DNA of 64,000 bases from Tribonema minus (taxonomy: Eukaryota; Sar; Xanthophyceae; Tribonematales; Tribonemataceae), in the NCBI GenBank assembly GCA_017506865.1, contig JAFCMP010000551.1, forward strand, positions 372,001 to 436,000, written 5' to 3'. The notes beneath the pieces were generated by a model. That model saw only the letters and a list, made by a program, of their open reading frames with translations. It had not been told where the DNA came from and did not search any database. Position numbers and translations under genes: made by a program. Below, in pieces: positions 1-64,000 of the stretch. Position 1 is the stretch's first letter. Each line of letters opens with the position of its first letter.

Positions 1-727
1 GCCCAGCAGTTCGTTGACGCTGGCGCAGGCAATGCACTTATGGACGCGCTCGCTGCATCCGCCATACGTGGCGCTGCTTCCGATACGCTCAAAGCGCTGG
101 CGGCGCTGGCGCGTTACGGCGGCAGCGCTGCACAGCTCCTGGCAGCAGGTGTCGCTGAGGCTATCATGGCGGCTGTTGACAAGCACTGCACCAGAGGCAG
201 GATGCTGAGTGCAGACTATGACGGCAAACAGGTGCTCGAGCCTGCACTGTCGGCGATAGCGGCGCTTGCGGCGAGCGCGCCTGCCGACAGCGCCAGGCTT
301 TCTATGGCAGGCGCGTGCAACGCTGTCGTGAGTTCTGCTGTTGAGCAATGCCCAGAGGTCTGATGTGACATATGAGCTGCTTCCTGGCCTGAAGGCACTC
401 GCTGCGCTGGCCGCAGCTGGTGAGTCACACTCTCAAGCCGTAGCTCAAAGTCTTGTTCATGCAGGAGCGTGTGAGCTCGCAACAGCCGTGCTGACCGCAG
501 TGCTGCTCAAGTCGCCTTCTAGCCGCTGGCAGTCTGAAATGTTGACCTTAGTGCTTCGCACGATTTGCAGCCTGAGCGCTGATGCTGGTGCAGCAGCCAT
601 GCTCACCACTGTACGCGCCCCCGAAGCAGTGACCAGTGCCATTCCCAGATGCTCAAACTGTCTTGAGGCAGCACAGGCGGCGCAGATGGCTCTAGACCGG
701 CTTGCAGGGGGTGCTGCAAACGCGTAG
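1..727 (+). CDS. 3' end of an ARM/HEAT-like repeat protein, frame-disrupted
   Basis: The reading frame is open from the window edge to about base 360, then continues one base out of phase to a TAG at 725-727. Both parts are Ala/Leu-rich and show a periodic pattern of a helix followed by AGA or AGV and a second helix (AGAGNALMDAL, AAGVAEAIMAAV, AGACNAVVSSAV, HAGACELATAVL), as in armadillo/HEAT solenoids, which usually act as protein-binding scaffolds. The switch lies between about 345 and 362. There is no room for an intron there, so this is either a one-base indel in a decaying gene or a sequencing error. The 5' part is outside the window. ARM-like is judged from the pattern only, and no specific family is recognised. 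Confidence 0.5.
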
Positions 728-1560
728 CAAGCAACAACGACACTCCATGCAGTACACGTAGGAGGGGGCAAATCAGCGTCAGAGCATGCGCGTAGGAAGA
801 GGGCACTTCAAGTTCGTTTGGCGGTAGGCCTCGGACGCATTCAGTTGCACAGGTGCTCATTATGGCTGCGCATCAGGCCATTGTTCAGTTGGTCCGTCAC
901 GACAGTGCTGCAGGCATGGACATGCGAGTGCGCTCTCAAAGGTTCCACTTCTTGTTCACTCGGAATCAATGCTACAAGTGCTGCAAGGGTTCCATTGTCA
1001 CAGAGCCACACAGTTGCGGCATCTGCCCCTGTCTGCTTGTGATGTGCTGCTTGTGCTGTTGTGGTGCCTGCAGAGCATGGTCATGTTATGTATCACAATC
1101 ACACATCGACCTTTCGCCTGACACTGCGTATGGGTGCAACATGCTCTGTGTGCAACATTCCATGAAGTGACATCAGTATGTAGCGCTAGACTACACTTGC
1201 AACAGCATGCTACATGCCCCTCTGATAGTGCACGCACGACGCCGTTCGCCTGAGCTCATGACCTAGGTGAATGAGAGAAAGGCCGCCACATGCACAATGT
1301 CACATGTCTTGTAATTGTATGGTCACGGCATGCTATTTGCCACCATTGTTGCGACGGCAGCACGCTTGTGTAAGTGAAGGGGCATGACTGCCTCTTCGCT
1401 GTAATGGAAAGGAAAAGCCCCTCGAGGCAATGATGTCAGTTTACCCAGCTAGCCAATATATGCTGCGAATGCGCACCCCGACATTGCAACACATTAATAG
1501 CCATAGTGCTCGCTGACCCCAGCACAGTCTACTAGTAGTACTCAGCGAGAATTAATAAAA
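728..1560. other. Spacer without a recognisable gene
   Basis: Only short unsupported reading frames occur here. The stretch holds the presumed 3' flank of the ARM-like gene and the 5' leader of the non-LTR element. TGTAA, the usual green-algal polyadenylation signal, occurs near 1,313, but too far from the stop codon to assign with confidence. A short repeat containing AGTACTCAG occurs twice at about 1,535-1,570, just before the element. Confidence 0.4.
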
Positions 1561-1621
1561 AGTACTCAGTACACGCCGTCGGGCGACACTGCCGCCGGAT
1601 CCACCAGTAGCGACAACGCCA

Positions 1622-4600
1622 ATGCCAAAACGACGATCGCGGCGGAAAACGCCTTTAGTGACGGCTGCCACTGCCGCACCAGCGGCGGGGCCCGCACCGG
1701 CCAACCCGGTGGTTGCACAGCCACGGACGACTGTCACAGCCGCCGCTGCATGCGGTCGCAAGGTTACCTCCGACTTAACGGCGGCGGCAACGCCACGTGC
1801 GGCAGACATGGTGCCAAAACCACCGACAGCCGCTGCCGCATCAGATGGCCAACGCGGGGCAGCTGCATCCCGGCGGGGTCGGCGCCGCGGCGCCAACGCT
1901 GGGCCGCCCCTGGGCCGCCTCGGAAGCATTGGCAGCATCAACCGCCCAGAGTCGCCGTGTGGCAAACTGAGTGCGCTGGCAAAGGCGGTCACCATGACCG
2001 TGCCCGTACCGATGGAAGTTGGCGAACCTACCAGTGGGCCAGCGGGTCACCAGAGACGGATCACGTCGCGGCCTTCGCAGCCAGCTAGCAGCGGCGCCTC
2101 TCCCCAGTGGCATCCCGGTCCTCAGCCGATGGAGGTCACCGCAGCGGCAACCCCATGTGCTGCAGACATGGTGACAACAGCACCAGCGGCCGCTGCTGCA
2201 CCGGGCGGCGAACGTGGGGCGGCTGCACCCCGGCGGGGTCGGCGCCGCGCCAGCGCCCAAAGCACTGGCAGCGTCACCCGCCCAGAGCCACAGTCTGGCG
2301 GAGCGCTGGCAAAGCCGGTCACCGTGACCATGCCTGTACCGATGGAAGTTGGCGAACCTGGGCCGGCGGGTCACCAGAGACAAATCACGTCCCGGTCTTT
2401 GCAGCCAGCTGGCAGCGGCGCCTCTCTGTCAGGCGGCAGCGTCACCTCTGACGGTAACAGTCGCAACGGGCACCCAATATCCGGCATCACCGCTAGGACA
2501 GATCTGGCGCCCGCCAAGATACACGCTGCCAACCGGAAGGTCAATATCCCGGGGCTGGACTGCCGCATGTGCGACAAGTTCATAGTGCGAGCAAATCCTC
2601 GCGCCCTGGACAAGAATTGCCCAGCGGCACACGCATGTGCACACCAGCGCACGCGCCACACAGGGAAAGGGAAGCAATTTGCAGAACTGCATGTTCAGCT
2701 TTTCCTAGACCACCGACCAATATGCGGCGGCCTGGAGCAGGTCTGCGATGGGTGCGGCAACCTCTTCATCAGACGCACAGCAGCAAGCGCCACGACACCA
2801 TCTGGTGATCTAGGGGCCCTGGACCTGTGCGACGTGTGGCGCTGCGCCGACTGCCTCGCAGGCCCGGTCGCCGCGACAGCATGCACACTGTCAGGCTGTG
2901 ACCGTGCATCAGGCCATGATCACATTGCTGACATACACACCCGACCAACGACATGCGCGGCGGCAGCGGGTGGTGCAGCTGTTGGTGGGGGGAGTAGCCT
3001 GAAGCCAACAGCCGCGCTGCTCGCCGCCGCTAGCAAATGTGGTCCCATACGCAAAATCCTCGGATGCGAGCACCTGGGGGTGGACCCCAGGCAAGCCCAT
3101 GCATCTACGTTGGACGGTGTGGCAGTTGCGCCGCTGCCGAGACTGACCCGGAGCAGCACAATGGGTGTGCTGCCTGGCGAAAGTCGTGCTAGCGATAGCG
3201 GCGCAACGATGTCAAGCAACGATCGTGTGCCCAGCACACCTGGCAGTGCAGCAGCTGCTGTCGCAGCGGGCGCTCAGTCTAGCGAATGCCCCAGGGACCC
3301 GACGGGATCTCACTGGCAAGGCTTGCTGGGGGCGGCTGGCGCACTCGCGCGCAGGGTACGTGCACTGGCCCTTGCCCCCAATCGGGCACGCGTCACGGTG
3401 CTTTGCGCTTGGCCGACGGGTACCAAGCTTGAACCCTGCCGCACGTCACGCCGACTGCACGCGCCAGCAACACAGACCCTGCTGGGCCGGACTCCCTGCG
3501 CACCGCTGGTGAATCAGATGCATGACCTGACGGTCACGTTCAGCTTGCTCTCCCTCCGAGAAGAGGGTAACGACCTGGCAGCGGTGTTTGACCAACTCTC
3601 CCTTAGGGAACCGGTCGTTGCCAGGTCGCCTCGCCAGCCAGCCGGGAAACATGGCGAGTCAGACGTAACGCAGGCCGGTGATAACAGCACCCACGCAACA
3701 ATGACCGAGACAGCATCTGTCACGGCTATGGTTGCCAGTGGAAAGCGCAGTCGACGCAGAGGTAAACACAGACGGCGGACGCAGGAGCGACAGGCCCAGT
3801 GCGACAATTCTCCTGCACCCCTAGGGCAGCTGGCACCAGCCACCACACCGCCAAGGGGCGGTGCCTCTGCCCCCTCAGCACCAATATCCGGGCCGGCGAA
3901 GGTCACCACCGTGACGGTGGCGACCCGGATACCCTCAACCGTGTGCCATACAGTCACCGTGGAGGAGCAGCAAGACGCGCTGGCAAAAGCCACCAACTAT
4001 GGTTTTTCCACTTGGCACACGGGCCTGCAGGCACTCCACAAACAGGCGCTTGGGGAAAACACAGCGACGCTAGCACGTGGTGGGGAGCTTCGCCCTGTGA
4101 GCAACGTGGGCAACGGCAACTGCCTGATTCATACAGCTCTACACGGCATAGGCAGCGTCGCAGTTGAGCACGGACTGCCGGCCCCAGCGCTGGTGATTGC
4201 CATGCGAGAGGCACTGCTGGACGGGATGGTGGCATACGTCACGCAGGGGGCGGGCAAACAAGGGGCCAGCATGTCATCGATGCGTCAACTGACCGCGCAT
4301 GCCGCAGCCCAACCTGCGTGTACACGTGAACAATTCGACACGTACGGGACACGCGCTCGCTGCCTCGCAATCGAGTACGGCACAGATGAAACGGATAGCA
4401 AGGACAGCGGGCACACGCTCCTGCTGCAACGCCTACAGGAAGAGGGCGTGTGGGGACGGCCCCTCGGTTTGTCTGTGTGGGCCATTGTTGCAGCGGTCTA
4501 CGCGGTCTCGGTGACGGTGTGGCAGGCCAAGCCTCAGGCCACTGGCAGCACGCAAAAATCAACAGGGCTGGTGCTGGCACAACTGATGGGGCTGCCAGCG

Positions 4601-7288
4601 GTATTCGCACCGGCGACTCCAGCTCAGCCTGACTGCCATCTGGATGTGCTGTGGACGCCGCCTGGGCTATATACAAATGTGGGACACTTTGAACTGCTTG
4701 TCGCCCCTGCGGCAGCTCCGCCCTTGCCAACCACTATGACAGCGTCGGCGACCACTCAAGCTGACAGCACCCACATCACGGCTCCGAGTCGGACACAGCC
4801 CCGTACTGCGCTGCAGTTGCCACAGCAGCCTGAGCCACTGAGGTGTCCACTATGCACACTGGCATTTTGGCAGCTTGGTCAGAAAGAGGACAGCAAACAG
4901 CGAGGCAAACTGTCAGCTGCGAGCCGCATGGCACCGGTAGTGGCCCACTTCAACGGTGGTAGCTGCACGAGGTCGATGCTGAACCCTGAGGCGAGCACAT
5001 CACACTGTCAGCAAAATCCGGCGGCAGCATACGCCAAGGGCATCCGGCAGCAGGTTGATCACGACCCATCCGGTGACCGTGCCCCTTCAGGCAGCAGTAC
5101 CTGCAGCACTGGGGCACACCATGCCAAGCATGTGCAGGAGATGAGCACCATGTATGGTTGCACGGCAGAAGACTTCCTACGGGCGGTAAGGAAGCTGAGT
5201 GCATGCACAGGTGCCTGCGGCCTGGTCCATATGTCAGCCAGCGCGGGGCAGAGACAATGCGCGCTGACCTCGCCATGCCACACGTGTCGACGGAATGGAA
5301 GCGCCCCCACGCGCGCACGCCCGGCAGTACCCCCGGGCCAGTCCGAGGGCGGGGGTGCGGGTAGCGACGGCGCGGCCGCGGCGGCGGGGGCTGCCGCAGC
5401 GACACCTCCAAAACTACTGGCGGTGCCGGCTAGTGGCGCTGCCAACTCAAAGTCTAGCAAGAAACGCCCGGCGGCCACGGCAACCGGCGCGCAACGCCGG
5501 CGCCGAACGGCAGCTGCTGCGGCACCGCCTAGCAGCGCCGGCAGCCGCACTCAGTCTGACAGCCTGAGGCTGCAGGACAGCAGCCCCCCCCACGGGACGG
5601 CCGTGGGATGGGCGGACATGGACGTGGACCCGCCGGACGATGCCGCGTCACCGCCCCCCCCGACCACCACCACCAGTGGCAGGCCCTCAAAGCCCCAGGC
5701 ACGAGCATCCCTGGCTTGGGACCTCTCGACGCCCTCGGTCGTCCACGCACTTGACCAGACCAATGAGGCGGATCTACTGCTGCTGCGGTTCACCACGACT
5801 GCCAACCCCTTCCGCACTCAGCTGCAGTGCACCCAGTGGGCACGGCTAGTGGAGCACGCCACACGACTACTGGCGGACGCCACAGACAGTGCACGTGAGG
5901 CGGCACGGGTGCGCCTCCACCATGGTGCCGGGGCGTTTGCTCATCAGGTTTCTCAGACTCTAGTGCAGCGCGGCTACAGGCTGCTGCACCTGCTAGCAGC
6001 GATGGCCTTTGGTAGGCAACCGGAGGGAACCGGTATGCCGCCTGCGGCCCGGCTGGCAGCGTTGCTGTCTGGCGACTTCGCGGAGCTACTGAGAAAGACG
6101 CTGTCAGCAGCAGCGGCGCTGCGGGCCCCCAAACCAAACAACGCAGCTATGGCGTCGGCACAAACGAACTTCGATGCCGACTGGACGGAGGCTGACTCCA
6201 GGCAGCAAACAGCATGCGCTGCCCTCTCAGGCAAGCGACGGGGGGTAGGCTTGGCTGCCGCACGACTAGAGGCGCGTGAAGCATGCGCCCCAGCAGACGA
6301 GGTCACGGCACAGGTGCTGGCAGCAAAGCACCCTGAAACTGGCACCCGGCCGGGGGTAGTCGATACGCCAATGGAGCAAGTGCGCGGCCTGGTACGCGAC
6401 GCCCGGCGGCACTGCTTACACAGCGCAGGGGTGGCAACGACCACCGGGCCAGCTGGCAGCGGCAGTCCTGTCTTCGAATCGGGTCAGGCACATGATCACA
6501 GCGATAGGCCTGAGGATGCTGCCAGCGCAGCCGGACGGCGCCTCGAGGTGGAGGCGGCAGACATACTGTCGACCTTGTCCGCAGCAGGGGCGGGGAAGGC
6601 AGGAGGGCTGGACGGCCTACGCTATGAACACCTCTTGATGGCCGCTGGGCCTGGTGCACCAGTGAAAGCAGCCACCCGCCCCGTGAGCAGTGCCTCGCCA
6701 GGACTAGCTGGTGATTCAGAATCAGATGTGATGGAACTGGCATTCGCCCATCACCTGGCCAAGGTGTTCACGACGCTGCTTGTTGAGCCCGAACTGCTGC
6801 CGGAGCAATCGCAACGGCTTCTCCGCGCCGCGGCCCTCTCAGGCATAGGACAGAAGCGGCGTCCGATCGCCTGCTCCAGTGTCTGGCGCAGACTCCTCGG
6901 GTCCACAGCGGCACGGAGTGTCAAGGGCAAGATATCGGGGCTGCTGGCCTCCATGTCGCAGTTTGGCGTAGGATACCGGTCTGGCGTCGAGCATGTGGCA
7001 GCGCGCGCGCGCGTGTGGCACGAGCTGTATGGCACCACTATCCAACTGGACTGTGAGAACGCATTTAACAGTGTGGATCGCGCCGCCATTGTGCGGGGGC
7101 TTATGCTCTTCTGTCCGGAGCTGCTCCCGCACTTTGAGTCCGTATACTGTGGTGACACTGCCCCAGAGATGCGGGTGGAGGTGAACGGTGAAGCTCGCAT
7201 TATCTGCTCCCACCTAGGGTGCCAGCAAGGGGACCCTCTAGGGCCGCTGCTTTGCAGTGGCAGCGGCCTTCCTACTCTTCTACCCTGA
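1622..7288 (+). pseudogene. Non-LTR ORF, segment 1: zinc-finger-like region, OTU protease, first half of RT
   Basis: ATG at 1622; 1,888 codons. Cys/His clusters lie at about residues 300-440 (CRMC, CDGC, CADC and following H/C residues) and again near 1,075-1,120 (CPLC...H...C). An OTU-type cysteine protease spans about residues 820-1,030. It has NGNCLIH with the presumed nucleophile Cys834 (OTU families usually have DGNC, so Asp is Asn here) and GHFELL with the presumed catalytic His1022. RT begins near residue 1,655 (GGLDGLRYEHL), followed by RRPIACSS, QLDCENAFNSVDR and CQQGDPLGPLL. The frame is lost just after that last motif, near 7,250, where two bases seem to be missing. Low-complexity Ala/Pro stretches separate the domains. 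Confidence 0.8.
1760..2430 (+). repeat. Internal tandem duplication in the non-LTR N-terminus
   Basis: Two diverged copies of about 325-360 bp stand head to tail. GCAGACATGGTG recurs at about 1,802 and 2,162, CCGGCGGGGTCGGCGCC at about 1,870 and 2,230, and the segment encoding VPMEVGEP...GPAGHQR at about 2,005 and 2,335. Both copies stay in frame, so the protein carries the block twice. Confidence 0.8.
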
Positions 7289-7643
7289 TGGAGTGAATGC
7301 GACGCCTGGCAGTATGCCGGCCTACGGCCACAGCACAGCGGAACCGCCAGCCCCGCACTGCGCTTTCCTGGATGACCTCAACGTGCTGCAAGCTGCCTAC
7401 TTCGACGATGCAGCGGCCGCTGGGGTGGCAGAGGTGATCCGCCGGCTGGCGGCAGGGGGCCTACGCGTTCAACCAGACAAGTCGCTGGCCATCGCCATGC
7501 GCGGCACAGTGTTTGATGAAGCGGCCAGAGCACGCCTGCGCGCCCTTGACATACCGTTTGTGGACACCACCATGCCAGAATCCAGTCAGGGCTTTACGTC
7601 GGTCGGGGTACCGGTCACCCAGCCTATGTGCACGCTGCCATGA
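7257..7643 (+). pseudogene. Non-LTR ORF, segment 2: RT catalytic FLDD region
   Basis: This frame is +1 relative to segment 1 and picks up RT exactly where that frame fails. It carries HCAFLDDLNVL, the variant of the YxDD catalytic box, and then GGLRVQPDKS, the conserved region after it. The frame ends in an unrelated tail and a stop at 7,643, and the next segment opens in the third frame from about 7,600. Segments 1 to 3 together cover a whole RT, so this is a broken copy, not a separate gene. Confidence 0.75.
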
Positions 7644-9673
7644 GCAAGCATCTTGTCGACGCAGGGACATGGCGATTGTCGTGGCAGCTAGCTGGAATGG
7701 CGCGGCATCACCTACAGGCAGCACAGTTCATTCTACGCAGGTCACTGACGAAGCGCATGGGCTTCTTAGCTCGGGTCGTTGACACGGCTTTGAGTGAGAC
7801 ATGGTTGCACGCGTTTGACGGGTTCTGTGCATGGACGCTCGAACGCATGCTGCATCTGCACGGCTGCTCTACCGCGGCAGTCATGAAGTCACACCTGCTG
7901 GCCGCCTGCACTGCTGGTGACAATGAGGAAGCCAGCAGTGGCAGCGTGCTGGTATTGCCGCGCTTGGGCCCGCCAGAACTCACGGACATCGCAGTGCCAC
8001 TGCGGGCGTCACGGTTGCCGGAGCGACGAGGCGGTCTGGGCATGCCGCTTTTGGGGCTACTGGCACCAGCCGCATACACGGCCCAGGCATGCACAACACT
8101 GAGGCCGGCAATAATTCATGCCACTGTGGCAGCAGGGGCCCTGAGGCTCGGCACTGACGAACACGGCGCAGTCACCTGGTTCGCGCAGCACTCATGCGCA
8201 ATACGCGAGGACCAGGGACTGCCGCCAATCATCGAGGCCGTGCGACGCTCTACGCGAGCGCTGACAGCTGATGGCGGCGAAAAATCACGCACAGCTGTGG
8301 CCGAGCAGCTCCCAGCATCGTTGCTACGGTGGGCAGCAGATACGACGGCCGCAGCGTCGACGCTCCCCACTGCGGTGCAAGCGATCTACGCCGCAACTGC
8401 CGTCACGGAGACAGTGACCACTGAGCCAGCCCCACACACCCACGGCATTGTGCCTGGCGCCGAGGCGGCCGCTGCGGCGGCGACCGTACCTGGCCCTCAA
8501 GCCGCTGCCGCGGCTGCCCCTTCCACGCCCGCTAAAACACAAACTAGCGCGGAAGAAAGCAGCTGCAGCGGCGGGCAGGAGGACGACGACGACGACTGGG
8601 AGGCCTATGCTGACGAGATCTGCAGGAAGGTAGTGCCCCGCCGCCGGCGCGGTCACTTCACGCACGGACTACAAGCCGGCCTTTCAAATGTTCTTCGACG
8701 TCAATACGAGGATTGCCTGGTGGAGGACCTAGAGGCTGCCTCGGCTGGTGCCGTGGGCAAGCCGATGCAGGCTGCACCTATTGGTGACTCGCACGACACC
8801 AGCCGCCGCCGCCAACAGGCTAGCGCACGGGTCCTGGCGCAGCTGCGCAGCCAGCGTGCGTCCGGGGCAATGGCGTGGATGAGCGTGCCACCCACTGCCA
8901 ATGACCGCCCGGGTGCGGCGCCCATGTCCAGTATGGCAGCAGCCACGATGATTTTGATTGCGATCTTCATAGACGGGTGGGGCATACAGGGCGAGGTGTG
9001 CCCATGGCGGTGCAGTGATGTGAGCCCCACCTCCACGCATGCGATCAGCTGCCCCAGCCAGCACATACGGGGGCACAACGCGACACACACTGCCCAAAAG
9101 CGGTGCCTGCAGCGCATCTTGAGACAGCACCATGTCTCTATTGTCCGCAATGAGGACGCTAGCGTCTTCAAGGTACCGGGGTATCGGGCGGACACAGTCA
9201 TTGACCCAGGGTGTCTGCACTTTAGCAGTGCATACCGTAACAAGGGAATAGTGCTAGACACAAGTGTGCGCGCGCCCACAGCGAGCTCGTACCTGACAGG
9301 CAAAACAAATGCCTCGAACACGGACGGCTATGCTGCTGGGGTGGGGGAGGACGCGAAGGTCAAGCACCACACCGGCACCTTGACGTCATCTTGGGCTTTT
9401 GTGCCATTCGTGCAGGAGTCGTACGGACGGCTGGGCAAGCAGACAAGCCTTTTTGTTAAGGAGTTGGCAATGCACTCAGCACTGTGCTCAGGGGGGGGGA
9501 AGGCAGATGTGTTACGCAAGGCCGGGTTAGCTAAGCGTCAGATCCTCATTGAGCTGAGCATATCGCTGGCGCGGGAGTTGGCGGAGCGCGTCATGGCGTA
9601 CACACGTGGAGCGCGAATGCTGGGCTGTGTTGCGGCGCCGGTATCCAAGCTCCTAGGGCACAGCGCAGACTAG
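7628..9673 (+). pseudogene. Non-LTR ORF, segment 3: thumb region, CCHC motif and restriction-like endonuclease
   Basis: 681 codons to TAG at 9,673. After an Ala-rich linker and an acidic stretch (QEDDDDDWEAY), the C-terminus shows CPWRC...HAISC...HIRGHN at about 8,999-9,075, a CX3CX8HX3C knuckle followed by an RHN-type motif. RADTVIDPG and IVLDTSVRAP follow, matching the PD...D layout of restriction-like endonucleases in R2/NeSL-type elements. This enzyme nicks the target DNA that primes reverse transcription. The true start is not the first GTG/ATG of this frame: it is the continuation of the upstream segments. Confidence 0.75.
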
Positions 9674-11047
9674 GCTGCTGCGTTGACGCAAGCTTTTCGA
9701 TTGCATAGGCAACCCGGCCTCCCTTGGGCCTTTATATATACAAGTCCATACGTACTCAGACAACAACAGGCCTAGTGGGCGCTGAGACATCATGGTACGT
9801 GCAAGCTTTAGACCACTTCCAAGCAGCATGAACAAGTTCCATGATGCTGCACAAACTGCACAATACTCAGACATGACTGCAGGCATGATGCCAATAAACG
9901 GCGCACGGTTGAAGTGTCAGTCAACAAGTGCCTGCATGCAGCTCCGTGGAATGTGGCTGCAAGGTATACTTCGAAATATAATATGCAAAGTCGGTTGAAA
10001 CCGGTTTTCCTTTTTGCTATAGCCATGAATGGCATATGATAGGCAAAAAACATTTCACATGCAGTGAACGAGAGTCGCAATACCTATGTGCTCATGTACT
10101 GAATTGCCACTTGTGTACACTTATTCAGAGATCTTGAACTGGAGTCGCAACTTTGGTTTTTCAGATTGCACTTGAGGCATGGTCAAGCAGCAGGTAGCAA
10201 GACCAGTGTGCACTTGCCATTCAGAGCCGGCTGTAACATGCAACATGTTTAGAGAAAGTTAAAAACAATAGCTTGCGGTGAACGGGGAACAGTATGGCGC
10301 ATGTGGTTTGAGAGCAACAAGGTGCTTGGGGACTTGTACAGCGGTGGAACACTCCAGAGCTCTGTGCTGTTCCCCACGGTCTGGCTGAATGGTATCTTAG
10401 GTCTTCCGTTCAGCGACACCTTCTAGATGAGTGAACAAGTCTGGCTGAGCACTGATGTGGCAGCAAAGCAAGGTCACAATTCTTCTGGACCACTACAGAA
10501 GCCAGCCCAGCTGCCCCCAGAGGGGTTTCACACATACAAGGCTGGTTCTGAGCTCAATCATAATGTCAACAGTCTCACAGGGACAGCCCTGTGGTGGCAC
10601 AGTGCGATGCGCGATTCAAAGCTCAAAAGCAACCTGTTTTAGTTTCCATTACGTAAGTAAATGTGGGGCGCAACGAGGCAATCGTTTTTTAAAAAAGAAG
10701 GGATCCCGGGGGAAGCAAATACCTGCAAGCGCAGAAGGCTGCAGCTCAGCAAGCCAATGAATCAACTGCTACAGACCAACAAGCGAAATGTTGCGTGGCG
10801 TACATGCCGCAGCACGGCGCACACATCGGTGCCTGCGACGTGGCGGTCCACGCAATGCCATGAGGACAACGTGGCGAATGTGACCTACGATTCACCAGTG
10901 CCAAGTGCGGGGCTGGTGACACAACTCAAAAATGAGAACATAATTCAATCAACAAATCATGTGTGTGGAGCAGTCCCACCCAGGCACAGACTCCACAGCT
11001 CAGCCCGCCGCCAAAGACCTGCAGAGTGGCAGCGTCAACAGCGCCTG
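9674..11047. other. Spacer between the two retroelements
   Basis: No supported gene. It holds the 3' flank of the non-LTR element (TATA-like tract near 9,733), AT-rich stretches and short frames without family resemblance. GTCTGGCTGA occurs at about 10,380 and again at 10,440. Nothing here matches the Helitron fragment found on the other side of the LTR element. Confidence 0.4.
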
Positions 11048-11261
11048 TGTGGTGACACTGGGTTGTGTCACCTGTTTCAACGGTCTGTTCTTCAAGGGCC
11101 GTTCCGAGACAGTTCTTGACAGTTACAAAAGTTGAGGTTGGCGATCACTTCGGAGTGAGCGATAGCCTGATAACACACACACACTTGCTCGAGTGCTGCT
11201 GTGAGTGTCAGTGTGCTGTCTGCTCTGTTTGTCAGTGCTCACGTGCAGTGCACGCACATCA
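11048..11261 (+). repeat. 5' LTR
   Basis: 214 bp, TGTGGTGACAC... to ...GCACATCA. It is identical to the copy at 23,446-23,659 except at position 206 of the repeat. It is short for a gypsy LTR and I could not place a TATA box with confidence. Confidence 0.95.
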
Positions 11262-11263
11262 TT

Positions 11264-11281
11264 TGGTTCCGGTACAAAACG
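11264..11281 (+). promoter_or_regulatory. Primer-binding site
   Basis: Two bases after the LTR the sequence reads TGGTTCCGGTACAAAACG. TGG complements a tRNA CCA end, and position and spacing are typical of a minus-strand primer-binding site. The matching tRNA would end ...GTACCGGAACCA; I cannot name it from here. Confidence 0.7.
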
Positions 11282-11318
11282 ACGCAGTATTGAGGCCTGG
11301 CTGTTACATCAGCGAGCC

Positions 11319-13170
11319 ATGAACCGAGAGCGCCAACAACACACGCGCATGTCTAGCGCCCAAGGAGCTTCGCCACTCCGGGGACAACTTTCGGCGGAAA
11401 GAAACGCGAAGTCCACTGCGCGTGGCGTCACGAGCAGCATGTCGGCCGGGCATGGCCCATCTGCTGCTCCCGCTGTGGCGGATATTCCGCTGCAGCCCGT
11501 TAGTCAGAGGCGAGAGCCCGTGGACGTGGTCGGACCGCCTGCTATGCCCCAGCAGGACGTCGCCACGTGCCAGGGGCGTGCTCCCTCTGCAATCCACCCG
11601 AGCTCAGCAGCTGGTGACAGCCAATCGCCAGCAGCGGCACCGGCGGGTCCCTTCATCGCTAGTGATGACCTCGGCTTGGCCGCTGAGGCTTCCAGCAGCG
11701 GTGACAACTCTTCTGCCTGCGGCTTCGCCGTGGGCACTGGCATCATCCATACGCCCCGCCGTGGTCCCGCAAGCGCTCATTCTGCCGGCAGCGGCAGCGT
11801 GCACGGCTTTTCCGGCCTTGCAGAGCACCACGGCCCCGCCGCCAGCCCGTGCAGCGCTGGGCACACGGCTGTTGACGGCAGGGAGGGTGGAGAGCAGCTG
11901 CTTTCGCAGGAGCTACAGCAGCTGCTTGAGGCGGGCGCCCCGGAGCACATGCGTGCCCCGCTGAGCGTGGCCGTTGGCATGGCTGTTGAACTGCAAAACA
12001 GCTACGCCAAGGTCACAGCACAGCTGAGTGCGCATGAGCAAGTGCTGCTGGCGCAGGAGGCAGCGCAGGAGGAGTTTGCTGTGGAGGTGCGCAACGAGCT
12101 GCGCGAGTTCAACCGGCGCCTTGACCACGCAAAGTGGTTTGGAGAGGAGAACAAGACACGTGCCAAGGGCGCAGAGCGGCTGGCAGAACTTGTTCAGGAG
12201 GAAGTCTACCAGCACGTCATCCCGCATGTGCAGCAGCTGCAGCAGCGGCTGGAGGAGGTCGCACAAGGCGCTGCGTCCGACGCGCAGACGGCGACGGATG
12301 GCATCATGAGCCTCACCGCCCGCGTCGACGCCCTGATGGCGTGCGTGGATGGCCTTCGCGAGGCTCGCGCTACCCGATTCTACACGCCTGCTTCGGCTCT
12401 GCAGACGCCCGCCCATGCTGAGCTCAGCGAACACAACCTTCGTGCGCTTGGCGGCGGGTCGGCTGGTCCCAGCCGCCGCGCCGTTGACGTACGCTCACTG
12501 CTCAGTTCCCACACAGTCTCTGAGACTCTTCCACCGCGCCCCCCTGCGCCCCTGGCAGCGCAGCTTCCTTCGCCCGCGCGCTCCGCCATGGGCGCGCCGG
12601 CACAGGCCCTCTCAGGCCGCGCGCCGTCATCGTCACTCGCGGCCACCGTCCCCGCCCACGCGCCCCTGCCTCAGCCGGATCGCTACCGCTCTATGCTCGC
12701 CGAACCTGAGCCTCAGGTGGCCCTCTGCGGCGCCGAGCTCAACTTAGTGTCGCAGCGCAGCGGCGCGCTGGACGTGCTGAAGCCTGACGCGCGCGCGCAG
12801 CTCGACGGCGCGGCACGCCAGGCCAGCCAGTCGCGCACTTACGTGCTTGCACAGGCGCAGCTGACGCAGGTGCACTTAGAGGAGCGGACCAAGGCACAGG
12901 CGCTGGCGGCGGCAGCTCAACGCGAGCACGACCGCGCTCAGCGGGAGCTTGCGGAGCGGCGCCAGCAGGACATGCAGCGCCGCTGGCGGGAGGAGATGGA
13001 CGTGCGAGCAGCACTGCGGCAGGGCGCCATGGATGCACGCGAGCACGCACCGGATGCTCAGGAGCGCACGATGGACGAGGCGCCGTCGCAGGCGCGCGCC
13101 GACGCCGACTCCGACGCCGATAGCTACAGTGTCGCTAGCTACATGCGCAGTAGCCACGCTGGCGGCGCGC

Positions 13171-13210
<40 letters not shown>

Positions 13211-14561
13211 GAGCGGCGGCGGCGGAGGCGGCGGCGGCGGCGGCGGTGGCGACTCCAGCGCCGACAGCAACGGCGCAACCGGCACCCTCACTGGCGCCGC
13301 AACGCCGGCAGCAGCAGCCGCGCGCGCGGCATCGACTAACTTAAAGGACATGTCCGGCTTCGACGAAGAGGGATACGCGCTCATGCGCTTCTCCGTCACG
13401 CTCGACGAGAAGCAGTACGTGAAGACCAAGGTCGACACGGACAGCGTCACAGCACTCACACTTCTCAAGAGGCAGCTTCCAGCCAAGTTCAAGGCTGCCG
13501 CCACCGCCCTCCGCCAGAAAAAGCTCTGGCCGAACCTGCTCAACGCGGACGACTTTGGCTGCGAGTGGTTCGAGCAGGCCGTCTATGGCATCTGCAACTG
13601 CATCGCGACCGGCGGCGGCAACCACCATCGCCTGGCGCAGCTGCAACGGCAAGCGCTTGCCTGGGTGGAGCAAGGCAACGCGCTCGCGCCCCCAAAGCGC
13701 GACGGCGCGCTGCTCGAGTGGCTCTTTCACCGCATCGCCACCTTTCTTGAGATTGAGGAGCCCACCACCGTCGCAGCTAACCTCATGAGCTGGTCACTGC
13801 GTGGAGGCCTCTCCCTCAAGGACTTCATCATCGAGTTTGCGGACGCCAAGACCATCGCGACCTCCCTCGACCCCTCGCTGGACGTCATTGTGCTGTCAGC
13901 GCTCCTCCAGCTGCTTCGTCGGCACTACCCCAACCTCTCAGCACTGTTCAACCCTATCAGCGAAGCCCCCGGGCAACACACCTCAGACGAGCTGCTGGCA
14001 ATCCTTGCCAAGGAGGCTGCCGGCGGTGCGCTGCACACCTCGCAGCCCCCTGAACCCCGGTACCCGGTCTTCCCTACAGACCTTGCCTCATACAAAAAGG
14101 GGTTTGGAAGCGGCAGCGGCGGTGTCGGCGGCGGCGGCGGCAGCGCGGGCAAGCAGCTGTCTAGCGGCCGCCCTGGTCGGGATGGCGGCGCTGCGGCAGC
14201 GCTCAGCAAGGAGCAGCGCGTTGCCGAACAAGTGCAGCAGCGCCTGCGCGCACAGACAGCCTATGCCATATATGAATTCCACACCGCACCGCAGGGCCGC
14301 GCATGCTTCAACTGCGGCAGCCCCGACCACGGCTTCGTCAGGTGCGGTGCTGACTTCAACAGCGCAAATTGGGAGGCAGCTGTCAGGAGGCTACCTTGGG
14401 TCCAGAAGTTCAAGCCGAGCAGTGACGAGGACTTCAAGCAGCTGTGCGCGCGCGCGGCGGAAGGCATCAGCAAAGGGGAGAAGGGCAAGTCGGCACTGGC
14501 AGCGCACCACCGCCGCGGCAGCGGCGGCGCGAGCCGCGGCCATGGCGGCCGCAACACCTAG
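11319..14561 (+). CDS. gag: Gag polyprotein with CCHC zinc knuckle
   Basis: 1,080 residues. ATG 11,319 is chosen because the frame upstream runs into the LTR. Ser/Ala/Pro-rich start; a helical, Glu/Gln-rich region at about residues 190-340 and another at 500-590 likely to form coiled coils; a glycine run of more than 20 residues near 616-645; a conserved helical gag core at about 660-890 (LLEWLFHRIATFLEIEE, LLRRHYPNLSALF); a second Gly-rich stretch; and the knuckle CFNCGSPDHGFVRC at about 996, a canonical CX2CX4HX4C for packaging element RNA. It ends at TAG 14,559-14,561, after which the same frame stays open into the protease region. Confidence 0.9.
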
Positions 14562-14594
14562 GGGTGCGACCCCACGCCAGCCCTCGGCGTGGGG
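14559..14594 (+). promoter_or_regulatory. Candidate stop-codon readthrough signal (UAG, 8-nt spacer, 9-bp hairpin)
   Basis: The gag stop TAG (14,559-14,561) is followed by GGG. After exactly 8 nt (14,562-14,569) comes a perfect inverted repeat, CCCCACGCC at 14,570-14,578 and GGCGTGGGG at 14,586-14,594, with a 7-nt loop. The frame stays open on both sides of the stop. A UAG followed by a purine, an 8-nt spacer and a stable 3' structure is the arrangement known from readthrough of gammaretroviral gag-pol and some plant RNA viruses. Function is inferred from geometry and was not tested. Confidence 0.65.
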
Positions 14595-16952
14595 GGAGCA
14601 CTTGGGGGTTCTAGTGTCGCGGGGGGCGGGAGTGACGCCCCGCCCCGGACGACAGTCAGCGCGCTTGACGCGCCCGCGGTTGCAGCAGCTGCTCAACAGC
14701 AGCAGCAGCAGCAGCAACCGCTCGTGGTTGCAGCGGCGGCTTCACAGCTGCGGCAGCAACCGCACCATCTCTCCACAACAGCGGCGCCGGCGAGCGCCGC
14801 CTCAGCCGCGGCGACAGCGGCGCCTGCACCGGCGGGCGCCGCCTCAGCTGCGGCGGGCACAGCTTCTGTGGTGGCGCCGCCACCAATCGCGACGTCTGCA
14901 GCAGCTGCGCTACAACACGCTGCGACGGCAGCAGCGCTCAAAGGCGCTGCGCCGCTCGCGACGCATTCTTCTGCTGTGACGGCGCCGGCGAGCGCCGCAC
15001 ACGCAGCAGTAGCGCAACGGCCCGGGAGCGCTGTGGCACCAGCAGCGCCCGCGGTACCATCCTCTCTGCGTGCAGGTAACAGCTTGCGTCCCACCGCCTT
15101 GCCCTTCGTACCAGCATCGTCACCAGTGGCTCAGCAGCGCCCGTGGCACCGCCGCGCGGCGCAGCAAGACCTTAAGACGGCTGGATTCGCGACCCCCTAC
15201 AGTCATTCCGCGGCTGCTACGGCGACGCGCGGGACAGCTGCGATTCAGCGCGGCACGCCGGCGCGGCGCGCTTCAGCGACCAGCGCCGGCGCAGGGGACG
15301 TGCGCGATCAAGGGGGGGTGGGGGCTGCCTCAGTAACTGCGGCAGCAACACCAACGACGGGGGCTGCCTCAGCAACTGCGGCAGCAATACCAACAACGGC
15401 GGCGCCCGCGATGGCGCACGCTGCATCTACTTCAGCATTGGCTCCAGAGTCCACGTCGGCACCATCTACTTCAGCACCACCCACTTCAAGGGTAGCCGCG
15501 CGCGACGCCGTCAGCGCCACCCTCATCAAAGGCGCGCTGGTGACTTACTTGAAGCAGGGTGCAGCAGAGGGCGAGCCTGCCAAGATCCTTGCGGTGCACA
15601 CCGAAGCTGACGAAGACCCATACTACACCGTGCTGCTGCTGCGCTCCTGCCAGGAGCGGCAGACCGACGCTGCACACTTGCGCCTCTGCCAGCACGCTGC
15701 GCCATCAGCGACGGCAGCTGCTGCTGCTGCTGCTGCTGCGGCGGCGGCGGCGGCGCCGGCAGCGCCGGCACAGGCAGCAGCGGCGGCGGCACCGGTGCCG
15801 GCAGCGCCGGCAGCACCGGCAGCAGCAGCGGCGGCTGCGGCGACGCCAACGGCAACACACTCAACTGGCACCGATCGCTGCGGCAGCAGCCACGCCTCGG
15901 CGCACGCGCAATGGGCAGACTTCAAGGCATGCGCAGCGCAGCGACAAGCGCAGCAGCAGGAGACCAAGGCACGCTCTCAGCGCCAGCTGCAGGCGAGCGT
16001 TGACGACAACGAGTGGGCCGGCCTGGTCACACCAACGTTGCATCATAGTGGGGGTTCCACTACGCTGGCCGATGTTGCGGAGGACGGCTTGGACAGCTTG
16101 GGGCGTGACGAGGCAGCAGTGGACGCGGCGCGTGTGACGGCATACATCAATGGCCTCATCTCAGCGCTCTACACGCCAGAGAGTCGTACGCGCGGCCCCG
16201 GTGCCAGCGATGCTGCCATCTTCCAGTACTATGCTGAGGTGGTAGCGTTGGAGGCGCAGCTACTTCCGCTGACCCAGCAGGTCGAGCCAGGCAAGCTGCG
16301 CGGTTCTGTGCATGCTGACGTGCACTCCCTTTTCCGGTGCAAGCTGCGCTCCGCCCGCGCCACGCGCTGCTCATTCATCAAGCGCAGTCTGTGGGACTCT
16401 GGTGCGTCCGTCACTGCTATTTCACAGCGCTGCTATGAGCGCCTCGTGGCTAGTGGTGCCATTGACAGCGCTGACGTCCAGAAGCTAACTGCCCCTCGAA
16501 GCATTGCCGGTATTGACACGAGCGCTGCCCCGCAGAAGGTCACCACCATTGTGGCTCTGCACTTTGGCGCATTCGGCGCGCATGGCCTTTCCGCACCCGT
16601 CATGGCACTCGTGGTGCCGCATTTGCCGTACGACTTTATTCTGGGGCGCGACTTCATCAACCGTCACCCCTGGACTGCGGTCAACACACCCTTGTACGGC
16701 AGTAGCATCAACGACTCCGAACCACCTGGTAGCACCGAGTACAGGTTCAGCAGCACCCCTCCACCTGCCCAGCCCACACGTAGTGACTCAGCGGCCTCCC
16801 CATCTCCCTCAACCCCGTGCTACGCGTACGACACGGACAAGCAGTGGGTCGCTGTGGTGCGCGTGGACGCGAATTCACCGGAGACACCTTCAGAGTCCAC
16901 CTTTCCTGTGTGGATTCAGGTTATGGAGGCAGACGGCGTGACACCAGTGTAG
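14562..16952 (+). CDS. pol: Pol N-terminal part: Ala-rich linker and retropepsin-like aspartic protease
   Basis: Same phase as gag, directly after its TAG; the first in-frame GTG is at 14,589. The N-terminal half is extremely Ala-rich with a Gln run near 14,690-14,720. A compact segment at about 15,520-15,690 (GALVTYLKQG...EPAKILAVHT...YYTVLLLRS) looks like a small beta-barrel fold I cannot name. The protease follows: LWDSGASVTAIS supplies the active-site Asp in D-S-G, and PYDFILGRDFI is the second conserved block (ILGxD). This enzyme would cut the polyprotein. The frame ends at TAG 16,950-16,952 but the gypsy-type linker expected after a protease continues in the same phase beyond that stop. 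Confidence 0.88.
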   Translation, partial: GCDPTPALGVGGALGGSSVAGGGSDAPPRTTVSALDAPAVAAAAQQQQQQQQPLVVAAAASQLRQQPHHLSTTAAPASAASAAATAAPAPAGAASAAAGTASVVAPPPIATSAAAALQHAATAAALKGAAPLATHSSAVTAPASAAHAAVAQRPGSAVAPAAPAVPSSLRAGNSLRPTALPFVPASSPVAQQRPWHRRAAQQDLKTAGFATPYSHSAAATATRGTAAIQRGTPARRASATSAGAGDVRDQGGVGAASVTAAATPTTGAASATAAAIPTTAAPAMAHAASTSALAPESTSAPSTSAPPTSRVAARDAVSATLIKGALVTYLKQGAAEGEPAKILAVHTEADEDPYYTVLLLRSCQERQTDAAHLRLCQHAAPSATAAAAAAAAAAAAAAPAAPAQAAAAAAPVPAAPAAPAAAAAAAATPTATHSTGTDRCGSSHASAHAQWADFKACAAQRQAQQQETKARSQRQLQASVDDNEWAGLVTPTLHHSGGSTTLADVAEDGLDSLGRDEAAVDAARVTAYINGLISALYTPESRTRGPGASDAAIFQYYAEVVALEAQLLPLTQQVEPGKLRGSVHADVHSLFRCKLRSARATRCSFIKRSLWDSGASVTAISQRCYERLVASGAIDSADVQKLTAPRSIAGIDTSAAPQKVTTIVALHFGAFGAHGLSAPVMALVVPHLPYDFILGRDFINRHPWTAVNTPLYGSSINDSEPPGSTEYRFSSTPPPAQPTRSDSAASPSPSTPCYAYDTDKQWVAVVRVDANSPETPSESTFPVWIQVMEADGVTPV

Positions 16953-18572
16953 GCCTCGGCGGAGCAGATGGTGCAGGTTCTGGTGACAGCGGCACACGCA
17001 GGTACTATTGCCAGCACAGAGCTCGCTACGGGCACCTTTGCCAAACCAGTGCTACTGCAGCAACGCGCCAACGCTTCCCTCAACCTGCCACGTGGCACAG
17101 TGCTCGGCAAGGCGATCCCGCTACGCAGTGTACCGGCCAGCAGCATGCAGCGCGAGCACGGCGAGCGCCCGCGCGCGGTCGAGATCTACTGCGGCGCCGG
17201 CGGTATGGCTGAAGGTCTACGCGACTACACCGACATCGCGCTCGCCATTGACCACGAGCAGCGCGCACTAGACATCTATGCCGCAAACCATCCCGGCACG
17301 CAAACATTGCGACGCGACATGGCGCTGTCGGAAACGCGGCGCGAACTCATCGCGGCTATGCGGCGCCTGCAGGCGCAGGTACTCTTCGGCGGACCACCAT
17401 GCACGCGCTACTCGTATGCAGGCACGCGGCTGACTGCACTTGGCATCCAACACCTATATTACATGCTGGAGATTGCCATGGGCGCGGACTGCTGCCGCCT
17501 GCTTCTGCTAGAGAACGTTCCCGGCTTGCAGAGCGCGCCGGAGCTCGCAGAGTTCTTGCGCTGCGCTCGCCACGGTGGTTTCACGCTACAGGAGGCATTG
17601 TACGTACGCGGCGATGACGCGCACCTCGCGCAAACGCGCCACCGCGTGTTCTATGTGCTAGCGCGGCCCGGCAGCGGCGAGCACGACAGCGCGCGCATGC
17701 GCGCGTCCATGGCGCACGCGCGCGAGCTGCTGGCCTTCGTCAAGGCTGGAGCCGCGTACGAGTCAGTGCGTGAGGTCACCGGGGACGTTCCCGACAGCAG
17801 CGGTCAGCAGCGGCAGTTCTTCACGTCAGTTGGCCGCAACCGTCTCTCCAAGCAGATCTACAGCATGGACGGACCAGCGCCGACTACGCGCGGCAGCACT
17901 TACCGCCGCGACCCCAAGCCCACTGGTGTACAGTGCACCATGCGTCCTATGGATGCCACTCAAGACCCGGCCGAGTTTGCGCGCTCTGAGCATCTGCCGT
18001 GGTCAGCACTGCGCGCAATTCACAGCTTTCCTGCCACGTACAAGTGGGACGCGCCGGAGGCCGGCGACATTGCCGCATATGCGCAGTACCTTGCCAATGC
18101 GGTGGCGCCGCGCATGGCAGAGCTGGTTGGCGACATTTTGCAGCAGAGTGGCGTCTTCCATGATGCTGCAGAACAAGCGGCGCGACCTCTGCCACCCGAG
18201 ATTCAGACGCTGATCAACACCGGCACGCACGTCGCTTTCGGCACGTACGGCGTCAAGCTCGCAGCTGCAGCAAGGCAGCGCATGCGCGACATGGCGGCAG
18301 GTGCCGCTGCGTCGGCATTGCCTCGCGAGCGACAAGTTGCACGCAGCAGCAGCAGCAGCGCCAGCAGCAGCGGCAGTGGCGGCAGCGGCGCCTGCGCCGG
18401 AGGCAGCAGTGAAGGTACCGACGCCTACTTGTTTGCACCACGCGCGCGTGGCTCCTGCCGCGGCGGCACCTGTGATGACGCCGGCTTGGACTTCAACGCA
18501 CGGCGCGCGCGCCGCGGCCTCGGCGGCCGCGGCGGCGCCGGCGACAACATCATCATCTGCGCGCAGCACTGA
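16953..18572 (+). CDS. Cytosine-C5 DNA methyltransferase domain within pol
   Basis: First ATG at 16,968, 534 codons; same phase as the protease frame. Residues about 1-60 match the connector that follows gypsy proteases (LNLPRGTVLGKAIPL). Numbered from that ATG, the C5-MTase motifs follow in order: motif I VEIYCGAGG (about 70-80, AdoMet binding), motif IV GGPPC with catalytic Cys145, motif VI ENV at 182-184, motif VIII QTRHR at 222-226, a target-recognition region, and motif X NAVAPRMAELV at about 377. All catalytic residues are present. It is a compact catalytic domain without the chromatin-reading domains of plant or animal DNMTs, and would methylate cytosine in DNA. The Ser/Gly-rich tail ends at TGA 18,570. 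Confidence 0.9.
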   Translation, partial: ASAEQMVQVLVTAAHAGTIASTELATGTFAKPVLLQQRANASLNLPRGTVLGKAIPLRSVPASSMQREHGERPRAVEIYCGAGGMAEGLRDYTDIALAIDHEQRALDIYAANHPGTQTLRRDMALSETRRELIAAMRRLQAQVLFGGPPCTRYSYAGTRLTALGIQHLYYMLEIAMGADCCRLLLLENVPGLQSAPELAEFLRCARHGGFTLQEALYVRGDDAHLAQTRHRVFYVLARPGSGEHDSARMRASMAHARELLAFVKAGAAYESVREVTGDVPDSSGQQRQFFTSVGRNRLSKQIYSMDGPAPTTRGSTYRRDPKPTGVQCTMRPMDATQDPAEFARSEHLPWSALRAIHSFPATYKWDAPEAGDIAAYAQYLANAVAPRMAELVGDILQQSGVFHDAAEQAARPLPPEIQTLINTGTHVAFGTYGVKLAAAARQRMRDMAAGAAASALPRERQVARSSSSSASSSGSGGSGACAGGSSEGTDAYLFAPRARGSCRGGTCDDAGLDFNARRARRGLGGRGGAGDNIIICAQH

Positions 18573-18927
18573 GACGGTGGTCCCCGCCGCAGCAGCAGCT
18601 GCGCATGCCCCGTCATTGCCCACTTCAACGCGCGCTGCAGCGGCGGCGCCTGCCGCGGAGGCGGCACATGGCACCTTTTCGGGGGGGGGTGAAGGTGGTG
18701 GCAATGCGCTCAGCGGCATCTTTTCGCTGGACATGCGCACGGAGGAGTGGCGCCACACTAGCGACGCGGACACTGACGCGGAGCGGCTCCCATGGACACG
18801 GCGGCGGTGCGCGAGGCGCTGCAGCAGCAGCTGGGTGAGTCAATCTCCTTTGAGCCAGAGCAGGGGGATGCAAAAGTACATATACCTGATAGTGGTGGCG
18901 TTGCTTTGGGGACTTATGCTCACGTAG
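18301..18927 (+). other. Overlapping +1 frame linking methyltransferase and RT frames
   Basis: While the methyltransferase frame degrades into Ser/Gly-rich sequence and stops at 18,572, the +1 frame stays open from about 18,300 to 18,927. It has the same Ala-rich composition as the rest of pol and ends in a plausible globular stretch (GIFSLDMRTEEWRH). It overlaps the RT frame, which opens after a TGA at 18,690. A G9 run lies at 18,681-18,689. This could be the native linker reached by a frame change, by mutation or by programmed shifting. Confidence 0.4.
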
Positions 18928-21900
18928 ACCCCAAGGTGAACGCAGCACTAGACAAGGCTCGCGCGTGCTTGCCAGCTCATATGTTGGCAGTGCGCGTGGA
19001 CCTTGAGGGGTGGAATGCGGACCAAGTGGCGCGGCTGTGCTTCATGTTGGCAGAATACGCCAGCAAAACCTTCTCTAAGGATAAGTGGGATGTAGGGTTC
19101 TGTGATGCCCTGCCTTTCCGCCTTGACTTAAAGGAGGGCACTATGCCGTGCCACGACCGCCCCTACAGGTACTCCCCTGCAATGACGGCACTTATCAAGG
19201 TTGAGATTGACAAGCTGCTTGCGGCCGGCATCATACGACCCTCTTTGTCCAACTGGGCGTCCCCTGTAGTGGCAGTGCTCAAGCCAGACGGCACAGCACG
19301 AATCACTGTTAACTACAAGAAGCTCAACGCCCAGACTATAGTGCCTCAGGTCCCCATCCCCAACATTGAAGACTTGCTCAACAGTCTTGGTGGATCCTCT
19401 GTCTTCAGCACTATGGACATCACAAGCGGCTACTTCACCTCTGCCATCAGCCCTGATGCCATCCCCCTCACCGCTATGGTGACCTCGTTCGGCCTCTATG
19501 AGTGGTTGCGCTGCCCCCAGGGCGCTGCCGGTGCGCCTGGACATTTTACACGCCTCATGCAGACAGTGCTCGCGGGCCTTAATCGCGTGCAGCCCTACAT
19601 TGATGACGTCATAGTGTCCAGCTCATCCATTGATCAGCACCTCAGCGACCTTAAGGGTGTCTTTGCCCGTTTTGATCAGCACGGTATGAAGTTAGCCCCT
19701 GCCAAGCTCCACATAGGCTGCAAACACGTCAAGTTTCTGGGCCACATCGTCGGCGTAGATGGCATTAGGCCAGATCCTTCTAAGGTTCAAGCCCTGCTCG
19801 AAATGCCTGAGCCCAGCAACCTCTCGCAGCTACGTGCGTGGCTAGGCCTCGCCAACTACTATCGCCGCTTTGTGCGCAGCATGGCTCAGCTAGTGGCTCC
19901 TCTCACCGCTCTAATGGCGAAAGGCGCGGAGTTCAACATCAGCAGCGAGCAGCGGCGCGCCATGCGCGCCGTCAACGAGGCTTTGGCGCTGCATACCGTC
20001 ATGCGCTACCCCGACTACGCTGCTGCCGCCAGCGGCGCGCGCCCCTTCATCCTCGCCACCGACGCCTGCAAGGAGGGCTTCGGCGCTGTGCTGTCACAGG
20101 CTGACGCCAACGGCGTCGAGCAGCCCATCGCCTTCACCTCCCGCGCGACGCTGCCCAATGAGCGCAACTGGTCTACCACGGACTTGGAGGCCGGCGCCAT
20201 CGTCAACGGCATCAAGAAGTTCCGCCACATGCTATGGGGCACCCCCTTCACGCTCTACACCGACCACCGCGCCCTGCAGTACATGGAGTCTATCCGTGAG
20301 CGCACCGCGCGCGGCGGGCGCTGGGCAGAGTTCCTCTCAGCGTTCAACATCAATGTGGTGTTCAAGAAGGGCAGCACTCACGGCAACGCCGACGGCCCAA
20401 GCCGCAATCCACTTCCCGCAACTGCCGCGGACGCCGCCGAGGCGACGCGCGAGCGGCTCCTGCACGCATACGGCCTGGAGGCCGTTGATGCCCACCGCCT
20501 TGAGGCGCTCGCAACCGGCGAGTACTTGGAGGTTTGCATGCTCATTGTTGACGCATTGCAAGGGGGCGGCATGGCGGAGATAGCTGCTATGTCGGAGACG
20601 GCGGGCGTGGCTCCGGGGGCGTGCGATGCGTTTGCCCACCATGAGCGGCTTACCCCCGGTGACTGGCAGCGTGAGCAGTGCGCGGATAAGCAGCTCGGCT
20701 CGCTACACGCCTTCTTGGCGGACGGCGCGCTGCCTCACGACGCGGCGCTTGTTACGCAGGTGAAGCAGTGGGCGCAGCACTGCACTCTGCGCGCTTGTGG
20801 CAGCAGTCAGCTTCTAGTGCGCAACCCCCCTGACACCCCCAACGTCACGCAGATTGTTGTGCCCCGTTCCTTGCGCGCCCTTGTCCTAGATGCCTTTCAC
20901 GGTAGTGCATGGGCAGGCCATCAGGGCGTTAAGCGCACTTTAGAGCGTGTTCGTGCTCATTGCTGGTGGCCCAGTTGGACGCGCACAGTCAGCTACTGGG
21001 TTAGTCATTGCTGGCCTTGCCAGGCGTACAAGAACACTGGTAAACTCTCGCGCCACCCCCTCGTTTGGCGCGAGAGACCCCCCTCCCCCTTTCACACCAT
21101 TGCTATTGACCATTTCGGCCCGCTGCCCCTCAGTAACCGCGGCCACGCCTACATCCTTGTAGTCATGGACTTATATAGTGGCTGGGTGTGGTGTTATCCT
21201 ATCACCCCAGACAACTTCAACTCTGTTGGCACGGCTCACATCTTAGTCAACCAGCACAGCACACTCCATGGCACACCTGCCAAACTCCTGAGCGATAGAG
21301 GCAGCATTTTCATGTCGGCCCTTGCACGCGCATTCTATCAGCAGATGGGTACGCGCAAACTGAGCACTACCGCATATCACCCTGAGTGTAACGGCAAGTG
21401 CGAACGGTTCATGCAGGAGCTGGCACAAATGTTGGCAATGACAGTCAATAATGCAGCGGGGGATTGGCCAGACTGGCTGCCTCATATTGCTTTTGCGCAC
21501 AACACGGCACACAACCGCGCAACCGGCGCGACTCCATACCTACTTGCCACCGGTCGGGAGGCCCACTACGCCTTACATCTCCTTCTAGGCAGGTTGCAGA
21601 AGCCCATAGCGCCCCCAGGCACGAGCCCCTCCGTAGCTGAGCTTGTACAGGAGCTTACGCAGCGCCAGCGCGCCGCACACGATGTTGCTGCGCAGCGACA
21701 CGCGCTGCGTCGCGCCCGTGTGCTGCGGGACAACGAGGCGCTCGCGCGCGCCTTTGGCTTGCGCACACACTATGCGGCAGGCGAGCGCGTGTGGTACTAC
21801 CATGCGCCGCGCACGCATGCTGCCGCCGGCGACATCGACCTCAACCCGACTTCACCTACGTTCGGCACGCCACTTCGGACGCTGTTCAGCAAGAAGCTGC

Positions 21901-22373
21901 TCGACCGCTGGCAGGGCCCCTATAGGGTCCTCGCCGTTGGCCCAAGCGTCTTCGGCGACAAGCCGGTGCAGTCCGGTGTACTGGTCATCGACATGAAGGA
22001 GGGCCCCACGCGCGTCACGCGCCACCTGGTCAAGCTGTGCCGTGACCCCACTGACGACAGCGAGGGGCCGCCCGGGACACTGCCGGCCGGTTTTGCCCGC
22101 TACCTGCTCGCCAAGCATTGGCATGGCCGATCGCCCGGCTCACTCACTGCCGATGATGTAACCGCCGACCCTGAGCATCACGGCGTGGAGGCCGTGATGC
22201 GCCATCGCCTTGTTGCGGAGGCGCGCGGCCGCGGGCAGCGCCTGCAGTACCTCGTGCAGGATCCGCTCCGCTCATCCGCGACCCTGAAAGCCAAGAAGCA
22301 ACCGAGGCCCTTGTCCAGTAGTAAAGTCTGCAGGGCAGAACTGATATTGAAGTTGGGTTGTGGCATGCTGTAG
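18792..22373 (+). CDS. pol: Pol: reverse transcriptase, RNase H and integrase
   Basis: ATG 18,792; 1,193 codons to the premature stop. RT at about residues 110-310 with NWASPVVAVLKPDG, STMDITSGYF and catalytic YIDD at 269-272; RNase H at about 400-540 (FILATDACKEGFGAVL, TDHRAL, STHGNADGPSR); integrase with an HHCC zinc domain beginning near His703 (H...H...CWPC) and a catalytic triad Asp773, Asp835, Glu871 with 35 residues between the last two. RWQGPYRVL near 1,039 is the GPY/F module. After about residue 1,157 the reading enters the inserted TIR element, which supplies the stop at 22,373. Every catalytic residue is present. Confidence 0.93.
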   Translation: MDTAAVREALQQQLGESISFEPEQGDAKVHIPDSGGVALGTYAHVDPKVNAALDKARACLPAHMLAVRVDLEGWNADQVARLCFMLAEYASKTFSKDKWDVGFCDALPFRLDLKEGTMPCHDRPYRYSPAMTALIKVEIDKLLAAGIIRPSLSNWASPVVAVLKPDGTARITVNYKKLNAQTIVPQVPIPNIEDLLNSLGGSSVFSTMDITSGYFTSAISPDAIPLTAMVTSFGLYEWLRCPQGAAGAPGHFTRLMQTVLAGLNRVQPYIDDVIVSSSSIDQHLSDLKGVFARFDQHGMKLAPAKLHIGCKHVKFLGHIVGVDGIRPDPSKVQALLEMPEPSNLSQLRAWLGLANYYRRFVRSMAQLVAPLTALMAKGAEFNISSEQRRAMRAVNEALALHTVMRYPDYAAAASGARPFILATDACKEGFGAVLSQADANGVEQPIAFTSRATLPNERNWSTTDLEAGAIVNGIKKFRHMLWGTPFTLYTDHRALQYMESIRERTARGGRWAEFLSAFNINVVFKKGSTHGNADGPSRNPLPATAADAAEATRERLLHAYGLEAVDAHRLEALATGEYLEVCMLIVDALQGGGMAEIAAMSETAGVAPGACDAFAHHERLTPGDWQREQCADKQLGSLHAFLADGALPHDAALVTQVKQWAQHCTLRACGSSQLLVRNPPDTPNVTQIVVPRSLRALVLDAFHGSAWAGHQGVKRTLERVRAHCWWPSWTRTVSYWVSHCWPCQAYKNTGKLSRHPLVWRERPPSPFHTIAIDHFGPLPLSNRGHAYILVVMDLYSGWVWCYPITPDNFNSVGTAHILVNQHSTLHGTPAKLLSDRGSIFMSALARAFYQQMGTRKLSTTAYHPECNGKCERFMQELAQMLAMTVNNAAGDWPDWLPHIAFAHNTAHNRATGATPYLLATGREAHYALHLLLGRLQKPIAPPGTSPSVAELVQELTQRQRAAHDVAAQRHALRRARVLRDNEALARAFGLRTHYAAGERVWYYHAPRTHAAAGDIDLNPTSPTFGTPLRTLFSKKLLDRWQGPYRVLAVGPSVFGDKPVQSGVLVIDMKEGPTRVTRHLVKLCRDPTDDSEGPPGTLPAGFARYLLAKHWHGRSPGSLTADDVTADPEHHGVEAVMRHRLVAEARGRGQRLQYLVQDPLRSSATLKAKKQPRPLSSSKVCRAELILKLGCGML

Positions 22374-22690
22374 CCCTATGTCAGGGGCATCTGCTGACTA
22401 CTCACTTGTTGAAGTTGATATTGATCCTGATGTGATATTGAACTTCAACGATGATATTCAAACTTCAACTTCATGCCAACTTCAACTGTCATGTCACTGC
22501 TCAACGTGCATTAGCACGGCTCCACCCATCTCAACTTCAACGACCAAGAGCTCCTCTGGTGCGTCTGAGTGAGGCCAACAACCTACTATTATCTAACTTC
22601 AACAGTTTGAGGGTCTTGACTGACCTCACTTTAGCATAAGTGCTCGGTTGCTTTTTGGGTTTCAGGGTCGCGGATGGGCGGAGCGGATCC
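22259..22690. mobile_element. 420-bp TIR element (MITE-like) inserted in pol, with GGATCC duplication
   Basis: The element 22,265-22,684 has terminal inverted repeats of about 42 bp (GCTCCGC...ACCGAG, three mismatches) and is flanked by GGATCC at 22,259-22,264 and 22,685-22,690. Its interior has no coding capacity and is full of CTTCAACTT/AAGTTGAAG motifs. Element plus one duplication is 426 bp (142 codons), so pol continues in the same phase on the far side, and removing 426 bp would leave an uninterrupted frame. GGATCC is palindromic, so the exact duplication boundary is ambiguous by design of the site. The transposase superfamily is not identifiable. Confidence 0.85.
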
Positions 22691-23270
22691 TGTGCGCTGG
22701 GAGGGCAACGTTGCCAACTCTTGGGAGGACGCATTCAACATGGACGCGTGCCCTACGGCGCTGCACGAGTACTGGACTACGCTGAGCCGCGCCGCCGACT
22801 TACGCGATGACTTCGCGATCGACGGCGCCGGCACGGAGGCCGTCAGGAGGGAGCTGCGCAAGGCGGAGAAGCAGCGCGGCATCGGAGGCGTCTTAGCTGT
22901 GTGTGGGCGGGGGTCATACGAGCTCGCGCCCGGTGCGCATGTTGTCATGTCGGCACCCAGTAGCAGCATATTGCTGAGCACTGCTGTCAGGGGTATGCAG
23001 ATCATGGTAGCCTATCAAATGACTACTTCTGACGGCGCAGTGTACACACAGTGGCATGAGGGTGAGGTCGTGGGCGTAGTCCAATCCGCTAGCCGCACAC
23101 GCAAGCAGGCACCGCGTCTCAGGGTGTTCTGGGTTGCTGAGGGCAAGTACTCGGTACTGCCGCTTAGTGCTGACACATATGGCACCGCGCCTACGTCACC
23201 GCAGTGCACGTGGTTTCTGTGTGGCAGCAGGGCGCAGGTCAATGCGCTTGAGGGCAACGCAGTGCAGTAG
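22686..23270 (+). CDS. pol: Pol C-terminal extension beyond the inserted element
   Basis: Same phase as RT-integrase; about 194 residues to TAG at 23,268-23,270. It begins DPVRWEGN, which joins naturally to the residues before the insertion. A segment around 22,990-23,220 (MVAYQM...HEGEVVGVVQS...LRVFWVAEGKYSVLPL) reads like a small beta-barrel of the Tudor/chromo-like kind that many gypsy integrases carry for chromatin targeting, but I cannot assign the family. A free-standing start at ATG 22,674 lies inside the inserted element and is probably not original. Confidence 0.6.
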   Translation, partial: DPVRWEGNVANSWEDAFNMDACPTALHEYWTTLSRAADLRDDFAIDGAGTEAVRRELRKAEKQRGIGGVLAVCGRGSYELAPGAHVVMSAPSSSILLSTAVRGMQIMVAYQMTTSDGAVYTQWHEGEVVGVVQSASRTRKQAPRLRVFWVAEGKYSVLPLSADTYGTAPTSPQCTWFLCGSRAQVNALEGNAVQ

Positions 23271-23445
23271 TGTAATGTTCAACTTTGCATGTGATAGTCG
23301 TGCATAGCATATGTGCGCTGGGTGAGAGACAGTTAGCATATGGGTTGTGTGCAAGTCTTGCACTTGTGTTGTGTTGTGGATACACATAGTGAAGTCATGG
23401 TTGCTTCCCTGTCGTCGGGCTTAGCAAAGCCCTAGGGGGGGTGAC
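23271..23445 (+). promoter_or_regulatory. 3' untranslated region and polypurine tract
   Basis: About 175 bp of untranslated sequence ends in AGGGGGGGTGAC (23,434-23,445), directly before the TG of the 3' LTR, the expected position of the plus-strand primer. Confidence 0.7.
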
Positions 23446-23659
23446 TGTGGTGACACTGGGTTGTGTCACCTGTTTCAACGGTCTGTTCTTCAAGGGCCGT
23501 TCCGAGACAGTTCTTGACAGTTACAAAAGTTGAGGTTGGCGATCACTTCGGAGTGAGCGATAGCCTGATAACACACACACACTTGCTCGAGTGCTGCTGT
23601 GAGTGTCAGTGTGCTGTCTGCTCTGTTTGTCAGTGCTCACGTGCAGTGCAAGCACATCA
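23446..23659 (+). repeat. 3' LTR
   Basis: 214 bp, 213 identical to the 5' LTR. The flanking sequence to its right is part of a Helitron reading frame, while the left flank of the element is unrelated to it. Confidence 0.95.
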
Positions 23660-24292
23660 ACGTCTACGCGGAGGGCAATACGGGTACAGTGGTCATGTGT
23701 CTGTGGTGGACAACTCAGCGGGTGTGCAGCGTCTGGCGACGATATTGCCACGCCGTCTGGACGCTGCGGAGTTGCCGGTGCTGGTATTGCGACATACTGG
23801 CTCAGAGCGGTGGGGGGGCGGGGACTTTCGCGTACGTGCTGGTTATGTGCGCCGTGCACTTGACTGGCTAGTGGCGCATTGTCCGCCGTACCGCGATATC
23901 CGCGTCGACGAGGAGGTATTAGCAACGTACCCCCCAGGCGAGGAGGGTGAGGACCTCGAATCGCGCCTGCGTACGGTATCTATCGGACCGCCGAGCACTG
24001 CTGCTGCTGCTACTGACACAGATAGTGACAGCGGTGATAGTGACGATGATGGCAGTAGCGACGCAGGCACCGATGGCGAGAGGTCGGGTGGGTTAGGGTT
24101 AGGCGGCTTGGATATGACTGGTGGCATGGCTAGTCGTACAGAGGCGAATGGGGAGGGGGCTGCTGCAGCTCTGGATAGGTTAGCGGCAGAAGATGGGGTG
24201 ACGCATGACGATGTAAGTACATGCTGCTTGAGCAATTGGTGTTTTTTAACATCACAGATACTTCTCGCAAGGGATGCCATGCGTGCTCTATG
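23660..24292 (+). pseudogene. Helitron-type protein fragment (DUF6570-like region)
   Basis: Immediately after the 3' LTR, an open frame reads LRGGQYGYSGHV, then LATILPRRL, LPVLVLRHTG, FRVRAGYVRRALDWL and YRDIRVDEEVLATYP. This order (gGQ.GY.GhV, LPR, vlvvR, dfrVR..kV..AL.WL, YrdI.id) is the conserved segment near the start of many Helitron Rep-helicase proteins. An acidic Ser/Asp/Gly-rich stretch follows. A GTAAGT donor-like site occurs at about 24,214. The N-terminus is missing, cut by the LTR element or an associated rearrangement, and nothing downstream continues the protein. Confidence 0.65.
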
Positions 24293-25560
24293 AGCGCTAT
24301 TCTAATTTTTTTGTGCGATGTTTCTCAGTTCTGCATCTTGTGTGCTGCACGTGTGCACTTGTATTCGGACATGCCGTTTGCTTGCATGGTGCTTGCATTT
24401 GAGGGTGGTTTTGAGTTACGTTCCTGCGCTGCTGTGGACATGGAAATGACACGTTCTTGCAGCGCACGGAGGTTTGAAACAGAGTGGAGACTGCACGCGA
24501 TATATGCTAAATCAAATGCTACTGCGTATGAATGCATGCAGCATCTGTAACGTGATGTACGTGTGTGCTGGTAGTTTTCAGACATGTGTTGAAATGCTGT
24601 GTTATCTAAACGCACGCAATGCGTTAGTGTACAGGCGCGTGCACTTTCACTTCTGGCGGCTCGACTCATGTATGCTGCCTGCTAGCATGCTGCTTGCGCA
24701 CTGCTGCAAGATGGCGTTGTGGTGGACTGTGCAGCTTATGCTATCATCGCTGTTGTTGCGCCAAATGCACATGTCGCGAATGACACATTCTTGCAGTGCA
24801 CGGACGTTTTGAAACGGATTTGAGCCTGCACACGATGTATGCTAATGCTCCGTACGCATCAACATGTCCAGCGTGTGTGGTGACGTACGTGTGCGCTGGT
24901 CGTTTCAGAGACATGCTGAAGTATCACATCCCTACTCGTGTCTACACGTACACTACATGCCATATATGTGCATGACTGAATGCAGCGTAGATGAGCAAAA
25001 GCAGAATTGTGCATGCCATACAGGCGCATGCACAAAGCGCACGGAGACAGAATACAGGGCATGTGCATTTAGCTGCAGGGCAACTGCGTACTATGTTGTG
25101 GATACCGCAGCGACAGTGAAACACTGGAGGGCCACTGCGTACTATATTGTGGATACTACAGTGACTGCCGAGTGTGCCCGGTCTTTTGGCGTATGTGTCA
25201 AGTGCAAACTCTGCAAATATAGATGCAGCATACACGTGACGTGCACGCAGCGTCTGCCTTCGAGTTTCTCTTGCTCTGCCGTCCTGTCTGTGCTATATTG
25301 CAGATACTGCTATGACTGGCAAAACACTCCGAGTGTGCGCGGTCGTTTCGCGCATGTGTAAAGTGCACACTCTTCAAAAGCAATAGATGCAGCATACACG
25401 TGACATACACGCAGCGTTGACTTAGTTTCTCTTCCTCACGTCGTGTCTACTGCCCAATGCAACGATATACAGCACACACGTGTAGAAAAGGACAGGTATG
25501 GGACAGCGTATTGCCTTATCAGGCTCTGCTGCAGTTAGCTCTGGGGAGCAAGCTCTACCT
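24293..25560. repeat. Degenerate tandem duplications, no gene
   Basis: Three nested sets: a unit of about 335 bp (24,445-24,785 against 24,785-25,000, sharing TTCTTGCAG.GCACGGA and GTACGTGTG.GCTGGT); a unit of about 57 bp at 25,080-25,165 (GCGTACTAT.TTGTGGATAC); and a unit of about 161 bp at 25,167-25,250 against 25,328-25,415 (ATGCAGCATACACGTGAC). No coding frame is conserved across copies. Confidence 0.6.
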
Positions 25561-28136
25561 GGGGCTGGGTAGAGTGCGGAATTAGCTTTGAATGCAGTTT
25601 AAACGTCGGAGCTGGGGTCGCGAGCCGCCCCTCCCTGGCTTGTAGCGAGCGACCGGCGGCCCCGGAGGCGCGAGATCCGGCCGCGCTGGAGGCCCTACCG
25701 TGCTCGAGTAAGGAAGGTTCCGGAAGGTTTACGGCAAGGTTCCTGGGAAGGTTCACACCTATTTTAGAGAAGTGCGGGGAACGCGGCGGCGGCCTGGCCG
25801 GCGCGGCTGGCGGTGCGCGGCGCTGCTCGCCTGCGTTGCCCTACCCGGCGCGCCGGCTTTCGTCGGCGCCTTCGCTGTTCGTTTTTGCGCCCAGAAAACG
25901 CCCGCCGCTTCCTCGAGGGCTCTGAACTGCTCGTGATCTCGAGTGGAGGCTGGCTGGGGACGGGGCGGCGCTGGCAAGGGGTGGCATGATGTTTCTATGT
26001 CCTCTGCCGCTAGGCTCTGTGGGTCTGGCGTCTTTCTGCGCAGCCGGAGAGGGGCTGTGTTTATTTGGTGAGCCGTCGTGAGCAAAAATGCAAGGTGGCT
26101 TGCCTTGTTGGTGATAGAGGCAACGGCACACAGCTGGCGGGCGCTGGTGCTCTTCAGCATTGCTGTCTACGACATTGGTGCCGCTGATACCGGTCTTGTT
26201 CCGTGGCTCGCTCTGCGTCGCTAGCTGTTGCGATTTCAGCAGGCTGTGTTGCAACAGCGCTGTGGTGGGTTTCTGTTTGTGCGTGTGGCGCGCTTCAGAG
26301 ATGGCCTGAGGTGGTGCTACAGCATTATATGCTGCTGAGGCGTGGCAACTGCTCGGGCAGCCTGCGAGAGCGGCTGCTGAGCATGTGCTTCGAGCTACAG
26401 GCCATCGCGAGAACTTCAAGTGCGTGATTTTCTATCGCGGACCTGCGTGTGCTCTGGCTGGCCGCCCGCCTGCTGCCTGGAGAGCTGCCGGATGGCAATT
26501 TCTACTGCTGAGGATGGATTCTGTCGACGGTGGAGCTGCCTGGTGGTGTGCATGGCGTGCTGCGATGGCGGCTGCCTCGGTTTCGGTGACCGGCGGGGCG
26601 CTCTGTGAACTGTGGACGACGCAGGTGTGGAATTTGGTCTAGATCGTGTCTGATAGCATTTTTATGACTGTAGCAAGGTTGTTCATTTTCTGCTGCGGTA
26701 TCTCTGCGCCCCTGAGGCGAGCCAGCTCACTGCAGAACCAGCTTCGTAAAAGTTGAGGTTGCATCACTTGCTCTGTTCAGTGACAGTGGTTTGGGGTGAA
26801 CACAAGTTCTGAGTGGCTTGACATGACTGCTGCTACGTCAGGACACTTTACGATTCTTCAGAACGCTTTGGAGGGCATGGAGTGCTGCACAGCTGCAGAG
26901 GCAGCGCCACCGCGGCGCTGCCGCGTGCGCACACATCGCACTGCGTTTGTTTGATTGAAAGCCAGGTTGGTTGCCTACAGTTGCAGTGACATGATGATGT
27001 TGCGCGCCTGGTAGCCGGCGCTGCCTACGCGTGCTGCTCGTCCATCACGGCTGCGCGCCTTTCACTTGCGGCGCTTGTCCGCGACGCTGCGGCGCTGCAG
27101 CGTTCGTGCGCATCGCTGTCTGCATCACAGTGGTGATGTTTGCGTGATGTTTGCACGTACTGTGCCCTGGTGACGCTTGTGCGCTTGTTTCAGTCAGCGG
27201 CACCTTGACGTAGGACAGTGTCGCCGTAGTTGCTTTGTGCTGCGCAGCGCGTCATGCCTTCTGTAATGCTGAGCGCATCGCGCCGCGCATGCGCGCTGCG
27301 GCGGTGCCTGCTACTGGCAGTCAGCGGCTTGGTGCTCTATGCTGCGCAGCTGCTCAGCACAGCTACTGTTATGACCTGTTAGTTGACAACGCTTGCGCGC
27401 CGCGCGCTGTCTCGGCTGCGCGCCTGTCAGTTAGCGGCGCCTGTGTGCAATGGCTGCACCCGCTGCAGTGCTCAACTCAGTACGGCCCCCCTATCCACGC
27501 GCTGCGGCGGCAGCTGCGGCAGCGCCTGCGCGTGCTTGCACTGTGGATGCTTGGGCGCATGGCAGGTAGTGGCGCTGGCGAACGCGGCGCCGTGTGTACA
27601 CGCTGCCGCCCGCGCCACTGCTAGCGGCGCTGGCGCGCGCTTCCGCCTACGAACCTGTCTCAGCTGCCTGTCAGCCAGCGACGCCTGTGCGCGCGCTGCA
27701 CTGCGGCACGCGCTGCCGCGCTCGACTCGTGGCTGCGCATGCGCCGTGGCGGCGGCGGCGCCTGCATGCGGCGGCGGCGCTGCTGCGCGCGCCTGCGCCG
27801 GCGATGCTGTCGGCGCCGTTCGCATTTTCGGGACGTTCTGCTTCTGTGCGCTGTGGCATTGCTCAGCGAGGTCGCATCTGTGCCGTGGCGCAGCGGCGGC
27901 GTGCTTTGAATGCAATTTATCCCTTAGGGGGGAGGGGGCGTTGGGCGTGCTTTGAATGCGATTTACGCCCTGTTCGGCGGTCGCGAGCCCCCACCCGGCG
28001 GGGGAGATCTTGTACACCCTGAGGCTCCCACATGGTAATCCATTGATGGACGGTCCTGACAGCGCTCCCGGCGGCGCGCACATCTCCTGCGGTTTCGCAC
28101 TGTCACTGTGGCACCATGAATGCTTTTTTTTTACAA
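25560..28136. other. GC-rich region without a supported gene
   Basis: GC-rich blocks (25.6-26.0 and 27.0-27.9 kb) generate long but compositionally trivial frames rich in Arg, Ala and Cys on both strands; none resembles a family. At about 26,745 AAAAGTTGAGGTTG.CATCACTT resembles the middle of the gypsy LTR and may be a remnant of a related LTR. A unit of about 50 bp with GTGCTTTGAATGC is duplicated at 27,900-27,970. Confidence 0.4.
25710..25757. promoter_or_regulatory. Heat-shock-element-like array
   Basis: GAAGGTTCCGGAA at 25,713-25,725 is a perfect GAAnnTTCnnGAA array, the binding consensus of heat-shock factor trimers. More TTC/GAA units follow at 25,740-25,754 (TTCCTGGGAAGGTTC). A TATTTTA tract lies just downstream at about 25,760. 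No gene can be placed behind it, so a promoter role is only inferred. Confidence 0.4.
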
Positions 28137-29289
28137 AGAGACCCGTACCCTAATCGGGGCACCACGAGTCGGTGCCGCGAGCGCGCGCGCGTTCTTTCTT
28201 AATATTTGACACTGTTCACGCCAAAGGTATCAACTCATCACAGCTGAGGAGTTAGCTAATAGGTTTCTTAACAAGACCTCATGTATGCACACAGGGCTAC
28301 AAAAGTATGCATCCTTTCGGCTTGAAAAGCTCACCACCTCATGAACGGGTTAAAAACAGAAATCAAAAATCAGTTCTTCCTAAGCTAGCACCAAGATGGC
28401 GATGGCGTTAGGCTAAAACTATGCATACTTTTATTAAGGGCAGCAGGGGCTATCCATCAAGCCCATCAGCGCCGCAAACCATGGTGATGCAGTGGAGTTG
28501 ATAAGTTTTCAGCGTGCGCAACTTTTTCAGTTTTCTTGAAAAAGTGATTATTGCGCGCGCTGTAGACAAGATACAGCGGCGACGCGGGGCCAGGTGGTAC
28601 CTAGCATGAATGTCTGTTGTCGGCACCATAGTGGTAGCAACGCAGCGCACCGCCTCTAGCAGGAGTCGTGTGCATCAACGCTGCTGTCGAACCCGAGAGG
28701 CCTCAACCTGAAGAATGGTTTCTTAGCCGCTAGCACCCACGTTGGGGTGAGACCCAGTCTTAACCGGATTCGACCAAAGGCCACATTCCCGAGTATGTTG
28801 TGGCAGTCGTCTTAACCGGCACTGTTTTGCTCGAGCTCATCACTACTTCGTGCCTCGCGGGCGTCGCGCGCACCTCTTCCTTCAATCAGAAGCCTCTGTT
28901 CGCGACCTTTGGTACACGTCAGGTCCCCAGAGCCTGTTTACCCAATTTAAGCTTGCCTTTCGTTGCTGTACTTTGTTTACAAGATTTGAGCGCAAGTACT
29001 CGGCCACGTCAACACGAAAAAGGCGACTTCCTCATGTTCGGTCCCCCATGTTCGCTGGGCGTACCCGGTTAAGACTGGGTCTGAGCCGCTCGGTAGGTAA
29101 GCACGAATGTATCTAAGGCGACTGGGACACGTCTCGCTGCCTCCTGCTGTGGAGTACATCACGCGCAGCACCACATGCTCGCAGGTTAGGGTTAGCCAAT
29201 CCTAACCGACCGCGCTCACTAGTCATGCATGCCCCCGGAAAAGGGGTACGGGTCTCTCTAAAAAAACATGTTCTCCTGCGGTTTCGCAC
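28083..29289. repeat. Nested inverted and direct repeats
   Basis: AGAGACCCGTACCC (28,137-28,150) is exactly inverted at 29,244-29,257, and GACCCAGTCTTAACCGG (28,751-28,767) is exactly inverted at 29,065-29,081. An 18-bp word, TCTCCTGCGGTTTCGCAC, occurs in direct orientation at 28,083 and 29,272, just outside the outer pair. The layout suggests a degenerate mobile element or palindromic structure. No protein is encoded that I recognise. Confidence 0.5.
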
Positions 29290-30180
29290 AAGGTCCTTTT
29301 TACTGCGAAACTATAGCAGTACCATGCTGCAATGCCTGCAGCAGATGAACAGCAGTGTCACATGCAGTGCAAAGAAGCCCGCGCATATCGTGAGCAGTAA
29401 CAGTGCGACCGCCATGATACCTCTCGCGATGCGTCTCGCTAGCACTGCAGTAACTTAACAGTGCGACCGCATGATGCCTCTCTGACACACACCACAAACC
29501 GGGTGACCCCGATTCCTTAAACTTCAACGGTTCAATGACCTGAAGTAGAACGTTGGACACTTAATTGTAGTTTGTACGAAGGTGCCTGCCATGAACTCTA
29601 GGTACACGATGGAACTCAGCTTATTGTTGTATGAAACATGGTCTACGGGCGTCTCACACGGTGTGAGTGACGCATGATCTGTGTGCATGATTGTAAACAC
29701 AAGGGGGGGGGTCTTATTCCATGTACCCCCCGTCGTACTGTTTGTGTTCTGCCTAGTGCATATGACATGGCCTTTATCCCCTCCCCTCTAATCACCATCC
29801 CCTACACTAAACCATGTGGGGGGCTTAATCGCCATCGCCTACGGTATCCTACGGTATGCTGATGTTGTGAGATCAGCCTGCAAAATGTATATATTCTAAG
29901 TAGCCTACCGATCAATTGTACCCGAGTCTATAGCGATCATGGATGCATTCACAATCGTCTTGAACTATGCACAAGATTACAAATTGCGGAATAATTCGCG
30001 TATCTTGAGTCCTATCTGTTCACCGTGGGTGTGTGCTGCAAATTTCTTGTACACTCTTCCCCATTGTAGTCATGGACAGTCAGCGCTCCCCAGAGGGGCA
30101 GCGCACTGCGGCGCAGGACGACCCCCAGCAGCGTGCGGTCAGCGAGGTCAGCGTGATCACCTGACCCCGCTGACCCCACT
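29290..30180. other. Spacer, short duplications only
   Basis: A unit of about 60 bp (CAGTGCGACCGC.ATGAT.CCTCTC) is duplicated at 29,400-29,490. A G9 run sits near 29,702-29,710. No gene seen. Confidence 0.4.
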
Positions 30181-30181
30181 C

Positions 30182-30305
30182 AGCCTAGGGTCAGGTTAGG
30201 GGTCATCGGTTGCGGTTAGGGTTTTGATTGAGGTTAGGGTTAGCGAGGTCATCGAGGGCAGCGGGGTCAGCGCGGTCAGCGCGGTCAGCGCGGTCAGCGC
30301 TCGCT
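30182..30305 (+). repeat. Degenerate TTAGGG tract and 9-bp tandem repeat
   Basis: 30,190-30,245 carries four imperfect TTAGGG-type units (GGTTAGGGG, GGTTAGGGTTTT, GGTTAGGGTTAGC). It is followed by GGTCAGCGC repeated four times in tandem at about 30,265-30,300. Confidence 0.65.
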
Positions 30306-32227
30306 TGAGGGTCAGAGGGCAGCGGCTTCAAGTTGCCACCAGGAACTCCAGGAGTCTGTCACATGTTAGCGCTGCCCCCTGAGTCAATTCGATTTTGCGC
30401 TGAGTGTTCATTAACTTCAAGTTGCTGCATCCGCGCGGCGTGTCTCCGCCGCCGTCGCCACCGCTGCTGCCTACCCCTAGAGCTCTCGCGCATTCAAGTT
30501 GGCGACCCGTCGGATCAGGGCTCTCCTTGACCTTAACGTGCCTAAGAAAATATATTGCGCATCATGATTGAATGCCGGCTCGTTCAAGTTGTGTTGCTAC
30601 GTCTGTGCTGAGCAGTCACGGTGCCGCATTGGCGCATGTATCCACAGCAGCCGCATGTGTGCCCAGTGGCACTGAGCGCTGTACGTACTGCGCCCGAAAG
30701 GCCCCAAGCATTGCCGCCGCCGCCCTCTAGCCGCACTGCCACCGTCACTGCAGTGCCACCATCATGGTCTTTGCCTTTTTTGTGCCTCACTGACAGGCTA
30801 GCTGCACTTAGTGCTATAGTGCATGCAGACTTGGCCTTTCACAGAGTCTGCTGCTCATGCGCTGGGTGCCTCACTGGCAATGCGCGCCACTGAAGCACCA
30901 GCTTCTCCAGCTCTGCACGCAGTTGCAGATATGTCAAGCGTCCATGGGTGCATGCACTCACCAGTCTGGGCTTGTGGACCACAGATATGCTCTGCTGTAT
31001 GCTACCTATTTGTGTCTCGTGTGACTGTGATGAATCTATATATACTTATACTTCGAAGTATATACATATTGCGAAGTATTAAACCTTGATTCTTAGGCCA
31101 TAGCCAACGTGCATGTTTCCTCTGCGAAGGTACTGGGCTGGGTAAGGTGCTTTTGAAATACGTACTGAAGCATGTGTATGCATGTGGTGTCCATCAAGAT
31201 GGCAGCTGTCTTCGAATTTGTCACAGTAGCGAGGCCCTTTTTTGATATGTTTTAGAAGTAAACATCTATAACATAGGACTATACAATACATGCTTCGTGT
31301 TGCGCATGAGTTCAGGACTTGATGACACACCGCCATCACCTTGAAGCAGAATCCTGGAGCTTTCATTGTGCTTGCTGTACTGGCTGGTGCTCAATCAGTA
31401 TTTTTCGAAATTATGCAACGCATATGAACACACTACAAAGCAACAAGAAAAGACAATTACGTAGGTGCCGAGTTCGTCAACATGTGACTGAATTCCCTAT
31501 GACAGATTTTTCCAGGCGCCGCGGCCTTGTTTGAAATGGCTGCGTACAAGTAAAAATTGACTGGCGCCGCCATCGTGGACGAGTGACTGAAACTTTGTAG
31601 CCTGTGTTGAGCAGTCTGCTCTGGTCACAAGTTGATGGGTTGGTGCACAAACCACAGAGCGGCAGCAACAATTTATGACACACATGAGGCACTTCAACAT
31701 ATGGGGACATGTGCTTCCTTCCGCCCTGTTATTCACATAGCAGGGGGCATTGCCCCTGCTGTCGGTGGTGACAGCTCTGCTGTCGGTGGTGACAGCTGCA
31801 CAACTTACCACTTCGCCTAGGGCAGCCTCCCCCCAAACTCTGCCCTCAAAATCCGATGCTGCATCCCCCATCCCCCCTACACAATGCCCTGCCCGCAGCC
31901 CCCAGAAAATAGGCTGCAGACCTCAGTAGCAAGCACCGCATGGCAGCGCGAAATCCCCCCGCCCCCTGCCGTCTCTCGCCTTTGCGGGTGTTTGGGGTGG
32001 CAGCAAAAAATGAAAATGAGCACGCACCACACTCTCGCAGCCATCACGGAGGATTAGCTCTCTAGGGAAGACTGCCTGCATATGTCGGTCTGTGCCTCTG
32101 CCCCCTCCCCCCCTCCCCCCCCCCCGATCAATGAGAAAACAGCTACGCTTGGTCACCTGTGCATGATTGCAAGGTTTGGTGCCCATGCAAGCGTGCCGTG
32201 GCCAGCGCTGACCTAGCACCTGGGCTT
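30306..32227. other. Intergenic region downstream of the PH-domain gene
   Basis: No supported coding region. It includes a perfect TACTTCGAAGTA palindrome at 31,049-31,060 inside a TATA-rich stretch, a 20-bp direct repeat at 31,758-31,795 (CTGTCGGTGGTGACAGCT twice) and a C-rich run near 32,100-32,126. The 3' untranslated region of the minus-strand gene ending at 32,228 should lie at the right edge. Confidence 0.4.
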
Positions 32228-35200
32228 TCAAGGGCCTATGGTGCCCCAGCGCGAGTACTTGTCGCCGCCGTCGCCGGTGCCCCTTGACGACCCGCCTGCA
32301 GCGAAGTGCAAGCAAATGGGATGTAAGCAAGCGAGATACTGCTTGAGATCACGCGTAAGTGTAAGTGATATGCCAAGTGAGGCGCAAGAGTACTTGTCGC
32401 CGCCAACGCTGGTGCCCCTTGATGACCCGCCTGTGCAGGCCAGTGAAGTGCAACCAAATTAGATGTAAGCAAGCGAGATGCTGCTTGAGATCTTGTGCAA
32501 GTGTAAGCATGTAGTTTGCCGAGAGAGGCGCAAGGGTACTTGTGCCGCCGTCGCGCGTGCCCTTTATGACGCGCCTGCACCGAAGTGCAATCAAGTTAGA
32601 TGTAAGCAAGCGAGATGCTGCTTGAGATCTTGTGCAAGTGTTAGCATGTAGTTTGCCGAGAGAGGCGCGAGAGTACTTGTCGCCGCCGTTGCCGGTGCCC
32701 TTGATGACCCGCCTGTGCAGGCCAGCGCGGTGCGCACATAGCGTGTCACTGAGCACACGCAGGCGAAATAAATGCTATATTTGTGTCCAGGGCCACAGGC
32801 AGGCGTGCACACATTGCGTAGGGCCTGTGCCACAGACTTGTGCTGTCCCACAAATAAAGTAGCCAGGTGGGGTGGTGATACAGCAATCAAGCCCTTTTAG
32901 CGAACAAAACTTGAAGTGTTGCTGCCAATCATGAATTTCTGGGCAACAGGCAGAAGCAGTTCTGCAGGCGACAGCTGAAGAAGCCAGTGTGCCCACGCCA
33001 CAGCTCACATTGGTCATGCAACCGATGCGGTCTCTGCCAGCGTCACAGAGAGGCAACAGGTAGCAAGGCAAAACCACTGAGTGTTGTTGCAATCGCGCAG
33101 TAAAACTTCAACCTAGGCCATGCGGAGACATCCAACAATAATTCCTTGTGCATGTGCATGCTGACATATGCTGTCGTCTGCTCACTCCTTGGCGCACACA
33201 TCCGACCATACTGTAGTTCTCACATTCGGCCATCAAGCAAAGCTTAACCAGGCAGCGGAGCTCACCTTGGTCATAGCTGTTGTACGCTGCCCGTGACTCG
33301 TAGTTGCCTTCATAGCTGCCGCCGCCGCCACCGCCGCCTCTCGTAGCTGCAAGTTAGAACAGCAGCAGTGCATCTGATTCAGTGCGACCCTCAAACAAGT
33401 GCACATGCCAATGATGACGGTAGCTGTGCTTAGAGGGAGAGAGATGATGACAATCATTGGTGCTGAGAGGTGAGGGAAAGGGGGGGGAGGGGGTGCGGGG
33501 TGGGGGGTGGGGGACAGTGCTATGCATACAATGAGCAAGCAGCGGATGCAGCATCATTCCGTTGCATAACCACGATTGATGACGAGCTTCAAGAAGAGTA
33601 TTGTTCAGCTCGCAAGAAGAGTACTTGTTGAGCTTCAAGAAGAGTATTTGTTCAGCTCGTACAAGGTCTCGCCAACACCACTTTTCCTGATCGCAAGGTG
33701 ACAAGAGTGCATGGGGGCTCTGGGCCTTACCTTGTCAGGCTACCGGGGGTTGCACGTCCCCCTCCTCCCTCTCCTTCCCCCTACCCCCGACGCAATAACA
33801 ACTCTTTGCAACCACCAGCCGTCCACAATTATAAGTACTGTTCAGGTGAAACACTAAGGAAGGCTGTGCAGGTACAGTTAATATTGCCTGCGTAGAGGAG
33901 CATTGTGGATGCCCAAGGGCAGCGGGCTGTTGCTCTGCTCTGTCGAAAAGGGCATGTAGGAGAAAATTGCCATCTGAAGGTACATCCAAGAAAGTATTAA
34001 ACGTGACATCCACTGAAGGCAAGTTGCGCGTACCTGGAGGTGCGTTGTAGATCCTCGATGGCGGCGGGCTGTTACTGCACAGACTGTGCAGCACAGTTGA
34101 TATGGGTGTGTGGGTGGATGATGCCTACTTGGGGGTACATTGAGGAAAGTATCCGGGGATGATCTGTACACAAGCAAAGTTCAATAATATATGCGTCCCT
34201 GGAGGCGCGTTGTAGATGCTTGACGGCGGCGGGCTGTTGCTGCCCAGTAGACAACGGCATGTAGGTAACAAATACGTCTAGGGAAATATTGCCTACTGGA
34301 GTAATATTGAAGAAAGTGCTCAGAAACGATATCTACACAAATTGTCAAGGCATACATATGCGTACATGGAGGCGCGTTGTAGATGCTGGACGGCGGCGGG
34401 CTGTTGGTCCTCTGCGCGGGCCGCTGCTGCCCGTACTGGGGCGTGGCGTACTGCGTGGTGTACTGGTTCAGGCGCGCGCGCACGCGCCGCTTGTCGCGTA
34501 TGGCCTCCGCAATGCGGTTGCCCAGGTCCTCCAGGGGGCGCTTGTCCTGCACACGCACATGGGAGGTGTTGGTAAACTGGCATCCGCAAGCAGAGTGTGA
34601 CGATCAGTTTGTAGGCTTGAGACTCGTGTGCATGTATGCCGTAGAGAGTGTGTGTTTTCAGGTGAGCCAAGATACAGCGACTGACTAGTCACTCCTGTGA
34701 ATTGCGCCGATTTTCAAGTCACCCATGGGTGAAGTCACTCATGACTCACACATACGCCTTTGAAATCTGAAAATATAGGTGTGGGGAGACTTGTGGCTGA
34801 CTGGGTGAGGTATGTCAAGACTGTAAGCATTTATGGGATCATGCAGGGCTACGAGCAGCATAACATTGTGGGCATGTGAGCTAACGGAGCAGCTGGACTA
34901 TGGGCCTAGCATCGTCGCCAAGTTTGGCTTCCAGGTGAGCCACGACAGCAATGGACAAGTCACTCAAATCACTGTTACCCTGTTGATAACCCAGCTACAA
35001 ATGTGGGGAGGGGGCTTGATCCGGACCGAATCCGCTGTGGGAAAACCGCATGCAGTGATGGCAACAGGGTTTCTTTGTCTGCCTTGCGCAGGATGCGCCC
35101 CCTGGATGACCAGCCGCAAGGGGAGCCCACAAGGGAAAAGCACCATACGCCTACTTTACAGGGTGAATGCCACGGAAAAATAACAGTCCCACAAATGTCA

Positions 35201-38200
35201 CAGAATGACAGTCTTATAGCAGTTCATCAGATCCTGCTGGCAGACATCAACCTCAACGACTTCACCACTTCACCTTCATCCTGTAGAGCACAACCGCTCC
35301 GTCTGAAAGACCTGCAGCCGCACTGCAGTGCGGCTGCAGACGCCATCAGCAACAAGCACCACACGCCAAACTTGGCGACAATGCTGGGCCCATTGCCCAG
35401 CTGCTCCTCAAGAACAATCACAAAATCCTGCTGTGTGTTCATAGCCCTGCGTTATCCCATTAATGATTGCAGTCTTGACATACCTCACCCAGTCACCCTG
35501 AGGTCTCACCACACCTATACCTTTGAACTTCGAGTGTTCATGAATTCACACATGAGTGACTTGTCAGTCGCCGCAGCTTGGCTCACCTGGAAGCCAAATT
35601 TGGCGACAATACTGGGCCCATAGTCCAGCTGCTCCTCGAGCGTGAAGTGCCACAGGTAGCCGTAGTCCTTGTAGAACTTGCGCTTGAGGGGTGTGAGGGT
35701 GTGGTTGTGCTTGATCTCAATGCGCTTCTTGATCCTGCAGAGCGACACGAGCAAATAGTGGGGGTGCAATAAGCGTCAAAAGCAGTTGGTGGTGGGTGGG
35801 TGGGGGGGGGGGGGGTTCGCGTCAGAAGCAGCTGATGAGGTAAGGGGTTGAGCTGGGGTTTGGGGGGGTGGTATGCACCAGAAGCAGTAGGTGGGTGGGG
35901 GGGGGGGGGGGGTGCCTGATCTCAATGCGCTTCTTCAGCAGCTTCTTCGGCATGCTGAGCGACAGAGCCAGTTGATGGAGGGTGCTTAGCGTCAGGAGCA
36001 GTTGATGGGCGTGTGGTTGTGCTTGACCTTCACGCGCTTCCTGAGCCTGAAGCGCGAAAGAAGCAATGTCGACATGAGCTTCTCCACCAAGCTCACAGCT
36101 CAAGGCAGGTTGCAGAAAGAAGGGGGAGTCATGTGTGGCCAATTACAAGTGACTGTGGCCATGTCACAATGCCATGTGTTGCAGTAGCTGTTGTAGCAGC
36201 TGCTCACTCCCCGGGGTGCACCAGCAATGTATGCCAGGATTATGGCTGTTGCAAGGCCCTGCCCCACTTCACTTGTGGTCTTTGGGCAGACGAGTAGCGC
36301 TAGTATGGCTCACGACACGCTGTGCGGTCTCAAGTACCTAAAATCAGGGTTAGGCAGTCGCTGCGCTTAAGGGACACGTCCTGGTGGGTGTTACTCTTCC
36401 ATCTCCTGCACTGTCACTGCATCCAACTCGGCGTAGTCCCCCGCAGACCAAGACTGCCTTTCAGCCCGCGGGCAAATCACTTGCGTGTGGTGCCAAGCGC
36501 TTGCTGCAGTTGTACACCTTCGCTGCATGAACAAGGCATGTGTAGTCTATGCCGTGAAGTACTTCAAGGGCATGTACATTGTAGTTGTGGCTTGTCAGAT
36601 CATGGCAGGTAGGTATACAAGGACGAACACATGACGCCACGGTTGCTGCAGCTGACAGTATTGCTGAATGGACAATTCATTCATTTTCATGAGTACGCCG
36701 CTGAAGACCGCTGAGCACTGATGTACATGAACTTGATGTGACTGGTCACTCACATGAGGCCACGCGGGTTGTAGAGCCTGTCGTCGCGGCTCCGGTACAG
36801 CAGCAGGAGGTCCGGAAGTTCAAAGATGAAGTACGTGTTCTTCCAGACCTGCAGACAGCAAGGGGAACGGGAGACGTTGTTGAGTTGATGCATGTGTGGC
36901 ACACCTGCACTTTCGTCATACCTGCAATCATAGACAGGAGGACGCATCGCAGCGCGTGCAAAAGAGGATGCTGCCACCGCGTTGTGACTCACAGCACGCG
37001 TGATACATTACGGCACGCTGGTGCTATGTGCTTGAATCATCCACAGTCGCTGTTGGTCTGATGGTGGGTTCTTTCATATACCTCATTATAGGGGATGACA
37101 GATGCAGGGTACAAGAGGATGAGCTCCCTTGCTCGCCACCACCAAACAGCGGTGCTAAGTAAGGCATCTGCCCAAAAGTATCTTCGCTGCACCTCCAGAA
37201 TCTGATCATACAAAACCCTTCGCCACTCAGGCAAAGGTACTAGACCACATGTAGATATGATAGATGTAATACCTGACAGGAATATGCACACTTGCCTTGA
37301 CCAGCAGCGTTCTCTTGCTGATGCGCGCCAGGCATTCGCCATCAGGCTTGTCGCTGCCCTTGCTCTCCGTGCGCGGGGGCGACGCGCTGTTTCAGCACGT
37401 GACGCACACAGCACGAAAAGGATTTTGTCGTGAGCGACGAATTTACACATGGTAGTCCACATGCCTGTGCTACATGGTGATGCTACAGGAGTAAATGTAT
37501 AGGACCGAAAGGGTTGGTGTCGGTGCGCCCGGCGCAGCAGCGTGCAGCAGCGTACATAGAGTAAAATCACATTGTTTGAGAAGTCGGGATGAGGCAGAGG
37601 CAGGCAGCGAAGGTAGCACGACATGGGGTCGTCCTCACCGTGTCATTAGGCGACAGGCAGTGTGGGCAAGGCAGTGACGGATGGACAACTTGCGGTCGTA
37701 TGCACGTCGCAGGTGTCGTGCGTATGGTGAGACACCTGGTGCTTCAATTAGTGGCAGTATATGAACATGTCGAAGGTTCATCCTTGCAGCTCAAGATCAA
37801 AACCTAGCATTGCAAGTGCAAGCAAGTGGACTGAACTTCAACTTGAAGTTTATCAAGACATGTGACGCACCTTTCAGGAGCCTCACCCCTGGCGCGCGCT
37901 TCCTCCTCCTGAGTTCATGCAGGCGACGATGGAGCAAGTATCAGTGCTCAGTGTCGCCCCTCATTCATCCATTCATTCACCTGATCAGACCTGTGACTTT
38001 AAGGGAGTTGGTGACACTGCCGACAGCAAGCGGGCTAACGATCATTGGGCTAACGGTCATTTTATGTGCAGTGCTGACCATGGTGGTGCCCACGCAACCT
38101 TGATGCCTCGGAGGATTACCCTGGTTTCTGGTTGAAGGTGACCAACCGCTCGCAGCATACTGACTTGAAGTCTCGGTGAAAGGCTGCAGCCGTCGAGTCT

Positions 38201-41200
38201 GCGCAACATTCCCCAAGACATGCCAGCTGCATGTGCAAACAACGCGCTGGCAAAACAACTGTGCGACCATTGTGGCACAGGATGCATGTTCCGACTGAGG
38301 TCTTGAAAGCACGTGACACACACATCATGGCAACCACATCCAGCACACGGGAGTGCAAGACATTTCTGAGTTAACGAACACCGTTACAAGCCACTGTTCG
38401 CCACACGCAGGCGTACGGCTGCAGCGCAGACTGTCGAAGTATGCACACCGACTATTCCTATTCAGCACAATTCATACTTGACAAAAACAAAATGGTACCC
38501 CACCTGCTGCAGCTTGAGAGCCAGCTGATAGTGAGAGTCCTCCCGCGCTCTGACTCCGCGCATCGTTGCAAAAAACTCCAGGGATCTTCTCCACACGAAG
38601 GCGCGTGGCTGCAGCATCAACCGACTGCCCTCACACCAAAGTTTCAATGCACCGTCATGAAGCTGCATCTACGCAGCAAACCCACCTGCTGCAGTTTGAG
38701 AGCCAGCTGGTAGTAAGAGCCCTCCTGTGCTACTGACTACACTAATCTTATGTCTCACGACCCGAAACTTCACCATGATCAGGATTGCGGCTGCTTGGCA
38801 AGAGAAGAAGGTAACCCAGCTGCTGCAGCTTAAGAGCCAGCTGATGGCCATGAAAATAATCCTACCTCATGGCTCCTCACGCAGGTGCATCGCCTCAGCA
38901 CCAGTTGGCCCTCACATCAACTATCAACATACTATCGTTAAGCTGCTTCTGCGCAGCAAAGCTGCTTCTATGCAGCAAACCCACCTGCTGCAGCTTGAGA
39001 GCCAGCTGGTAGTCAGAATCTTCCTGCGCCCTGGGGCTGCGCCCGGAGCTGATACTGCCAGCTCCGCCATCATCGTCATCGCTCCATTCAGCCTGGGCGC
39101 AGGTGACAGTGCACAGGTGCATTGGCATATGAAACACAACAAAAAATATGAACCATATTAACACACTTTGCGACGTAAATGTGGTTTATACCTCAGGTAC
39201 ATGTGGCCTATATGTATACAACAGACTGCCTCCGCCATCGTCGTCATCGCTCCATTCTACCCTGAGCACAGTGACAGTACGCAAGCGCATTTACACATGA
39301 AACAAAACAAACATTATGGCAAGTGTTGACGTACTTTGCAAAGAAAATACACCTCAGGTACATGCGGCCTATTCGCATTTGAAAAAAACTGCCTCCGCCA
39401 TCGTCGTCGCCCTTCCTCTCAGCCCTAGGCACAAGTAGCAGCGCACAGGGCCATATGTGACGAAACACCCATGAAAACCATGCAATACGCAACGAAGTAC
39501 TTCAAGTATATGTGACAGCGGCAGTGGGACTGGGCCGCATGCAGACGGCGCCAGCAGCAGCGCTCAGGAAGTCTGTAAGGGTTAGCGTTAGGGTTAGGGT
39601 TAGCACCGACCCGGAGCGCTGCTTTTGCGACGGAGCCAGGCGGCGGCGAGGCGGCGTACGTGCTGGAGCCAGGCGGCGGCGCGGCACCGGCGTGCGCCGA
39701 TGGCGTGTGCGGCTCTGCAGCGTCGGGTGCGAGACTGCACACCTCGTTGCCTTCGCATGCTCTACCAGCAGCGTGTCATGTGTTGGTATACCGTATCATG
39801 CAGCCACAGCCAATGAAGGCGCTCACCACGAGCGCTCAGATATAAGCGCGATTGCGAAAACTCTCGAGGGATGTCGCCATGATGTATATCCGAAGTCATA
39901 TGGGATGCACGTGTGCTGGTTTTCACTACCCGGCTGAGTTGACGGGCAGGCTTGATGAGTTGCAGATTTCTCAGCACGTGTTTAAAAAACGCGTGCGGCC
40001 TTTTTGTCCGCGTCACAAGCAGCCCAGAAGCACCAGAGCCTTCGTAATCACCGCTCCATTTCAATTGGGCCCAAGTACCAGCACAGGGATGCCTGGAGAC
40101 GTAGACACATTTGAAGAGTATACAACGTTCACAATACAACTGACGGCCTCAGCGATCCTCAACTGCAAGTGAGCTCCTCTACGGCAGGCCAACAGGCACA
40201 CAGTTGAGGTACAGCAGCGGTCATTGAACTACAGCAGCAGGCATCGCAAGTGTGTCGCTTCGTCAGGCATGCAAGCACAAAGTTTGAGTAAAACAGCGCA
40301 GATATGTAGGTATGATCGTTGCACTGACCTCATCGTCAGATGCGGGTGATTTGGCTCCAGCGGGCTTAGCCTCCCCCTTCTGATCCCCCCAAATGTCCGC
40401 ATCTGTCAGGTCTCCCCAGCCAGCTGCTCCCCCCCCTGCACCAGCGCCCCCTGCAGCTGCACCCTCCGCAGCCTGGGAGGATAGCAGAACAGCTCTCGCG
40501 TTAATTTGTGATAATGGTGTGTGAATGACGCAGACTTCCGGCGGCCTGGTAGAATGGCAATACGTAACTGGCATGATTGATGCTTTGGATTGTGAGGATT
40601 GATGTGTGAAGAGTACATGCGGATGTTGCACTCATGATGCACCGTTTTGGTTGTGGTTGCAATAATGGGCAGGCACCAAGGTGATGCCACTGCAAGTAAC
40701 CAGTCCAAGTAAAGACTGTGCAGCAGCATATTCACATTCAGCCTGCAGCAGCAAACTGTCTTCATTTTGCGCGTGCCACCTGCAGCAACCCCATCAACTG
40801 TGACGCCCCATAGCATTGCCATTGAAGATCCTCTGTTTGATTCAAGTTATTCAAATACTTTTGGGTATGTCACCTGCTGTTGCGCGGGCGCACCCGCCGT
40901 TGGTGCGCCGGAAAACGGATCCCACTGGCCTGCCGGCGCACCTGCTGGCTGCTGCTGCGCAGTAAGAGCATCAGCAGGCAGAGATTAGATCAAGTGAGGT
41001 TGTACAAGTGTGCGCCTGCTGCGGCGCTGCTCTGCTGGCCTTGTTGCGGTCATAGAGTATCAACGTAATGAGACAAGCACACGCTTTTGTCTGCAACTTC
41101 AACTGGTGACGCACGTGCTGCTGCGCTGTCACAGAGGATCAACGTTATGCAATACACGCACGCTGTCGCCTCAGTCTGCGACTTCAACTGGTGACGCACC

Positions 41201-44200
41201 TGCTGCTGCCGCTGCGGCGCCGCACTGCTGGCCTTGTCACGGTCAGGCTACCAACGTGATGCAGAGAAACCCACGGTAACCATGCACGCCAATTTCAACT
41301 GGTGACGCACCTGCTGCAGCGCGTGCTGCGGCGCCGCCCTGCTGGCCTTGTCAAGGTCAAAGTGTCAACGTGATGCGACAAACGCACGTCTTTGACCGTA
41401 CCCACAACCTCAACTGCGGCGGCGCGCGCGACGACGACGTGCCCCAAGGTCAATCAACTGGTGACGCACCTGTTGCGCCTGCTGCGGCGCCGCCCTGTTG
41501 GCCATTGCTGCGCCCGCTGCGGACGTGCTGAAGGGGTCCCACGCCCCTGAGGGCGCCCCCGGTGCCGAGCCCGCAGGCGCCGGCGGCGGCGCGGTTGAGA
41601 AGGGATCCCGCATGCCTGGCATGCATACGGTATGACGGATGCATACGCACGGTGAGACTTTGTGTAGAGACGGCAGGGAGGTCTCTCACATACCTGGCAT
41701 GCATACGGTATGACGGATGCATACATGCGGTATGACGTGTGTAGAGAAGCGGCGGCGCGTTGAAGAGGGATCCCGCATACTTTGCGTACGTATTGTAGCG
41801 CAGCATGGTGTGCGCGTGGGTCAGAGCGCGCATCGCATGCTGCGTGCCAGAGATGCGCTGTTGTTAGTTTGCCTGCCGCGGTGGAGAAGGGGCCCTGTAG
41901 ATCTGGCATACATGCAGTATGACAAGCATGTTATCGTATTAACATTACGCATATAGGCTGGCATGGTAACCCTGACTCTAATCCTAGCCTAACCCTATCC
42001 CTTAGATCATTGGATTCATTGATCGACCCCCCAATTAACACCCCCCCTCACCTGCCGGCTGCTGGTACATGCCGTACGCCGCCTGCGGCAGCTGCTGCTG
42101 CGGCTGCTGCTGCTGCATCTGCGCCGTCTGGTCAAACGGATTGACCGAGGGCGCGCCTAGCGACATGCCCCCCATGCCCGCAGTGAGTCCCGCCATCATG
42201 GCAGCGCTCGGCGCCGTGCTGAACGGGTGCTGCTGCTGCTGCGCGTGCATGGGCATCATGCCGGCGCTGGTGGCGAAGGGCATGCCCCCCATGGGCATCA
42301 TCTGCGCGGGCGGCGCAGAACGGAGGGGGCGTGGTTTCAGGGGTATGTATGCTTGTAGGTATACATACGCAGCAAGTACTGGGTTGGTACTTTGAGCGCG
42401 CGGCAGCGCCGCATGTGACGCATGGCACCCTCTGCGCTGTAGGCACGGGCGGTGTCAGAGGTATTCAGCACTGCGCATGGTAGAGGGCATGGCGCCCATG
42501 GGCGACTTCTGCGCACTTGAAATGCGATTCAGGGGTGTGTATGTGGTTTCAGGGGTGTGCAGGCATTTCATAGGTATCAATAAAACGGTGGTTTCAAGGG
42601 TATGCAACTCAACGCAACCTAGCTAGCTACCTATACGGGGTGTCACGATTTGGACCATGCCACAAACGTGCGCCGCTAGGACGACTGGCGATGCAGTATC
42701 TGCAGCAGCATGTACTGCCGTCACCGCTGATAGCATCACGCGCGCCGCTTGAGACTATCTATAACCGCAAGTGCGGTATGAGATGCTGCCCTGTTGAGCC
42801 TCCGCGAACCGCTTCAACGACTCGACTCAAAGATTCAAAAATGGCTCTGCGGTCAACAACAAGACGTTCTGCTCTGGCGTGTGCGAACTCACAAGCGCCA
42901 CCGCCACTACAACGGGCTTCAAGCTTGTGCATGTCATTGAAATGACAGCAAGCACTTGACAATGCCATCCTGACAGCTTGCATAGTTCAAAACCCTGCAT
43001 CCCATATGAGAGAGTCCATGTTGCCCATGAGCTCCAGGCACAGGGCTTGTGTAGGTATATGCCAGACTGTGGTTCAATGGTCGTATTGCCTTTTGCCCAC
43101 TCATCGTTCTCTGCCAGCTTCATGTAGCACTTTGACCAGCTCTTGATGCAATTGTTAAGAATCAGCAGATATCCTGCGAACGCACAAGTTGAAGATGCCG
43201 AGCCTGTGTGGGGCGTGCATGCCTGATTGAAGTTATGATTGAAGTTCCTGGCACATCCCTACCCCATCCATCAACAGTACCATTTGTAGGACAGTGCCTC
43301 GAGAGCTGCAGTGGCCCAAAGCTGTCAGCCACCGAATGATGGGGGGTCGCCAACTGGCCTGCACACATACTGTCAACTTGAACTCTGAGGCAGCATCATT
43401 TTGCGTACAGGTTAGAGCCCAGCGCGTGCAGCGCAGCGACTCAGCGGCTGTAGCCAGTGCTGCTCAGAAGCGTTAATCGCTTACAGTCACCGTAAGGGGC
43501 AACTCGACCCTCCTGCCGCTCCTCCACCCCACCGGCACTGCCTTCGCCGCCTCCACCTTTGAGGAGCATACATAGTGCATCAGGCGTTGTTGGCCAACCG
43601 TGCTGGTCATCACGGTCACCAACATGCGCCCTCCCCCCCGCGCTGCCCCTCCCCGCCCCTCCCCCCGCCCCCCCAGCAAAGCCCTCGTTACACGCAAAAA
43701 TGGGCCGCAGCAATACAAACCCACATGCAGCCATGCATATGAGGAGCACGGCATGGTTTGTGTCATGTAACTGACTTGTGTGATGCACTGCTACATCAAG
43801 TGCAGCGTTGCAGTGCTCACCTGCATGGGCATCGCCGTGGCATACATGCCCCCCCCCATCCCCCCCATCATACCCCCCTGCGGCATCGCCTGCATCATCA
43901 TCGGCTGCTGCTGCTGCTGCATCTGCATCGGCGCCTGCATGGCCGCGGGCGGCGCCGTGGAGAAGTCCGGTGGCGCCGCTGCTGCGGCACGGTATGCATG
44001 TATAGGTACACGTATGATGGTAAAGTATGTATGCATGGAAACGAATCAAAAGATTGTATGCACCATTCTAAGTGGTTGTCGTGGAGAATTCCGGCGGAGC
44101 CGCTGCTGCGGCACGCAATGTATGTATAGGCATACATATAATGGTAAGTATGCATGCGCAATGGTAGGTGGTCATCATGGAGAAGACCGGCGGAGCCGCT

Positions 44201-45945
44201 GCTGCAGCACGGTATGTATGTATTGGCATATGTACATGATGGTAAGTATGTATGCACGGAAAGGAATCAGAAGACCGTATGCACAATGGTAAGTGGGCGC
44301 CGTGGAGAAGTCCGGCGGCACCGCTGCTGCAGCATGGTATGTATGTACAGGTATACCTATGATGGTAAGTGTGCACAATAAGTGGATATGTCCGCTGCTG
44401 CAGCATGTGGTGCATTTGTCTAGGTAGCCACAATGGTTACTGTGCATGCACGATATTGGGTAAATGTATGCATGGAGGTAGGTAGGCATACAGGGACAAG
44501 AGGTGTGGGGTAATGTGATGAGCCGTGAATGGTGCAGATGTGGTGGTGCAGATGCGTAGGCGACACTATAAAGAAATCTGATGGCACCTTGAATATTGTA
44601 CATGTGCGTAAAGGGTCAAATTCGCGCATTTGTTTATCCGCGCTGCTGGCCACCACGCTTCTGAAAGTATCCGTGTTGCGTCGGGCAGCTTTGAGAGAGG
44701 ATAGCTATCCAACGCCTACACATCTCGAATGATCCATTCGCTTAACCTGGTTCTGGTTAGGCAGACTATCCAGTGCGTCATAAGTACTAGCAGCCTGCAA
44801 TTTCTCACGGTCCAGTCCACGCTTTCACACATGCAGAAACTTCAACAGCTTGCTGTTGAAGTCAACTTCTTTTTTTTTTTAATCCCTAACCCTAAGCTCA
44901 GCGCTTTATCAGAGCAAGGTGGGTGGCTCGTTGCATACATTGCACGGGGTGCTCAAGCCTTAACCTTATGTAGCTGCATGCATCCCTGAAATTAACATGG
45001 TTCCCTGTACGAATTAGTGTAAGTCTGCATGCACAGCTATTTGACAGGATTTAAAAAATGTCAAAAACAATAGTTGGAGAACAGGAGTGATAATAGCTCT
45101 GGCGCCAGCCATAACCCCGGCAGCCACGAGGAAAGCAACAGCTTCTTACGCGTGAACTCATGTTGGCAAATTTCCACTGCATCGTGGCTGCAGGACCGGG
45201 TCAACTCGGCCAAATATCTGCGGCTTGTGTGCACTTGGCTGCTGTGCAAATCAGCAGAAGCCGTCAATAACACGCGCATTGCTGAATTGCAGACATTGCT
45301 TTGATACCATCAGAGAAATAGCATCTCTTCGCTCAAAGTCAAACTGCATCAATGTACCTACAAGAACGCGAGACCAGCTCCGCGCGGCCTGTTCCTGTCA
45401 CCAGTGGGAACTATGCAGGTGTTCTGCCTGCACTTCAACTGACGTTGCTGGACACTGTGTAGCAATGAGACCAGCAACACAATGATGCACCAGAGAACTC
45501 AATCGCTCTCTTACCCTTGGCTGGTATCTTGCTCAGGGGTACGTTGGAATAGGTCGGCTGCTGAGAAGCACCGCCACCTCCCCCGCTTCCCTGCTGCTGC
45601 GCCGACTTGAAACCCTGGCTTGCAAAGGCATCTATGGCATCTAGTCCCAGCCCATCCTTGCCGGTCCGCTGACCTCCGCTCGGCGCACTGTCGGTGCAAA
45701 ACGAAACGAGAAAAAAACATGCAGCCGGAGCGAGCTCAGGTGGTGCACACAAGGAAGAACACCTGCAGAAAGGCAAGCACCTGATGACGTGCAGACCTCG
45801 GCGCAGCAATGCTGCAGAGGTGGTGAAGCGCGTGCTCACAGCAGCGGCCAAATTCTTACGTTTGATAGGGCATCGGCTGGGTCAAATTCTGTTGCTGGAA
45901 TGGATTGCCAGCCGGCGCCTGCGTGCTCCACCCATTGTTGTACAT
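32228..45945 (-). CDS. NPF/DPF-motif protein with UIM-like helix and PH-like domain (15 exons)
   Basis: Exons in transcription order: 45860-45947 (ATG at 45,945), 45515-45687, 43821-43981, 42052-42301, 41470-41615, 40874-40954, 40329-40472, 38985-39092, 37871-37908, 37296-37386, 36754-36848, 35587-35734, 34366-34546, 33266-33346, 32228-32295. Phases agree at every junction, giving 616 codons and TGA. The N-terminal half is Gln/Met/Ala-rich with NPF (AGNPFQQQ, VNPFDQ) and DPF (MRDPFST, WDPFST, WDPFSG) motifs, which bind EH domains and AP-2-type adaptors. A UIM-like helix (DSDYQLALKLQQEEEA) follows. A PH-like fold runs from LARISKRTLLVK through VWKNTYFIFELPDLLLLY to the helix LGNRIAEAIRDKRR. 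The tail is Gly/Tyr-rich. It is probably a clathrin/endocytosis-related adaptor. An upstream exon is possible; no ENTH domain was found. Confidence 0.75.
32239..32722. repeat. Tandem copies of the terminal exon of the adaptor gene
   Basis: Four units of about 140 bp (starting near 32,250, 32,389, 32,531 and 32,670) each contain the acceptor and most of the last exon. The copy nearest the gene end (32,228-32,295) gives the phase-correct stop. The others have small indels or run on into the next copy. Confidence 0.75.
33575..33665. repeat. Short tandem repeat
   Basis: Words of the form AGCTTCAAGAAGAGTATT.GTTCAGCTCG alternate about three times in the intron before exon 33266-33346. Confidence 0.5.
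33890..34420. repeat. Junction copies of exon 34366-34546
   Basis: The exon end encoding NSPPPSSIYNAPP plus its donor region is repeated at about 34,200-34,245, 34,040-34,080 and, more diverged, 33,895-33,935. Spacing is 150-170 bp and all copies lie in the downstream intron. Confidence 0.7.
34640..36060. repeat. Direct and inverted copies around exon 35587-35734
   Basis: A copy of the exon's 3' end plus donor stands in the opposite orientation at about 34,870-34,945 (plus strand reads EQLDYGPSIVAKFGFQ then GTGAGCCA), with inverted intron sequence extending left to about 34,640. A direct decayed copy lies at about 35,360-35,410. The exon's 5' end is echoed at about 35,915-35,960 and 36,005-36,055. 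Confidence 0.75.
35587..37386 (-). CDS. PH-like domain exons of the adaptor gene
   Basis: Three exons build the first part of the fold. Exon 37296-37386 ends in KRTLLVK and has a GC donor (AAG then GCAAGT). Exon 36754-36848 encodes VWKNTYFIFELPDLLLL and ends with AT completed by the next G. Exon 35587-35734 encodes IKKRIEIKHNHTLTPLKRKF and the stretch ending YGPSIVAKFGFQ. The alternating strands with W-K-N-x-Y-F-I-F, then basic strands, then a C-terminal helix in exon 34366-34546 match the layout of PH domains, which bind phosphoinositides or proteins at membranes. Confidence 0.6.
35780..35930. repeat. Poly-G tracts in an intron
   Basis: G14 at 35,802-35,815 and G16 at 35,897-35,912 lie within repeated units containing AGAAGCAG. 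They have G-quadruplex potential on the non-template strand of the plus orientation; the gene itself is read from the other strand. Confidence 0.7.
38495..40080. repeat. Junction copies on both sides of the UIM exon 38985-39092
   Basis: Donor-side copies (CACCTGCTGCAG.TTGAGAGCCAGCTG on the plus strand) lie at about 38,500, 38,684 and 38,812. Acceptor-side copies (GCCTCCGCCATCGTCGTC, CGCTCCATT...CTGAGC) lie at about 39,235, 39,390 and 40,040. The array also contains TTAGGG repeats at 39,575-39,605 and a duplicated GGAGCCAGGCGGCGGCG at 39,635 and 39,664. Confidence 0.75.
40990..41925. repeat. Junction copies on both sides of exon 41470-41615
   Basis: Downstream, the donor region GTGACGCACCTGCTG...GCGGCGCCGC.CTGCTGGCC is repeated about four times (about 41,000, 41,110, 41,195, 41,305), each preceded by CTTCAACTG-type sequence. 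Upstream, the acceptor region GGTTGAGAAGGGATCCCGCATGC is echoed near 41,690, 41,755 and 41,878. Confidence 0.8.
43950..44420. repeat. Acceptor copies of exon 43821-43981
   Basis: The segment GTGGAGAAGTCCGGCGG.GCCGCTGCTGC.GCA, i.e. the exon start plus acceptor on the minus strand, is repeated at about 43,957, 44,078, 44,178 and 44,300, with a shorter one at 44,392. The units of about 90-120 bp are separated by ATGTATG-rich intron sequence. Confidence 0.8.
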
Positions 45946-46767
45946 GGCTGCAGCGGCAAGTACACTGCCGCAAGCGGCGCGCCTGCCTCCAGAAACAGCT
46001 TTCGCCTTGACAAGTCGTGCGTCAATGTGTAACAAGATGCGGCAGCATCTACTTGGAAGAGATGCATCCCCCCTTGATTAGGTGTTTATAGAAGGGAAAA
46101 CTATCCCTTAAATGAGGGATCTGGAAGGAAGACCCTCGATTGACGGAGATCTCTGCCCGCCAGCTGCAGTGCACAAGTGACACGCACGAGGTCGTGCGTG
46201 CACCTAAACACCAGCCACGCTGCCGTCGATGATTGCACCGTTGGAACTGCATGCTGCATGAAGAACTTGTCAATCAGACATCATGTCCCTCAGGATCTCC
46301 CTCTTGTGTTTCCCTAGTTGAGTTGAAATCAACGGAGTACCAGAGCAAGTGCAGTTTTGAACACGGTCTATCAACACTGACAAGTTGATACGCCATCATC
46401 ACTCACAGATGCGCGTGGGCAGGATTCATCACAAGCAATCTGTGCAATTCAAATACAGCACGTTTGACAATGCACATAGCGTGAACCACTTTGAACGACC
46501 CAACGCTCATTGTGCCCCGCAAGGTGCAGACAAAAGAACAACATCCCGAAAGTCGCGTCGGTGCACAGCCACCCAATCAGTTCCATTCAGGCACCTCCCA
46601 ACCACACCACACCAAACAAAATACACCACAAAAGCGAGGGCTCGCTACAGATAAAGTGTGCGTGTGCACCCCCCGGCCCGCCACAGTCACACGCAACATG
46701 CGGCCCAACAAAAACCATGCTGTCTCTCTTGCGCGCTCCACTCGACCGATATGCAGATAGACAGGAT

Positions 46768-46888
46768 CTACGCTGTCGATGATGAAGGTAGTACACCGCT
46801 GCTGCAGCAGCTCGGACCGATAGCTGGCGCGCACATCGTCGACACCGGCGCCAGCGGTCGCATAAATGGTGACACTTTGTGTTGTCGT
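46768..46888 (-). CDS. Possible terminal exon of the ABC1K gene
   Basis: Acceptor GCCGCAG at 46,889-46,895; one base completes the AG left by exon 47756-47916, then 39 codons (HKVSPFMRPLAPVS) and TAG at 46,768-46,770. A different frame of the same stretch is also open and longer (SVTIYATAGAGVDD...). The phase argument favours the first, but the gene may instead end through an exon I missed. Confidence 0.3.
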
Positions 46889-49800
46889 CTGCGGCATGAG
46901 GCAAGGCTACGGCTGCCGCCGCTAGGCAAGCGGCCGAGGGCGGTCACTGCGGCGGTGGCGGCAGGCCACAGCTGACGATTCGCTGGCAATTCAAGTGCAT
47001 CGCTTGCTTTGTTCTCGTGTGCCCTTTGCGTTGGCACAGGGCTGGCGGCCTAGCCCTAGGGCTTCTTTTACAACTGGTCTTCGACAACGTCCTCCCAGTC
47101 AAGGGCGGAGGCGTTTGCGGGTGCTAGGGTCGATGCCATGCGCAGCAGAGCCCTGTGTGGGACAGAAGCACGTGCATGGCGGTATAGCAGATGTTTTGGT
47201 GAGATCAGTTAAACACAGAAGGCCAGCCTGGGCCAACAAATGCCTCAGAGTATCAGGTTCAGCACTGGTTGCGGTGTGGATGAGGAGAAGACTTGGCAGG
47301 ACATCTTTGCTGTTGAGAAGGTGTACATTTGAGGTACTTCGAAGTATGTAAACTTAATGACATAGAAGGATGTATTTTTTGTTAATTCTCGCTCAGGGCG
47401 CGAAAAAGCCCAGATGAATGGCATCTAACTTGAAGCTTGCTGTGTGGAACCTACATGTCGTGTGACAGTCTGAAAGTGTCTCAACGACAACCACTCAAAC
47501 GCCGCCGCCGCCAAATGGCATCTCGGGATCCTCCCCTACGTCCTCCTCCATGTGCCCCCCCATGTACTTGCACTTCAGAAGTACGTGTGCGTATTTTCAC
47601 GCCCAAAGCAAGAATCAACCACAAGTACATATGTCGGGGCATCGCATTGGCTTGGCTGCTTGTGTGAAAGCAACTGTCGTCGATCTATCCCCTCCTCTGC
47701 GCCAACCAGGGCGATTGGCAGACTCTTGAAGTATCAACTTCAAGTGGTGACGCACCTGCTGGCGAGTCGCCGCACAAACTTCTCGCCGACCACGGACAGG
47801 CCGGGCGTGATTAGGGGCAGCACGGGGGCGATGCGGCGAGCGCTGTTGAGCACTGCTGCCGACACTGCACGCGGCTTCACGTCCTCAAGGCTCAGCAGGT
47901 TCTCGTCAGAATCGGCCTGCGGCATTGGGCGGCATGGCATAGGGTTAGGGGTAGCGGTGCGGCTGTTGAGTTGGCATGCGGCATCAGGAAGCATGCCACA
48001 GGGTTAGGGTTAGCGGCGTGCCTGATGCTCAGCGCGGCGGGTGAGAGAGAGAGGTTCGGCATGCAATTTTGCTCGTGTAGTGTGAAGGATTTGCATGATG
48101 CAGCCAGTACCAGACAACCCCAAGCATCGGACTTCAAGTTGTTTTATGTGATGATCACCGCCCGAGCAGCGTGTGTGCAGGTAGCAGCTTTGCACTGCCA
48201 CAAGAGTACCCTGACAGCGCATCGCACCTGGAGCATCACGTTGAAGCTCGCACCCATTTGCAGCGATATCCTCGTGCTCAAATCTCTTGTAAACCACTAG
48301 CGTCATTGTCAACACACACACAGGAGCTGCCCTGATCATGTTTTTGCAGCCTCAAGCGTCAGGCAGCACCAACCAAACCGGCCACTTCTGACAACACAAG
48401 TTCCCTGGCCGACTTATGCATGCGTACTCATGTACATGCCTGCTGAACACAGGAGTGCAGTACTGTGGTATCGGTGTGAGGCCCACAAGCGACAGCTACT
48501 CACGTCGGATATACTTGACGTGCCGGAGAACGCTGACAGTATGGACAGCGAGCGCATGGCAGAGGGGGCCCCCTCCCCTGGCAGCTCCGCGTAGGGGTTG
48601 TGGTAGCCGCCGCTGCTTTGCCTGCGGCGGACAGAAACGTAGCACAAAGACATTTAAGCTAGAAGGAAACACGCACCATGTATTGTGAGTGCGGGTGTGA
48701 CATAATGTACTTCGAAGTACACTACTTTGCCTGCGGTGAACACAGTGGCAGCAGGCAAACATTGAGAAGACACACAAAGTGTGCTGCGAGAGTAAATGGT
48801 GACATGGCGTATAGTACCACTATCGATCACTGCAGTCCGGTCACGGTCTTATGCGTCATTCAATCTCGAGTGCAATAGTTGTATGCTGCTCTCACATTGC
48901 GCTCCCCAGATTGCCTCGACTGTCAGTGCTCAGCAGGGCACGCAGGCTCTGACATCATTACACCATCATATGAAGTACTTCAGTACTTGCTATTTGAAGC
49001 TGTACCTCTGCTCAGTTGAGTGTTTAAGGACGCATGGACTGCGATCCCCAGCTGCGGCGTTCAGTCGCGCCCTGCAGTTCAATGGCGTCACGGTGGCGCT
49101 ATGCATCGCGGCAATGGGCCCTGTTGACCGGTGTCCAAAACCCATGCGCACCTGCTCAGTGCTTAGCGCGTAGTAGCTATCGCCAACGTTTGTTGACTGC
49201 CTCATTCACAGCAGAGCGGTACTCACTTGCGCCCCGCAGATGCCAGGATGGCGATGATGCGCTTACGGTATGCATTTACATCGGTTGATCACTGTACTGC
49301 GCGTGTATGCTTTTTTAAAAAGAAAATGCGCACAGCCCCCCCCCCCGTTTGCCCCGCTATGTATAGTTTCTTTCAGCTGCACTCACTTGCGCCCCGCGGA
49401 GGCGAGGATAGCGATGATGCGCCGCAGCGCGCGCAGGCTCTGGTGCTTGGTGTTCAGGTCACGTGAACACGCCGAGGACCATGTGTGCAGTGTTCAAATG
49501 CACCACTTTCTGGTGACTGTGATCGTGCGTCTACTGGAAGGTTCACACATGGGCGGTGTCCGTAAGCATGCGCAAGTGCTCAGTGCTTAGTGCGGAGTAC
49601 CACAGAAGAGCTATACTCACTTGGCCCTGCGGAGGCCAGGCTGGCTACAATGTGTGTAGATCATACGAGTACGTTCAGTGTACATTGACGGCAGTGGCAA
49701 CTGCTTTACTCACTTGCGCCCTGCGGAGGCCAGTATGGCGATGATGCGCCGCAGCGCGCGCAGGCTCTGGCGGTCGTCGGCGTCCAGCTCGAGGGCGCTC

Positions 49801-52800
49801 TCCACGCGACCCACAACACCGTCCAGCATGAGGTACGGCAGCTGCAGGGACGCATTTGCAGGGCAGTAACAGTGTGTAAGTCATTGGTGCTGCTTGGGTG
49901 CTTGTGTGCAGGTATGCAAAGCACGCCAAGCACAGGTGTCGTTGGTGATGGTGGGAGGTTTCGTGCACGTCCTGCATTAGGTACGGCAGCTGCGGAAATG
50001 CAGTTGCAGAGCGGTGGCAGCGTGTAGGTCGTTGGTGTTGGAGGGGGGGTCGTGCACAGGTATGCGCAGCGGCTCTTATGCTCCCAGGGGTTGCACTTTC
50101 CACCAGCATGTCGCGCCTGATTTGGGAGGGAACGACGATGCTTGTGTTACGCATGCACATGTCCTGTTGACGTATTTACAATATCAATCTAGTCCGATGA
50201 AGGACAGTACTCAGTTTGCACAGCACCGCGATGCTGTTGTCATTAAAAAAACGCAGCACTCTCATCCCCCCCCCCCCCCCCCCCCCCGTCCCAACCCGTT
50301 TGATTGCGGAAAGCATACTTCAACTATCAAATTATTAGCTTCTGCAGGTCTCACCTGCACGGGCAGGAACAGGGGTTTGAGCCCCTCCGCGGCAAGCGCA
50401 ACGGCATGCATACTTCAAGTAGTAAAATAGCAACTCCTGCAATTCTTACCTGCATGGGCAGAACAGAGGGTGGAGCCCCCCCGGGGCAACGGCAACGGCA
50501 TCAATACTTCAAGTAGCAAAATATCAACTTCTGCGACTCTCACCTGCACGGGCAGGAACAGGGGATTGAGCCCCTCCGGTGCGAGCGCGCTGCTCTTGAA
50601 GGCGGGCAGGGGGATGGGCCCTAGCGCACCACGGCCCAGTCGCCGCAATGCGCGCACTGCCTCCAGGTTGAGCTCGCGCCCAAGCGCATCCGTCATGCGC
50701 GCGAGTTCGTCCACAACAAGGTCCTGCGCGTGGTGCGGGCAATGAGGGGGGCAATGGGGGGGGTATGTGATGAGGTGGTAAGAAGCGGGATCGTGCAGAC
50801 TTTGAAGCAGCTACGTGACATGCGGCGTGCGCGTAAGTTCGTCCATGATGAGGCCGTGTGCGCATGCGAGAAGGGGTAGGTAATTATGGAGGAGGGAAGT
50901 GTCAGTGCACAACTGCAGACTTTAGTGCGCGCCCATCCTTGCGCGAGGTCGTCCACTACGAGGTCCTGTGTGTGGTGCAGGCGATCAGGGGGGTAGGCAA
51001 GCAGTGCGACAGCGCCAGCACACCCTGAAACGGCAGTGAACCATGCACGCCTCCGTCATGCGCGTGGGTTTGTCCACAACACGATCCTGCGCTCAAGGCG
51101 TGTGCATTGGGGGTAGGTAGCTAGGCGGGCAAACAGAGGGGCCACTGGTCTACTATCTCAAAGGTAGCTGCAGCTCGGGGGGGGTGACTTGCCTGTACAT
51201 AATAGCTAGGGTGAGGGTTAGGATTGCAATACTGGCGTGTTAGTTTAATGCAGCTGCAGTTCAAGCAGGTGACTTGCCTGTACATAGTTGCCCTCCTTGT
51301 TGAAGAGCAGCTTGATGGCGTCCAGAGCCACGGGATCTTCGAGCGGGTCATACGATGCCTGCAGCGAACGCACAGCGAGCGCACACGCATGCAGCACAAA
51401 TGCGATGCAGCGTCAAGAGGATGGACGCTAATGTGTACGCTATGCACTTTTTTTGAGGCAGGTATGTTACTGGGCAGTTGAGAAACGAACAAACCAGAGT
51501 CTGGTTACCAGATACAACTATAGTGCATCAAACGTACGAGGCATGCTCATTAAGACAAATGGTGATGATGATGCCAGCCACTCGTGTTGCACGCAGCGCA
51601 AACACCACAATGTGTAAAATAGGTGGACCGCTATACGCTGTGAGGCGCGGCTCTGTAACTGGGCAGTTCAGAAAGGGATAAACCGGGCACATAACTGCAG
51701 TACACCAAAGGTACGAGGCATGCGTGGCACCATCAAGGGCGATGATGATGCCAGCCACGGTTGTTGCGTGAGAAACCTGTTGCACCTGCTGCTAAGGTTG
51801 TGAAGTCATGCAGGGGTTTTGGACACCTGTTTGCTGCAAAGGTACTTAGGGCTAGGTTAGAGTTACACGAGCCCTCTGGTGGCGCCGCAACACAGTGCAT
51901 AGAGCACGCAACGACCATGGGGTCGATATCCTGAGAGAGTTCACTGCTATGGGTGTGCTGCGACATGGGTCCAAAAGCTTCGTAGCCATGCAGATACCAG
52001 GCCCGGATGCCTCTGCATGTCGTGTACTTGTGCAACTTCTGCAGCCACACGGAAACAACGACTTCACACGGGATTGTGTGCATTTGAAATTTTGTGCCGC
52101 TATGTCATTTGACATTTGACAGCAGGACTTGTTTGCGGGATTGTACTTCGGAAGTATATGAATGATGTGCGCCTACATGCATTTATTTACTGCTATGCAT
52201 CTGCCCAAATGCAGAAGAAAACATCCAGTGGCATTTAAAAGCACTACACTGAGCACTTACCTGCCCCTTGGCTGCCGCCAGGATGCCCTGCATGTGCTTG
52301 TTGCCCTGCGCGCCTGCACCGTTGAGCAATGCAACGCATTCGCAACATATAATACGCTGTCAGTGGCCGACACCACAAGCACGCCATTGAGCAATGTGAA
52401 TATATTAGCATCATGGTGTGCACAGCATGGTCATCTCTGTGTACGGTGCGCAATGTGAGTGGATCAGTACCAGCCCATGATCATACGCTGGGAGTTTGAC
52501 TTCTAAACTTGCTGTAGCGACGTGTGCTTCAGATAGGGTAGCCATCAGTGTTGGACTGGCTGACCAACTGGTAGGCATTGGGGTCAGTCAACCCTAGCCC
52601 CCTTGGATGCAACATCAAAGTGACGGTGCTCCTGACGAGTATGCCTGTCAGTGCCTACCGAGCATGTCAGGGAGCTGAGCGTTATCACCAGTGCAGCGCA
52701 AACGTCCACGTTGATGGTCGAAAATGTCGTTGACAGCATATATGTACGTGTACCACTCAGTGTGTGATGCGCACACCTCACCGTATGCATTCAGCCACTA

Positions 52801-55800
52801 ACTTTGATGTTCAGGTATGCTCGAGTGCCAACACTGGTAGGTAGGCAGGCTTCAGCCAATGACTTATACCTTCAGAAATGCCCGAGAGTCAACACTAGCA
52901 GATACCTAGATCTACGAGTCCCTGTGCAATGCGCGTTATGTCTCACCTGGTTCCAGACCGTGTGCCGCGAGGCCCCTGCTGGCCTCCGCCGCCAGCGCAG
53001 TGAAGGCCATGTAGCCTTCGATCAGCTCACGAACCTGGTCAACCTGCCGTTGTCAAGCAGCGAGCGTGAATGCGTGAGCAGATGGTGTGACTGAACCGCG
53101 CAATGTTGGGCTTGCATATGGTGGAAGGCTCGCAGCAAACTCATGGCGGTGCCTCCACATGCTGTAGCCAAGACCAGCCGTGGCTGGTCGTGTCTGCTGA
53201 CACTTGTCACGCCTCAGTCTGATGGCTTTGAAGACTTGTAATGTCATGGTTGTACAGTAGCGCTGCCACTCTCATAGGTCGTAGTCACGAGTGCCAAAGA
53301 GGCTGTGCAACTGCCAGCCACCAGCTGTATGCAAGCAATGGAAGTCATATGCGGTGGCCATGCTGATATGATAGGAACAGTAAGCGCCGCTAACAGCAGC
53401 CGCCATCAGTGGCTGCAACGCTTGCATGGGCCCCGGGAACCCTAAACCTACCCTGACCCGAATCCTTACCCTAATGCCGGCGTTTGTCGCCACCATAACC
53501 CTAGCCTCCATCCTGACACCAACCCTACTCCATCCCTAACCCTGACGGTGACGGTCATGAGTTTTGACCCTAAGCGGCGCAACCCTGCCCATGCGCACGC
53601 CCTGACCCTCATCCCAATCCTGACCCTGACGTGTGACCCAGGGCAGAAATCATCACCCGCAGTGGTTTGACCATCGGCGCCAAAGAGAAAGCCGTGCAGC
53701 ATCTTGCGCATGCGCGGGCTCTGTCCTCTGTGAGCGCTAGCCCTAGCTTTAGCACCAGCGATCAACGATCACGCAGCCTGATCCTAACCCTGAAGCTAAT
53801 TCTTGCCCGAACCTTGCTCCAACCCTAGCCCTAACCCTATCCTTACCCTGACGCACAGGAACCCTCACCTGCAGCGTTCGGCCGTCGGCGCCGTAAAGAA
53901 AGCTGTGGAGCATCTTGCGCATGCGCGGGCTGTCCTCCGTGAGCGCTAGCCCAAAATTGGATGCTAACGATCATGCAGCCTAATCCCTAACTTGAGCAGT
54001 CCAACCCTAACCCATGGTCCTAGCTCTAACCCTGAAATTAACCCTGCCGCTAACCCTGACGCGCAGCGAAGCCAAAAAGTGTAACTGTCACCTGCAGCGT
54101 GCGCCCATCAGCGCCATACAGAAAGCTGTGCAGCATCTTGCGCATGCGCGGGCTGTCCTCCGTGAGTAGGCGCCGTGCGAGGTAGGGGAAGCACTCCTGT
54201 ACAATGGAGTAGCGCGGGTCCAGCTTGAGGCCGAGGCCCTCGATGGAGCCAAACGCGCGGATGATCAGGCCAAAGTACGAGGGGATGCCGATGGGGTAGT
54301 TGCGCGCCAGTTCCTGTGACATTGCAGTTGAAGTTTGAGGTTCAGAATTGAGGTTTGAAATATCATATGCGGTGAGGTGAAGTGGCTTTTGGGGTCGTGA
54401 GGCCAGACAAGGAGGGGATGCCGATGGGGTGGTTGCGCGCCAGTTCCTGGAGGTTCAAAGTTGCAATGTGAAGCTGGGTGTTAATGTATGGCGACGTGGT
54501 GACATGACCCATGCGACACGACGCTGCCGCATGCATGGCTAATCTAGCGAGCTCGCATGCAGCGCCATCACGCAAAGCATGGCGCAGTCTGCATTGGCGC
54601 TGCCGGTGATCAACAGTTGAAGTTTGTGGGCTCACCTCAACTTCCTCCCCTACGGCCTCAATGGTGATGGACTTGGCGCCGCCGCCTTCACTCAGCTGCT
54701 CCATTACCTGTGGAGCGTCATCAAGCACCACCGGCATATGGCAGCGAGTCACCATTCCTCCATAGCACATGGCAGTGAGTCGGCATTCCTCCACTGCCAG
54801 CGGGAACTTGGTAGCCCAGCTCAGTCAGGAGCTTGTCAGAACAGACAATAGCAGCCCAGGCTATATTGTTCAGCTCCATATTGTACGCAGGTTCACAAGT
54901 TCAATCGCAGGTCCGATCACACATCAAGCGGTGAAATGCTGCTCTGCTGTCAGCATGTGCACCCACCGATCACTCCTGCTTGGCTGCGCCTACAGAAACA
55001 GCTTACTAGCACATGTGCGTAACCTGTGCCCCCCACAAGTGATTGGGTACGTCACAGAGCCTCCCCAACGTCCGTGCATCATGAGCAGATAGCACATGGC
55101 ATTGCTGCTTTCAGTGCTAGTGCCGATGCTTGCAGCTGTGCACGACTCTCACCACTTCGACTTGTGACGCTCACAATCAGTGTGTGTGCTTGGCTTGGCG
55201 AGCAGCGGCGCGACGAGTGCGCCGTCCGCTGCTCACGGCTCTCAACACTTCAACTTGTGGCGCTCACAAATAATGTTTGTGGTTACCTTGGCAAGCAGCG
55301 GCACGACGAGTGCTGCCTTCTGCAGGTCGGCGCCGACGCGCCGGTTAATGAAGTGTAGTGTGATGAGGTCCTGCAGCGACTTTCAATACTTCAACTTGTG
55401 ACGCTCACCACTAATAAGTGCGCTTACCTTGGCGAGCAGCGGCACGACGAGCGCTGCCTTCTGTGGGTCGGCGCTGACGCGCGGGTCTATGAACTGCAGC
55501 GTGAGGTCCTGCAGCGACTTTCAACCCTTCAACTTGTGACGCTCCCAACTTGAAGTTCATCAAATGGTGCTTGCAAGTACCTTGGCGAGCAGCGGCACAA
55601 CAAGCGCTGCCTTCTGCGGGTTGGCGCCGATGCGCGGGTCTGAACTGCAGCGTGATGAGGTCTTGCTTTTTTGAAACGTCAACTTGTGACGCTCCCAGCT
55701 ATTGACTAATTGAATATGCTGAATAAGTACCTTGGCGAGCAGCGGCACAACGAGCGCTGCCTTCTGCGGGTCGGCGCCGACGCGCGCGTCGATGAACTGC

Positions 55801-58800
55801 AGCGTGATGAGGTCTTGCAGCGTGGCGTCGTAGTCCTTGGAGGTGAGGTGGATCACGTACTCCACCAGGGCGTAGCGCTGCTCCTCGGTCACCTGCGCGC
55901 AGTGCTCAATGACAAAGATGGTTGCTCAGAGGTATCTATATCATCATGTGATATAAATAAAGTGGCAGTTTCCAAGGACGTGAGCAAGCATGAGGGCGTA
56001 GCTCTGCTCTTGGGTCACCTGCGCGCAACAACAGGGAGGATTTGTGCGGAAGTACTCACTTCATTCGTCAACATCAAAGTTGCGGTTTACAAGCGTATGG
56101 GGAAATGCATGAGTGCGTAGCGCTGCTCCTCAGTCCCCCGAGCGCAACGGCGGAGAAGTCTTGTTCAGAAGTTTTTACTTCATTATGTGATGTAAATGAC
56201 GTTGCAGTGTTAATCCATGCGTGCGTAGCGCTGCTCCTCCGGCACCTGCGTGCAGCACTCAGCAACGATGATGAAGTTGTGTTCAGAAGTGTACCTCATT
56301 ATGTGATGTAAATAACGTTGCAGGTTCCAAGGTTGTGGGTTATGCATGAGTGCGTAGCACTGCTCCTTGGTCACCTGCGCACAGCGCGCTACGACAGGGA
56401 CGTTTGTTCAGAGGTATAATCGATGTATATATTTACTTGCAGTTTCTGGGATTGTGGGTTCTCCATCGGTGTGCATTTGTACTGCGTGCGCCGTGGCTGA
56501 ACTTGAAGTCGCCGGGAATTGTACTGGATTCAGTTGTTGTCAATGCACCGCATACACATGCAACAGCTGTGAATTTCCATGAGCCTTGCCAGCTGGTTGT
56601 GATGATGCATGCCTATCGACTTCAAGCAGATCCGCGTAACCCCAGCTGAGCTTGCAAATGGACACGTGCAGACCTCTAAGAGCGCACCTCTGTCGTGAGG
56701 CAGTAGTCGAGAACGACATAGTTGCCGTCGGCCGTCACGAGGAACTGAAAGATGCTCAAAGTCACGCTGCATTGTGCAGTACTTGTGAACTTCTAGAAAC
56801 GCACCTCTGTCATGAGGCCGTAGTCGAGGATGACCAGCTTGCCGGCGTCCGTCACGAGACAATTTGAATTTACGCTAGAGAACGCTTAAAGTTACGCTGG
56901 ATTGCAGTCCCTCTTAACTTCCAAGCGTACCTCTGTCATGAGGCCGTAGTCAAGGATGACAAGCTTGCCGGCGTCCGTCACGAGGAAGTTTCCCGGGTGT
57001 GGATCGGCGTGCAGAAAGCCCGACTCCAGCAGCTGCGTCAGGTACGAGTTGAGCAGCGTGGCCTGCAGAGCCGCCAGCATCGCTCGCCCCTCTGTTCACA
57101 GAATTGAGAAGAAGAAAAACATTGAGCAATAGCAAAACGCTCATGTGAGTCTCTCTGATGCACACAAACACTGTCAAGCTCAAGCTCAAACGGCCTTAAC
57201 CCAATTCCCAACCCTATTCCTAGTCTGCAGTGCCGCCAGCATGGCTCGTCCCTCTGTTCACAGAAATGAGCAGCGATGAAAGACCATGTGAGTCTCGCTG
57301 ACACTTGCAACATCGGCAATTTTTACCCTCACCAACGATGACGCGAGTCTCTCTAAAACTCACAACACTGTCACAACACTTGTCAAGCTTGAAGCGTAAC
57401 CCTGACCCCAACCCTCACCCAATCTCCAAGCGTAACCCTGACCCCAACCCTCACCCAATCTCCAACCCTAATCCTAGTCTGCAGGGCGGCCAGCATAGTG
57501 CGCTCCTCTGTTCACAGGAGGAGCAGCAGTACAATGATGATATGAGAACCCATTCATGCACACGCTGAGGAGCCGTTATCAGGATGCTTCCGAAGTCACC
57601 CTGGTACTGAACAGTATGAAACCCTAACCCTAACGCTAACCCTCACCCACACCTCAACCCTAACTGTAGTATGTGGCAGTGTGGCTATCCCAGGGGAGCT
57701 GCCGTCGCACTGTGTGCAACATCGTCCGGCGGTGACAATGTACATGTGGGACACAGCACCCTACTAACCCTAATCCTGAACTCTCGCCCTAACCCTCAGC
57801 CGCGATCTGCAACCGGCACGCACTTGAATTTCTAACTGAAATCTAAGACTAATATAATCAGTATGGTGCCACTGGCAGTAGTACAAGTACATTGGCAGGC
57901 GCGGCAACTTGCACGTCCTGTGACGACAACTGACGGAAAGAGGCATGCAGATTAGATGAGAAAATGCTTGACGATGAGCCCAACACTACATCAGACCATT
58001 TGCCCATGTACCTGGCTTGGTGGCGTCGATCTTGGACAGCTTCTCCCCAGTCACCCATTCTGCAGGGGCACAAGACATAGAGTACATACATGAGCCGCAA
58101 GATGGCGTGTGCCAATCTTTCAGGCTTATTGACAGGCCAGGACGCATACTTGGACCCGGCGCTGGCGCTGAGCAAGGTTGTACAGACAACAGCAAGTGGG
58201 CAGTGAGGTCAGCAAGCCTGCAACAGCAGGCTCAAAACGAGTATAGAAAGGGTGGTGATGCTTCTGCAAGTACATTGCGAGTACATATGCGATGAAGCCG
58301 CAATGACCCTGACAATGGCAGGCCAAAACTTACTCCTCGCCCATGATCATGAGGCGTTTGCCCTCGTGTGGTCACTGCCATGCATCAAGCTACACTTTCT
58401 GGTAGTATCCTCAACTGGCGCAGGTGTTTCCATACGCTTTGATGGCTCCCAAATGTCGACCACTTTCCATATCGATACCCCGCTAGACAAGGACTGGTGA
58501 CGATGTCTGTGTATGGGTAGTGCTCTCAAAGAGTACTCGGCATCTACAATGATTGCATGTGTGAACGCACATGTGTACTTCAATTGTGCAGCGCCAGTGA
58601 CATGCCAATACATACCTGTTGTCAACATGTAGCGAGTGGTCATGGAGTGGTACACTCGCGGTACAATGATGGCCTGCCCTAGCGCTTCGCTCTTGGCCAT
58701 TTCAAGCCTGAACCTGCACGACCGCGCAGCAGCGTGAGCGTCGTGAATGTGTCAGTCACAACAGTCGTTGATACAGTGTTGAGTGAAAGTGTTAGGGTTG

Positions 58801-61800
58801 GAGCTAGGGTAAGGCTGGAGATCAGGTTAGAGTGAGGGTTTAGGTCAGAGTTTGTCGAATGCATGATGAGTCGCCAGTCTGCCTTGGAATATGTGTGGGT
58901 GCAAGACAACGCCTAGCGCATGACATGGTAAAAAGCAGCAGTTTCAAACACAGTCTATGCCCCAGCGCCAGTCTGGCTCCATGCTTAGCACACCAGACAC
59001 CTGCCAATGAAGCACGCGGCGCTTGGGCCCGTTGGCTGCTGCTCGCGTGCACAGCACATTGCATGATATGCACTATGTGCAACAGCTGCCAAGCGGATGA
59101 AACTGTGTACATGTGCACAGATCTGTGGCAGGCTGACCTGCCTGCATATTGACCTGTCTGCACACGGCATATCGCATGCATCATGCATGAACTATATTGA
59201 AGAGATGTACAACAACTTCAAGTGTGATGCCACTGTGTACACAAGTCTGTGGCGGGCTGACCTGCCTGCGTTGGCATGTCTGCGCACGGCACATTGCATC
59301 ATATATCATGCATGTAGTATTGTACATGTATGATAACTCCAAGCGTGACGCCCTTGTGTCTGATCTGGTCTACGCACGGCATATCGCATGCAGCATGATT
59401 GAAGTATTTGCAATATACATAAACTTCAGAGCATGACGCCCCTGTGTACACAAAAGTTGTGGTGGGCTGACCTGTCTGCGTTGGCATATTGACCTGACAC
59501 ATCGCATGCATCATGCACGAAGTACTGATGATATACAATGACCTCAAGTGTGACGCCCCTGTGTACCACAAGTCTGTGAAGGGCTGACCTGTCTGCGTTG
59601 GCTGCCTCCGTCAGGTAGTCCAGTTCGTCCATGAAACGGACGGCCCAGGAGTCGATGCAGCTGCGGAATGCCTTTGCCGTGTCGCCAAGACGCACTGGGC
59701 CAATCCTGGGCGCAGCGAGTAGCGGATCACTCAGTGAATGCAATGTACTTCGAAGTATATAATAGCAGGGCAAATCCTGGGTGCAGCGGCACAGCACGCA
59801 CGATCCACACACATTGCGTCACATGGCCGGCTCTCGATGCGCATGTGGACATGCACTGGCAGTGCGCAACGCAGGCGCAGAGACATGCATGCATTTCAAG
59901 TCTGTGGGTGCAAGAAAAGCAAGGTTCGGGCGGTGGTGCTGCTGGCGTGTGTCCCACAGATGGGAGCGCAGCATGTCCCCGAATGTGGCTCTTGCCTCGA
60001 CAATCACAGCTGCTGCCCAAGCCACAGCTGGTGCACTGATGCAGACACCATTTGTCGATCATGGCGGTAATGCGTTACCACTGACCGGTCGCCTAAGGTC
60101 GGGCTGCATTGATACCATGGGTACTGCTTCCACGTACTGTGCACACTGATCACGTCACAGAATCAGGCTTCAAATGGATAGGCATCCATGGTTACCAAAC
60201 CCTAACCTCACCCTAACCCTAACCCTGCACGGGCCGCCACGAGCTCTCACATGTGCTGCGGACACTGCAACTCACTACTACTGATTCTTACTTCCTCACA
60301 GCACATCATTTCGTTACTTCTGCTGCACGGCTGGAGCAATGTCTGTACTTCAGGTGTGGCGCGCTGTGACGCGTGCGCTCCTTTCCACACTTGAGTATGG
60401 TCCTCAGTACACGAGTACACCAGTGGACTGTCAGTGCGCAACGCACTCATGAGCGCTTCATTATCCATGAAAACGCACTTCATTCCCACACTGCAGAGCA
60501 TGTCTGTACTCCAAGCGTGATGCTTCGAAGAGCGCACTCACTTTCCACACTTGGCGAGCAGGTTGAGTATGATCCTCATGACGTACAGGTCACGTGTCAC
60601 TGTGAACAGCACCTCGGGGCGCTGCACCTTGACCGCAACCTCGTCGCCGGTGGCACGCAGGCGCGCCTTGTACACCTGTTGTGTAATGTGCATGCAGCGA
60701 GTATGAAACCGTCAGAGGATGTAACTGCCATTTGTCTAGTGACTGCCTTGTGCACCTGGGCACGAGCGCTTGCAGCGAGGATGAAACTGGCAGAGGTTGG
60801 ACTGTTTTTTGAACATGCCATGTGTATGTCTTGTACACCTGGCACATGCAATGCGTGCATGCAGCAAGGTTGAAAATGTCAGAGGGTGTAACAGTTGTGT
60901 CTTGTAACTGCCTTGTACACCTGGCGCTTGCGTGCATGCAGCGAGGCGAGATGAAAGAAGCTGTAACTGTCGCACCGTGAGTCAGCGAGATCGCTGGCGC
61001 GCAGGCAGCGGGAGTCTGTTTTCGGTACAGGGCTACTGTTTGACCGCTTGAGTGACACAAGCAAGCGACATAGAAAAACACTTGATCATGTAAGTGTTCA
61101 CTGAAGCCATCCATGCTTGTGTGTACAACTTGACAGTACGGTCCATTGTGCTTGACCTCGATACGCTCCTAGCCGCTTTTTACATACAATCAAGTCCACC
61201 ATGAAGTTCTCACAGTGCACTTGCTCTCAGCGAGAGATAACAAGAACACACACTCACCTGGCCGAGAGATGCCGCCGCAACAGGCTTGGCAAACACGGAT
61301 GCGTCCTCAAAGACGTCCTCCAGCTTGCGGCCCAGGCTCGCCTCAAGTGTCGCGCGCGCCTGCAGCACACGTATACATGTGAACATGCATTTGGGTCAGA
61401 TCACGTGTGGTGCAATCGCTAAAGCATAAGCACTTCAAATTAAAATTGTGACACCTCCTTGGCGTCAAAGGGTCCACCCTGTCCTGCACCATGTGTGTCA
61501 ATGTGCATGCATTTGCATGTGTCATACTTGATCCAAGACTTTGTGCATGCATTTGCATGTGTCATACTTGATCCAAGACTTTCAAACACTGCAAAGTCAG
61601 TGCTCACCTCCTTGGCGCCACTAACACCTCAGTACCACCAATTTCGAATCCTTCCACCAAGTTCAAGAACTGACATCAAATACAAAACTGCAACTCATCA
61701 AGTAAATAATGCAGGTCAGTGCTCACCTCCTTTGCGCCAAAGGGCTCCACCCTGTCCTGCAGCTTCTCCATCTCCTTGATCCACGACGCTGGCAGGATGT

Positions 61801-63860
61801 CGGGCCGGATGGACGCGCCCTGGCCCACCTGTTCGTGACAACACAATGGGTAAGGAGGCAATGGCGACATATGCTGATTTATCAAATTTGATCCGTTGGT
61901 AGTCGTAACAGTGACAAAGCAGCAGGGCACAGATGCAGATCCACGTTTCTGCTAGGCAGCAACCAGTGACCATGGACGCGCTCCCGCCCTCCTGTTGTGA
62001 CAACACCAATAAGTGAGGAGGCAATGGCAAAATATGCTGATTATCTGCACATGCGTCGGTTGCCACTATGCGGCAGTCCTCATGAGGAGCCGCAGAGTGT
62101 ACGTACCACTACCCACGTGATACATGTGCACACCACTATCTACATGTATGCTGGGCAGCGAACCGTTGATCGCGGTGGCAGGCACACACATGCGTGTTGC
62201 GCCATGGCCTGTCTTGATAGGGCCGCACAAGCGCGCCCTGCCAATGGCAGTGATGCCACGCATCAATGTCAGTGCCTCATTGCACCTGTGCCGGTTCGGG
62301 TATCGGCAAGTCTGTGCCTAATCCTGACCTTAACCTCAACCCTCATCCTGAATCTAAACGTGGCTCTCAGGTCAACCTGTGATTGGCACCAATGCTTCAT
62401 GCAACTCATGTTGACTACGCGCCTTCAATTATGCGCGGCTGCGCCAACGCCACATACATGCTGTATGATGAGTTGATTGCGCGCCTACATGCAACCTTTG
62501 AACAACACCATTACTTCATGCGGTACACATTGACAGCGCGCCTTGCCCCAACAGACATGGGCGGCTGCGCCAACGCATGCATACATGCTGGTGTGATGAG
62601 CTGATTGCTCGTCGATGAACAACACCAGTACTTCATGCGGTACACATTCACAGCGCGCCTTGCCCTCATGCACATGGGCGGCTGCGGCAGCACACACACA
62701 CAAGCATGCGCGCACGCGCTTGCCTTGATGAACGCGGGCCCGTTGCGCCCAACCTGTAAAGAACACCAATATCTCATGCAGTTCATGTTGACTGCGTGCT
62801 TTCACAATGCACGGCTACGCTAACGCACACGCACACTTGCCTTGATGAACGCGGGCCCGTTGCGTGAGGTGAGCTCGCGTAACTGCTGCCCCCTGAGGGG
62901 CTGGTTCTCATCCCAGCGCCCCATGGCAATGTCCTTCAGGAGCTCAATGGCAAACCAGGAGAGGGTCGATGACACCTGCGCACAATGAGAAGAGAGAAGC
63001 GGCGGTGGCGGCAATGGCGGCAATTTTAGCAGGCGTTCAGGAGCTATTGTGCCTGTGATTGGCGACAGAGGCTAAAATCCCCAAGCTCATGTTGCAACGC
63101 CCAAGTACACGTGTACTGCCATGCAAGGGTTCTGCTGCAGTGCTCACAGTGCCCACAAACCGCATGGCGTGCCGAGCGGCGGACGATTCAGCCCCCCTCT
63201 CTCGCCAATTCATGCCAGCCCCAACCCAACTCAACGTGCGGCACCTGTGAGCATTGTATGTCATGCGCTCCTGCTCCCGCCTACTTGATGGCATGTGGCA
63301 TGTCTTCCGCCCACTGGACCACGATATCGGTGCATGCATTCACATGGAACGCAGTGTGCTGTACAGGTGGATACGGGCGCGTATGCAGACTGTCGCGTGG
63401 CTACACCGGCATAGCGCGGAGCGCGCATTACTACATTAGCTTATATGTGCTTATGTACGCTCCCAGCAGCTCGGATGAGAGCCACGCTCAATTAGCGCAT
63501 ATGTGTTGTATAGGACGGCGCGCATGATAGGATTTCCTCCCCTCAAGCGAAAGTAAATAAAGTTCACAGCGCGTGCTTTCTCACCCCCAGGGACCGGTGC
63601 GCCACCAGAATGGGCCGCTGTGCTGTTGTTGCGTAAGAAGTGGCGCATGATAAGGTTCAACTTGAAGTTCCCGCCCGCCAAACGGAAGTGAATAAAATAT
63701 GCAGCGCGTGCTTGCTCACCTCCAAGAACCGGCGCGCCACCAGAATGGGCCGCTTGCTGTAGAAGTTGTGCAGCGCGTCCAGGTCGTACGTGGTGGGCAG
63801 GTCCTGAGCACTGGCAACGCCGCTGCTCGCGCGGTCAACCACTGACAGCGCTGCCTTGAC
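46768..63860 (-). CDS. ABC1K: ABC1K / UbiB-family atypical kinase (at least 19 exons, 5' end outside window)
   Basis: Exons: 63720-63860, 62841-62975, 61727-61828, 61258-61359, 60542-60675, 59589-59705, 58616-58713, 58012-58059, 56931-57091, 55731-55892, 54636-54707, 54092-54313, 52947-53043, 52261-52313, 51278-51358, 50544-50723, 49714-49841, 48504-48621, 47756-47916, and tentatively 46768-46888 with the stop. Every junction is phase-consistent. Signature motifs: FIK then VGQGASIRPD (KxGQ), AAASLGQVYKA (Ala-rich loop), VAVKVQRP (Lys), DELDYLTEAAN (ExD), FLHADPHPGN (catalytic loop) and LDYGLMTE (DFG equivalent). ABC1 kinases regulate quinone and prenyl-lipid metabolism in plastids (plastoglobules) and mitochondria. 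The long C-terminal part after the kinase resembles plant plastid members, but compartment is not shown because the N-terminus is missing. Confidence 0.9.
47935..48015 (+). repeat. Telomere-like TTAGGG units in an intron
   Basis: Two units, ATAGGGTTAGGGGTAGCGGTGCG at 47,939-47,961 in part and CAGGGTTAGGGTTAGCGG at about 47,999-48,016, stand about 60 bp apart in a duplicated context (GGCATG..GCAT). Confidence 0.6.
49220..49775. repeat. Donor copies of ABC1K exon 49714-49841
   Basis: The exon end and donor (plus-strand CACTTGCGCC.TGCGGAGGC, then GCGATGATGCGCCGCAGCGC) recur at about 49,224, 49,382 and 49,617 downstream of the real junction at 49,711. The 49,382 copy retains about 65 bp of exon. 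The exon's 5' end is also echoed at about 49,975-50,000. Confidence 0.85.
50266..50287. repeat. C22 homopolymer
   Basis: A run of 22 cytosines in an ABC1K intron. Length may be unreliable in any assembly. Confidence 0.8.
50340..51095. repeat. Junction copies on both sides of ABC1K exon 50544-50723
   Basis: Donor side: CACCTGCACGGGCAGGAACA...GAGCCCCTCCG.GGC recurs at about 50,355 and 50,448 with period about 95 bp. Acceptor side: GTTCGTCCACAACAAGGTCCTGCG is echoed at about 50,826, 50,947 and 51,068. A copy of the neighbouring exon's donor lies at about 51,185-51,205. Confidence 0.85.
53440..54190. repeat. Donor copies of ABC1K exon 54092-54313 mixed with CCCTAA tracts
   Basis: The exon end (plus-strand AAAGCTGTG.AGCATCTTGCGCATGCG, then CGGGCTGTCCTCCGTGAG) recurs at about 53,868-53,950 and 53,662-53,740. 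Degenerate CCCTAA/CCCTGA repeats fill the spaces (53,440-53,550, 53,780-53,850, 53,985-54,060). One acceptor-side copy lies at about 54,405-54,450. Confidence 0.85.
55145..56395. repeat. Junction copies on both sides of ABC1K exon 55731-55892
   Basis: Donor side: CCTTGGC.AGCAGCGGCAC.AC, then GAG.GCTGCCTTCTG, recurs at about 55,279, 55,429 and 55,580 (period about 150 bp), each followed by CTTCAACTTGTGACGCTC in the intron. Acceptor side: GCGTAGC.CTGCTC.T.GGTCACCTGCGC recurs at about 55,997, 56,116, 56,224 and 56,350 (period 110-127 bp). The real exon is the only unit with both ends. Confidence 0.9.
56675..57535. repeat. Junction copies on both sides of ABC1K exon 56931-57091
   Basis: Donor side: CACCTCTGTC.TGAGGC, GTAGTC.AG and CCGTCACGAG recur at about 56,682 and 56,803. 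Acceptor side: GCC.CCAGCAT, then CCTCTGTTCACAG, recurs at about 57,230 and 57,485. The outer acceptor copies are separated by degenerate CCCTAA-type sequence at 57,190-57,480, which itself contains a duplicated AAGCGTAACCCTGACCCC. Confidence 0.9.
56931..57091 (-). CDS. Catalytic-loop exon of the ABC1K gene
   Basis: 161 bp encoding GRAMLAALQATLL, LESGFLHADPHPGN and KLVILDYGLMTE. HADPHPGN holds the catalytic Asp and metal-binding Asn of ABC1 kinases and DYG replaces DFG. Acceptor TGAACAG, donor GTACGC. Two decayed copies of each end of this exon lie in the neighbouring introns, so the full-length version here is the only one with both motifs. Confidence 0.9.
59120..59790. repeat. Junction copies on both sides of ABC1K exon 59589-59705
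   Basis: Donor side: TGTGG..GGCTGACCTG.CTGCGTTGGC recurs at about 59,125, 59,247 and 59,457. Acceptor side: CAAATCCTGGGTGCAGCG at about 59,769 echoes the real CCAATCCTGGGCGCAGCG. Short words such as CGCATGCATCATGCA recur between the units. Confidence 0.8.
60190..60235 (-). repeat. Interstitial CCCTAA tract
   Basis: AACCCTAACCTCACCCTAA followed by CCCTAACCCTGC: four near-perfect telomere-type units inside an ABC1K intron. Confidence 0.75.
60365..60970. repeat. Junction copies on both sides of ABC1K exon 60542-60675
   Basis: Donor side: CTCCTTTCCACACTTGAGTATGGTCCTCA at about 60,378 echoes the real exon end. Acceptor side: CCTTGT.CACCTG...GCGTGCATGCAGCGAG recurs at about 60,747, 60,831 and 60,910 (period about 80 bp). 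Confidence 0.8.
61450..62065. repeat. Junction copies on both sides of ABC1K exon 61727-61828
   Basis: Donor side: CACCTCCTT.GCGCCA and GGG.TCCACCCTGTCCTGCA recur at about 61,455 and 61,606. Acceptor side: GGACGCGC.C, CCTGTT.GTGACAACAC and GAGGCAATGGC recur at about 61,975-62,035. A CATTTGCATGTGTCATACTTGATCCAAGACTTT block is directly duplicated at 61,510-61,580. Confidence 0.8.
62400..62875. repeat. Donor copies of ABC1K exon 62841-62975
   Basis: GCGCGCCTTGCC and ATGGGCGGCTGCG units recur at about 62,430, 62,537, 62,655 and 62,730 ahead of the real donor. The copy at 62,722 also keeps the non-canonical GC donor (AAG then GCAAGC). Confidence 0.75.
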
Positions 63861-64000
63861 CTGTAAGCGGCGGCAGCAGCAGCGGCAGCAGCAGCACGAC
63901 AGTAGCAGCACGACAGGGAGTCAGTGTAACGGAGGACATGAGTATGCTCAAAGTACAGGTGTACTGCATATCGTTGAGCACTGGCGACGCCGCTGCTGGC
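63515..64000. repeat. Junction copies on both sides of ABC1K exon 63720-63860
   Basis: Donor side: GCGCGTGCTT.CTCACC.CCA and CGGTGCGCCACCAGAATGGG at about 63,570-63,620, in a unit of about 130 bp also repeating GCGCATGATA. Right of the exon, GAGCACTGGCGACGCCGCTGCT at 63,976-63,997 echoes the exon interior, so a further copy or the preceding exon region continues beyond the window. Confidence 0.75.

Follow-up and report, generated by a model that had tools for sequence, protein, structure and literature searches.

What is the origin of the decayed copies of exon edges that lie within the introns of Tribonema minus? The window analysed here, a stretch of 64,000 nucleotides, contains an ABC1/UbiB-family kinase gene (gene A) and a second, predicted gene (gene B), both on the minus strand, and an initial annotation had paired by eye two dozen or more splice junctions with degraded copies of themselves in the neighbouring intron. 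We find that introns in many T. minus genes hold decayed head-to-tail copies of the adjoining exon edge, hereafter echoes. Scoring of edges against shuffled edge/intron pairs, a check that the initial annotation had suggested, gives a clear excess: among 53 homology-checked introns from 10 gene loci, with an edge defined as the last or first 50 nt of an exon, 44 of 106 edges recur within their own intron, versus 3 of 5512 shuffled pairs. The copies are also sided as first described. Exon ends are copied in the downstream intron (20/41) and not in the upstream one (0/41), exon starts are copied upstream (16/41) rather than downstream (1/41), and exon middles have copies in 1 of 18 cases in each direction. 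Across the whole set the spacing of echoes has a median of 141.5 bp (5-95%, 94-292 bp), near the period of 80-240 bp first estimated, and the median length of copied exon is 54.5 nt, or about 55 nt. Echo-bearing junctions carry one to seven copies each rather than one to four, an entire exon lies inside an echo in only one of 84 cases, and 56 of 69 repeat arrays have a junction anchor.

Gene A illustrates this layout. Spliced alignment to the homologues P0001 and P0004 gives 13 exons (52947..63887, minus strand) with the Pfam family PF03109 (E=5e-65): 63720-63887, 62841-62975, 61727-61828, 61258-61359, 60542-60675, 59589-59705, 58616-58713, 58012-58059, 56931-57091, 55731-55892, 54636-54707, 54092-54313 and 52947-53043. 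The 3' end of the last of these is taken from P0004, and a paralogue on contig C88 indicates additional C-terminal exons reaching about 47756. The alignment reproduces to the base two exons named in the initial annotation, 55731-55892 and 56931-57091. The former is flanked by four donor echoes (55194..55672, the copies ending at 55581, 55428, 55287 and 55194), whose junctions lie 150, 303, 444 and 537 nt into the intron with GT kept in the first three, and by four acceptor echoes (55993..56374, exon-derived at about 55993-56018, 56114-56137, 56223-56245 and 56349-56374). The latter has two donor echoes (56688..56858, at 56805-56858 and 56688-56744) and one acceptor echo (57225..57253). Exon 54092-54313 has one of each (donor 53869..53934, acceptor 54400..54446), and donor echoes follow exons 63720-63887 (63585..63626), 62841-62975 (62724..62747, identical at 24/24 nt) and 61727-61828 (61455..61489). 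Another exon singled out initially, 50544-50723, has two donor echoes (50355..50488, 94 and 189 nt into the intron) and an acceptor echo (51053..51086); all of these echoes are on the minus strand. When exon-only 60-nt edges are used, the best score at 11 of 24 junctions in gene A falls in the junction's own intron, ahead of all 11 others of that gene, and at 11 of 24 junctions no more than 2 of 200 shuffles reach the observed score. The own-side scores of these 11 are 27-100, and wrong-side scores are 14-27, the shuffle test having been applied to the own side. With adjoining intron sequence included, a hand count finds a junction-anchored array at 17 of 28 junctions, taken from the 12 introns and 2 further C-terminal introns.

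The exons of gene B come from a gene finder alone and are candidates, and none of its pieces has a Pfam match. Echoes accompany 8 of the 20 junctions of its 10 candidate exons, so that two dozen echo-bearing junctions in the window was about right. On the minus strand, predicted exon 41470-41615, also among the original examples, has three donor echoes (41007..41346, 156, 270 and 463 nt into the intron) and an acceptor echo (41750..41780). Predicted exon 34366-34546 has donor echoes 167 and 332 nt into the intron (34034..34238) and a third at 474 nt, and predicted exon 35587-35734 has a donor echo (35359..35406) and two acceptor echoes 205 and 312 nt upstream. Candidates 38985-39036 and 38686-38724 are alike, so one of them may itself be an echo.

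Echoes are real beyond the window as well: they occur in an SNF2 ATPase elsewhere on contig C548, in a histidyl-tRNA synthetase on C100 and in seven further ABC1K loci on other contigs. They are absent at all 12 junctions of the C88 paralogue, whose six introns are in part gene-finder predictions and enter neither the edge/interior set nor the set of shuffled pairs, and from introns on C10 and C50, which are gene-finder predictions; at locus L027 no intron cleared the support filter. The phenomenon is thus widespread in our sample, although some genes and some junctions lack it. The proposal that introns grow by tandem duplication across the exon boundary is supported by echoes that occur in unrelated genes, keep to the expected side and far outnumber those of shuffled pairs, the support covering the genes sampled rather than the genome-wide extent first envisaged, and the description of each exon as flanked by its own echoes fits many exons rather than all. 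To speak of introns built from such copies was an overstatement, since 11.4% of intron bases are recognisable as exon-derived, and in the sampled echo-bearing gene sets a summed 32.4% lie between the used junction and the farthest recognisable echo. Mean intron length is 925 bp where an echo is present (37 of 59 introns) and 648 bp where none is (P=0.006).

We propose that T. minus introns probably lengthen by short direct tandem duplications centred on existing splice junctions, the extra copies being silent. A unit of ~140 bp, comprising ~55 nt of exon and 85 nt of intron, would straddle the junction; the outermost donor (or last acceptor) would still be used, and the extra exon edge would stay within the intron. 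Because the outermost splice sites would remain in use, mRNA and protein would be unchanged, and homology does place the exon limits at the outermost sites. Repeated duplication at one junction would yield an array, whose members, largely or wholly functionless in themselves, would afterwards decay. The echoes themselves are tandem, on the same strand, side-specific, junction-centred, enriched over an untargeted model and free of reading-frame constraint. In some units the intron part is clearly copied too (50/50 in the first echo of SNF2 intron 1659, 45/50 in L022 intron 735), which places the duplication there at the DNA level, and DNA-level duplication may be the single cause throughout.

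Are junctions truly preferred? Short tandem duplication could instead strike introns throughout, with edge-holding copies merely easier to detect because the exon is conserved and, in short ancestral introns, nearly any duplication spans a junction. We regard this as unlikely. Copies of exon edges are twice as frequent as copies of intron interior (ratio 2.0, bootstrap 1.62-2.74), whereas untargeted neutral simulations, passed through the same detector with exon conservation built in and starting introns of 150-700 bp, stay at 0.49-0.77 across 11 pooled runs; over 60 replicates of 53 introns the maximum is 1.0, and none reaches 2.0. The copied exon is also too short and too centred: 54.5 nt, where untargeted duplication would give 79 (KS P=2e-9), and still short for 38 echoes in introns with both exons at least 120 nt (P=8e-5). 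On the other side, no simulation setting reproduced all statistics together, and repeat coverage of junctions is not above that of rotated positions in the same genes (9/24, 8/14 and 7/16 versus means of 8.3, 4.7 and 7.4). Array-level and window-level tests overturn the conclusion of no junction excess that the rotation would suggest; its result is flat because long arrays fill introns and every place looks covered. Mismatches are twofold more frequent on the intron side of echoes than on the exon side (0.197 versus 0.097), roughly the ratio that untargeted duplication predicts with constraint on the exon copy alone. Finally, the junction excess among the youngest repeats is weak, as untargeted duplication would also have it: 7 of 10 at ≥95% identity lie at junctions (expected 4.8, P=0.11, or 0.41 if detection favours exons twofold). 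The corresponding counts are 8/10 at 92% (P=0.046; 0.23 with the same twofold bias), 11/13 at 90% (P=0.002; 0.035) and 20/24 at 85% (P=0.0002; 0.017).

Could selection retain echoes as splicing elements, namely decoy or spare donors and acceptors or exon-definition enhancers? We consider this quite improbable, although several features fit. Donor echoes have GT in 41 of 51 cases and GC in three more, and acceptor echoes have AG in 26 of 33. The first two donor bases are kept at 0.86, which ties the top of 12 neutral runs and exceeds all six of a second neutral set; nevertheless, ~80% retention of GT and AG is roughly what ~10% per-site divergence gives. Decay of the exon parts is slower than that of the adjoining intron and seems slower than plain neutrality would permit, since the fraction of adjoining intron parts scoring at least 30 is 0.37 versus 0.62-0.99 and 0.40-0.72 in two neutral-run sets; the mean likeness of these parts is 0.675 versus 0.676 for random sequence. 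These figures, like the genes that lack echoes, also tell against our own proposal. Slow decay without junction preference, however, simulates to pooled ratios of 1.0-1.6, with none of 60 replicates at 2.0. In the 1125-bp SNF2 intron the last ~26 nt of the exon plus GTGCGTC are nearly identical in seven echoes with diverged flanks. A junction core more conserved than its surroundings was rejected as a general feature; it belongs to that one array, although the general test is rough because its extension step was loosely anchored, its '-90..-60' row being void. Mismatches in the 69 echoes with an unambiguous frame (15 of 84 were excluded) fall at codon positions as 71, 50 and 181, and single-change codons are 146 synonymous and 96 not, with a non-synonymous share of 0.741 expected under no constraint. 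This suggested a coding function, but changes private to one echo are nearer neutral (32/31/52 by position; 45 synonymous, 70 not) and 21 of 22 gaps break the reading frame. Echo copies are without frame constraint, and we read the third-position bias mostly as the exon's own synonymous change. The nearest copy is the most alike in 13 of 20 arrays, a polarity that is not informative given comparable neutral runs (14/22, 7/15 and 3/8). Junction preference may arise at the birth of the copies rather than by selective retention.

Divergence of echoes from their own exon spans 0-24% and averages 9.5%, and the copies carry individual changes. Such divergence, the presence of echoes on many contigs and their absence from some genes make an assembly artefact, for which no supporting evidence was found, extremely unlikely. 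Bursts of sequence within introns of many genes might also suggest mobile intron-making elements or another repeat family. Cross-comparison of 59 introns, however, yields 34 matches of 19-51 bp, 28 of them involving one intron of L025, the gene set with the most telomere-like 8-mers, with no longer shared unit, and the units copy the local exon; we give this source a negligible chance.

Long introns are usually ascribed to transposons and random insertions. If junction-centred tandem duplication is the source here, the echo copies are a fossil record in which the conserved exon dates each step, and one could measure directly how introns grow, how fast and how silently they do so, and how well spare splice sites are tolerated. 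We raise more tentatively the possibility that directed tandem-duplication mutation, in nucleosome-sized units, has its hot spots at the splice junctions of this lineage, with exon-intron architecture steering where new intron DNA is placed and, over time, lengthening once-short introns to their present size in Tribonema and perhaps in its brown-algal relatives. Gene architecture would then shape its own mutation. As the molecular cause we would favour break or replication repair at the exon-intron step. The GC step between exon and intron has no clear tie to echoes (P=0.13), and telomere-like tracts, sought as scars at echo boundaries, occur at 2 of 84, below random positions (4.4).

How do echoes compare with known systems? 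Intronic minisatellites and exon duplication offer, respectively, tandem repeats of ~100 bp inside introns and copied exon sequence, whereas the Tribonema units straddle the junction and rarely include a whole exon. Alternative or mutually exclusive tandem exons keep frame and are complete; echoes break the frame in 21 of 22 gaps and hold a whole exon in 1 of 84 cases. Simple untargeted intronic repeats are independent of edges, unlike the twofold edge preference seen here, though the rotation result is flat and the youngest repeats are weakly enriched. Repair of paired nicks or staggered breaks yields direct tandem duplications of similar size, and we know of no reason why it should centre on splice junctions. 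The breakpoints of Tribonema echoes are heavily decayed. Intron gain at staggered breaks has been described (PMC3443670). Introners likewise place repeated sequence within introns of many genes, but they are one family copied widely, while Tribonema arrays copy their own exon edge and no unit common to genes emerged from the 59 introns compared. The text of an account of introners (PMC9860276) mentions neither Tribonema, tandem nor stramenopile.

In the open-access literature searched we found no earlier description of intron growth by duplication across the splice junction; as initially stated, no named phenomenon with the same layout was found there, though intron gain by tandem genomic duplication comes close to it. 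In that process an exonic segment is duplicated and a new intron arises with the protein unchanged (PMC3443670), with cases in Drosophila (PMC2891723) and a reported one in a potato RdRp (PMC4974935). As a source of the echoes themselves it is very unlikely. The mutation is of the same kind, a direct tandem duplication that carries splice-site sequence, as found here, with the duplicated segment spliced out; many junctions read AG|GT, and introns interrupt gene A in a region that forms one 699-nt exon in the C88 paralogue. Intron gain predicts, however, that the start of the downstream exon is copied at the intron start and the end of the upstream exon at the intron end. Such resemblance was not found in the Tribonema introns, and placement is the opposite: by a hand count, the donor half of the intron holds 40 of 51 donor echoes and the acceptor half 30 of 33 acceptor echoes. 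Tribonema units, unlike those of the published cases as far as these are described, straddle existing junctions, leave intron number constant, spare exon middles (1/18 each way), adjoin their own edge and recur as arrays at many junctions. Junction-centred duplication would connect the lengthening of introns with their gain, both resting on one kind of mutation.

How are the introns of Tribonema minus related to the exons that they adjoin? The initial annotation proposed that both minus-strand genes of the window (C548:372001-436000, in an assembly of 158 Mb and 554 contigs) carry arrays of echoes, that is, decayed head-to-tail copies of an exon edge inside the adjoining intron, and it called for a comparison with shuffled exon-intron pairs. 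That comparison, made over 53 introns, supports it: 44 of 106 own pairs contain a copy versus 3 of 5512 shuffled pairs. The copies respect the side of the exon. Among internal exons, the exon end is copied in the downstream intron in 20 of 41 cases and in the upstream intron in 0 of 41, while the exon start is copied upstream in 16 of 41 and downstream in 1 of 41; exon middles are copied in 1 of 18 in each direction. In gene A, an exon-only edge copy lies in the own-side intron at 11 of 24 junctions, and wrong-side edges score only 14-27. At least one local repeat array occurs in 47 of 59 introns, and the 69 arrays comprise 29 anchored at donors, 26 at acceptors, 1 at both and 13 internal to the intron. 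The exon-only search recovered 84 echoes, namely 51 donor copies (25 introns) and 33 acceptor copies (19 introns), with one to seven copies per echo-bearing junction, a median spacing of 141.5 bp (quartiles 124-180 bp) and a median copied exon length of 54.5 nt (40-71 nt); just one of these echoes extends all the way to the opposite end of its exon.

These counts rest on exon models from a purpose-written protein-to-DNA spliced aligner. Gene A, an ABC1/UbiB kinase (ABC1K) gene read from the window's minus strand, has 13 exons by alignment to its homologue P0001, which reproduced exactly the previously annotated exons 55731-55892 and 56931-57091. The histidyl-tRNA synthetase (HisRS) gene on contig C100 has 8 exons by the NCBI Tribonema protein P0121, which matched the search query for that gene at 100% identity; a Heterococcus protein recovered all of these exons along with three short spurious exons. 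Exons of the SNF2 ATPase gene, elsewhere on C548, are based on the homologues P0241 and P0243, with the first exon on P0247 alone. All 634 residues of P0241, the NCBI T. minus SNF2 ATPase, align to this locus; its public model begins MGLGKT, at the exon after an echo-rich 673-bp intron, and seems to lack an N-terminal part. Another SNF2 intron, of 1125 bp (C548:210090-211214), holds seven donor echoes sharing a near-unchanged stretch, the last ~26 nt of the exon plus GTGCGTC with few changes; in the farther echoes the upstream exon-derived parts are, by eye, visibly diverged. Seven further ABC1K loci contributed 24 introns with both ends supported by at least two homologues, and a gene A paralogue on contig C88 contributed six. 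The whole collection is 59 introns, divided into 12 sets of which gene A supplies two; leaving C88 aside, it is 53 introns from 10 loci. Gene B of the window is predicted by our own gene finder only, and its pieces matched no Pfam family.

Do duplications prefer junctions, or do dense repeats merely overlap them? Junctions showed no excess when the repeat coverage was rotated along each gene; this test cannot reveal array anchoring because the arrays extend deep into introns. In sliding 50-nt windows, the copied fraction at donors is 0.49 at -50 to 0, 0.45 at -25 to +25 and 0.19 at 0 to +50, with 0.17-0.36 deeper in the intron and, for windows that start at least 125 nt inside the exon, no more than 0.07; at acceptors it is 0.45 and 0.39 at the edge versus 0.11-0.21 within the intron. 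The edge/interior ratio is 2.0 (bootstrap 1.62-2.74), being 1.81 for gene A, HisRS and SNF2 and 2.66 for the other ABC1K loci. A null simulation of uniform tandem duplication, neutral decay and conserved exons, read with the same detector, put this ratio at 0.49-0.77 over 11 pooled runs, and across 60 replicates of 53 introns it never exceeded 1.0; in three additional neutral runs (profiles only) edges likewise fell below the interior. Slowing the decay of exon-derived parts 3- to 10-fold raised the pooled ratio to 1.0-1.6, and 60 such replicates peaked at 1.54, never attaining 2.0. Adding junction-centred duplications gave 1.5-2.5. The copied exon length is below the 79 nt predicted from uniform placement (KS P=2e-9). 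Counting against junction preference, the youngest repeats show a weak junction excess, and none of the simulated settings fitted all statistics simultaneously. The simulations support a preference of duplications for junctions, which may arise by mutation or by retention.

Echo-exon mismatches fall 71, 50 and 181 by codon position, and single-change codons comprise 146 synonymous and 96 other. Because 21 of 22 gaps break the reading frame, and the changes confined to a single echo number 32, 31 and 52 by codon position (45 synonymous, 70 not), we attribute this third-position bias mainly to silent change in the exon itself, viewed from the copy. Donor echoes keep GT in 41 of 51 (GC in 3), and acceptor echoes keep AG in 26 of 33. 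Over alignable columns, the exon side has a mismatch of 0.097 and 0.56 gaps per 100, the splice site 0.056 and 0.77, the intron side 0.197 and 3.0, and intron-only repeats 0.183 and 1.8. Averaged over the echoes, the adjoining 50 nt of intron show no greater likeness than random (0.675 versus 0.676), and the fraction of intron parts scoring at least 30 is 0.37, below the neutral runs (0.62-0.99 in one set, 0.40-0.72 in another). This low intron-side likeness may stem from duplicated units with short intron parts together with a high indel rate in introns; alternatively, the exon side might be weakly constrained or undergo gene conversion from the exon.

Echoes are not universal. None of the 12 junctions of the C88 paralogue (C88:17780-23594) has an echo, and its four arrays are all intron-internal; no echo was found in gene-finder introns on C88 (12, from the same stretch as the six homology-modelled), C10 (14) or C50 (2). 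These two ABC1K paralogues differ strongly in structure: the C88 copy has fewer introns than gene A, and its single 699-nt exon covers what in gene A is split into exons 1-4 and the beginning of exon 5. A GC contrast as the cause of echo absence is not supported (P=0.13 over introns). Compared with one another, the 59 introns share no repeat unit above 51 bp.

Short TTAGGG-type telomere-like tracts occur in introns of gene A, HisRS, SNF2 and the ABC1K loci, with 269 telomere-like 8-mers in 48.5 kb of intron versus about 6 in shuffles, and none in 9.7 kb of exon or in the C88 paralogue or locus L021; the tracts do not cluster at echo boundaries. A tandem array of 3.3 copies of a 137-bp unit lies at window positions 32253-32715, outside the gene models checked by homology. 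A Ty3/Gypsy-like retroelement (window 14562-22373, plus strand) encodes reverse transcriptase, RNase H and integrase, with a weak protease match below its cut-off. A reading frame situated between its protease and reverse transcriptase encodes a C-5 cytosine DNA methylase domain (PF00145, E=2e-18). Methylase-bearing retroelements have been reported from other algae. The xanthophyte Tribonema belongs to the PX clade, as do the brown algae.

We propose that a tandem duplication would span an existing splice junction and, if the outermost splice site continued in use, would be silent. Junction-spanning tandem duplication with the outermost site retained is the simplest account of the layout, sidedness and decay of the echoes. 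We found no description of the junction-echo layout in open-access papers; two papers (PMC3443670, PMC2891723) describe intron gain through tandem duplications that lie within exons.
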